A stretch of DNA of 41,959 nt. Origin: Croceicoccus sp. (lineage in GTDB: Bacteria; Pseudomonadota; Alphaproteobacteria; Sphingomonadales; Sphingomonadaceae). The stretch spans positions 17,963 to 59,921 of the forward strand of contig NZMY01000054.1 of assembly GCA_002694745.1 (NCBI GenBank). The letters are read 5' to 3'. Shown here piece by piece: positions 1 through 41,959 of this stretch. Both the position numbers and the translations under genes were made by a program. The notes beneath the pieces were generated by a model. It was not told where the DNA came from. It made no database searches and was given only the letters and a program-made list of their open reading frames with translations. How positions within the stretch are numbered: position 1 is the first letter of the stretch; each line of letters opens with the position of its first letter.

Positions 1-177
1 AGCCAGCGCATCGGCCAGATCGGTCCCGGAATGCGGCGCGCCATATTTCGCGGCGACTTCCGCAGCATGCTCAGCCGACCGGGAAATGACCGAAACGATC
101 TCGACGCCGTCGATATTTTTGAGGCCGTCGAGGTGCTTTTCGCCAAAGGCGCCTGCACCGACGAGTGCGATTTTCAT
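1..177 (-). CDS. ligC: LigC, 4-carboxy-2-hydroxymuconate-6-semialdehyde dehydrogenase (5' part only)
   Basis: Only the first 59 codons are inside the window; the gene runs off the left edge. The protein starts MKIALVGAGAFGEKHL, a Rossmann nucleotide-binding loop (GAGAFG) typical of the Gfo/Idh/MocA fold, and closely resembles remembered Sphingobium LigC N-termini. LigC oxidises the cyclised ring-fission product of protocatechuate to 2-pyrone-4,6-dicarboxylate with NAD(P)+. The start is supported by an AGGAGA ribosome binding site just upstream. It is 32 bases after ligB on the same strand, so it is probably the last known gene of the leftward lig operon. The identification is strong despite truncation by the window edge. 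Confidence 0.88.
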   Translation of the reverse strand, partial: MKIALVGAGAFGEKHLDGLKNIDGVEIVSVISRSAEHAAEVAAKYGAPHSGTDLADALA

Positions 178-209
178 GGGATATTCTCCTGAATGGGTTC
201 GCGCAGAGA

Positions 210-1512
<1,303 letters not shown>

Positions 1513-1516
<4 letters not shown>

Positions 1517-2538
1517 AATCCGCGCTCCTTCAACAGGGCGTCGAGCTTTGGGAAAACCTTGCGCGCATTGCCCTCGAAAATGGCGGCGCGTTCCTTATCG
1601 CTGATGTCCAGAGCGTCGATATAGCGCTTGGTGTCGTCGAAATAATGGCCCGTCTGCGGGTCGATCCCACGCACCGCGCCCACCATCTCGCTGCCGAACA
1701 GGATGTTCTTGTTGCCGATCACATCGGCCAGCAGGTCGATGCCCGGCTGGTGATAGACGCAAGTGTCGAAGAACACATTGTTCATGATATATTCGTCGAG
1801 GCTGGGCTTCTTAAGCATGTCGGCCAGACCGCGGTAGCGCCCCCAGTGATAGGGCACCGCGCCGCCGCCATGCGGGATGATGAAGCGCAGATTGGGGAAA
1901 CGGCTGAACAGGTCGCCCTGCATCAGTTGCATAAAGGCGACCGTATCGGCGGCGAGATAGAAACCGCCCGTTGCGTGCATCGCCGGATTGCAGCTGCCCG
2001 ACACGTGGATCATGGCAGGCACGTCCAGCTCTTCCATCGCTTCATAGATGGGGAACCAGTATTCGTCGGTCAGCGGGGGATGTTCGAAATGGCCGCCGCC
2101 CGGATCGGGGTTCAGGTTGCAGCCGATAAAGCCCAGTTCCTCCACGCAGCGGCGCAATTCCTTCACGCTGGCGGCCAGGTCGGACTTGGGGCTTTGCGGC
2201 AGCATGCAGACGCCTACGAAGGTTTCAGGAAAAAGCTTCGTCACGCGGTAGATCAGGTTGTTGCAGTGATAGGCCCACTCGGCGCTGACCGCCTGATCGC
2301 CGACATGATGCGCCATGGCAGATGCGCGCGGGGAAAAGATTGTGAGGTCCGCACCGCGCTCCTTGATCAGACGCAGCTGGTTGTCCTCGATCGTCTGGCG
2401 AATCTCGTCGTCCGAAATCTCGGGGTAAGGCGGCGGAGTGGTGGCGTCCTTGAAGGCTTGCTTCTGCGCCTCGCGCCATTGGTCGTGCCCCTTGGGCAGC
2501 ACCGTATAATGACCGTGGCAGTCGATAATCAGGCTCAT
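1513..2538 (-). CDS. ligJ: 4-oxalomesaconate hydratase LigJ (amidohydrolase 2 family)
   Basis: This 341-residue amidohydrolase-fold protein has the metal-binding DCHGHY motif at residues 6-11. It also has the PHGGGAVPYHWGR segment and the C-terminal GSEMVGAVRG segment that are characteristic of LigJ-type 4-oxalomesaconate hydratases. It hydrates the enol/tautomerised form of 4-oxalomesaconate to 4-carboxy-4-hydroxy-2-oxoadipate, the substrate of LigK. It overlaps the preceding DUF1932 gene by four bases (ATGA) and ligA by four bases (GTGA). A GGAGAGGAG ribosome site lies about nine bases upstream of the ATG. The function is inferred from family and operon context and is very consistent with the complete lig pathway here. 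Confidence 0.9.
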
Positions 2539-3356
2539 GCGGGTTTACTCCTCTCCGCAGGATATATCGTTTCGGCGCCCGCCAATTCGCGCTGGCGGCG
2601 CACGGTTCCATTGGTCATCACCGGCTCGACACCCATCCCCGTGAGGGTCTTGGCGCTTTCTTCCATCTCGGCGGCGCGGCGCAGTCCGTGGGTCGTCATG
2701 CGCTCCAGATTATAGGCGGCACGCTTTTCCCAGCCCCAGTCCTTCTCACTGGCGTCGAGCGAGGCGAGAACTTCGTCGACAACGTCGGCCTGAGTAGCGG
2801 CGAGCATCATTTCGGCGGTCAGCGCTTCGATCCCCTTGACCATGACGGATCGGATCATCTTGATCGCGGAGGCGCGGCCTACTTCGTCTCCCACCCCGCG
2901 AATATTGGCAAAACCTGCGCGCGAAAGTGCCTCTGCGGCGTCCTTGGCGGCTCTTCCCGACACCAAAAGGGGCACATTCAGGCGCGCTGGATGCACCGGC
3001 GCCATCACCGCCACGTCGGCATATCGCGAGCCCGCCGCCTCGACGGCATCGGCTGCCGCGCGCTTGGTCTGCGGCGCGACCGAATTCATGTCGCAGAACA
3101 GCGCGCCATCAGCCAGCAAGGGCGCCGCCAATTTCGCGACATCGAAAGCGGCATCGGCGGTCACCAGCGACAGCACGAGAGAGGCATCCGCTAACGCATG
3201 GCCGAGACCGGGGGCGCAGCGCACGCCCAGATCTTGCATCGCGTCGGCACGGTCGGGCGCGATGTCAAAGGCGCAGGCGTCCGCATCCCATCCGGCCGCA
3301 GCCGCAAAGCCGGACCCGGCCTCTCCGAAACCGATAAGGGCGATCTTTCCGCTCAT
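2535..3356 (-). CDS. NAD(P)-binding dehydrogenase with DUF1932-type C-terminal domain
   Basis: This 273-residue protein has an N-terminal Rossmann fold (GKIALIGFGEAGSGFA, residues 3-18). Its C-terminal helical half is of the kind annotated as DUF1932 / 6-phosphogluconate dehydrogenase-like. The conserved segment GDEVGRASAIKMIRSVMVKG supplies the lysine expected in beta-hydroxyacid dehydrogenases. It is the first structural gene after the LysR regulator and overlaps ligJ by four bases, so it is co-translated with the protocatechuate genes. No step of the known LigABCIUJK route needs it. It might reduce or recycle an off-pathway keto acid, or act on an additional aromatic intermediate. The product name is structural, not a proven activity. 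Confidence 0.75.
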   Translation of the reverse strand: MSGKIALIGFGEAGSGFAAAAGWDADACAFDIAPDRADAMQDLGVRCAPGLGHALADASLVLSLVTADAAFDVAKLAAPLLADGALFCDMNSVAPQTKRAAADAVEAAGSRYADVAVMAPVHPARLNVPLLVSGRAAKDAAEALSRAGFANIRGVGDEVGRASAIKMIRSVMVKGIEALTAEMMLAATQADVVDEVLASLDASEKDWGWEKRAAYNLERMTTHGLRRAAEMEESAKTLTGMGVEPVMTNGTVRRQRELAGAETIYPAERSKPA

Positions 3357-3361
3357 GGGCG

Positions 3362-3388
3362 CTGTCCTGTCTCAGCAGGGCAGGACAG
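3362..3388 (-). promoter_or_regulatory. Hairpin that could hide the ribosome site of the DUF1932 gene
   Basis: CTGTCCTG (3362-3369) and CAGGACAG (3381-3388) are perfect 8-bp inverted arms around an 11-base loop. On the minus strand the second arm, AGGACAG, is the only Shine-Dalgarno-like sequence before the ATG at 3356. It is not followed by a T-run, so it does not look like an intrinsic terminator. A role in translation control is inference. Confidence 0.4.
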
Positions 3389-3389
3389 G

Positions 3390-3417
3390 CTAATGGATTG
3401 ATTGCCAGACTCATTAG
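3390..3417. promoter_or_regulatory. Possible LysR-type binding dyad before the ligJABC unit
   Basis: CTAATG (3390-3395) and CATTAG (3412-3417) form an inverted repeat with a 16-base spacer in the 64-bp gap between the LysR gene and its downstream neighbour. The related ATTA/TAAT pattern recurs in the ligK-lysR divergent region (4579-4590). LysR proteins usually bind interrupted dyads of the T-N11-A kind. Assignment to the adjacent regulator is inference. Confidence 0.35.
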
Positions 3418-3420
3418 ATT

Positions 3421-4569
3421 TTACGAAAGATCGAGTCGCTCTTTATCGCGCAACAAGTCCAGCATCGCCGCCTGCGGTTCGGTCGGACGCCAGCCGATGC
3501 GGGTGGTGATCCCGATCGTGCGAGTGACCGGGACCGGCGGATCGATAATGACCAACAGGCCCGCCTCAAGCTCTACACGCAGCTGGTCGGGCGACGCCAT
3601 GCTCAACATGTCGCTGGCGATCAGCAATTCGCGGATCGTCAGGATCGAACCGCAAGTGATCTTCACCTCTGGCGCGTCCAGCCGCAGCGTGGTGAACATG
3701 TCCTGCCAATAATGCCGCAAGGGCGTATCGGAACCGGGCAGCACCCACTCATGCCGCGTCAGGTCGAGCGGTTGGCAGAGTTTGCTTAGCGGATGGCCCG
3801 TGCGGCAGACCAGTCGGGGACGGTCATCGAACACCGGCTCCTGATCGAGATCCTCGACACCGGGACCGTCGCGCAGCGCGCCCAGCAACATATCGACCTC
3901 TCCATCGCGCAAGGGCGGCGAAAGATCGGCGTGGCTCCCCTCCAGCACCCTAACGCTGACATCGGGATAGGCCTGCGAGAATTTGAGCAGAACCTGCGGC
4001 AACCAGCGCGAGCGGGACAGCGGCATAGCCCCGATCGTGACCAGGCCCGCCGCCTTGCCCTGCCAGCGCGCCACTTCGTCCAATCCGCTGCGCAATTCGG
4101 CCCGCGCAAGTCCGAATGCGCGGGCGCGGCGCTGACCGGCCTGCGTCAGCACGATCGTGCGCCCCCGCTTCTCGACCAGCCTTTGCCCCAATACGACCGA
4201 CAGGTCCGAAACCGCCCGGTGCAGCGAAGCAGCCGCCAAGCCCGTGTCCTCTGCCGCCCCGGCATAGCCCCCAGCCCCTGCCACCGCGAGAAAGGCGCGC
4301 AACTGGGTAGAGGTGACGCGCCACGATCCGATCAGCGAAAGGGCTGCTTCGGCCCGCGCGATCAGCAATTCGGCGGGTTCGGTCGGCTTCATCCCGTCCG
4401 GCCCGCGTTCGAACAAGGCACAGCCCAGTTCACGCTCAAGCCCCGCAATCGCTTGCGTCAGCGCGGGTTGCGTCAGGTTGATCTGCCGCGCCGCCCGCGT
4501 GACGCTGCCCGAACGGGCCGTCGCCACCAGTGCGGCCATGTGGCGGATATTGGGGAACGACCAGTCCAT
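3421..4569 (-). CDS. LysR-type regulator with two tandem N-terminal HTH domains (LigR-like position)
   Basis: This 382-residue transcription factor is about 80 residues longer than a normal LysR protein because it carries two winged HTH_1 modules. The first is at residues 6-63 (SVTRAARQINLTQPALTQ, then FERG). The second is at 87-145 (LRAFLAVAGAGGYAGAAE, then VEKRGRTIVLTQAG). A periplasmic-binding-protein-like effector domain fills the rest, with ATIGAMPL-like and GEVDMLLGALR segments. It lies at the head of the leftward lig unit and divergent from ligK. It is therefore the likely regulator of both lig operons, responding to protocatechuate or a metabolite, as LigR does in Sphingobium. Whether it is the orthologue of LigR cannot be decided by eye. 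A paralogue with the same double-HTH layout is encoded at 23174-24391. Confidence 0.88.
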   Translation of the reverse strand: MDWSFPNIRHMAALVATARSGSVTRAARQINLTQPALTQAIAGLERELGCALFERGPDGMKPTEPAELLIARAEAALSLIGSWRVTSTQLRAFLAVAGAGGYAGAAEDTGLAAASLHRAVSDLSVVLGQRLVEKRGRTIVLTQAGQRRARAFGLARAELRSGLDEVARWQGKAAGLVTIGAMPLSRSRWLPQVLLKFSQAYPDVSVRVLEGSHADLSPPLRDGEVDMLLGALRDGPGVEDLDQEPVFDDRPRLVCRTGHPLSKLCQPLDLTRHEWVLPGSDTPLRHYWQDMFTTLRLDAPEVKITCGSILTIRELLIASDMLSMASPDQLRVELEAGLLVIIDPPVPVTRTIGITTRIGWRPTEPQAAMLDLLRDKERLDLS

Positions 4570-4673
4570 CCATTGACGATTAGCATTAATTTATCTCCTG
4601 CGCCAAATTCGGATTGGCCCGTTTCGCTTCCGCGCGCGCATGACGCGGTGCAATTCGAAGAGGAGATCGTGGC
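4570..4673. promoter_or_regulatory. Divergent promoter region between the LysR gene and ligK
   Basis: The 104 bp between the two divergent starts contain the small dyad ATTA-GCAT-TAAT (4579-4590) in an AT-rich patch. GAGGAG lies ahead of the ligK ATG. A LysR binding site here would permit autoregulation together with control of ligKUI. I could not place -35/-10 boxes with confidence. Confidence 0.45.
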
Positions 4674-5347
4674 ATGGGCGGCATCGTCGTGCAGAATATC
4701 GAACGCGCCCCGCGCGACATCATCGACGGACTGGCCGAATGCGGCGTCGCGACCGTGCACGAGGCGCAGGGCGGCACGGGCCTGCTCGCCAGCTATATGC
4801 GCCCGATCTATGCAGGGGCCCGCATCGCGGGCAGCGCCGTTACGATCAGCGCGGCGCCGGGCGACAACTGGATGGTCCATGTCGCCATCGAACAGCTTCG
4901 GGAAAGCGACATCCTGCTGCTCGCCCCCACCTCGCCCTGCGAGGATGGCTATTTCGGTGACCTTCTCGCCACCAGTGCGCAGGCGCGCGGCTGCCGCGGC
5001 CTCGTCATCGATGCGGGCGTGCGCGACGTGAAGGACCTGACCGAGATGAACTTTCCCGTCTGGTCCAAGGCGGTTTTCGCGCAAGGCACGGTGAAAAACA
5101 CGCTGGGCAGCGTGAACGTGCCGGTAGTCTGCGCGGGCGCGGCGGTGAACGCGGGCGATGTAATCGTGGCCGATGACGATGGCGTGGTCTGCGTACGCCG
5201 CGAAAAGGCCGCCGAAGTGCTGGCCGCCGCCCGCGCGCGCGAAGCGAACGAAGCGGAGAAGCGTGAGAAGCTGGCCTCGGGCGTGCTCGGCCTCGATATG
5301 TACAAGATGCGCGAACGGCTGGAAAAGGAAGGGCTAAAGTACGTTTG

Positions 5348-5348
<1 letters not shown>
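4674..5348 (+). CDS. ligK: 4-carboxy-4-hydroxy-2-oxoadipate aldolase LigK (RraA-like fold)
   Basis: This 224-residue HMG/CHA aldolase splits 4-carboxy-4-hydroxy-2-oxoadipate into pyruvate and oxaloacetate, the last step of the 4,5-cleavage route; the family also acts on 4-hydroxy-4-methyl-2-oxoglutarate. The RraA/HMG aldolase fold is visible from [11 protein letters not shown] near residue 28 through [12 protein letters not shown] (96-107) to [10 protein letters not shown] (113-122). The adjacent Arg117-Asp118 match the Arg-Asp pair that binds pyruvate and the divalent metal. An acidic, helical C-terminus follows. GAGGAG upstream supports the ATG. It is the first gene of a rightward operon, and its stop overlaps the ligU start. 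Confidence 0.92.
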
Positions 5349-7292
<1,944 letters not shown>

Positions 7293-7299
7293 CCGCCCC

Positions 7300-7458
7300 T
7301 CAGACCGGCAGTCCGATGTAGTTTTCCGCGATCGAGGTCTGCGCCGCGCGGCTCATCTTGACATTCGCCAGGTCAACTCCCGACCCGTCCGCCTTCACGC
7401 GCGGCGATACGTTGTAGTCAATTACACGCTTTATCGGGACTAGCGCTTTCGTTTTCAT
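7300..7458 (-). pseudogene. Chimeric 5' fragment of an electron transfer flavoprotein beta gene
   Basis: From the ATG at 7458 the reading frame gives [20 protein letters not shown] and continues through [16 protein letters not shown]. This matches the first 33 or so residues of the intact EtfB at 37309-38055 almost residue for residue, with scattered changes (PI for PV, S for K). After KMS the similarity stops abruptly and 16 unrelated residues, [16 protein letters not shown], lead to a stop at 7300. The remaining ~210 residues of EtfB are absent. At the DNA level the two copies differ at many third positions, so this is an old or foreign copy rather than a recent duplication. The source of the 16-residue tail was not recognised. 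Confidence 0.75.
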
Positions 7459-7564
7459 AACGGGATTTTCCCTTACCTCCATCAATGCGCATAGTCACCA
7501 AACCATCGCGCCCTTCAATACGAGAACATCTTGAAAATGGCTTATCATCAGTCAATTGGCCGTT

Positions 7565-7640
7565 TCCGTCGTCAGAACATTTGACACAGAACCGGTCGCT
7601 CCCTTGATGAGTGCTGGCCTCGTCCGGTGGGTTAATCTTA
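7565..7640. repeat. Copy 1 of a 76-bp IS3-type element end
   Basis: This stretch aligns without gaps to 11480-11555, with about nine mismatches in 76 counted by eye. Both begin TCCGTCGTCAGAACATTTG and end at a TCTTA. At 11480 it forms the 3' end of a decayed IS3-family element, so this copy is a remnant of the same or a sister element. No transposase sequence is attached here. The surrounding 7459-7564 and 7641-7800 hold nothing I recognise. Confidence 0.75.
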
Positions 7641-7800
7641 CCCACCAGTATTTCAGCCTGCCCGAGCATAAGCGGATCATGGAGTCATGCGACGCGCGCG
7701 TTTCGATTGAACAGGCAGTTCCAGCGGCTCGGCTGGATTTTGCGAGCGACAACTCTTCGCCGCATCGCCGTGCGCTTAGCAGCCAATGCCAAATGCCCGG

Positions 7801-8115
7801 TCAGTCTTCAGGTGCAATCGTAACACGCAGCCCATTCAATTCGCTTGATAGTGGAATCTGGCAGGAAAGCCGCGAATTGGCCTGTCGGTGATCTGAACTA
7901 TCGAGCAGATCGTTTTCGTCATCCGTCATTTCGGGCAGGTCTGAGAGAAATACGTCGTCGACATAGACATGGCAGGTTGCGCAGGAGCAACATCCGCCGC
8001 ACAGGGCCAGGAGTTCGTCGAAGTTATTTTCTCGGATGACCTCCATCACGCTGATGCCGGGGTCGGCTTCGACGGTAGTTTCGATGCCATTGCGTCCGGT
8101 TACCAATATTTTCAT
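7801..8115 (-). CDS. [2Fe-2S] ferredoxin, adrenodoxin/putidaredoxin type
   Basis: This 104-residue plant-/adrenodoxin-type ferredoxin has the C-x5-C-x2-C cluster motif in [10 protein letters not shown] (residues 39-48) and the fourth cysteine in RLSCQIP (about residue 84). The acidic [20 protein letters not shown] region is the usual docking helix for the reductase and P450. Proteins of this class hand electrons from a ferredoxin reductase to class I P450s. The CYP101-like P450 encoded at 9003 is the obvious partner, although the two genes are divergent and separated by a truncated gene. GAGGATT lies before the ATG at 8115. No ferredoxin reductase gene is seen close by. Confidence 0.92.
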
Positions 8116-8202
8116 TTTTCAATCCTCACGAATCCTGCGTCGCCAGTCATCGTCGCGGAAACCGTTTGACAACGAATTCAACCTGCCCGGTCAGACAATT
8201 GG

Positions 8203-9006
8203 ATGTTGACCCACGATCGAAAGCCCAAAGCCGTCGAGAGCTACTGCGGATTGGGGTGTATTGGTCAGCAAGATCTGAAGCAAAATCACCGAATGATGCA
8301 GGAATCGGTGCAGATCATGGAAATGGTCTGGAAGGGCGAAGCCTTTGATTACAAGGGCGAGTTCTGGAGCGCCAGCCTGCCTGAAGGCGACGAGGCCCAC
8401 CCGATCCGCGACCAGCGCCCGTGGGGCGATCACATGCCGATGGCGATGACGGGCCTCAGCCCCAATTCACCCTCGATCCGCTATGCCGGGGCACATGGTT
8501 ACTCGCCGGCATCCGTGTTCTCCAGCAATTCGGCGCTGATCGATCATTTCGACATCTATCGCAAATCATCTGAAGAGGCCGGGCGCGTCGGCAATCGCAG
8601 CATGCACCGCGTGGTGCGCGACGTGTTCATCGCCGATACCGATGCCGAGGCGCGCAAGCTGGCGCTGGAAGGTGGCATGGGGCTGGCGTGGAAGGAATAT
8701 CTGCTGCCCACCTATCACGCCTTTGGCATTGCAGAGGCGATGGTGGAAGGCACCGACCTTTCGGTGTCGGATGTGACGCTGGAATTCCTGGCCGATAATT
8801 TCTGGATCGTGGGTTCGCCAGAAACGGTTCGCGAAAAATTCGAGGCATGGATGGACGGACTTGACGGCGGCTTCGGCACGCTGCTGACCTATAGCTATGA
8901 CTATATCGACAATCCCACCCCGTGGGAGGAATCGATGAATCGTCTGGCGCAGGAAATCGTGCCCGCCCTTCCCACCGATGCCTTTACGATGGAGCCAGCG
9001 AAATGA
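8203..9006 (+). pseudogene. 5'-truncated luciferase-like (LLM) flavin-dependent monooxygenase
   Basis: From about 8287 the frame encodes the C-terminal two thirds of an LLM-class flavin monooxygenase: MMQESVQIMEMVWKGEAFDY, then GEFWSASLPEGD, the GAHGYSPASVF segment and the FWIVGSPETVREKFE motif. Family members run to about 350-400 residues; here about 240 are left and the N-terminal FMN/substrate half is missing. The first 28 codons of the open frame (8203-8286) do not resemble the family and are probably junction sequence. The 3' end overlaps the P450 start by four bases (ATGA), so the two were once an operon. This fold includes terpene and ketone monooxygenases, but the original substrate cannot be told. 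It is most likely inactive. Confidence 0.8.
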
Positions 9007-10253
9007 CCGAGACCACGCTGGCCAATCTCGAACCCACCGCCGAACTCGCCACTCCGCCCGCTGGCCTTGCCAAGGACCGGATCGTCGATTTCGACATCTA
9101 CAACCCGTTCACCGACAGCAACGATCTGCACCGGACATGGATGGACCTGCAGGCATCGACCGATCACAAGATCGTGTGGACCCCCCATAACGGCGGCCAC
9201 TGGATCGCGCTCGATTCCGATCTGATCGTGCAGGTCTATGCCGATCACGAACGCTTCTCCAGCTTCAACGTGCTGGTACCCAAGGACACCGCGGGCGAAG
9301 CCTATCGGTTCATCCCGCTCTCGCTCAACCCGCCCGAGCATCAGCCCTATCGCAAGATCCTGAACGAGAACCTTTATTCGTCCTCGATCAAGAAGCTGGA
9401 GCCGGGCATCCGCGAACTGACGGCAGAACTGATCGACGGCTTCGTGGATAACGGCCAGTGCAATTTCGTCGAGGAATTCGCTGAGCAATTGCCGCTGCGC
9501 ATCTTCATGCAGCTGGTCGATCTGGACGTCGAACATCTGCCCAAGCTGAAACATCTGGCCGACGAGTTCACCCGGCCCGACGGTTCGATGACTCCACAGG
9601 AAGCAACCGCGGAATTCATCCGCTTTACCACGCCAATCCTGCAGGAAAGGCGCGGATCGGACCGATCCGACCTTCTGACCGCAATCACGCGCGGCGAAGT
9701 GTTCGGCAGGCCGCTGACCGACGAGGAAGCGCTGCGCATGGCGATCCAGGTGATGGTCGGCGGGCTGGATACGGTGGTCAATTTCATGGGCTTTACCGTG
9801 CAATTGCTGGCCCAGTCGCCAGATGTGCAGGCGCGCATCGCGGCCGACCGCAAGCTGATCACACCTACAGTGAACGAGGCTTTGCGCCGCCTGCCGCTGG
9901 TCGCATCGGGTCGGGAGATCGTGCACGATACCGAAGTCGACGGGGTAACGCTGCGCAAGGGCGACATGGTGATCTCTCCGACCGAGCTGGTCGCGCTGGA
10001 TCCCGACATGAACGACGATCCGCTGCGCTTCGACCTTGACCGGAAACAGCGCAAACACGCGATTTTCGGCAGCGGACCGCATACCTGCCCGGGGCAGTTT
10101 CTTGCTCGGTCCGAGATGAAGATCTTCCTTGAGGAATGGTTCGACCGGATCCCGTCCTTCGAACTGGTACCCGGACAGAACCTGCGCCACCGCGGCGGTA
10201 TCGTCGGAGGGGTCGAACCCTTCATGATCCGCTGGCCCGCGCAAAGCGGCTGA
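9003..10253 (+). CDS. Cytochrome P450, CYP101 (P450cam-like) family
   Basis: This 416-residue P450 has the distinctive P450cam I-helix string VGGLDTVVNFMGF (residues 252-264; P450cam has VGGLDTVVNFLSF). It also has the K-helix ExxR in NEALRR (292-295), and the haem loop FGSGPHTCPGQ with Cys362 as iron ligand. The ending (LRHRGGIVGGV) also parallels P450cam. Such enzymes hydroxylate small terpenoids or norisoprenoids such as camphor and ionones, using a [2Fe-2S] ferredoxin; one is encoded at 7801-8115. The ATG overlaps the stop of the truncated LLM gene and has GGAG upstream. An open frame extends back to 8922 but overlaps the LLM gene. Subfamily and substrate are undetermined. Confidence 0.93.
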   Translation: MTETTLANLEPTAELATPPAGLAKDRIVDFDIYNPFTDSNDLHRTWMDLQASTDHKIVWTPHNGGHWIALDSDLIVQVYADHERFSSFNVLVPKDTAGEAYRFIPLSLNPPEHQPYRKILNENLYSSSIKKLEPGIRELTAELIDGFVDNGQCNFVEEFAEQLPLRIFMQLVDLDVEHLPKLKHLADEFTRPDGSMTPQEATAEFIRFTTPILQERRGSDRSDLLTAITRGEVFGRPLTDEEALRMAIQVMVGGLDTVVNFMGFTVQLLAQSPDVQARIAADRKLITPTVNEALRRLPLVASGREIVHDTEVDGVTLRKGDMVISPTELVALDPDMNDDPLRFDLDRKQRKHAIFGSGPHTCPGQFLARSEMKIFLEEWFDRIPSFELVPGQNLRHRGGIVGGVEPFMIRWPAQSG

Positions 10254-10272
10254 ACCCGGACCGACCAACGCG

Positions 10273-10307
10273 ATCAAGGCGGCCAACGCTTGCGCGGCCG
10301 CCTTGAT
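10273..10307 (+). terminator. Stem-loop after the CYP101 gene
   Basis: ATCAAGGCGGCC (10273-10284) pairs perfectly with GGCCGCCTTGAT (10296-10307) around an 11-base loop, 20 bp after the P450 stop. It is followed by TTGCCCTTTCC rather than a clean T-run. It is a plausible terminator separating the P450 from bioB. Confidence 0.6.
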
Positions 10308-10373
10308 TTGCCCTTTCCCCGCGATCAATTCGCCCAATCGAAATAGCGGCGAAACAGCTGACTGGATTTTTTC

Positions 10374-11411
10374 ATGGACGCCCTCACCCGCTCAGACAGT
10401 CCCACTATTTCGGACGGCACCCTGCGCAATGACTGGACGCGCGAGGAAATCGCTTCGATCTTCGACCTGCCCATTACCGAACTGCTGTTCCGGGCCGCGA
10501 CCATCCACCGCGAATATCACAACCCTGACGAGGTGCAGCTATGCACGCTCCTGTCGATCAAGACCGGCGGCTGCGCCGAGGACTGCGGCTATTGCTCGCA
10601 AAGCGTTTCGGCAAACAGCGGGGTCAAGGCGACCAAGCTGATGGAAGTACAACAAGTCTTGCAACGCGCGGCGCAGGCCAAGGATGCGGGCAGCCAGCGT
10701 TTCTGCATGGGCGCGGCATGGCGCAATCCCAAGGACCGGGACATGGACACGATCATATCAATCGTCGAAGGTGTACGCGACATGGGAATGGAAACCTGCA
10801 TGACGCTGGGTATGCTAACCCCGGCACAGGCGAACCGGCTGGCCGAAGCTGGCCTCGATTATTACAACCATAACATCGATACGGGCCCCGATTACTACGA
10901 CCGGGTCATCACCACCCGCACGCTGGACGACCGGCTTGAAACGCTGGACCATGTGCGCGGCGCGGGCATTAATGTCTGTTCGGGCGGGATTGTCGGAATG
11001 GGCGAGACGCGCGATGATCGCGTCGATTTCATCGGCACGCTGGCATGCCTGCCGCGCCATCCCGAAAGCGTGCCGGTCAACGCGCTGGTGCCGGTAAAGG
11101 GCACGGTTCTTGGCGACATGCTGAAAGACACGCCGATGGCCGAGATCGACGATATCGAGTTCGTCCGCACTGTCGCCGCAGCCCGCATCACCATGCCCCG
11201 GAGCATGGTCCGCCTGTCGGCCGGCCGCGAAAGCATGAGCGATTCGACGCAGGCGCTGTGCTTCATGGCAGGCGCGAATTCAATCTTCACTGGTGACAAG
11301 CTGCTGACCGCACCCAATGCCGGGGAAGATAAGGATGCCGCCCTGCTAAAAATGCTGAGAATGAAGCCTATGCGCGCCACGAACAGACAGCCAGGCAATG
11401 CGCATTTGTAA
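10374..11411 (+). CDS. bioB: Biotin synthase BioB
   Basis: This 345-residue radical-SAM enzyme inserts sulfur into dethiobiotin. The radical SAM cluster motif C-x3-C-x2-C is visible in [12 protein letters not shown] (Cys67, Cys71, Cys74). Family hallmarks follow: [10 protein letters not shown], the [11 protein letters not shown] stretch, [23 protein letters not shown] and the late [16 protein letters not shown]. Length is normal and the gene looks intact. It stands alone, without bioF, bioD or bioA, between a P450 and the insertion-sequence cluster. The upstream Shine-Dalgarno is weak and the sequence before the ATG at 10374 is T-rich. It may be a second copy carried with the accessory block; that cannot be tested here. 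Confidence 0.96.
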
Positions 11412-11552
11412 ACTCAGGACGCAGCTGTTAGGCTGACGCCGACTTCTCTCCACTTGCGGCGCTGCACCGCCCAGCACTGTCCGTCGTCAGAACATTTGGC
11501 ACAGATCTGGTCGCTCGCCTGATGAGTGTTGGCCTCGTCTGGAGGGTTGATC

Positions 11553-12536
11553 TTAAGCGGCGATCTTGCGGTGCTGCAAGCGCCGATGGGCGATGGTCTT
11601 TCGTTTGATCCTTCGGCGCCGATCCAGAACGGCAGAAGCCCTGCCGAAGTAGGCATCCGCGGGCGTCACATTATCCAGGCTCTCATGGTAGCGCTGGTGG
11701 TTGTAGTGTTCGATGAAGGCCTCGATCTGGCATTCGAGGTCACCGGGCAGGAAATAGTTTTCCAGTAGCACGCGGTTCTTCAGCGTCTGGTGCCAGCGCT
11801 CGATCTTGCCTTAGGTCTGGGGATGGAACGGCGCGCCGCGGACATGGGCCATGATCTTGGTGTCCAAATAATCGGCCAGCTCGTTCGCGATGTAGCTCGG
11901 CCCATTGTCCGATAGGAGGCGGGGCTTGTGCAGCACGGTAGCATGATCGCAACCTGACGCCTCCAGCGCGAGGTCGAGCGTATCGGTGACGTCGCTGGCG
12001 CACATGGTCGAGCACAGCTTCCACGCGAAGACGTGAGCCGCGAGAAGTCGTCGAGCACGGTCGAGAGGTACATCCAGCCCCACCCGATTTTCTTGAATTA
12101 AGTAAAATCCGTCTGCCACATCTCGTTCGGCCGGGCGGTCTTGTCGCGGGAACTCATCCGCCGCCTTGATGACGGTATAGGCCGGGCTGGTGATGAGATC
12201 ATGGGCCTTCAGCAGCCTGTAAACGCTGGCTTCCGACACGAAGTAGCGCCTCTCGCCAGTGAAGCGTACGGCCAGTTCGCGCGGGGAGAGATCGCTGTGC
12301 TCCAGCGCCATCTCGACGATCTGGTGCTGGATGCGGGCCTCGATCCGGTTCCACACGCGGCCCGGCGTAGAGGGGCGATCTTCCAGTGCCTCCGGACCGC
12401 CTTCGAGGAAGCGATCGTACCAGCGGTAGAATGTCCGGCGGGGAATGCCGAGTTGGTCCAGCGTACGCTTGGCTGGCAGGTGCGATTGCTCGACCAACCT
12501 GATGATCTCCAGCTTCTCGGATGCGGGATATCTCAT
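11553..12536 (-). pseudogene. IS3-family transposase orfB (rve integrase core), frameshifted and interrupted
   Basis: The N-terminus reads MRYPASEKLEIIRLVEQSHL, with the HTH-like RRTFYRWYDRFLEGG, and continues into an integrase core with LLSDNGPSYIANELA and HVRGAPFHPQT. Damage is clear. A shift near 12130 moves the expected MWQTDFT segment out of frame, and an in-frame TAA follows it in that frame. A compensating shift restores AWKLC at about 12035. A TAG replaces the glutamine after HPQT at about 11812, separating the C-terminal KIERWHQTLKNRVLLENY piece, which ends at 11553. The catalytic DDE core is therefore not produced as one chain. Confidence 0.85.
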
Positions 12537-12932
12537 GCCTCGTCGTCCCCAAACCCGCTGATGCTTTTTTTGAGCAGCCGGTTCTCAAGGGTGAGATCCG
12601 CGACGCACTCCTTCAGATCGCGGGCTTCGCGGCGCAGATCCTGTACCTCAGTGCTGGTCGCGGCTCGTGCGGTATCCCCGGCAAGCCGGCGCTTGCCATG
12701 TCACCGGCCAGATGATCCCCCGGATCATCTGGCGTAGCTCCATTCCATGAATTCCTTGGACCAGGTGTAGTAGGGTTCTGGGCGATACCTTCCTTGCGTC
12801 ACAGCTCGGCAATGCTGTCATCGCCGCGCAGGCCCTCCAGAACGATGCGGATCTTGTCCTCTGCCGAAAAATGCCGCCGGGTACGCCGCTTGATGTCTTT
12901 AACGACCGCCTCCGCGCTGGGTTTGGCTGCCG
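12537..12932 (-). pseudogene. IS3-family orfA remnant
   Basis: Reading leftward from about 12932, AEAVVKDIKRRTRRHFSAED and IRIVLEGLRGDDSIAEL are recognisable as the HTH part of an IS3-type OrfA. A TGA then replaces the expected cysteine codon (about 12800). Frame is lost in the following QNLYYTW region, and a roughly 45-bp foreign stretch with a strong palindrome lies at about 12693-12740. The C-terminal leucine-zipper-like part (LRREARDLKECVADLTLENR) reappears in another frame just before orfB. Confidence 0.75.
12708..12732. repeat. Perfect palindrome inserted in the orfA remnant
   Basis: CCAGATGATCC (12708-12718) and GGATCATCTGG (12722-12732) are perfect 11-bp arms with a 3-base centre. 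The palindrome lies in about 45 bp that interrupt an otherwise recognisable orfA (between KEFME and GKRRLAGDTA-like codons). It could be a small palindromic repeat unit; no second copy was noticed in the window. Confidence 0.55.
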
Positions 12933-12946
12933 AATTCGACTTGGAG

Positions 12947-13285
12947 TGTTTTGGCCTGCTGGGTGGCATCGGCGCACACCCCGAAGACGTGATGCACATG
13001 AAGCGCACCGCCGACCGCCTGTTCGGCGACAACTACGAATGGTCGGTGCTGGCCGCGGGCGCGAACCAGATGCCGGTGCCGGCGATGGCGGCCAGCATGG
13101 GCGGGCACGTGCGCGTCGGGCTGGAAGACAGCCTGTGGCTGGGCAAGGGGCAACTGGTCGAAACGAACGCGGCACAGGTGACGAAGGTTCGCCAGATCCT
13201 CGAAGGACTGGGCTGCGAAATCGCATCGCCAGACGAAGCGCGCGAAATCCTTTCGCTCAAGGGCGGCGACGCGGTCGCGTTCTGA
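12947..13285 (+). pseudogene. 3' fragment of a beta-keto acid cleavage enzyme (BKACE, DUF849)
   Basis: From TGTTTTGGCCTG the frame encodes FGLLGGIGAHPEDVMHMKRT, then GDNYEWSVLAAGANQMPVPA, MGGHVRVGLEDSLW and a C-terminal LEGLGCEIASPDEAREIL. This is the C-terminal ~112 residues of a BKACE protein, whose family length is about 300. These enzymes condense a beta-keto acid with acetyl-CoA to give acetoacetate and a new CoA ester. The 5' two thirds are missing, replaced by the IS3 remnant. The open frame upstream to 12794 is antisense to the IS and not part of the gene. The stop at 13285 appears native. Confidence 0.85.
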
Positions 13286-13404
13286 GACCTCTACGTTCCA
13301 CACTCGAGGAACAGAGCAAAACCATATTGAGGTGACATTGTGAAAGTGGGCCGGTCTCACAGTTGGTATTTCCGGCGGATTTTGCTTTGGAGGGAGACAA
13401 GTCT

Positions 13405-13578
13405 GTGAAACGAAAGCGGTTTTCTACAGAGCAGATTTTGTCGATGCTGGAGCAGGCGGAGTTGGGCCCGCCGGTGGCCGATTTGATCCGCCAAGTCGGG
13501 ATTTCCAAGCAGACATTCTACAGGTGGAAGCGGCAGTATGGAGGGCTGGAGTCGGACCAAGTCCGCGAGTTGAAGCAA
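13405..13578 (+). pseudogene. Second IS3-family orfA fragment
   Basis: A GTG start with GGAGGGAG upstream begins MKRKRFSTEQILSMLEQAEL, followed by PVADLIRQVGISKQTFYRWK and GGLESDQVRELKQ. This is a typical IS3-group OrfA HTH region and differs from the orfA of the neighbouring decayed element. After about 58 codons it runs directly into E2 acyltransferase sequence and the rest of the element is missing. The preceding sequence (13286-13404) probably contains its left end; TGTGAAAGTGGGCCGG near 13339 is a candidate terminus. Confidence 0.75.
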
Positions 13579-13582
13579 GAAA

Positions 13583-13897
13583 ATGGCGGCATCCAAACGC
13601 CACATCCCGCACTTCAGCTCCATCGAGGAAGTCGATGTCACCAAGCTTGAGGAGATGCCAAGCGATCGCAACGCTGCGCGCGGCAACAAACCGAAACTGA
13701 CCATCCTGTCCATGCTGATCACCGCGATTTGCAAGATCCTGCCCGATCATCCTATGCTCAACGCGCCCTTCGACGATGAAGCAGGCATCGTTTCGCGGTT
13801 CCGAAGCATGCCCATCGGGATCGCGACAAAGACTGGCCGGTCTGATGCTCCCCGTCCTCCGTGACGCGCAAAGTAAGAACCTGTGGCAACTCGCAGC
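13583..13897 (+). pseudogene. Fragment of a 2-oxo acid dehydrogenase E2 acyltransferase (catalytic domain)
   Basis: MAASKRHIPHFSSIEEVDVT, then KPKLTILSMLITAICKILPD, NAPFDDEAGIV and, after a frameshift near 13830, GLMLPVLRDAQSKNLWQLAA match the catalytic domain of branched-chain-type dihydrolipoyl acyltransferases. The lipoyl and E1/E3-binding domains upstream are gone, replaced by an IS3 orfA stub. The C-terminal end with the HxxxD active site is also gone, replaced by IS110 and IS256 sequence. The gene is broken at both ends and out of frame in the middle. Confidence 0.82.
13889..13897. repeat. Left 9-bp target site duplication of the IS256-family element
   Basis: ACTCGCAGC directly abuts the left inverted repeat and is repeated exactly at 15220-15228 after the right inverted repeat. 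Its length is as expected for IS256-family transposition (8-9 bp). Confidence 0.92.
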
Positions 13898-15219
13898 GGG
13901 ACTGTCAGGAATTCCGTGTGTGGGCGGGCGGTTGAACATTACGCCGCCATGGCTTTGATGAAGCGCTCACCGAATATCACGGCGAACTGGGCCTTTGCCA
14001 TGGTCCACTCACGCGGCGGCATTTTCCACTCTTTCTCCGACCGGTTCAAGATCAGATAAAGCAGTTTGGTGGCGGCCTCGTCGCTCGGGAAGTGGCCTCT
14101 CGCCCTGACGGCTCTGCGGAGCTTCGAGTTGAGGGCCTCGATGGAATTCGTGGTGTAAACGATCCGGCGAACCTCATCAGGGAACGCAAAAAACGGGATG
14201 ACCTCGGCCCAGGCACGTCGCCAGCTCTGGCCGATGGCGGGATAACGCTTGCCCCAGGGACCAGCCTCGAACGAGGTGAGCGCCTGTTCGGCGGCCTCGG
14301 CGCTGGGGGCGCGGTAGATTTCCTTGAGCGCCGTCGCCAGCCCCTTGCGGTCCTTCCAGGACACGAAGTCCATCGAATTGCGCAGCAAATGGACGATGCA
14401 GGTCTGGACCACGGCTTCGGGAAAGACGGCGGTAATCGCCTCCGGGAAGCCCTTGAGCCCATCGACCACGGCAAGCAGGATATCCTCGGTCCCGCGGTTC
14501 TTGAGCTCGTTCATCACCCGCAGCCAGAACTTGGCGCCTTCGTTCTGCTCGAGCCACAGGCCGAGCACCTCCTTGGCGCCATCAGCGCGGACGCCCAACG
14601 CGATGTGGATCGCCTTGTTGCGGACCATGCCTTCATCGCGGATCTTGACCCGGATCGCATCAAAGAAAACGAGCGGGTAAACCGGATCGAGCGGCCGCTG
14701 CTGCCAGCTGGCGACTTCGTCGAGCACCGCATCGGTCACGGTGCTGATCAGGTCCGGCGATACGTCGATGCCATACAGATCGTGCAGATGCCCGGTGATC
14801 TCCCGGGTGCTCATGCCGCGCGCGTACATCGATATGATCTTGTCATCGAAGCCGGGGAAACGGCGCTGGTACTTCGCGATCAGTTGCGGCTCGAAGCTCG
14901 ACTGACGATCGCGCGGGACATCGATCTCCAGCTTGCCGGCATCGGTGGTCACGCTCTTGCGGCCATAGCCATTGCGCGTGTTCCCGGCTTCTTCGTCGCT
15001 GGTCAGATGGTGATCCATCTCCGCATTCAAGGCGCGCTCGGTCAGCGCCTTCTTCAGCGCATCCAGCAAGCCGCCTTGTTCGAAAGCGGCGCTGGCAGCG
15101 CCGCCAGCCAAAAGCTGATCCAGCAGCTCATTCGGTATCGCAGGTTCTTTGCGTCGGGACATAGTGGGACTCCTTCTTACCCATTATGCCCGCCCACACA
15201 CGGAATTCCTGACAGTCCC
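13898..15219 (-). mobile_element. Intact IS256-family insertion sequence
   Basis: The element is 1322 bp and bounded by 32-bp perfect inverted repeats at 13898-13929 and 15188-15219, which start GGGACTGTCAGGAATTCC when read inward. It is flanked by the 9-bp direct repeat ACTCGCAGC. It carries one uninterrupted transposase gene on the minus strand. Perfect ends plus a perfect target duplication point to a recent, simple insertion. The target was the junction of the E2 fragment and the IS110 fragment; rejoining the flanks gives CAACTCGCAGCTGCC. Confidence 0.96.
13939..15162 (-). CDS. IS256-family (Mutator-type) transposase
   Basis: This 407-residue transposase is full length for the family. 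It begins MSRRKEPAIPNELLDQLLAG. The Mutator signature is visible: NGYGRKSVTTDAGKLEIDVP, then the YARGMSTREI segment and DAIRVKIRDEG with the first catalytic Asp. VVDGLKGFPEAI carries the second Asp, and the YTTNSIEALNSKLRR motif carries the catalytic Glu. No frameshift or internal stop is seen. The gene fills almost the whole element between the inverted repeats. It is expected to be functional. Confidence 0.97.
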   Translation of the reverse strand: MSRRKEPAIPNELLDQLLAGGAASAAFEQGGLLDALKKALTERALNAEMDHHLTSDEEAGNTRNGYGRKSVTTDAGKLEIDVPRDRQSSFEPQLIAKYQRRFPGFDDKIISMYARGMSTREITGHLHDLYGIDVSPDLISTVTDAVLDEVASWQQRPLDPVYPLVFFDAIRVKIRDEGMVRNKAIHIALGVRADGAKEVLGLWLEQNEGAKFWLRVMNELKNRGTEDILLAVVDGLKGFPEAITAVFPEAVVQTCIVHLLRNSMDFVSWKDRKGLATALKEIYRAPSAEAAEQALTSFEAGPWGKRYPAIGQSWRRAWAEVIPFFAFPDEVRRIVYTTNSIEALNSKLRRAVRARGHFPSDEAATKLLYLILNRSEKEWKMPPREWTMAKAQFAVIFGERFIKAMAA

Positions 15220-15228
15220 ACTCGCAGC
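15220..15228. repeat. Right 9-bp target site duplication of the IS256-family element
   Basis: This is an exact copy of ACTCGCAGC, immediately outside the right inverted repeat and matching 13889-13897. Confidence 0.92.
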
Positions 15229-15581
15229 TGCCTGCTGCTCCTCGCTCTTGACCGCAACGAAGCGCATGTTCGGACGCTATGCAGCCTCGCAAATCGCTTC
15301 GGCATCGGCGGCATCGTTCTTCTGGCGCTTTACAAACGGCTTCACATAGGAAGGCGGGATCAACCGGATCTCGTGACCGAGCGCCGTAAACTCGCGTTCC
15401 CAGTGATGCGCTCCGCCACATGCCTCCATTGCGATCAGGCAACGCGGCTGCTGCGCCATGAAATCCTGCCACTTGCCTCGGCTCAATCGCGGCTGAAAAC
15501 CTGCTTGCCGCTCCCGTCCACACCGTGCGCGTGAAAAACACTCTTAGCGATATCCAGACCGATTGTGGTAACTTCCGACAC
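15229..15581 (-). pseudogene. 5' fragment of an IS110-family transposase
   Basis: Reading leftward from the GTG at 15581, VSEVTTIGLDIAKSVFHAHG gives the first Asp of the DEDD core. VDGSGKQVFSR follows, and then a one-base loss creates a stop. In the next frame LSRGKWQDFMAQQPRCLIAM, EACGGAHHWERE and KNDAADAEAICEA follow, carrying the Glu and the Asp pair. The sequence ends at KSEEQQAA where E2 sequence joins; the C-terminal two thirds with the serine domain are missing. GGAGGCG lies before the GTG. Confidence 0.85.
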
Positions 15582-16132
15582 GGACGCCTCCTTCAGTGAC
15601 GTTCAACACTTCCACTTTGGCACATCGATGCCGTCGGGGGTCGTCCTCCCATCAGCTTTTGGGCTGAAAAGTGTGAGTAGCGGACGTTGGCATAGGTTAC
15701 TCCGAGGGTCAGTCCACTCGTATCGCTTACCGAGAATTCATCAACGCCTCATGGCTTTTCATTCGGCGCACCGGCTTCGATGAATCAGCTCAGCCACGGC
15801 GTCGGCGGCTAGACCTGCAAAAGCGTTCCAGCCCGATCACGGCCCATGGCGACCAACGGAATCAATAGGACAACCGCTCCTATGGGAACCGCGATGGCGC
15901 CAATAACGCTTTTCGACCACCACCGCCATTTACGACTTAACCGCTTAACGAGCCGGTTGCCAGCGTCCGTCATCGTACGAAAAGCTTAATAGCTGAAACT
16001 CGCCGGTTGCGGACCGTCAGATTGTAGGAACTGACATAATCGAATAAAATGCTGGGATGGGCTTCCTCCATAGTCGGCCTTTCGCCGACCGTAAAAACTT
16101 TCACGCGGCCCCCTTGCGCCATCCACACAGAT
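15582..16132. other. 550-bp stretch without a recognised gene
   Basis: The first part (to about 15650) probably belongs to the IS110 element's upstream flank. The rest shows no recognisable protein homology apart from a short open frame with a hydrophobic segment (listed separately). CATAATCGAAT at 16035-16045 recurs at 20113-20123. No RNA gene or repeat array was seen. Confidence 0.5.
15809..15973 (-). CDS. Possible 54-residue small membrane protein
   Basis: ATG at 15973 to TAG at 15809 encodes a basic N-terminus with RLVKRLSRKWRWWSK. One hydrophobic stretch, VIGAIAVPIGAVVLLIPLVA, would make a single transmembrane helix with the positive side inside. The tail is short (MGRDRAGTLLQV). No good Shine-Dalgarno is visible and no family was recognised. 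It lies between IS debris and a TonB receptor gene, so it may also be a chance frame or a remnant of a longer membrane protein. Confidence 0.25.
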   Translation of the reverse strand: MTDAGNRLVKRLSRKWRWWSKSVIGAIAVPIGAVVLLIPLVAMGRDRAGTLLQV

Positions 16133-16169
16133 GGAACCGCGGCAATCCAGCATGAATTGCCGCGGTTCC
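16133..16169 (-). terminator. Strong stem-loop after the first TonB receptor gene
   Basis: GGAACCGCGGCAAT (16133-16146) and ATTGCCGCGGTTCC (16156-16169) are perfect 14-bp arms with a 9-base loop, 12 bp past the receptor stop codon on the minus strand. No clear T-run follows. The stem's stability and placement make transcription termination or 3'-end protection likely. Confidence 0.75.
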
Positions 16170-16181
16170 GGGGAGAGCTCG

Positions 16182-18560
16182 TCAGAAGCTTGCCGAGACG
16201 GTCACGCCATACGTACGCGGACGTCCCGCATAGCGTACCGTCGTGTCGGTGATCCGCGCGGCATTGTTCCAGTAATATTCGTTCGTCAGATTGCGAACGA
16301 ATGCGCCGATCTTGTATTTTTCGGCAAGCTTCAGGCCAGCACGCAAATCGATCAGCACGTAATCGTCGATCGTCAGCCCCCCCCGGCTTGTCAGATCATC
16401 GGACGGCGTCGCGCGGGCATCGCCCAGCACGGCCTTTGAATCGCTCTGAAAGCTTAGATTCGCGCCGATATAGGGCGAGATACTGTCGCTTGCCGCCCAC
16501 TCGTACTGGCCATCCATGAGGACCTGGTACTTGGGCGTATAGGGGAAGCTCGACCCGGCAAAATCGACCTGGTTTCCGTAAGAATCGTAATTGACGAAGC
16601 TGCCCTTGATCTTGGTATCGAGATAAGTGGCGCCGATGCTGAAGCGCAGGCCATCGGTTGGCGCCAGATCAAGTTGCAGTTCGGCACCCTTCACCTCGGA
16701 CTTGGGCACGTTGACCAGTGCCTCGAGCGGGCCGAAGATATCCGGGTTGGCGACCACGCGGCCCTTGAACTGCTTGTCGGCATAATCATAGTAGAACACC
16801 GCCGCGTTGATCTGGGCCGTACGATCCAGAACCGTCAGCTTCGTTCCGATTTCATAGGCCGTTACAGATTCCTGCGTGACCGGGCTGAACTGGTTGGCAT
16901 CGCTGGCCGACAGCAGCGGAAAGCTACCCGATTTGAAGCCGCGGCTGACGCTGGCATAGACGAGCGCGTCGGGCGAAGGCTTGAGGTCGATGCCCGCGCG
17001 CCAAGAAACATTGTCTTCATCCAGCTTGTCGGTCACTTCGACAGCGGTAAGCGTTGAGGAATCGATCGTCACGCAGGCGTCGTCGGCGATCGTGATCGGG
17101 TCCAGCCCCGCGCCCGAGCGGATGAAGTTCAGCAAGTTCTCGATCCCCTGCCCCAGAGCGTCGCCGCGATCGGCGGTGCAGCCTACGAAATCGATGTCGG
17201 TATCGGTATAGCGAATGCCGCCGTGCAAGGTGACCAGATCGCCGATGTCGTAATCGACATTGGCAAAGATCGCCTTGTTCACGAATTTCTGACGGGCATA
17301 CTGGCTATAGACGAAGAACGGGCCGCCCAGTCCTGCATCGACGAAATTATAGGCCGATGTCGACTGGTCGTAAGGCCCGGCGTCGTCCTGCTGATAGGTC
17401 TTTTCGCGGGCGTAATTTCCGCCGATGATCCATGTCAGATTGCCCATCTCGCCCTGCAGACGCAGTTCCTGCGAAAAGGCGCTGATGTCACCGGTGGTGT
17501 TGTAGAAATAGTCGCGAAGCGCCACGCCATCGGGATCGATGGCGGTGTCATGCGAATATTCCGACCAGCTGGTGATCGAGGTCAGCGTCACGGCGCTGGA
17601 AAGATCGAGATCGCCGCGCAGAGCCGCCTGATAGAACCAGTTGTCGCGCTTGGGCGCCTGCGTATCGGTCCAGTCGGCGTCGCGGTTGTTTTCAGGCGCG
17701 ACAGGATAGGTAGCGAGATCGCCGAGCCGCGCCGGATTACCCAGCGGCACCACGCCGATCAGCTGCGCGGCCTGCCCGTCACTCTTATCGATGAAACCGT
17801 TGAGGTTCAGCTCGAAACGCAGCGCATCGCTCGGCTCAAAATCCACCAGCATGCGCGCGGACGTAAAGCGTTGATCGCCCAGTTCATCATCGCGTGTATA
17901 GCTGCGCTGCCATGCCCCGCCCTGGACGGTCTGTGCTGCGATACGTGCCTTGATCGTGTCGCCCAGCGGGCCGCTGACATGGCCGCCTACAGTGACCTCG
18001 CCGAAATTCTGAACCGTGGCAGAAAGACCGCCTTCAAGATAATCCGTCGGCTTGGCCGCGATATAGTTGATCGCGCCGCCGGTGGCATTCGATCCGAACA
18101 GGGTGCCCTGCGGCCCCTTCAACACCTCGACCCGTTCAAGGTCGAGCGTCGCTCCACGCGTCATGATCGAAAAGGGGATCGGGACCTGGTCCTGATAGAC
18201 GCTGACCGTGGGTTTTGCTGCAAGGCTGGTATCGTAAAATCCCACGCCGCGCAGCGTGTAGACCGGCGTTGCATAGGCGCTTTCGGTATAAGTGAAGCCT
18301 GGCACGACCTTCACCAGATCGGCAACATCGGTGATGCCCTGATCCGCCAGCTGGTCGCCCGATGCGGCGGTGATCGAGAGTGGTACGTCGTTCAACGATT
18401 CCGACCGTTTCTGGGCCGTGACGATGATTTCTTGCAGTCCTTGTGACGGCTGAGCGGACTGTGGCTCGGCTTCATCCGATGGCTGCATGTCCTGCGCGAA
18501 GGCATTGCCCGCAATCGCCAGTGTCGATGCCGAAACGGCAAGTATGATTGTTGTCTTCAT
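16182..18560 (-). CDS. TonB-dependent outer-membrane receptor
   Basis: This protein of about 792 residues starts MKTTIILAVSASTLAIAGNA, a signal peptide with an AFAQD cleavage region. The TonB-box/plug entry follows (LQEIIVTAQKRSESLNDVPL), then the plug motif VEVLKGPQGTLFGSNATGGAI. A long beta-barrel ends in RPRTYGVTVSASF with a terminal phenylalanine. The start at 18560 has GAGAGGG upstream; an open frame reaches 18617, but that part precedes the signal peptide. It lies 84 bp downstream of the CYP108-like gene on the same strand, so it probably shares its promoter and imports that enzyme's hydrophobic substrate across the outer membrane. This is a sphingomonad catabolic-type receptor, not an obvious siderophore system. 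Confidence 0.93.
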   Translation of the reverse strand: MKTTIILAVSASTLAIAGNAFAQDMQPSDEAEPQSAQPSQGLQEIIVTAQKRSESLNDVPLSITAASGDQLADQGITDVADLVKVVPGFTYTESAYATPVYTLRGVGFYDTSLAAKPTVSVYQDQVPIPFSIMTRGATLDLERVEVLKGPQGTLFGSNATGGAINYIAAKPTDYLEGGLSATVQNFGEVTVGGHVSGPLGDTIKARIAAQTVQGGAWQRSYTRDDELGDQRFTSARMLVDFEPSDALRFELNLNGFIDKSDGQAAQLIGVVPLGNPARLGDLATYPVAPENNRDADWTDTQAPKRDNWFYQAALRGDLDLSSAVTLTSITSWSEYSHDTAIDPDGVALRDYFYNTTGDISAFSQELRLQGEMGNLTWIIGGNYAREKTYQQDDAGPYDQSTSAYNFVDAGLGGPFFVYSQYARQKFVNKAIFANVDYDIGDLVTLHGGIRYTDTDIDFVGCTADRGDALGQGIENLLNFIRSGAGLDPITIADDACVTIDSSTLTAVEVTDKLDEDNVSWRAGIDLKPSPDALVYASVSRGFKSGSFPLLSASDANQFSPVTQESVTAYEIGTKLTVLDRTAQINAAVFYYDYADKQFKGRVVANPDIFGPLEALVNVPKSEVKGAELQLDLAPTDGLRFSIGATYLDTKIKGSFVNYDSYGNQVDFAGSSFPYTPKYQVLMDGQYEWAASDSISPYIGANLSFQSDSKAVLGDARATPSDDLTSRGGLTIDDYVLIDLRAGLKLAEKYKIGAFVRNLTNEYYWNNAARITDTTVRYAGRPRTYGVTVSASF

Positions 18561-18644
18561 TATCCCTCTCCTGTTCATTCGGGGCTGGCCGTCTTCGGAA
18601 CCATATCCCTGTCTCAATTGCTTATTTTTCAGGATTTCTTGCGC

Positions 18645-19946
18645 TTAGGCCTTGCGGAAGCGGACCGGCAGGCTCTTGTAACCGCCAACAAAATTGGCCT
18701 CGACCAGCTTGGGCGGTCCAGCCAGCTCGATCGATGCGATATGCGGCATCAGTTCTTCGAAGAGGATGCGCATTTCCAGTTTCGCCAGATGCTGGCCAAG
18801 GCACATGTGCGGGCCAAATCCGAAAGCGATGTGCTTGTTGGGGCTGCGCGTGATGTCAAAACGGTCCGGATCGTCGAACACCGCCTCATCACGATTGCCC
18901 GATGGGTAACACATCATCAGTCGGTCCATCGAACGGATCAGCTGTCCGCCGACCTCCACATCCTGCGTCGCGTTGCGCATGAAATGCTTCACGGGACTGG
19001 TCCAGCGGATCGCCTCGTCGACAAGACCAGGGATCATTGCGGGATCGGCCTTCACCTTCTCGAAATTCTCAGGGAACTCGATCATGCCGTGCATGCCCCC
19101 TGTGACGGATGAAGAGGTGGTGTCATGCCCCGCAGTCGCGATGGCGACGAAATAGCCATTGGCTTCGTCACGCCCGATGGGGGCGCCATTGATCCGCGAA
19201 TTGGCGATCAGAGTCAGAAGGTCGTCCTGCGGCTCGGCCCGGCGCTTTTCGGCCAGCGCGTCGAAATACTGGAAGAAATCCTCAAGCGCTGCAGCCCACA
19301 TCTTTGCAGCGGCGACGGGATCGTCCTTCATCTCGTCACGCTGCTCTTCAGGGTCGTGGCCGCCAAAGAACTCCTGCGTCAGCTTCAGCATCTTGGGTTC
19401 ATCTTCGGGCGGCACGCCGAAAAGCGTCATGATCACGCGCAGCGGGTAATGCAGCGCGAAATCACGCACGAAATCACATTCACCGTCAAAGCTGAGGAAG
19501 TGCTCGACAGACTGCTTGGCCAGAACCCGGATCTGGTCTTCAAGCTTTCCGATCTTGCCCGGCAGGAACCAGTTGGCCGTCAGCATGCGATATTGCTGGT
19601 GAACCGGTGGGTCCATATAGGTCAGCGACGCCAGGCCGCTGACCGACCCGCCCGTCATTTCTCGCGTGAAATCGTCGGAAGCGCGGTCATTCAGCACCGG
19701 GTTAAAATCGGCGTTGTGAAAGAGCTTAGCGTTCTTCTCGACCTCGCGGATGTCGGCATGGCGGGTTACGATCCACATGGGATCGAACCCTTCGACCTCG
19801 GCCACGCCCAGCGGCATGTTTTCGCGCAGCCATTTGAATGCGTCATAGATCACGGCATCATCGGCATAGGACTTCGCCGCAATGACGGTCTCTGCGACGT
19901 GCTGAGGGATAATGGGACGCGAAGTCGCCTGTGTTGCCGAAGCCAT
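18645..19946 (-). CDS. Cytochrome P450, CYP108 (P450terp-like) family
   Basis: This 433-residue P450 follows remembered P450terp (CYP108A1, alpha-terpineol hydroxylase) along its length. It has YADDAVIYDAFKWLREN near residue 27 and the I-helix IATAGHDTTSSS (269-280, AGHDT). ExxR is at Glu311-Arg314 within LVDEAIRWTSPVKHFMR. The haem loop FGFGPHMCLGQHLAKLEMR has Cys382 as iron ligand, and the tail is FVGGYKSLPVRFRKA. P450terp oxidises the allylic methyl group of terpineol. The ATG at 19946 has GGGAGA upstream; an alternative ATG at 19970 with GAGGCGG would add eight residues. It is the first gene of a unit with the TonB receptor and carries a GntR-type palindrome upstream. No dedicated ferredoxin is adjacent. 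Confidence 0.92.
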   Translation of the reverse strand: MASATQATSRPIIPQHVAETVIAAKSYADDAVIYDAFKWLRENMPLGVAEVEGFDPMWIVTRHADIREVEKNAKLFHNADFNPVLNDRASDDFTREMTGGSVSGLASLTYMDPPVHQQYRMLTANWFLPGKIGKLEDQIRVLAKQSVEHFLSFDGECDFVRDFALHYPLRVIMTLFGVPPEDEPKMLKLTQEFFGGHDPEEQRDEMKDDPVAAAKMWAAALEDFFQYFDALAEKRRAEPQDDLLTLIANSRINGAPIGRDEANGYFVAIATAGHDTTSSSVTGGMHGMIEFPENFEKVKADPAMIPGLVDEAIRWTSPVKHFMRNATQDVEVGGQLIRSMDRLMMCYPSGNRDEAVFDDPDRFDITRSPNKHIAFGFGPHMCLGQHLAKLEMRILFEELMPHIASIELAGPPKLVEANFVGGYKSLPVRFRKA

Positions 19947-19984
19947 CTCTATCTCCCGAACCGCGGCCATTTCGCCGCCTCTTG

Positions 19985-20047
19985 CGTATTCAATATACGT
20001 AATCTGCAGAGATGATTTGGGTCAAGCGCCAAAATGGTCGAACCATT
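19985..20047 (-). promoter_or_regulatory. Promoter region of the CYP108-TonB unit with a GntR-type operator
   Basis: AATGGT-CGA-ACCATT at 20033-20047 is a perfect palindrome with 6-bp arms. It contains TGGTCGAACCA, which fits the known FadR-subfamily pattern TNGTNNNACNA. On the minus strand it sits just upstream of a -35-like TTGACC (20025-20020). A second dyad, CGTAT-N5-ATACG (19985-19999), lies near the start of the transcript. The -10 box is unclear. The operator role is inference from the shared site at four other promoters. Confidence 0.65.
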
Positions 20048-20149
20048 GGCGGAAACTCGCATGACTCGATGCGATCGGGCTAATCCGGCGGAAATCGGAG
20101 GATGTTGATTCGCATAATCGAATGTCCGCAGACAAATCGAATGGCGCGA

Positions 20150-20893
20150 CTATTGTTCGCGATGCGCGCGATGATCCAGCGTTCGGCTATCTGACGTTTC
20201 GCGCGCGTGCCTGATCGCATCGACATGCCGGAAAAAGGCGCGGCGGCGCATCAGGCCAAAAAAGTTGAGCATGAGCGGCAAGGCCGCTTCGACCAGGCGG
20301 GCTGCCTCCTCCACGTCCCTGCGGCCCTCGACATGTTCGAGAAAGGTCTTGGCCTCCCACGCGCCGACGAAATCCGAAGCCTCGATATAGAAGCCCAATA
20401 TGTCCGGCGAATAATCGAGCGTGTCATTGAAACCGGCGTTGCGCATATCGCCCCAGATGCTGACCAGTTCCGCCGAGGTCAGGCTCAAGGCTTCACCCTG
20501 ATCGGTCTCGATAATCTCGATAATCCCGATTTCGCTCAGTGTCTTCGCGTCCTGTCGGGCCTTGGGATAACGCTTGACCAGAGAATCGAGGGGCACAGGG
20601 GCCTGATCGGATGCTTCGCTGTGAGCCACCAGGGTTTCCAGGTCGTCGAAGGCGCTCTCATCAACCCGCTTGCTGGTTCCGCTGCCGGCAACAAGCTCCT
20701 TGATCTGGGACAGCGTCAACCGGTTCTCCCGCTGAAGCCGCCGCACCGCGCGGATCGCTTCAACATGCTGATCGCCGTATTCGGCGACGGTCCTGCCGCT
20801 GCGTTCCGGTTGAGGAACAAGACCCTCGCGCAGGAAAACGCGGATCGTTTCCCTGTTCACGCCGGTTGCTTCTTCCAGTTCCTTCATTTTCAT
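20150..20893 (-). CDS. MerR-family transcriptional regulator
   Basis: This 247-residue protein has an N-terminal MerR winged HTH: MKMKELEEATGVNRETIRVF, then LREGLVPQPERSGRTVAEYG and a dimerisation helix through about residue 75. The C-terminal 170 residues are helical and were not recognised as a known effector domain. They contain YIEASDFVGAWEAKTFLEHV and LMLNFFGLMRRRAFFRHVDA, with no metal-binding cysteine cluster. It lies about 200 bp upstream of the CYP108 gene on the same strand and is divergent from the GntR gene. It might regulate the P450 promoter, where two dyads other than the GntR site occur (19985-19999 and 20108-20123). The effector is unknown. Confidence 0.85.
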   Translation of the reverse strand: MKMKELEEATGVNRETIRVFLREGLVPQPERSGRTVAEYGDQHVEAIRAVRRLQRENRLTLSQIKELVAGSGTSKRVDESAFDDLETLVAHSEASDQAPVPLDSLVKRYPKARQDAKTLSEIGIIEIIETDQGEALSLTSAELVSIWGDMRNAGFNDTLDYSPDILGFYIEASDFVGAWEAKTFLEHVEGRRDVEEAARLVEAALPLMLNFFGLMRRRAFFRHVDAIRHARETSDSRTLDHRAHREQ

Positions 20894-21012
20894 TGGCCAA
20901 GGCTACAGCACGCGATGCGGGACTGCGCAAGATGCCCGTGCACCCGCAGGCCGCCACCTTTGCGCCAGATCAAGGTCGATCGATCCGATCCGGGCCGGAA
21001 AGCCCGTTGGCA

Positions 21013-21027
21013 AGAGGTCAGACCATT
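21013..21027. promoter_or_regulatory. Imperfect GntR-type operator upstream of the GntR gene
   Basis: AGAGGT-CAG-ACCATT has the intact ACCATT half and a degenerate left half with the GGT core conserved. It sits about 70 bp ahead of the GntR start, in the intergenic region shared with the MerR gene. Autoregulation is a reasonable inference. Confidence 0.5.
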
Positions 21028-21096
21028 GGGCCAGCACTTGTCAGCACGCGAAACGGGCAATACCGATAGCTGGAAAACAAGAGCAACTGGCAAAAC

Positions 21097-21831
21097 ATGA
21101 TCATGGCAAAACCGGCAGGAAGCGAAATCAAGAGGGGCTTCAAACCCATCAAGACGCAGCGCGCATTCGAAGCGGTATGCGATCAGGTGCGCCAGATGGT
21201 CGCTGATGGCACGCTAAAGGCAGGTGACAAGCTTCCGGCCGAACGCGAACTGGCCGTCCGCTTCCAGATCAGCCGCAACGCGGTGCGCGAGGCGCTGCGA
21301 AGCCTTGAAATGTCGGGTATCATCCGCAACGAAAAGGGCGTGAAGGGCGGCGCCTTCATTCAGGCGGCGGAAAATGAACATGTCGCGCAGGCGATGCAGG
21401 ACTTCGTCCATCTCGGCAAAGTCTCGCTCGACGAATTGACCGAAGCGCGTCTCAGCATTCAAGCCACTGTCGTTCGCCTTGCGTGCGAACGCGGGACCGA
21501 CGCCCATTTCGATCGCTTGGCCGCCATCGTGGAGCAGACCCGCATCGAGACCGATGTCGAGGCACGCTATCACTGCGCGGTTGAGTTCTATCAGGTGCTG
21601 GCCGAAGCGACGGGGAACCGCATCTATGCGTTGTTCGTCGGGGCCTTGTCATCGATCCTGCAGGCTTTCGTGGCCGGGCCGAATTACAAGACGTTGCAGG
21701 AAACCTTGATCGATTCGCGCCACCGCCTTGTCACGGCCCTGCGAGAGAGGGATTGCGGTGCAGCCGTCGCGGAAATGACCGCGCACCTCGACCGGATACA
21801 CCAACACATGCAGGAAAACGCGGCGCGCTAG
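21097..21831 (+). CDS. GntR-family transcriptional regulator, FadR subfamily (FCD domain)
   Basis: This 244-residue regulator has an N-terminal winged HTH at about residues 20-90: the LKAGDKLPAERELAVRFQIS motif, then RNAVREALRSLEMSGIIR. An all-helical FCD effector domain follows (ARLSIQATVVRLAC, the YHCAVEFYQVLAEATGN segment and HRLVTALRERD). The FadR subfamily usually binds TNGTNNNACNA palindromes as a dimer and is released by a carboxylate or acyl-CoA ligand. Matching sites occur at five promoter positions in this window, including its own. Either ATG (21097 or 21103) could be the start. It is followed by the CoA-transferase gene, whose -10 overlaps one of the sites. Confidence 0.93.
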   Translation: MIMAKPAGSEIKRGFKPIKTQRAFEAVCDQVRQMVADGTLKAGDKLPAERELAVRFQISRNAVREALRSLEMSGIIRNEKGVKGGAFIQAAENEHVAQAMQDFVHLGKVSLDELTEARLSIQATVVRLACERGTDAHFDRLAAIVEQTRIETDVEARYHCAVEFYQVLAEATGNRIYALFVGALSSILQAFVAGPNYKTLQETLIDSRHRLVTALRERDCGAAVAEMTAHLDRIHQHMQENAAR

Positions 21832-21870
21832 CGTCTGGCATTTTGCGCGCTGATGACCATCGGCACCCAC

Positions 21871-21908
21871 TTGCATTTTACCGCCCGATTTTTATAGGTA
21901 GGACCATT
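21871..21908 (+). promoter_or_regulatory. CoA-transferase promoter overlapped by a GntR-type operator
   Basis: TTGCAT (21871-21876) and TATAGG (21893-21898) with a 16-bp spacer make a sigma-70-like promoter. The site ATAGGT-AGG-ACCATT (21894-21908) overlaps the -10 and start point, a classical repressor position. The 9-bp core GGTAGGACC is identical, in reverse complement, to the core of the acyl-CoA dehydrogenase operator at 39269-39283. Confidence 0.6.
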
Positions 21909-21933
21909 GTACCTTTAAGAGACGGAGAGCGGT

Positions 21934-23115
21934 GTGGACGATCGGATGGCAGGCGCCCTTGATGGGATCAGGGTGCTGGATTTCACGGCAGTGATGGCAG
22001 GTCCGTTCGCCACGCGCATGCTGGCCGATCTTGGCGCCGAGGTCATCAAGGTGGAGACGATGAAAGGCGGCGATCAGGTCCGCGCCCGTCCGCCGCTGCG
22101 CGATGGCAAGAGCCGCTATTTCGCACAGCTCAACGCCGGCAAGCGCAGTCTTGCCTGCGACCTGAAGAACCCTGCCATGCAGGAGACCATCCGCGAGCTG
22201 GCCAGCCAGTGTGACATCGTGGTCGAAAATTTCCGCCCCGGCGTGATGGCCCGTTTCGGCCTTGATTATGAAACGCTGGCCAAAACCAATCCGCGCCTGA
22301 TCTACTGCTCGATCTCAGGCTATGGCCAACAAGGGCCCAAGGCCCATTCCCCCGCCTATGCGCCGGTCATCCATGCCAGCAGCGGATTCGACATGACCAA
22401 TCTTGAATATCAGGACAATGCGGATAAGCCGGCAACCAGCGGCATCTTCATCGCTGACGTTCTTGGTGGCACCCACGCTTTTGGCGCGATCCAGACCGCG
22501 CTCTTCCAACGCGAACGGACCGGCGCGGGCCAGTTCATCGATGTGTCCATGCTGGAAGCGATGGTCGGCATGCTGGTGTATGAAACGCAGACCGCGCAGC
22601 AGCCTCTCGATCAGCGCCGCCCGCTTTACAAACCTTTGCGCACCGCCGACGGATTCATCATGGTCGCCCCCACCAGCCCCGGCAATTTCCTGAGCCTGGT
22701 AAAAGCAATGGAGCGTGAAGATCTGGCCGACGATCCGCGCTTTGCCACCAATGCCGATCGCAATCGCAACTGGGATGCGCTGCTGACCGAAGCCGAGAGC
22801 TGGACCATGAAGCACAGTTCGGAACAGGCCGAAGCACAGCTATCGGCAAAAGGCGTGCCCTGCGCTGTCTATCGCAACGTCACCGAGGTGATGGAGGACG
22901 AGCAACTGGCAGCACGCCAAGCCTTTACCACGCTGGACGACGGTGCCGGCCAGTTCAAAGTGACCAACCCTCCTTTCAAAATGTCCAATTCGGCCGCCCA
23001 TGCCCGCGATCACATGCCCGCGCTGGGCGAGGATGGCGGCGCCATCCTTCACGACATATTAGATTTACGGGACGACGAGATCGAGACCTATCGCTCTCAA
23101 GGCATGATGCTATAA
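21934..23115 (+). CDS. Type III (CaiB/BaiF-family) CoA-transferase
   Basis: This 393-residue protein has the family's N-terminal signature GALDGIRVLDFTAVMAGPFA, then MLADLGAEVIKVE, the ENFRPGVMARFGLDYE motif and the ISGYGQQGP loop. Asp175 in IFIADVLGGTHA falls where the catalytic aspartate of formyl-CoA transferase-type enzymes lies. These enzymes move CoA between carboxylic acids through an aspartyl-CoA intermediate. Here the enzyme would activate the acid produced by the adjacent aldehyde dehydrogenase route. The GTG at 21934 has GGAGAG upstream; an ATG at 21946 is an alternative giving MAGALDG. It is probably the target gene of the upstream GntR regulator. Donor and acceptor acids are unknown. 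Confidence 0.92.
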   Translation: MDDRMAGALDGIRVLDFTAVMAGPFATRMLADLGAEVIKVETMKGGDQVRARPPLRDGKSRYFAQLNAGKRSLACDLKNPAMQETIRELASQCDIVVENFRPGVMARFGLDYETLAKTNPRLIYCSISGYGQQGPKAHSPAYAPVIHASSGFDMTNLEYQDNADKPATSGIFIADVLGGTHAFGAIQTALFQRERTGAGQFIDVSMLEAMVGMLVYETQTAQQPLDQRRPLYKPLRTADGFIMVAPTSPGNFLSLVKAMEREDLADDPRFATNADRNRNWDALLTEAESWTMKHSSEQAEAQLSAKGVPCAVYRNVTEVMEDEQLAARQAFTTLDDGAGQFKVTNPPFKMSNSAAHARDHMPALGEDGGAILHDILDLRDDEIETYRSQGMML

Positions 23116-23173
23116 GTTCTATCGAGAGGCACATCGGAACAATCAGGTGCCGGACCGAGAGCGGGTTGAGGAA

Positions 23174-24391
23174 ATGACCGAAGTTTTCGAGATCAACATC
23201 CGGCACCTGCGCGGGCTGGTGGCCATCCGCGAACACGGCAGTATCACCGCGGCAGGTTCGCTGGTGAACCTTTCCCAACCCGCCCTGACACAAGGCATTG
23301 CCAAGCTTGAACGCCAGTTCGGCTATACGCTGTTCGAACGGCGTTCTGGCGGCATGATCCCCACCGCCATGGGTCGCATCGTGATCGAACGGACAGAGGC
23401 CGCGCTGAAACATCTGGCCGACAGCGCCCAAGGCCTGACCAATGTGTTCAACAATCCCGAACGGCTCATGACGATGACGCAGCTGCGCGCCTTTCTGGCG
23501 CTTGCGGATGCCGGCAGCTTTGCCGAAGCAGCGCGCAGCATTGCCATATCGCAAACGGCTGTCCATCGCGCGGTGGGCGATCTGGAGCTGGTCATCGGCA
23601 CCGATCTGGTCGAACGACGCGGACGGGCAGTGTGGCTGAATGCAGCAGGCAAAAAGCTTGCGCGCGGGTCGCGGCTTGCCGTTGCCGAAATTCAGGCGGC
23701 GCTGGTCGATCTCGCGCTCGACAGCGACAGCCGCAGCGAAATGATCTCCTTCGGCGCGCTGCCGCTCGCTCGCCCCTATATCGTGCCGCGCGCCATGGCC
23801 GATATCGCCAAGGAAGTGCCAAAGGCGTCGTTCAAGGTACTGGAAGGCAGCTGGAGCGAGCTTGTGGAGCCGCTGCGCGATGGCGCCATCGACATGATCG
23901 TGGGTGCACTTCGCCCCCACGAGATCGCCGATCTATATCAGCGTCCGCTTATCGAGGACCTTCTGGTCGTCGCCGCCGGCAGCCAGCACCCGCTTGCATC
24001 GGTGGAAAGGCCGACCATGGACCAGCTGCGGTCCTATCCATGGATCGTGGCGCCCGCCGACGCCCCGCTCAGGGCACATTGGGAACGGTTCTTTGCCGAA
24101 GGGCCAAGGCCCGAAACGCAGATCGAATGCGGATCGGTGATGATCATTGGCCGCCTGCTGACCTACTCGAACCTGCTGACGCTATTGTCGCCCGATCAGG
24201 TCGCGCTGCAGATCCGCAGCGGGCTTTTGACGCAGATTGGCAAGCCGCTGGAAGGCAGCCGCCGCATGGTGGGGATCACCACGCGGCGCAGCTGGCGACC
24301 CACAGCGACCCAGCGCCTGTTCTTCGAAAAGCTGGAAGAGGCCGCGCGCGAACGCACATCCAACCCCGATCTCACGGGCACGTGGATCTGA
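23174..24391 (+). CDS. LysR-type regulator with two tandem HTH domains (second copy)
   Basis: This 405-residue regulator has the same architecture as the protein encoded at 3421-4569. HTH_1 lies at residues 9-66 (ITAAGSLVNLSQPALTQGIA, FERR) and again at 100-160 (TQLRAFLALADAGSFAEAAR, VERRGRAVWLNAAG). An effector domain follows with ISFGALPLARP, LEGSWSELVEPLRDG and MIVGALRP. Similarity to the first copy runs through the whole chain. The ATG at 23174 directly follows GTTGAGGAA; a GTG at 23147 in frame is possible. It is convergent with the aldehyde dehydrogenase gene (18-bp gap) and 58 bp after the CoA-transferase gene. Its regulon is unknown. Confidence 0.88.
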   Translation: MTEVFEINIRHLRGLVAIREHGSITAAGSLVNLSQPALTQGIAKLERQFGYTLFERRSGGMIPTAMGRIVIERTEAALKHLADSAQGLTNVFNNPERLMTMTQLRAFLALADAGSFAEAARSIAISQTAVHRAVGDLELVIGTDLVERRGRAVWLNAAGKKLARGSRLAVAEIQAALVDLALDSDSRSEMISFGALPLARPYIVPRAMADIAKEVPKASFKVLEGSWSELVEPLRDGAIDMIVGALRPHEIADLYQRPLIEDLLVVAAGSQHPLASVERPTMDQLRSYPWIVAPADAPLRAHWERFFAEGPRPETQIECGSVMIIGRLLTYSNLLTLLSPDQVALQIRSGLLTQIGKPLEGSRRMVGITTRRSWRPTATQRLFFEKLEEAARERTSNPDLTGTWI

Positions 24392-24409
24392 CCCACGCGC
24401 CCTGTCGGA

Positions 24410-25891
24410 TCAGTCGAGGTTGATCCAGACCGCCTTCGTTTCCAGATATTCCTCGATGTGATGCGGGCCGGACTCGCGCCCGAATCCGCTCAACTTATAT
24501 CCGCCGAAAGGAACGCCAGGGTCGAGCATCTGGTAGCAGTTAACCCAGACCGAACCGGCCTTGATGCCGCGCGCCATCTTATGCGCGGTGGCAAGATTGC
24601 TGGTCCACACGCCGCTGCCAAGGCCGAAGCTTGTCGCATTGGCACGGGTCAGCACCTCATCGACCGTGTCGAAGGAAAAAGCCGATAGGACCGGCCCGAA
24701 GATCTCTTCGCGCGCAATCGTCATACCGTCGGTGACATTGCCAAAAATGGTGGGTTCGATGAAATAGCCCGCGTCATATCCTTCGCCCGCCTTGCGCGCA
24801 CCGCCCAACAGCGGGCTGGCGCCCTCACCCTCGGCCCCGTCGATGAAAGAAAGGATGCGCTCCATCTGCGCCTGAGACACGACCGGACCGATCTGTGTTT
24901 CGGGGTCAAGCGGATCGCCAACGCGAATGGTGCGGCTGTGTTCGACAAGACGCTCCATGAATTCATCGTGGATCGAGGACTGGACGAACAGGCGCGTTCC
25001 CGCGCTGCAGATCTGGCCGGCATTGGCAAAGACCGCATTGGCCGCGGCCGGCACCGCCTTGTCGAGATTGGCATCGGCAAAGACGATATTGGGCGATTTG
25101 CCACCCAGTTCGACGGTGACTCGCTTCATCGTCGGGGCCGCAGCCTCGATAATTTTCTGACCCACGCCGGTCGAACCGGTGAACGCGATCTTGTCGACAT
25201 CGGGATGGGCGGAAAGCGCCGCGCCCGCATCGCCAAGGCCGGTGACGACATTGATGACGCCATCGGGTACGCCCGCCTCAAGGCACAGCTCGGCAAAGCG
25301 CAGCGCCGACAACGGCGTCTGTTCGGCAGGTTTCATCACCAGCGTGCAACCTGTGGCGAGGACAGGGCCGGACTTCCATACCGACATGCCGATGGGTCCG
25401 TTCCACGGGTTGATCGCGGCGACCACGCCGATCGGCTCTTTCAGCGTATGGCTCAGCACATCGCCGGGTACCGAATTGGACAGCGTCTCGCCCGAAATCA
25501 GCGTGGCCTGCCCGGCATAATAGCGCAGCAATGCGCCCGCCCTGACCTTGCCCAGCCGCGTACGCGATAGCGGCGCGCCAAGGTCCAGCGTGTCGAGCAT
25601 GGCAAGCTCGTCCCAGTTCTCTTCGACCAGATCGGCAAGGCGCAGCATGATCGCCTGCCGCTCGGCGGGCTTCATCCGGCTCCACGGGCCGCTCAACGCC
25701 TCTCGCGCGGCTTTCACGGCGCGGTCGACATCTTCGGCGCCGCCCTGCGCGACATTGGCCAGCAGTTCGCCCGTGGCAGGATTGCGTGTTTCGAAACGCT
25801 GGCCGGAAACGGCGGGCACGCGCTTGCCGCTGATCAGCATGTCCTGATCGCGCTTCGCAATGACCGAGGTGATGGGCGTGTTTGCGTTCAT
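24410..25891 (-). CDS. NAD(P)-dependent aldehyde dehydrogenase (ALDH superfamily)
   Basis: This 493-residue protein has the standard ALDH landmarks: AINPWNGPIGMSVWK, then FTGSTGVGQKI for the cofactor, the VTVELGGKSPN motif with the general-base Glu, and FANAGQICSAGTR with the catalytic Cys. The ending PFGGYKLSGFGRESGPHHIE is also typical. It turns an aldehyde into a carboxylic acid. It overlaps the GMC dehydrogenase stop by four bases (ATGA), with GGAGC as ribosome site. It should therefore act on the aldehyde made by that enzyme. It is the last gene of the leftward Rieske-reductase-MFS-GMC-ALDH unit. The particular substrate cannot be read from sequence. Confidence 0.95.
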   Translation of the reverse strand: MNANTPITSVIAKRDQDMLISGKRVPAVSGQRFETRNPATGELLANVAQGGAEDVDRAVKAAREALSGPWSRMKPAERQAIMLRLADLVEENWDELAMLDTLDLGAPLSRTRLGKVRAGALLRYYAGQATLISGETLSNSVPGDVLSHTLKEPIGVVAAINPWNGPIGMSVWKSGPVLATGCTLVMKPAEQTPLSALRFAELCLEAGVPDGVINVVTGLGDAGAALSAHPDVDKIAFTGSTGVGQKIIEAAAPTMKRVTVELGGKSPNIVFADANLDKAVPAAANAVFANAGQICSAGTRLFVQSSIHDEFMERLVEHSRTIRVGDPLDPETQIGPVVSQAQMERILSFIDGAEGEGASPLLGGARKAGEGYDAGYFIEPTIFGNVTDGMTIAREEIFGPVLSAFSFDTVDEVLTRANATSFGLGSGVWTSNLATAHKMARGIKAGSVWVNCYQMLDPGVPFGGYKLSGFGRESGPHHIEEYLETKAVWINLD

Positions 25892-27555
25892 AACTGAAGC
25901 TCCGTTTCTGCAACCCGGACCGTTTCGGCCGCTTGCGAATTATGCGATTTGCGCTCTTCCAGAATGAAATCGGCGGCGCGCTGGGCGATCATCATCGTGG
26001 GCGCGCTGGTATTGCCGCTGATGATAGAGGGCATGACCGAGGCATCGATCACGCGCAGCCCGTCGATCCCGTGCACCCTCAACCGGTCGTCGACCACGGC
26101 TAGCGGATCGCTGGCAGGCCCCATCTTGCAGGTGCCGGTGGGGTGATAGGCAGTATTGACGATCTTGCGCAGCGCCTTGTCGAGCGCTTCGTCGCTGACA
26201 TGCTCGGCCCCAGGCTCGATCTCCTTGCCGCGCATGGCGGCCAGCGCAGGTTGCGCAAAAATGCGCCGCGCCTCGCGGAAACCGGCGATAAGCGTTGCCA
26301 TGTCGCGCGGATCGTCAAAGAAATTGGGCTCGATGATCGGCTTGTCCTCGGCCCTGTTGCTCGCCAGCCGCACGCGCCCCTCGCTATTGGGGCGAAGTAG
26401 CTGGATCAGCGCCATGAAGCCATGGTCGCTGGGCACCACGCGGGCATTGCCCTTCAACCCGACCAGGAAGGTCATCTGGATATCGGGCCTGCCGCTGCCG
26501 TCGGTGCAGACGAAGCCGCCGCACTCCGCCACGTTCGAAGCGAACATGCCTTCGCGTTTCAAAGCATATTTGAACGGCGCGAAGGCATTGCGGGCCAGCG
26601 CCGAACGCGAGTTTGCATAGGATTCCCCCGTCGGATTTTCAACCGAGATATGCACGGTGGGATGATCTTGCAGATGCGCGCCGACGCCCGGAAGATGGTG
26701 TGCCGGCTCGACGCCCACCTTGACCAGATCATCCCTGTCGCCAATGCCCGAGAGCATCAACAGATGCGGCGAATTTGTCGCGCCCGCGCTGACTAGCACT
26801 TCGCTTTTGGCGGTCATGATCTCGCGCTTGCCTTCGCGCTCGATCTCGATCCCGGTGGCGCGGCCATCATTGATGATGATGCGCCGTACCAGCGTTTCAT
26901 CGAAAACGCTGAGGTTCGGTCGTCCAAGTGCCGGGTGGAGGAAAGCGCGGGCCGCCGAAAGGCGCGTCCCGCGCCGCTGGTTCAGATCATAGCGCCCAAA
27001 GCCATCCTTGCGCTCGGCCGCGAAATCCTCGTTGTGGTAATGCCCCGCCTCTACTGCGGCGTCGATGATCGCGGTGGTGATCGGGTTGAAAGATGCCGGT
27101 TTCTCGACATCCAGTTCCGCACCCTTGCCGTGCCAAGGCTTGTCAGGGCCGTGGTAGTTTTCAAGCCGCTTGAAGACGGGAAGCACATCGTCCCAGCCCC
27201 AGCCGGGATTGCCCGCCTGCACCCAGCCGGCGTAATCTTCTTCCTGCCCGCGAATATAGACGCCGCCATTGATCGCACTGCACCCGCCGAAAAGCTTGCC
27301 GCGCGGAAAGCCGATGACGCGCCCGTCGATCGCATCGCCGCCGGTTAACTGCTGCTGCCAGTTGTAACGGGCATGCGGGATCAGGAAGATATTGCCGACC
27401 GGCATGATCGTCTTGATATTGACCGGCCATCTGCGATCGGACGGTCCCGCCTCGATCAGGGCAACCGATATGGCGGGATCGGCAGACAGGCGGTTGGCCA
27501 ACACGCTGCCACCGGGACCCGAACCGATGACGATATAATCGAAACTGTGCGTCAC
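25888..27555 (-). CDS. GMC-family FAD-dependent alcohol dehydrogenase (choline dehydrogenase-like)
   Basis: This 555-residue flavoprotein has an N-terminal ADP-binding loop IVIGSGPGGSVLANRLS. It also has GMC signature sequences GKLFGGCSAINGGVYIRG and GATNSPHLLMLSGIGD, and the C-terminal AYHPTGTCKMGP with the catalytic His region. These enzymes oxidise primary alcohols to aldehydes and pass electrons to a quinone or other acceptor. The start is GTG, overlapping the MFS stop (GTGA), with GGAGAG upstream. Coupling to the ALDH gene suggests a two-step alcohol to aldehyde to acid conversion, for instance of a hydroxymethyl group made by an oxygenase. Confidence 0.93.
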   Translation of the reverse strand: MTHSFDYIVIGSGPGGSVLANRLSADPAISVALIEAGPSDRRWPVNIKTIMPVGNIFLIPHARYNWQQQLTGGDAIDGRVIGFPRGKLFGGCSAINGGVYIRGQEEDYAGWVQAGNPGWGWDDVLPVFKRLENYHGPDKPWHGKGAELDVEKPASFNPITTAIIDAAVEAGHYHNEDFAAERKDGFGRYDLNQRRGTRLSAARAFLHPALGRPNLSVFDETLVRRIIINDGRATGIEIEREGKREIMTAKSEVLVSAGATNSPHLLMLSGIGDRDDLVKVGVEPAHHLPGVGAHLQDHPTVHISVENPTGESYANSRSALARNAFAPFKYALKREGMFASNVAECGGFVCTDGSGRPDIQMTFLVGLKGNARVVPSDHGFMALIQLLRPNSEGRVRLASNRAEDKPIIEPNFFDDPRDMATLIAGFREARRIFAQPALAAMRGKEIEPGAEHVSDEALDKALRKIVNTAYHPTGTCKMGPASDPLAVVDDRLRVHGIDGLRVIDASVMPSIISGNTSAPTMMIAQRAADFILEERKSHNSQAAETVRVAETELQL

Positions 27556-28901
27556 GCAGGTCTCTCCTGATTGCGGTCAAGCCGCGGAATATGGCTTCGC
27601 ACGATCAGAAACCCGATCGCATTGACCAGCATCAGCACAGCCAGCGCGCCGAAGAACATCTGCGCGCCGCCGCCGATAAGCCATGCGCCGGCCACCGCAC
27701 TGACAATGGCGCCTGCGCGCCCGGACACGCCCATGGTGCCAAGCCCGCGCGCCCTGACGCCGGTGGGGAATGCATGGGCGCCCACGGCGAACATGGCCGA
27801 TTGCGCGGCGCTGGCGAACAGGCCCATAGCGACCAGCAGGCCCAGCATGGCGTTCTCGTTGCCACCTGCGCCCATCGGCAAGATCGCCAGCGCGGTGCAA
27901 ACCAGCGTGCCGATAAGCGCCATGGTGACAAGTGTAATGCGCGAACCCAGCTTGATGATGGCGAAGGATGCCAGCATCGCGCCGATCACCCCGCCCATGT
28001 TGAAACTGGTCAAGCCAAGGCTGGCCAGTTTCAGGTCATAGCCGCTGGTCGTCAGCAAAGTGGGGGCCCAGTTGAACATCAGGTAGATCATGAACATGCC
28101 CGAAAACATCGCCAGCGCGAGTGCGAGCGTATCGCGCAGATGCGCCGCGCCAAACAGCGCGGAAAACGGCATTTTTTCAACCTCTCCGCCCGCGCCCTGC
28201 GCCTTTAGCGAAGCGGGATCGGGATGGCCGATGCGCGTCATCACCTTTTCGAATTCGACCCGGCGCTTACCGCTGTCCAGCAGATATTGCGGGGATTCCG
28301 GCAGGACGAGTAGAAGATAGAGAACGAAGGCTATGGTGATCGCGCCGCCCAAATAGAAGAGCCAGCGCCAGCCGAGCGAAGGCAGGATCGCCGCCGCCGC
28401 AAGACCGCCCAGCACGCCACCAATCGATACGCAGACGACGCCGAAAGTCACCGCCTGGCTACGCCAGCGCGCAGGCGTGAATTCCGCGATCATGGCCGAC
28501 GCCGTACCGGGTACGCCGCCAAGCCCTGCGCCAGCCAGGAACTTGAGCACTGCGACCTGCCACAGCGCGGTAGAAAATCCGGTCAGCAAGGTGGCAATGC
28601 CGAATAGTGACACGCCGATCAGCAATGCCCCTCGCCTGCCGACAAGATCGCCGATCACGCCCGAGACCAGCGTGCCGATCGCCATGCCCACAAAGCCCAG
28701 TGCAAAGACCATGCCCAGCGTATCCCGGCTGATGTCCCATTCGGCAATCAGCGATGGCGCGGCAAGGCCCAGCATCTGGTTGTCGAGCCCGTCGAGCACG
28801 ACGGTCGCCGCGATCATCAGCACCGACCATATCTGGTAATAGGACAGCGGCAGGGCATCGAGAAAACCGCCCTGCTGATTGCTGCTCAGCGAAACTGCCA
28901 A
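27552..28901 (-). CDS. MFS transporter (aromatic acid/H+ symporter-like)
   Basis: This 449-residue carrier has about 12 hydrophobic segments and the major facilitator loop GVIGDLVGRRGALLIG between helices 2 and 3. QMLGLAAPSLIAEWDIS and PESPQYLLDSGKR resemble the AAHS group that imports aromatic or alicyclic carboxylates. The start is chosen as TTG at 28901: GGAGAGAGG lies directly upstream and the first helix follows within 30 residues. The frame is open to 29114, but that part overlaps the reductase gene and looks non-coding. The stop overlaps the GMC start. It probably imports the pathway substrate or an acid intermediate across the inner membrane. Confidence 0.9.
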   Translation of the reverse strand: MAVSLSSNQQGGFLDALPLSYYQIWSVLMIAATVVLDGLDNQMLGLAAPSLIAEWDISRDTLGMVFALGFVGMAIGTLVSGVIGDLVGRRGALLIGVSLFGIATLLTGFSTALWQVAVLKFLAGAGLGGVPGTASAMIAEFTPARWRSQAVTFGVVCVSIGGVLGGLAAAAILPSLGWRWLFYLGGAITIAFVLYLLLVLPESPQYLLDSGKRRVEFEKVMTRIGHPDPASLKAQGAGGEVEKMPFSALFGAAHLRDTLALALAMFSGMFMIYLMFNWAPTLLTTSGYDLKLASLGLTSFNMGGVIGAMLASFAIIKLGSRITLVTMALIGTLVCTALAILPMGAGGNENAMLGLLVAMGLFASAAQSAMFAVGAHAFPTGVRARGLGTMGVSGRAGAIVSAVAGAWLIGGGAQMFFGALAVLMLVNAIGFLIVRSHIPRLDRNQERPA

Positions 28902-28969
28902 AATCCTCTCTCCTGCGTTGGAACCGGCCGGCCGCTTTGCGGCTCTATCAAACCGGGATCGATGCTCTG

Positions 28970-29989
28970 TTAGATGTCGAGCACCAATTTCGATGAGCAC
29001 GAGCCGGAGCAGCAGACCATCACCGAAGTGTTTGCCGCCTTCTCTTCGTCGGTCAGGAAGTGGTCGCGGTGATCGGGCACGCCGTCCAGCACCTTGACCT
29101 GACAGGTGCCGCACACGCCTTCCGAACAGGCAAAGCCGATATCGACACCCGCCGTCAGCAGCGCATCGAGCATGGTCTCGCCTTCGGCCACGGTAATGGT
29201 CTTGCCGCTGCGCGTCAGTTCAAGCGCATAGCCGCCATCGGTCGCGATTTCGGTATCGGCCGAGAAATATTCGATATGGACGTTCTCGGAAGGACGCCCC
29301 TTGTTAAGCGCGACGAAGGCATCCAGCATCCCGCCCGGACCACAGCAATACAGATGGGCATCGCCGGGCGCGCTTTCGCTCAGCCCTGCAAGGTCGAGCT
29401 TTGCCCCGCCCTCGATCCCGTCGAACACGATCTTGGCATTGGGAAAAGCGGCGATCCGATCGACGTAGGCCGCACGGTCAGGCGTCGCGGCCACGTAATG
29501 CAACTCCCAACTCTTTCCCAGATCCTCAAGCCGCGCGATCATCGGCAGCATCGGGGTAACGCCGATTCCGCCCGCGATCAGCACGGTATGCGCGGCATCT
29601 TCGTTCATCGGGAAATTGTTCTTCGGCGCCGAAATCTCGACGATTTCGCCCACGCGCCACACCTCGTGAATGTGGCGCGATCCGCCGCGGCTGTCGATCG
29701 CATGGTGGACCGCGATTTCGTAATAGCGGCGTTCTTTCGGATCGTTGACCAGCGAGTAGCTGCGGGTCAGACCCGGCTTGAGCTGGACATCGACATGCGC
29801 GCCCGGTTCGAATGCGGGCATGTCCTGCCCGTCGAGCGTGGTCAGGAAGTAGGAGTTGATCCCGTCCGCTTCCCATTCGATCTTCTTGATTCTGGCTTTC
29901 ATGGTACTTCCTTGCCCATACGCAGGCGTGTCGTCGATCTCGGGGGTCTCGACCTCGCCCGCGTATTGCATGTCCTCTACATCTCGCAT
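28970..29989 (-). CDS. Phthalate dioxygenase reductase-type oxidoreductase (flavin, NAD, [2Fe-2S])
   Basis: The domain order is that of class IA reductases. The flavin-binding region has TRSYSLVNDP, the NAD-binding region IAGGIGVTPMLPM, then CCGPGGMLDAF. A C-terminal plant-type [2Fe-2S] domain has CSEGVCGTCQV and a fourth Cys near the end (MVCCSGSC). It would feed electrons from NAD(P)H to the Rieske oxygenase encoded just upstream at 30067-31380. Two starts are credible. ATG at 29989 follows GGGAGAG and adds a 29-residue acidic extension. ATG at 29902 follows AAGGAAG and gives MKARIKKIEWEADG, nearer the family's usual N-terminus. Confidence 0.92.
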   Translation of the reverse strand: MRDVEDMQYAGEVETPEIDDTPAYGQGSTMKARIKKIEWEADGINSYFLTTLDGQDMPAFEPGAHVDVQLKPGLTRSYSLVNDPKERRYYEIAVHHAIDSRGGSRHIHEVWRVGEIVEISAPKNNFPMNEDAAHTVLIAGGIGVTPMLPMIARLEDLGKSWELHYVAATPDRAAYVDRIAAFPNAKIVFDGIEGGAKLDLAGLSESAPGDAHLYCCGPGGMLDAFVALNKGRPSENVHIEYFSADTEIATDGGYALELTRSGKTITVAEGETMLDALLTAGVDIGFACSEGVCGTCQVKVLDGVPDHRDHFLTDEEKAANTSVMVCCSGSCSSKLVLDI

Positions 29990-30066
29990 CGTTCTCTCCC
30001 GAAACGACGGATCTTCATCGGCCCCGAAATTTGCTGACCGGAAACTGGAGCCGAAGCCGTGGGGCC

Positions 30067-31380
30067 TTATTCGGCCGCCTCGACCTCCTTGCCCCAGCGC
30101 GTTGCCTTGGACAGCGCGGTTTCATAGGCACCGGCAAGGCTGTCATCGGGGTTATGCAGGAAGGAACCGGCTCGCGCATTGTAGAACACTTCCGGTTCCT
30201 GCGCGCCGGGTGCGAGCGCCTTGCCTTCGGCCACGGCGCGCGCGGCCATCAAAACCCGGCGACGGACACGCGCGATCATCTGGTCGGTCGGGGCCAGGTT
30301 TTCAAAGCTGTGGTCGGTGATCGGCCCCATGCTCTCGGTCACGGCCTGATCCTGCATGGTGATGTTCGGAATGCCGGTGAACTGGGTGCCGTTGCGCTGG
30401 GAATCGCGGTCGATCGCCCAATCGTTCGTTTCGCTGTCGGTCGAGCGCCAGCGGCCGTACCAGTCGGTGGTGTTGGGCGCATAGCTGATCACGTCGAACA
30501 GCGGCGTGCCGTCCTTCAGCGTCGAGGTATAGGCAGGGTTGCCCGCATCGCTGCCGCAGGTGATGTCGAACAGCATCGAGTGTTCATCGTCGATCGGAAC
30601 CCAAGCGCGGGCGATGGCGCGGGTGGCAAAGCGATTATTGGGTGTCTGCGTCCAGAACGGGAACATGTAATGCGCCACGCGCCATGACATCTGCCCGTCG
30701 TCGTTCGGACGATAGCCGCCATACATCACGCCCCAGTCGGACTGCGCGACTTCATATTCCGGCGCGCGGTTGAGGACGGTCGGACGCATCGGGTGATCCT
30801 CGTCCAGATCCTCGGCCTTCAAGGAACCGACGTGGAGGAAGCCGACATGGCTGGTGTCGATGTCGCCTTCCAGCGCCTGGAGCCAGTTGCAGTCGCGCTG
30901 CAGGCACCAGATCTCGGCATCGGGATGCATCGCAGCCTCGATCTGCGGGTGCGGCGGAGGATTGTCCTGATCGGCACCCATGTACACCCAGATCAGTCCA
31001 TTCGCCTCATAGGTCTTGTAGGCCTTGGCGTGGACACGCTCCTTGAAGTCCATGCGGGCAGGAACCGAGGGCATGTCGACGCACTTGCCGTCAACGTCGA
31101 ATTTCCAGCCATGATAGACACAGCGAATACCACTTTCCTCGTTACGGCCGATGAAGAGCGAGGCGCAGCGGTGCGGGCAGCGGTGGTCCATTATGCCGAC
31201 GCGGCCTTTGCTGTCACGGAAGGCAATCAGCTTTTCGCACATGATCATCAAGCGAACCGGATCGCCATCGGCTACCAGCTCCGATGAAAGGCAAGCCGGC
31301 ACCCAATATTGGCGCATGAATGTACCCATGACGGTGCCCGGGCCCACGCGGGTCAGGTCTTCGCTGTCCTTGGTCTGCAT
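30067..31380 (-). CDS. Rieske non-haem iron oxygenase, phthalate dioxygenase-like alpha subunit
   Basis: This 437-residue terminal oxygenase has the Rieske motif in two halves, CPHRCASL (Cys68, His70) and CVYHGWKF (Cys87, His90). The mononuclear iron site lies around GDIDTSHVGFLH (His178, His183). The size and the QYWVPACLSSEL start fit the phthalate/LigX/dicamba group of one-component alpha oxygenases, which hydroxylate or O-demethylate aromatic or alicyclic substrates. The ATG at 31380 follows TGAGGATC; an open frame upstream to 31524 is intergenic. It is the first gene of the leftward unit with its reductase, a transporter, a GMC dehydrogenase and an ALDH. A GntR-type palindrome lies in the divergent promoter region. 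The substrate is unknown. Confidence 0.93.
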   Translation of the reverse strand: MQTKDSEDLTRVGPGTVMGTFMRQYWVPACLSSELVADGDPVRLMIMCEKLIAFRDSKGRVGIMDHRCPHRCASLFIGRNEESGIRCVYHGWKFDVDGKCVDMPSVPARMDFKERVHAKAYKTYEANGLIWVYMGADQDNPPPHPQIEAAMHPDAEIWCLQRDCNWLQALEGDIDTSHVGFLHVGSLKAEDLDEDHPMRPTVLNRAPEYEVAQSDWGVMYGGYRPNDDGQMSWRVAHYMFPFWTQTPNNRFATRAIARAWVPIDDEHSMLFDITCGSDAGNPAYTSTLKDGTPLFDVISYAPNTTDWYGRWRSTDSETNDWAIDRDSQRNGTQFTGIPNITMQDQAVTESMGPITDHSFENLAPTDQMIARVRRRVLMAARAVAEGKALAPGAQEPEVFYNARAGSFLHNPDDSLAGAYETALSKATRWGKEVEAAE

Positions 31381-31625
31381 TTGATCCTCACAGTTTCTGG
31401 TTCTGTCATTGTGCTGGGCCGACCCCCGGTCGCCCCCCGCTTGCACCCGGATGTCCGGACGGCATTTCGATTCCGAGCTAAATGTTCTGCCGCCACAGCC
31501 CCAATCGGAATATGGTTGTACCATTCGAAAATAGGGACGATGCTATTGCTATTATTTCTCTTCATCGCTCTTTCTTCGCTCCAGAACACAATCGTTCAAT
31601 CGGCTTCAGGGAGAGAAGACCAGAA
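31381..31625. promoter_or_regulatory. Divergent promoter region, Rieske operon / TonB receptor, with GntR-type operator
   Basis: The 245 bp between the two divergent starts contain TATGGT-TGT-ACCATT at 31511-31525. It has perfect 5-bp arms, ATGGT and ACCAT at 31512-31524, and one mismatch at the outermost pair. It matches the palindrome at the CYP108 and acyl-CoA dehydrogenase promoters. One site here could control both directions. Clear -35/-10 boxes were not assigned. Confidence 0.6.
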
Positions 31626-33911
31626 ATGAAGAACTATATTCAGACACTTACGTCATGCCTTGCCATCGCGGCCTGCTTTGCCACGCCCGCATTCGCACAG
31701 GACGCACCAACCACGGCATCATCGGATTCGGTAGGTGATGAGGACTCCGATCAGATGACTGAGGGGCCTGTCCGCCGGGACGACACGCAGGAAATCATCG
31801 TGACCGCTCAACGCCGCGAATCGACTGTGCGCGACGTTCCCTTCTCGATCGCTGCGTTCGGCGGCGCGGACCTTGCCGAACAGCAGGTCTTCAGCCCGAC
31901 CGCGCTCACCACCGAGCTTCCCGGCATCACCGTCAACACGTCTGACAAGTCGCTTTCGATCCTTTCGATCCGCGGCAATGTGTCGACCTTTCGCACCGCG
32001 ACACTCGACACGCCCGTCGCCTATTTCCAGGATGACATCTATTACGTGTTCAACAACGACCTGAACGCGAACTTCTATGACGTTAACCGTGTCGAGGTGC
32101 TGCGCGGGCCGCAGGGCACGCTGTTCGGCCGCAACGTCGTGGGTGGCGCCATCGCGGTCGTGACGAACAACCCCGAATTTGGCGACGAGTATTCGTTGCA
32201 GGTCACCGGCGGCAATGGCGGCTATTTCCGCACCGAAGGCGTCGTCAACGGCACCGTCGTGGAAGACAAGCTGGCCGCCCGCTTCGCATTCTCGACCGAG
32301 CGCTCCGACGGTTTGATCAAGACCCCCAACCAGCCCGGCAATTACGGCGAGACCGATGGCTATGCCATGCGCGGCAAACTGCTGTTCACCCCGACAGACA
32401 CGCTCGAGATCGTTCTGGCTGGGGATTATTCCTATACCAAGGGCAATGCCGGTTCGATCCAGCTGGGCATTGGCGGCGATCAGGTTGTGCCCGATACCTT
32501 CGGCGATTTCACCAATGACGAGTGGACGAACAACGACTACGCCCCCTCACCATACAGGCAGCGCCTGCGGGGCGGTTACCTGCGCGGTGATCTTGACCTG
32601 ATGGGCGGTACGCTGACCGCGATCACCGGCTATCGCATGAATGACAGCCACGCGATCAACGACGACATTCCCGTCGGAACGGTCGTGCCCGTTTTCGACC
32701 GTCGGCAGGACGTAAAGAATCGCAGCTTCACGCAGGAACTGCGTTATGCGTCCGCACCCAATCGCCTGTCCTATGTGGCGGGCGTCTATTACCTCAACGC
32801 CGATGTCTCGACGACGAACATCTTCTATTACAGCCCGCTGCCAGAAAGCGTGTTCGACGGACGCATCCGCACCAACCCGGATGTCTCGAACATCACCCGC
32901 GTTCAGGACGGCAAGGTCAAGTCCTACGCAATCTTCGGAGAACTGACCTTCGAAGTAACCGACCGAATCTCGGTCGTTGCCGGTGGCCGTTACACGAAAG
33001 ACAAGAAGTCGATCGACTACCGCGCCTTTTCGACCACCGATCCTGATGGCATCCCCGGCCTTGGCTTTCCGGGCGACGTCGAAGCCTCGGGCGGTGAAAG
33101 CTGGGACGCGTTCACTCCGCGCTTCACCGTCAAGTACGAGCCGATGGATGGCGTGAACCTGTATGCGACCTATGCCAAGGGCTTCAAATCGGGCGGCTTT
33201 GTCGACAACGCCTATCTGAACCCGACCATCCCGCTCGATCCAGAAAAGGCCCGCAACTACGAAATCGGCGCAAAGACCCGGCTGTTCGGCAACATGCTCG
33301 ACCTTAATGTCGCGCTGTTCGACCAGACAACGAAGGACTTGCAGAACTTCTCGGGCGCAGGCGGCGTGGCGCACACGTTTAACGGCACGCTGAAGATGCA
33401 GGGCATGGAACTTGAATCGAAGCTGCGTCCGGTGCCGGGTCTTCAGTTCACTTTCAATTACACCTACCTCGATGGCGAATATACCTCGCTGTACGACCCG
33501 CTGGTCGATGTCGATTATTCGGGCAATCCCGCGAAATATGCGCCTAAGCACTCGTTCCTGGCGCGCGCCAAATATGATGCCTATCTGCCCAATGGCGCGA
33601 TCCTCACGCCGCAGGTGGAATTCAACTATTCCTCGCGCATCTCGACCGACGACGCGAACAACCTCTCGACCTGGCAGAACCTCTATAATGACACGCGCGG
33701 GCGCACGCTCAATGCGCGTCTCAACTACGAGAGTGCCGACGGTCACTGGAATCTGGGCCTGTGGGGCAAGAATCTCACCAACAATTACCAGATCATGCAT
33801 GCCGACGACATTACGGCCTTCCTCGTCGTGCCGACGGGGCAGACCCGGTACTGGAAAATCTTCACTAACACCCCGCGCACCTATGGCCTGACGCTGGGCT
33901 ACAAGTACTAA
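31626..33911 (+). CDS. TonB-dependent outer-membrane receptor (second)
   Basis: This protein of about 761 residues starts MKNYIQTLTSCLAIAACFAT, a signal peptide ending near AFAQD. A TonB-box region QEIIVTAQRRESTVRDVPFS follows, then the plug motif VEVLRGPQGTLFGRNVVGGAI. The barrel contains YATYAKGFKSGGFVDNAY and ends in RTYGLTLGYKY with an aromatic final residue. The ATG at 31626 follows AGGGAGAG; the frame is open from 31482, but the signal peptide fixes the start. It is transcribed divergently from the Rieske operon and followed at 21 bp by an SDR gene. It is likely a substrate importer of the same pathway. It is clearly different in sequence from the receptor at 16182-18560. Confidence 0.93.
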   Translation: MKNYIQTLTSCLAIAACFATPAFAQDAPTTASSDSVGDEDSDQMTEGPVRRDDTQEIIVTAQRRESTVRDVPFSIAAFGGADLAEQQVFSPTALTTELPGITVNTSDKSLSILSIRGNVSTFRTATLDTPVAYFQDDIYYVFNNDLNANFYDVNRVEVLRGPQGTLFGRNVVGGAIAVVTNNPEFGDEYSLQVTGGNGGYFRTEGVVNGTVVEDKLAARFAFSTERSDGLIKTPNQPGNYGETDGYAMRGKLLFTPTDTLEIVLAGDYSYTKGNAGSIQLGIGGDQVVPDTFGDFTNDEWTNNDYAPSPYRQRLRGGYLRGDLDLMGGTLTAITGYRMNDSHAINDDIPVGTVVPVFDRRQDVKNRSFTQELRYASAPNRLSYVAGVYYLNADVSTTNIFYYSPLPESVFDGRIRTNPDVSNITRVQDGKVKSYAIFGELTFEVTDRISVVAGGRYTKDKKSIDYRAFSTTDPDGIPGLGFPGDVEASGGESWDAFTPRFTVKYEPMDGVNLYATYAKGFKSGGFVDNAYLNPTIPLDPEKARNYEIGAKTRLFGNMLDLNVALFDQTTKDLQNFSGAGGVAHTFNGTLKMQGMELESKLRPVPGLQFTFNYTYLDGEYTSLYDPLVDVDYSGNPAKYAPKHSFLARAKYDAYLPNGAILTPQVEFNYSSRISTDDANNLSTWQNLYNDTRGRTLNARLNYESADGHWNLGLWGKNLTNNYQIMHADDITAFLVVPTGQTRYWKIFTNTPRTYGLTLGYKY

Positions 33912-33932
33912 GTCAAGGAACTGGAGCGCGAC

Positions 33933-34709
33933 ATGACCCTTACCGAAATCCCCCGGCCCGGCTCCTTCTCTTTCGAAGGGCGGACTGCAATGGTTACCGG
34001 CGGCGCCAAGGGCGTTGGCGAGGCCATCTGCCGCGAAATACACGCAGGGGGAGGAAATGTTGCGATCTGCGATATCGACCTGGCGGCGGCTTCGGCCGTC
34101 GCCGGGTCCCTCGACCCTTCGGGCGAGAGCGTTATGGTGGTCTCGCTCGACGTACGCAGCAAGGATGATTTCATCGCCGGACGCGATGCCGTCATCGCCA
34201 AATGGAGCAAGGTCGATATTCTGGTGAACAATGCCGGCTTTGCAAAGCGCACACCGGTTGACGACATCACGCCAGAGGAATTCGACGAGATCGTCGCCAT
34301 CAACATGCGCAGCGTTTTTCTGGGCTGCCAGGTCTTCAAGGATCACATGGCGGAAAACGGCTATGGCCGGATCGTCAATATCACCTCATTGGCAGGGCAA
34401 AACGGCGGCACGGTTGCTTCGCCGCATTATGCCTCATCCAAGGCCGGCGCGATCATGCTGACGAAATATTTCGCGCAATTGCTGGCCGACAAGGGGATCA
34501 CGGTGAATGCGATTTCCCCCGGCCCCATCGCCACGGCGAAGGCTCGTTTGTCGGACGAACAGATCGCCATAGTGGAAGGCAAGGTCCCGATCGGTCGCTT
34601 CATGGAGGTCAGCGAGATTGCCGCAGCGACGGCCCTGCTGGCATCAGACCGCGGCGGCTTTTTCGTCGGGGCAACGCTGGACATGAACGGCGGACTTTAC
34701 GTCCGCTGA
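33933..34709 (+). CDS. Short-chain dehydrogenase/reductase
   Basis: This classical SDR of 258 residues has the cofactor loop TGGAKGVGEA (TGxxxGxG), the NNAG motif (VDILVNNAGFA), the active-site ITSLAGQNGG serine region and YASSKAG as YxxxK. The C-terminus LLASDRGGFFVGATLDMNGG is standard. The aspartate after the second strand (ICDIDL) suggests NAD(H) rather than NADP(H). AAGGAACTGGAGCG precedes the ATG. It follows the TonB receptor at 21 bp on the same strand, so it is probably co-transcribed, and it would oxidise or reduce a hydroxyl/keto intermediate of the local pathway. It is convergent with the ETF-ubiquinone oxidoreductase gene. Substrate unknown. Confidence 0.92.
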   Translation: MTLTEIPRPGSFSFEGRTAMVTGGAKGVGEAICREIHAGGGNVAICDIDLAAASAVAGSLDPSGESVMVVSLDVRSKDDFIAGRDAVIAKWSKVDILVNNAGFAKRTPVDDITPEEFDEIVAINMRSVFLGCQVFKDHMAENGYGRIVNITSLAGQNGGTVASPHYASSKAGAIMLTKYFAQLLADKGITVNAISPGPIATAKARLSDEQIAIVEGKVPIGRFMEVSEIAAATALLASDRGGFFVGATLDMNGGLYVR

Positions 34710-34733
34710 CTACGTCCAACGAGTGCCGCCCGC

Positions 34734-36380
34734 TCACATATTGGGATAATTGGGCCCGCCGCCGCCTTCGGGCGTGACCCAGTTGATGTTCTGCGTCGGA
34801 TCCTTGATGTCGCAGGTCTTGCAGTGGACGCAGTTCTGCGCGTTGATCACGAACTTGGGATCGCCCTCTTCCACCCCGACATATTCATAGACGCCCGCCG
34901 GGCAGTAACGCGCCGCAGGCCCGGCATAGACCGGCAGGTTGATCCTCAGTGGAACATCGGGGTCCTTGAGCTGAAGATGGCAGGGCTGGTCTTCCTCGTG
35001 ATTGGTGTTCGACAGGAACACGCTGGAAAGCCGGTCAAAGCTGATCACGCCATCGGGCTTGGGATACTGAATCGGCTTGAACAGATCGGCGCGCATCGTC
35101 TGGTCACAGTCGCGGTGGTGTTTCATCGTGATGGGCAGGCCGATTTTCAGCGTGCGCATCCACATGTCCGCGCCCGCGATCACCGTGCCCAGCGCGCCGC
35201 CGAACTTGGCGACTGCGGGCTCGGCGTTCTTCACCTTCTTCAATTCGTCCGCGATCCAGCTGGAGCGCAGGTTCGTTTCGTAATCGACGACCTCGTCAGC
35301 CGAACGTTCGGCGGCGATCGCCTCGGCCACGGCTTCTGCCGCCAGCATGCCCGACTTCATCGCGGTATGGCTGCCCTTGATGCGCGGCACGTTGACGAAG
35401 CCCGCGCTGCACCCGATCAGCGCGCCGCCGGGGAAGGTGAGTTTCGGCACCGACTGCCATCCGCCTTCATTGATGACGCGCGCGCCGTAAGACACGCGCT
35501 TGCCGCCTTCGAGGATCGCGCGGATTTCAGGGTGCTGTTTCCAGCGCTGGAATTCCTCGAACGGGAAGAGGTACGGGTTCTTGTAATCGAGTGCGACGAC
35601 GAAGCCCAAGGCCACCTGCCCGTTCGCCTGGTGGTAGAGGAAGCCCCCGCCCCACGCGTCGTTTTCGCTAAGCGGCCAGCCCTGTGTGTGCAGCACACGG
35701 CCCGGCGCATGCTTCTTGGGATCGATGTCCCACAATTCCTTCATGCCAAGGCCATAGACCTGCGGTTCGCAGTCGGCCTCAAGGTCGAACTTCGCCTTCA
35801 GCTGCTTGGTCAGCGACCCGCGCGCGCCTTCGGCGAACAGCGTGTATTTGCCGTGCAGTTCCATGCCGGGCTGGTAGTCCTGCTTATGGCTGCCATCGGC
35901 GGCAACGCCCATGTCGCCGGTCGCAACGCCCTTGACCGAACCGTCATCGTTGTAAAGCACCTCGGCCGCCGGGAAGCCGGGGAAGATTTCCACGCCCAGC
36001 CCTTCGGCCTTTTCGGCAAGCCAGCGGCACAGGCTGCCCAGCGAACCGGTGTAATTGCCATCGTTCGACATAAAGGGCGGCATCATGATGTGCGGCATGG
36101 CGAACTTGCCCTTGGCCGACAGGGTCCAGTGCCAGTTATCGGTCACTGGGGTCTCGGCCATCGGGCAATCGTCATCGCGCCAGTCGGGCAGCAGCTCGTC
36201 CAGCGCCTTAGGATCGACCACCGCGCCCGACAATATATGCGCGCCGATCTCGCTGCCCTTCTCCAGCACGCAGACCTCAAGATCCGCGTTCACCTGCTTC
36301 AGCCGGATCGCCGCGCCCAATCCCGCAACGCCGCCACCGACGATGACGACATCATAAGGCATGGATTCGCGTGTGGTCAT
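34734..36380 (-). CDS. Electron transfer flavoprotein-ubiquinone oxidoreductase
   Basis: This 548-residue inner-membrane-associated iron-sulfur flavoprotein starts with the FAD loop [17 protein letters not shown]. It has the ETF-QO hallmarks [20 protein letters not shown] and KHHRDCDQT. The C-terminal [4Fe-4S] motif lies around CPAGVYEYV and [20 protein letters not shown], and the chain ends GGGPNYPNM. It passes electrons from reduced ETF to ubiquinone. The start overlaps the etfA stop by four bases (ATGA). It is the final gene of a unit acyl-CoA dehydrogenase-etfB-etfA-ETF-QO, giving a complete electron path from an acyl-CoA oxidation to the respiratory chain. Confidence 0.96.
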
Positions 36381-37312
36381 AGGCCTTCAGTCAACTCCGG
36401 CACGGCCTTGTACAGATCCGCGACGAGGCCGATGTCAGCGACCTGGAAGATGGGTGCGTCTTCGTCCTTGTTGATGGCGATGATGGTCTTGCTATCCTTC
36501 ATCCCCGCAAGGTGCTGGATCGCGCCCGAGATGCCGATGGCGATATAGACTTCCGGTGCCACGATCTTGCCGGTCTGGCCGACCTGGTAGTCGTTGGGGA
36601 TATAGCCCGCGTCCACGGCAGCACGCGATGCGCCCACGCCCGCGCCGAGCTTGTCGGCGAGCGGCATGATGACGCTTTCGAAGGTTTCGCTGTCCTTCAG
36701 CGCGCGGCCGCCCGACACGATGATCTTGGCGCTGGTCAGTTCCGGGCGTTCGCTCTTGGCGATCTCGGCGCCGATGAAGCTGGATTTGCCCGCATCGCCG
36801 GTGGAGGCGACCGCCTCGATGGCAGCCGATCCGCCCTCGGCCTCGGCCTTGTCGAAGGCAGTGCCGCGTACGGTGATGACCAGCTTCGCATCGGTCGATT
36901 CAACGGTCGCAATCGCGTTGCCCGCATAGATCGGGCGGGTGAAGCTCTTGTCGCCCTCGACCGAGAGGATGTCGCTGATCTGCATGACATCGAGCAGCGC
37001 CGCCACGCGCGGCGCGATGTTCTTGCCGGTGGTCGTGGCCGGGAACAGCACCGCGTCATGATGATCCATCAGCGAGGTGACAAGCGGCGCGACATTCTCG
37101 GCCAGCTGGTGTTCAAAGGCTGCGTCATCCGCGACATGGACCTTGCCCACGCCCGCGATCTTGGCAGCCGCTTCACCCACTGCGCCGCAGCCAGCGCCCG
37201 CGACCAGCAGGTGCACTTCGCCCAGCTTTGCCGCAGCGGTGACTGTGGCGAGCGTCGCATCGCCCAGATTGGCGTTGTCGTGATCGACATAAACAAGCGT
37301 TTTCATGATCAT
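36377..37312 (-). CDS. etfA: Electron transfer flavoprotein alpha subunit
   Basis: This 311-residue EtfA begins [20 protein letters not shown]. It has the C-terminal FAD-binding signature [14 protein letters not shown], then [37 protein letters not shown] and [20 protein letters not shown]. With EtfB it forms the soluble heterodimer that accepts electrons from acyl-CoA dehydrogenases. The start overlaps the etfB stop (ATGA); a second ATG six bases later (MKTLV) may be the real start. It sits between etfB and the ETF-ubiquinone oxidoreductase gene in one operon. It appears full length and intact. Confidence 0.96.
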
Positions 37313-38055
37313 GCGACTCCCATTGCTTTAAGCTTGGCGACCAATTCATCGACATCGGCCACCTTCACGCCCGCCTGCCGGACCGGCGGTTCGGCGACGG
37401 TCAGCGTCTTCAGACGCGGCGCGATATCGACGCCGTAGTCAGCCGGGGTCTTGGTCTCCAAAGGCTTCTTCTTCGCCTTCATGATGTTGGGCAGCGAAGC
37501 ATAGCGCGGCTCGTTCAGGCGCAGATCGGTCGTCACGATCGCAGGCAGCGACAGCTTCACCGTCTCCAGCCCGCCATCGACTTCGCGGGTCACGCTGACG
37601 CTGTCACCCTCGACCTCGACCTTCGACGCAAACGTGCCCTGCGGCAGGTCCATCAGCGCGGCCAGCATCTGGCCGGTCTGGTTGCTGTCGTCGTCGATCG
37701 CCTGCTTGCCAAGGATGATGATTCCCGGCTCGATCTCGGCGGCCACGGCCTTCAGGATCTTGGCCACCGCCAGCGGCTCGACCTCCTGATCGGTCTCGAC
37801 CAGCACCGCGCTGTCCGCACCCATCGCCAGCGCCGTGCGCAGCGTTTCCTGCGCCTTGGCAGGACCGATGCTGACCGCGATGATCTCTTCGACCTTGCCC
37901 GCTTCCTTCAGACGGATCGCTTCTTCCACCGCGATCTCGTCGAACGGGTTCATGCTCATCTTCACGTTCGCAAGATCCACGCCCGAGCCGTCCGCTTTCA
38001 CACGCGGCTTCACGTTATAGTCAATAACCCGCTTCACGGGCACCAGGGCCTTCAT
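37309..38055 (-). CDS. etfB: Electron transfer flavoprotein beta subunit
   Basis: This 248-residue EtfB opens [20 protein letters not shown]. It has the family signature region around the [20 protein letters not shown] segment, the AMP-binding [16 protein letters not shown] and the recognition-loop sequence [20 protein letters not shown]. It pairs with EtfA. It lies 29 bp downstream of the acyl-CoA dehydrogenase gene and overlaps etfA by four bases. A diverged, truncated copy of its first 33 or so codons exists at 7300-7458 next to the lig genes. This copy is the complete and presumably active one. Confidence 0.96.
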
Positions 38056-38084
38056 AAGCCTATCCTATTCAATGCAGAGGTGAA

Positions 38085-39221
38085 TCAGCGCAGCAGTTCT
38101 TTTGCGATGGTGTTCTTCTGGATTTCTGAAGAACCCTCATAAATCCGCGTGATGCGGATATCGCGATAGAGCCGTTCGATCGCATAGCCCTTGCAATAGC
38201 CCGCGCCGCCATAAATCTGCAGCGCGGTATCGACCGTACGGCCGCCCGCCTCGGTCGCGAACAGCTTCGCCATCGAAGCCAGTTCGCGGCGCTTTTCGCC
38301 CTGATCATAGCGCCATGCGGCATCGAGCAGGATCAGGCGCGCGGCACGCATGTCGGTCGCCATACCGGCCAGATAATGGCGAATTGCCTGAAAATCGGCG
38401 ATGACATTGCCGAACGCCGGGCGAACTTTCGCTTCTTCAGTCGCAAGTTCGAGCGCATATTCGCCCATTCCCACTGCCGTCGCGCCAACATTCATGCGGC
38501 CTTCGTTCAAACATTCAAGCGCATAGCTGAAGCCCTTGCCCTCTTCGCCGATCAGAGCGTCGGCAGGCACCTGACATTCATCGAATGTCAGTTCGTACAC
38601 GGCCGGCGAAGTACCCATCAGCTCGATCACGCCCGACACCGAAAAGCCCGGCGTATCCGCCGGCATCAAGAAGGCCGAGATGCCCCCGCGAGCACCTGCG
38701 CTCTTGTCCGTGTAGGCATAGACCGTGACAAATTTCGCGTTCTTGCCGTTCGAGATATAGGTCTTCGATCCATTGATCACCCAGCCATCGGCATTGCGCG
38801 TCGCGGTGGTGCGCATTGAACCGGGATCAGACCCCGAACCCGGCTCCGTGAGAGCGAAGGCTACCGGAATTTCGCCAGTTGCCATTCCCGGGATCAGCAT
38901 CTCCTTCTGCGCTTCAGTGCAGTGATAGGCGATGTTCTTCGCGCCCGGACCCATCAGTGGGCGAATTTCGGTCCAGAATTGGGGGGGAAGGCGCGCAAGC
39001 TCGATCTGCACCGCAGCCTGCGCCAGAGCGCCAAGCCCAAGGCCGCCATATTCCTCGGGCAAGGCCATGCCGAAATATCCGTTATCGACTAGGGTCTGGC
39101 GAACGATCGGCGGGACCACGCCAGTCTCAACGAATTCGCGCTCCAGCGGCAGCAGGTCGTTGACGATGGCCTTTGTCGCCTCACAGAAATCCTTGATCTC
39201 GTCGGGAAGTTCGAAGTCCAT
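38085..39221 (-). CDS. Acyl-CoA dehydrogenase
   Basis: This 378-residue FAD enzyme has the standard acyl-CoA dehydrogenase layout: the GMALPEEYGGLG segment, then the flavin/substrate strand FALTEPGSGSDPGSMRTTA and YISNGKNAKFVTV. The C-terminal helical domain has LQIYGGAGYCKGYAIERLYR and RIYEGSSEIQKNTIAKELL; the Glu of YEGSSE is the usual catalytic base position in part of the family. The ATG at 39221 with AAAGG upstream is preferred. The ATG at 39257 lies almost against the operator at 39269. It is the first gene of the unit with etfB, etfA and ETF-QO, under a perfect GntR-type palindrome. It probably oxidises a CoA ester made by the CoA-transferase. Confidence 0.95.
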   Translation of the reverse strand: MDFELPDEIKDFCEATKAIVNDLLPLEREFVETGVVPPIVRQTLVDNGYFGMALPEEYGGLGLGALAQAAVQIELARLPPQFWTEIRPLMGPGAKNIAYHCTEAQKEMLIPGMATGEIPVAFALTEPGSGSDPGSMRTTATRNADGWVINGSKTYISNGKNAKFVTVYAYTDKSAGARGGISAFLMPADTPGFSVSGVIELMGTSPAVYELTFDECQVPADALIGEEGKGFSYALECLNEGRMNVGATAVGMGEYALELATEEAKVRPAFGNVIADFQAIRHYLAGMATDMRAARLILLDAAWRYDQGEKRRELASMAKLFATEAGGRTVDTALQIYGGAGYCKGYAIERLYRDIRITRIYEGSSEIQKNTIAKELLR

Positions 39222-39268
39222 GATGTGCCTTTCAAATGTCTCGATCACTCTCAACACTGAAAAAGCAT

Positions 39269-39283
39269 AATGGTCCTACCATT
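39269..39283. promoter_or_regulatory. GntR-type operator upstream of acyl-CoA dehydrogenase-etf
   Basis: AATGGT-CCT-ACCATT is a perfect palindrome with 6-bp arms, 48 bp before the ATG at 39221. It shares the 9-bp core GGTCCTACC with the CoA-transferase site (read on the other strand) and the arms with the CYP108 site. It fits the FadR-subfamily TNGTNNNACNA pattern. Confidence 0.65.
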
Positions 39284-39632
39284 GCAAGAGTGATGTCGGC
39301 CAATTCTGAGGCAGGCGACAAAGCGAGCGCCGTTCCAAACCGGCTGCTAGAGAAAAATTGCGTTGCCGGCGGCCAAGCAACGTATTGACGATATTCGATT
39401 TATTATCTAAGCAAATCGCAATTATTCAATTTCGCAAATACCATTCAGAACCCGTGAAATTGCGCCTCGCCCGCCTACACACGACAACGGCGCTGAATTT
39501 CATGCCCCCTCCATCCCGAAAATCTTATGGCATTATGCTATTGGAATTGGCTTGCGCGCAGCATGGCAGCATACTGAAAATACAGATCAGAACAGTGCCG
39601 CTCAGATCGGCAGGAATTATCTGGAGAGATTC
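39284..39632. promoter_or_regulatory. AT-rich divergent intergenic region with a candidate promoter for the VanA-like gene
   Basis: This 349-bp gap is clearly more AT-rich than its surroundings, especially 39380-39440, where GCAAAT occurs twice. A promoter-like pair TTGGCT (39547-39552), 17-bp spacer, CATACT (39570-39575) lies about 58 bp before the ATG at 39633. No gene or RNA was recognised in it. Confidence 0.4.
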
Positions 39633-40676
39633 ATGTTCATCAAGAACACCTGGTATGTCGCTGCCTTCGCCGCCGAGATCGAGTCGGGCAAGACACTCGC
39701 CCGCAAGCTCCTGAACAAACCGGTCGTCCTCTTTCGCACCGATGACGGCAAAATCGCCGCACTGGAAGACCGGTGCAGTCACCGTGCGATGCCCCTCAGT
39801 TCCGGCCACGTAGACGGTTGTCGCATCCGCTGCGCCTATCACGGTGTCGAATTCGAAGCCGACGGCAAGTGCGCGCGCATTCCTAATCAGGAACGTATTC
39901 CGCCTGCCGCCAATGTGCGCAGCTATCCGGTTGTCGAAAAGGATCATCTGATCTGGATCTGGATGGGCGATGCCGAACTGGCCGATCCCGCACAGATCAT
40001 CGACAGTCCGGAACACAACGATCCAAAGTGGACGTGGCGACCCTATAATTTCCCGGTGAATGCCGATTGGCAGCTTATCGTCGACAATATCATGGACCTG
40101 ACCCATGTGCCTTACATCCACGCGGGCACGATCGGCGGTAACCCCGAACAGCATTATGGCGCGGAAACCAAGGTAGAGTTCGACGGCAAGCGCGTGGAAC
40201 TTCTGCGCAAGATGCCCAATTCGGTCCCGCCGCGTTCCTATATCGACGCGGGCGGCTTCAAGGGACGCGTCGATCGCTGGCAGGAAGTGCGCTTCGAACC
40301 GGCCCGGGGCATGACCCTGCGCGTCAATGCGGGTGGCTGCGATGCGGGGACCGGCGCCTATGAAGGCCGCCGCGACAATGGCTTTGAACTGGCGAACAAC
40401 CATTTCATCACGCCCGAAACGGAAACGACCAGCCATTATTTGTGGACTATCTGCACCACGGCCGATCCGGCGACCGGCGTGCCTGACAAGCTTTTCGATC
40501 AGTTCTTCGACACGATCACCGAAGACGAACAGACGCTGGCGCTACAGCAGGAACGGATCAATGACGATCCTGGTCGTACCTTCGTCGGCATTGCCAGCGA
40601 CGGCGCCGTGAACCAGGCTCGCCGCCTGCTCAGCGCTATGGCTGAGGCTGAAGAAGGTCAGGGCATGGCGGCCTGA
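39633..40676 (+). CDS. Rieske non-haem iron oxygenase, VanA-like
   Basis: This 347-residue terminal oxygenase starts MFIKNTWYVAAFAAEIESGK, like VanA-type O-demethylase oxygenases. The Rieske ligands are Cys48 and His50 (CSHRAMPL), and Cys67 and His70 (CAYHGVEF). The mononuclear iron site is in DNIMDLTHVPYIHAGT (His158, His163). Family members demethylate methoxyaromatics such as vanillate or oxidise related aryl acids, and need a VanB-type reductase. No reductase lies beside it; the nearest in the window is at 28970-29989. GGAGAG lies upstream of the ATG, and an open frame back to 39552 is intergenic. If it makes protocatechuate from vanillate it would feed the lig genes, but that is speculative. 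Confidence 0.92.
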   Translation: MFIKNTWYVAAFAAEIESGKTLARKLLNKPVVLFRTDDGKIAALEDRCSHRAMPLSSGHVDGCRIRCAYHGVEFEADGKCARIPNQERIPPAANVRSYPVVEKDHLIWIWMGDAELADPAQIIDSPEHNDPKWTWRPYNFPVNADWQLIVDNIMDLTHVPYIHAGTIGGNPEQHYGAETKVEFDGKRVELLRKMPNSVPPRSYIDAGGFKGRVDRWQEVRFEPARGMTLRVNAGGCDAGTGAYEGRRDNGFELANNHFITPETETTSHYLWTICTTADPATGVPDKLFDQFFDTITEDEQTLALQQERINDDPGRTFVGIASDGAVNQARRLLSAMAEAEEGQGMAA

Positions 40677-40698
40677 CGGAAAAGATTCTGCCCCACTA

Positions 40699-40730
40699 AA
40701 AAGGAGCGGCGCTTCAGCACCGCTCCTTTT
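40699..40730. terminator. Bidirectional rho-independent terminator
   Basis: AAAAGGAGCGG (40699-40709) and CCGCTCCTTTT (40720-40730) form a perfect 11-bp stem with a 10-base loop. The T-run continues as CTTTT on the plus strand, and the complementary A-rich side serves the minus strand. It lies between two convergent genes and suits both. Confidence 0.9.
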
Positions 40731-40755
40731 CTTTTGCACATGATGAACGCTTCGA

Positions 40756-41850
40756 TCAGAACGAGGTAATCACGCTGCGGGCGATCGCACCGCCCTTCAG
40801 CTCCGTATAGGCCTCATTAATCTCCTCGATCCCGATCTCGCGCGAGATCAGGTCATCGAGGTTGAGCTTACCCTGCAAGTACAGCTGGGCATACATCGGG
40901 ATGTCTTGCTTGATATTAGTCGAACCCATATAGACACCGCGGAGATCAACCTGATTGGTCAACAGGTCGACCGTAACATTGACATCGATGGTCGATGTCG
41001 GCGCATGGACCCCGATCATATAGGCGCCCCCGCCCTTGCGGGCCATCTGGATCGCCTGCTCCGATGTAGCCTTGATGCCCACGACCTCGAAAACGTGATC
41101 CGCGCCGCCCGGTATAAGCGTGCGCAACGCTTCGACAGAATTGCCGGAAGACGCATCGATGAAATCGGTCGCACCGAACTTGCGGGCAAGCTCTTCCTTC
41201 CTTGGCTGCATGTCGATCGCCACAATGCGCCCTGCGCCAGCCAGCTTCGCACCCGAAATAACGTTAAGCCCGACGCCGCCAATGCCGATCACGGCAACCG
41301 TATCGCCCGGGCGGACAGAAGCGGTATTGATCGCTGCACCTGCCCCGGTGATCGTGCCGCAGCCCAGCAGCGAGGCCTGTGCGAACGGCAGTTCCTTTGG
41401 CACCTTGGCAAGCTGGTTTTCATGCACCAGCGCCTTTTCCGCAAAGGCACCCGTACCGAAAACTTGCGTGACGGCCCCGCTCTCACCTCGCAGGCGCGGC
41501 TTCTCACCCTCATCGGCGCGCAGCGTTTCTTCTGGATGGGTGCATTGATAGGTCTTGCCCGAATTGCAGGCGCGGCAATGACCACAGAACTGGATAAGCG
41601 AGCCGACGACATGGTCGCCAATCTCGAATTCGCGCACTTCGGGACCGACCGCGATGACCACGCCGGCCAGTTCGTGCCCCAACACGGCGGGAAGCGGCAC
41701 GCCGAAATCGGTCTCGGCAAAGTGAAGATCGGAATGGCAAAGGCCCGATGCCTTCACCTCGACCAGCACCTCGTGGTCGCGGGGTTCGTCGATTTCGATT
41801 TCGCCGACCTGAAACGTACCGTCCAGGTTATTGAGTATGGCAGCCTTCAC
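40756..41850 (-). CDS. Zinc-dependent alcohol dehydrogenase (MDR superfamily, class III-like)
   Basis: This 364-residue medium-chain dehydrogenase has the catalytic zinc ligands Cys38 (GLCHSD) and His59-Glu60 (GHELAG). The structural zinc cysteines are in CGHCRACNSGKTYQC (89, 92, 95, 103). The NAD-binding loop is IGIGGVGLNVISGAKLAGAG, followed by the Asp of VAIDMQP, which indicates NAD(H). The start is GTG with AAGGAG six bases upstream. It oxidises an alcohol, or reduces an aldehyde, of unknown identity. It stands between a terminator and an unidentified upstream gene on the same strand, which ends 24 bp before its start. Confidence 0.94.
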   Translation of the reverse strand: MKAAILNNLDGTFQVGEIEIDEPRDHEVLVEVKASGLCHSDLHFAETDFGVPLPAVLGHELAGVVIAVGPEVREFEIGDHVVGSLIQFCGHCRACNSGKTYQCTHPEETLRADEGEKPRLRGESGAVTQVFGTGAFAEKALVHENQLAKVPKELPFAQASLLGCGTITGAGAAINTASVRPGDTVAVIGIGGVGLNVISGAKLAGAGRIVAIDMQPRKEELARKFGATDFIDASSGNSVEALRTLIPGGADHVFEVVGIKATSEQAIQMARKGGGAYMIGVHAPTSTIDVNVTVDLLTNQVDLRGVYMGSTNIKQDIPMYAQLYLQGKLNLDDLISREIGIEEINEAYTELKGGAIARSVITSF

Positions 41851-41874
41851 GTTCTTCTCCTTGATCCTTCTGCG

Positions 41875-41959
41875 TCAGGCGCAAATCGGCCCGACGATCA
41901 TGGTCGTATCCTCAATCGCCTTTGGATTGCGGCAGCACTCGACCATCTGGTCGCGTTGG
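41875..41959 (-). CDS. 3' end of an unidentified gene
   Basis: The last 27 codons before a TGA at 41875 are open on the minus strand and read QRDQMVECCRNPKAIEDTTM followed by IVGPICA. The gene continues beyond the right edge. It is on the same strand as, and 24 bp upstream of, the zinc alcohol dehydrogenase gene, so the two are probably co-transcribed. The short tail was not recognised as a known family. Confidence 0.55.
   Translation of the reverse strand, partial: QRDQMVECCRNPKAIEDTTMIVGPICA

Follow-up and report, generated by a model that had tools for sequence, protein, structure and literature searches.

FadR-subfamily GntR proteins are described as binding a palindrome in which GT and AC lie typically 3 nucleotides (nt), in some cases 2, apart within TKGT/ACMA boxes. 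Published work also reports that PdhR of Escherichia coli, a pyruvate-sensing GntR protein of the FCD type, recognizes the box AATTGGTnnnACCAATT, whose 9-bp core GGTnnnACC is needed for tight binding (PMC7660256), that E. coli LldR recognizes the box AAnTGGTCnGACCAnTT (PMC10272880), and that E. coli NanR binds GGTATA direct repeats (PMC8012715, PMC4494728). In a sphingomonad, PheR of Sphingobium sp. SHPJ-2 is presented as a local repressor with links both to an aromatic pathway and to uptake that depends on TonB (PMC13273656). Among the matches listed from the open-licence PMC literature, judged by title and start of abstract, none described the cluster or the operator reported here.

We analyzed a stretch of 41,959 nt from Croceicoccus sp. 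(the window) for the base motif AATGGT-N3-ACCATT, its tighter family pattern WDWGGTNNNACCWHW, and its core GGTNNNACC. Five sites, which we number as operators, were found where an earlier note had placed them, all in promoter gaps. Operators 1 (20033-20047, AATGGTCGAACCATT) and 5 (39269-39283, AATGGTCCTACCATT) are perfect palindromes with 0 mismatches, operator 4 (31511-31525, TATGGTTGTACCATT) has 1 mismatch, and operators 2 (21013-21027, AGAGGTCAGACCATT) and 3 (21894-21908, ATAGGTAGGACCATT) have 2 each. Operator 1 lies in the promoter of the P450 (P450terp-like) and TonB receptor genes (16182-19946, minus strand). Operator 2 sits in the gap before gntR (21097-21831, plus strand), as the note had it, but this gap is also divergent to a MerR-family regulator gene (20150-20893, minus strand); autoregulation of gntR is probable. 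Behind operator 3 lie a class III CoA-transferase gene and a LysR gene at 23174-24391 (together 21934-24391, plus strand), which, judging from the short gap between them, probably form one transcript. Operator 4 occupies a divergent promoter, with genes for a Rieske oxygenase, a reductase, an MFS transporter, a GMC oxidoreductase, and an aldehyde dehydrogenase on one side (24410-31380, minus strand) and those for a TonB receptor and a short-chain dehydrogenase on the other (31626-34709, plus strand). Operator 5 precedes the genes for acyl-CoA dehydrogenase, etfB, etfA, and ETF-ubiquinone oxidoreductase (34734-39257, minus strand). A sixth local site (C2:61913-61927, or 43951-43965 on the window scale and hence outside the window) lies 4.7 kb beyond these five and precedes an aldehyde dehydrogenase gene. 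The count of five sites in the proposed local regulon therefore holds for the window and rises to at least six beyond it. A 2-mismatch match at 20140-20154, in a gap and overlapping the MerR gene end by a few bases, was discounted as an operator because its core is broken (GGC/ACT) and it is absent from C. mobilis, C. atlanticum, and A. xanthus; it was found only in the near-identical copies L016 and C. marinus.

The proposed owner of the sites is the product of gntR, which Pfam and its orthologues identify as an FCD-domain regulator of the GntR family. It combines an N-terminal GntR winged helix (PF00392, E = 9.9e-17, residues 25-81) with a C-terminal FCD domain (PF07729, E = 1.8e-17, model positions 1-124 of 125), and its orthologues in sphingomonads are 60-97% identical. 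The assignment of a FadR-subfamily protein to this gene was thus correct, and the label "FadR-like" is right for the subfamily but not for any named family, as the scores were far below the NCBIfam cut-offs for PdhR (92.6 bits against 330), LldR (87.2 against 311), NanR (116.4 against 260), and FadR (37.5 against 249.2). In the PDB, the single sequence matched NanR best (E = 4e-18), and a 13-row profile placed Corynebacterium glutamicum LldR (2di3) first. By sequence alignment only, the metal-sensor histidines 148, 196, and 218 of the latter pair with Tyr165, Arg208, and His230, so that two of the three are not kept. Histidine occupies the first metal position in 1/13 aligned sequences, and Arg208 is invariant in 13/13; in the NanR alignment this place is gapped and the pairing falls on His209, a position not kept among homologues. 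With two of the three usual FCD metal histidines not kept, LldR is no safe guide to the effector. The AlphaFold prediction for the regulator, built from 7 sequences (mean pLDDT 64.2, pTM 0.53), was not considered strong enough to search for similar folds, and the viral contigs scanned contained no relative of the protein.

A loose scan of the window (≤3 mismatches) returned 12 matches against 9.4 expected, a number reached by 29 of 100 shuffles and not significant. As loose matching is near chance, we sought significance through the core pattern, the genome, and related clusters. Within the window, the family pattern WDWGGTNNNACCWHW matched exactly the five sites, against an expectation of 0.02, and none of 100 shuffles reached 5; since the pattern was derived from those sites, the genome and the relatives provide the independent tests. 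In the 4.02-Mb genome, with coding DNA and gaps assigned by a home-made gene caller, the pattern occurs eight times: six matches (the five window sites and the sixth site) fall within 24 kb, every one in gaps, and the other two are inside predicted coding genes. Perfect sites number two, both within the window, and sites with ≤1 mismatch number eight, of which three are in the window and the other five all coding. At ≤2 mismatches, there were 56 sites, compared with 30 for a reversed control pattern. Among the best 50 of these 56, which were classed, 7 are on contig C2, all in gaps; the remaining 43 split into 37 coding and 6 in gaps, much like the control (23/30 coding, 7 in gaps), so the motif behaves like the control outside C2. 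Abundance had been named beforehand as the count that could overturn the proposal, and neither coding DNA nor unrelated promoters proved to carry the motif as often.

Across ten clusters, four of them with shuffled gene order, WDWGGTNNNACCWHW matched 50 times in gaps and never in coding DNA, against a shuffle expectation of 0 to 0.2 per cluster; the ten are not independent, because three are Croceicoccus clusters with nearly identical promoters. Between diverged relatives, the palindrome arms are identical at 165/168 positions (98%) and the operator flanks at 372/700 (50-56%) when compared ungapped, a count that favours conservation, or at 474/700 (64-72%) when gapped. In G217, G228, G267, and Novosphingobium sp. 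KACC 22771, gene order is rearranged and the transcription units still carry sites. The core GGT-N3-ACC is present in 50/50 hand-collected cluster sites, a count that is not independent since the sites were gathered by that core, and agrees with the published FadR-subfamily pattern, as had been proposed; in 16/50 the left half reads AGGT, which departs from TKGT by one base.

Individual operators have counterparts in these clusters. The promoter of gntR carries the site in 10/10, which answers the earlier note's question about orthologous loci in other sphingomonads, and the left half of operator 2 is perfect in four relatives. Operator 1 has a core-matching counterpart in 7/7 P450-bearing clusters, two of which (G217 and Novosphingobium) have it only at 3 mismatches; the P450 site of C. 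mobilis, AATGGTAGAACCGAT, is outside the family pattern. Counterparts of operator 4 were found in 9/9 clusters for which that gap was compared, and those of operator 5 in 10/10, perfect in each. The core of the sixth site is degenerate in A. xanthus. Among 396 genomes of the order, 4 have a GntR orthologue (E up to 1e-35); all 4 carriers have 2 perfect sites, those of the three other carriers falling in their clusters, and at least 2 perfect sites occur in 15/392 non-carriers. Upstream of four distant gntR homologues with other neighbours, GGT-N3-ACC was found in Pseudonocardia, in Variovorax VAI-C (three), and weakly in Roseomonas, and was absent upstream of the homologue in Variovorax WDL1. 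In three of the species examined, the degradation cluster is on plasmids.

As the palindrome is kept in relatives despite gene shuffling, the cluster's own GntR-type protein very probably docks on it. The alternative that the palindromes do not act in regulation, and merely reflect common descent or chance, could be argued from the near-chance window count at ≤3 mismatches and from the predominance of coding DNA among the classed two-mismatch genome matches (50 of 56 classed). We regard this as extremely improbable given the contrast between arms and flanks by either count, the way in which sites follow genes through rearrangement, and the location of all 50 pattern matches in gaps.

The sites could also belong to the LysR protein, the MerR protein, or one of the genome's four other FCD proteins. 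The LysR and MerR genes are both within the cluster, and the LysR gene is found in 10/10 clusters, in four rearranged ones divergent from the acyl-CoA dehydrogenase gene with operators in the common gap, so presence alone cannot separate LysR from GntR. However, the window gap directly before lysR has no site, and in Pseudonocardia and Variovorax VAI-C sites precede distant homologues of gntR that have neither a LysR nor a MerR gene annotated within 8 kb. In P. aerophilus four sites are kept, yet the best match to MerR, next to gntR, is a fragment (a 94-codon open frame at 59%), and the stretches examined of G267 and G228 keep sites without any MerR match. Around the four other FCD genes, the gaps contain no 3-spaced GT/AC palindrome (≤1 mismatch), and the spacing and core of our sites match FadR-subfamily GntR proteins. 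Ownership by any of these other regulators thus seems very unlikely. Near the other FCD genes we observed four 2-spaced palindromes; one of them, GATGGT-GA-ACCATC, is perfect and lies some 3 kb from the C8 gene.

Promoter geometry, with boxes read from consensus rather than from mapped starts, bears on the sign of control. The left half of operator 3 lies on a -10-like TATAGG (21893-21898) behind a -35-like TTGCAT (21871-21876), and a CoA-transferase promoter of the form TTGnnn-N16-18-[TA]ATAGG overlaps the operator in 10/10 clusters; likewise, the etfB operator covers a -10-like box in 4/4 rearranged clusters. Operator 1 ends 7 bp before a -35-like TTGACC (minus strand, 20025-20020), and a distance of 6-8 bp separates the operator end from a conserved TTG-type box downstream of it in the P450 promoters of 7 clusters and the Rieske promoters of 9. 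Promoter-box regular expressions failed in 2/9 TonB, 1/9 Rieske, 2/7 P450, and 10/10 gntR promoters. The CoA-transferase operator, being on a -10-like box, suggests repression, and the P450 and Rieske operators, being just upstream of -35, may mean less direct repression or activation there. A GntR protein acting mainly as an activator, with the P450 and Rieske operators recruiting polymerase and those at -10 mattering little, would suit the latter promoters and has a precedent in CitO, an FCD protein described as an activator (PMC4746285). We consider it unlikely in view of the repressor position held so consistently at the CoA-transferase and etfB promoters.

A second inverted repeat, TTACGTAT-N5-ATACGCAA (19982-20002 in the P450 promoter), stands exactly 30 bp from the GntR operator at two promoters, P450 and aldehyde dehydrogenase; at 0-1 mismatch, these are its only promoters genome-wide, both with a GntR operator. 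The MerR protein is a candidate owner. A two-input network, though less likely than not, may tentatively be envisaged, in which the FCD protein would repress from -10/-35 positions (CoA-transferase, etf, TonB) and activate from upstream of -35 (P450, Rieske), the P450 and aldehyde dehydrogenase steps also needing a second signal read by MerR at the repeat.

On sequence grounds, we favour, with a probability of roughly 0.85, the interpretation that the sites are operators of the cluster's own FCD-type GntR protein, which would switch the cluster as one local regulon, predicted operators standing before every main unit. A GntR dimer would sit on A/T-rich half-sites around the core GGT-N3-ACC before its own gene and the units for uptake receptors, P450, the Rieske oxygenase operon, CoA-transferase, and acyl-CoA dehydrogenase/ETF. 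The predicted regulon comprises some 16 window genes and, adjoining them, at least one aldehyde dehydrogenase gene. Where operators cover -10-like or -35-like elements, as at the CoA-transferase and TonB receptor promoters and, in rearranged clusters, at etfB, the protein would most likely repress, and repression would be lifted once the FCD domain binds an intermediate of the pathway, for which an organic acid or the corresponding CoA thioester is probable. Its action on the P450 and Rieske promoters may be activation or a less direct form of repression. The scattered units plausibly form one pathway: by analogy, P450terp kinship suggests a monoterpenoid substrate such as terpineol, and LigAB-type genes nearby suggest a protocatechuate end. 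An FCD regulator thereby gains a defined putative operator and target list, its operators stay with their genes while the degradation cluster is reshuffled across sphingomonads, and the function of the cluster can be probed with a single protein and five promoters, the regulator also offering a possible sensor for the cluster's substrate.

Among the published systems compared, the closest likeness in binding site is to PdhR and LldR. PdhR shares a GntR-type helix match (5kvr) and the core GGTnnnACC, but the bases flanking that core are ATT/AAT in its box and AAT/ATT here, and PdhR serves central metabolism whereas the present regulator would serve a local degradation cluster. The core and spacing of the LldR box are the same as ours, but LldR controls a lactate operon. 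NanR differs in its direct repeats, our site being a palindrome. PheR belongs to the IclR family and has another operator; the likeness lies in local control of a sphingomonad pathway, aromatic in its case, together with TonB-dependent uptake.

The earlier note had read five promoter-gap palindromes as the operators of a GntR-type regulator encoded within the window (gntR, 21097..21831, + strand). All five were found at their claimed coordinates with the claimed mismatches: 20033-20047 (P450-TonB), 21013-21027 (gap between merR and gntR), 21894-21908 (CoA-transferase), 31511-31525 (divergent Rieske/TonB receptor gap), and 39269-39283 (acyl-CoA dehydrogenase-etf). With up to 3 mismatches, the loose pattern matched the window 12 times versus 9.4 expected and therefore proves nothing by itself. 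In contrast, WDWGGTNNNACCWHW, which fits all five sites, occurred exactly 5 times, with 0.02 expected and none of 100 shuffles reaching 5. As WDWGGTNNNACCWHW was derived from the sites themselves, further tests were made on other sequence.

The window lies at G000:C2:17963-59921 of the source genome (4,023,093 bases). Only 2 perfect sites exist genome-wide, both within the window; 8 were found at ≤1 mismatch, 3 of them within the window, and 56 at ≤2 mismatches. For 50 of these 56, coding or gap status was assigned by a small gene caller that uses codon usage and had the window as its training sequence. All 7 on the window's contig, C2, were in gaps, whereas off C2 37/43 were coding and 6/43 in gaps, no better than a reversed control pattern (23/30 coding). 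WDWGGTNNNACCWHW had 8 matches in the genome (13 for its reversed control): five are the sites in the window, one is a sixth site, also on C2, and the remaining two, located elsewhere, both fall within predicted coding genes, one of which scored weakly. This distribution limits the operator set to a single 24-kb stretch. The sixth operator (C2:61913-61927, or 43951-43965 on the window scale; locus L014) is beyond the window, with 255 bp between it and an aldehyde dehydrogenase gene that it precedes.

We then looked for the regulator and its sites in relatives. The gntR product of the window has an identical counterpart in a Croceicoccus metagenome-assembled genome (MAG; locus L016) and a 99% identical one on Croceicoccus marinus plasmid pCME4A9I. 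A contig scan with the protein gave four loci, from the MAG, C. mobilis, Pelagerythrobacter aerophilus, and Aurantiacibacter xanthus. Further matches came from plasmid records, namely in C. marinus (99%), in Croceibacterium atlanticum (91%), and in Novosphingobium sp. KACC 22771 (63%). The cluster is plasmid-borne in these last three (L142, L143, and L144), the first two plasmids both belonging to rep_cluster_545. Among 396 genomes of the order, 4 carry an orthologue (E up to 1e-35), the source genome included; the other three carriers, G217, G228, and G267, have 61-64% identity and belong to two genus groups, of which one is possibly Novosphingobium. Presence in 4/14 genomes of the genus marks the gene as accessory. 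Each of the 4 carriers has two perfect sites, those of G217, G267, and G228 falling inside their clusters; among non-carriers, 61/392 have at least 1 and 15/392 at least 2 (counted manually from the table). Without the source genome, all 3 carriers are among the 18/395 genomes having at least 2 sites, for which the probability by chance is ∼8 in 100,000 (hand calculation).

With the MAG omitted as a duplicate, the scan covered ten clusters, which represent six or seven genera; they are not independent, since the three Croceicoccus clusters are near-identical. WDWGGTNNNACCWHW matched 6, 6, 5, 5, 5, 4, 7, 4, 3, and 5 times per cluster, and all 50 matches were in gaps and none in coding sequence (shuffle expectation, 0 to 0.2 per cluster). 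The local regulon proposed from the raw sequence is real and conserved.

In G217, G228, G267, and the Novosphingobium plasmid, gene order is rearranged: etfB (truncated by the contig end in G228) is divergent from gntR, and the acyl-CoA dehydrogenase gene adjoins lysR. The operators stay with their genes despite this shuffling. A site precedes gntR, the CoA-transferase gene, and the acyl-CoA dehydrogenase gene in 10/10 clusters each, lies in the Rieske/TonB gap in 9/9 clusters with gap sequence in hand, and precedes the P450 gene in the 7/7 clusters having it. The P450 sites of G217 and Novosphingobium have 3 mismatches with an intact core, and that of C. mobilis departs from the family pattern at one outer base. 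The stretches read from P. aerophilus contained neither the P450 block, nor its site, nor the P450's TonB receptor. The aldehyde dehydrogenase site is kept in the source genome, C. marinus, and C. mobilis; in A. xanthus it has the same place but a degenerate core, and in G217 and Novosphingobium the gene follows closely behind others without a site of its own. Between the source genome and C. atlanticum, A. xanthus, and P. aerophilus, ungapped identity was 165/168 in the arms, 31/42 in the spacer, and 176/350 and 196/350 in the flanks; gapped flank identity was higher (223/350 and 251/350). We also observed, in the rearranged acyl-CoA dehydrogenase/lysR gaps, pairs of palindromes at a distance of exactly 20 bp, one of the two being weaker (L134 6731/6751, L132 1501/1521, L138 5738/5758, and L144 23269/23289), suggesting cooperative binding. 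G217 has two more operators before TonB receptor genes of its cluster (L134 16362 and L136 8007).

The regulator encoded in the window combines a GntR winged helix with an FCD domain; its class had been named correctly, and it is very probably the protein that binds the operators. Two neighboring regulators might instead bind the operators. MerR (20150..20893, - strand) is an unlikely owner: in P. aerophilus, which keeps four sites, the best MerR match is a 94-codon open frame near gntR (residues 11-105, 59%; G003:C3:16094-16369, L063 about 8095-8370). LysR (23174-24391) is less easily set aside, as lysR occurs in 10/10 clusters and in four of them adjoins a shared gap that contains an operator; however, the gap preceding lysR in the window has no site, and some distant gntR homologues with other gene neighbors also have sites upstream. 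From the 36 plasmid records that gave a match, four such homologues were examined. ATTGGTCCGACCTAA lies upstream of the Pseudonocardia gene, three TAAGGT-N3-ACCTT palindromes lie upstream of 7935 in Variovorax VAI-C (L146), and one weak site precedes the Roseomonas gene; none was found upstream of the Variovorax WDL1 gene. The VAI-C homologue is 40% identical and sits amid tripartite tricarboxylate transporter genes. These sites place the AGGT half-sites of the window within the range of the family. Gaps near the genome's four other FCD genes held no 3-spaced palindrome; four 2-spaced ones were found near them. One of these, a perfect GATGGT-GA-ACCATC in a gap (L118 501), ∼3 kb from the FCD gene on contig C8, might belong to another regulator or have arisen by chance.

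Only two promoters in the genome carry, at 0-1 mismatch, a second inverted repeat, TTACGTAT-N5-ATACGCAA: those of the P450 (19982-20002) and the aldehyde dehydrogenase (C2:61862-61882, or 43900-43920 on the window scale), each time 30 bp from the GntR operator. At 3 mismatches, genome counts were no higher than for the reversed control. At ≤2 mismatches, it was present in the P450 promoter of 7/7 clusters having the gene and before the aldehyde dehydrogenase gene in C. marinus, C. mobilis, and A. xanthus, at 29-31 bp from the operator across clusters (hand arithmetic). Stretches of P450-less clusters gave a single 3-mismatch match, in G228. The natural candidate for binding this repeat is MerR.

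Promoter boxes were read by eye and confirmed only as recurrent strings. At the CoA-transferase gene, the operator's left half coincides with a -10-like box (TTGnnn-N16-18-[TA]ATAGG in 10/10 clusters), which would explain why this half is degenerate yet invariant. TTGACA-N16-TAATGG overlaps the etfB operator in 4/4 rearranged clusters, and a -35-like box lies inside the TonB receptor operator (pattern matched in 7/9). Such positions would suit a repressor. In the P450 and Rieske promoters, a TTG-type box follows 6-8 bp after the end of the operator, an arrangement that would allow either sign of control. Box patterns were unmatched in 2/7 P450, 1/9 Rieske, and 10/10 gntR promoters.

The closest PDB match of the P450 is P450terp (E 3.5e-159), which converts alpha-terpineol to 7-hydroxyterpineol by hydroxylation (PMC7794910). 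The cluster also encodes alcohol and aldehyde dehydrogenases, a class III CoA-transferase, Rieske oxygenases, two TonB receptors, and an acyl-CoA dehydrogenase with its own ETF and ETF-QO. This enzyme set suggests that a ring methyl group is oxidized to an acid, which is then activated with CoA and dehydrogenated. The LigA, LigB, amidohydrolase, RraA-like, and PrpF genes at 210-7292 are probably a protocatechuate 4,5-cleavage set; no GntR-type sites were found there at ≤2 mismatches.

What this regulon offers is a clear operator set, its persistence through rearrangement, and composite promoters; the mechanism is not new. FadR-subfamily operators typically have GT and AC 3 nt apart within TKGT/ACMA boxes (PMC4494728) and are also given as TNGTNNNACNA (PMC2230225); PdhR requires GGTnnnACC (PMC7660256), and the LldR box is AAnTGGTCnGACCAnTT (PMC10272880). 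By alignment, the FCD domain lacks two of the three metal histidines of Corynebacterium glutamicum LldR, having Tyr165 and Arg208 instead, the latter invariant in 13/13 homologues; the predicted structure of the regulator is weak. Tentatively, its ligand might be a carboxylate or CoA-thioester bound without the metal for which LldR has these histidines.
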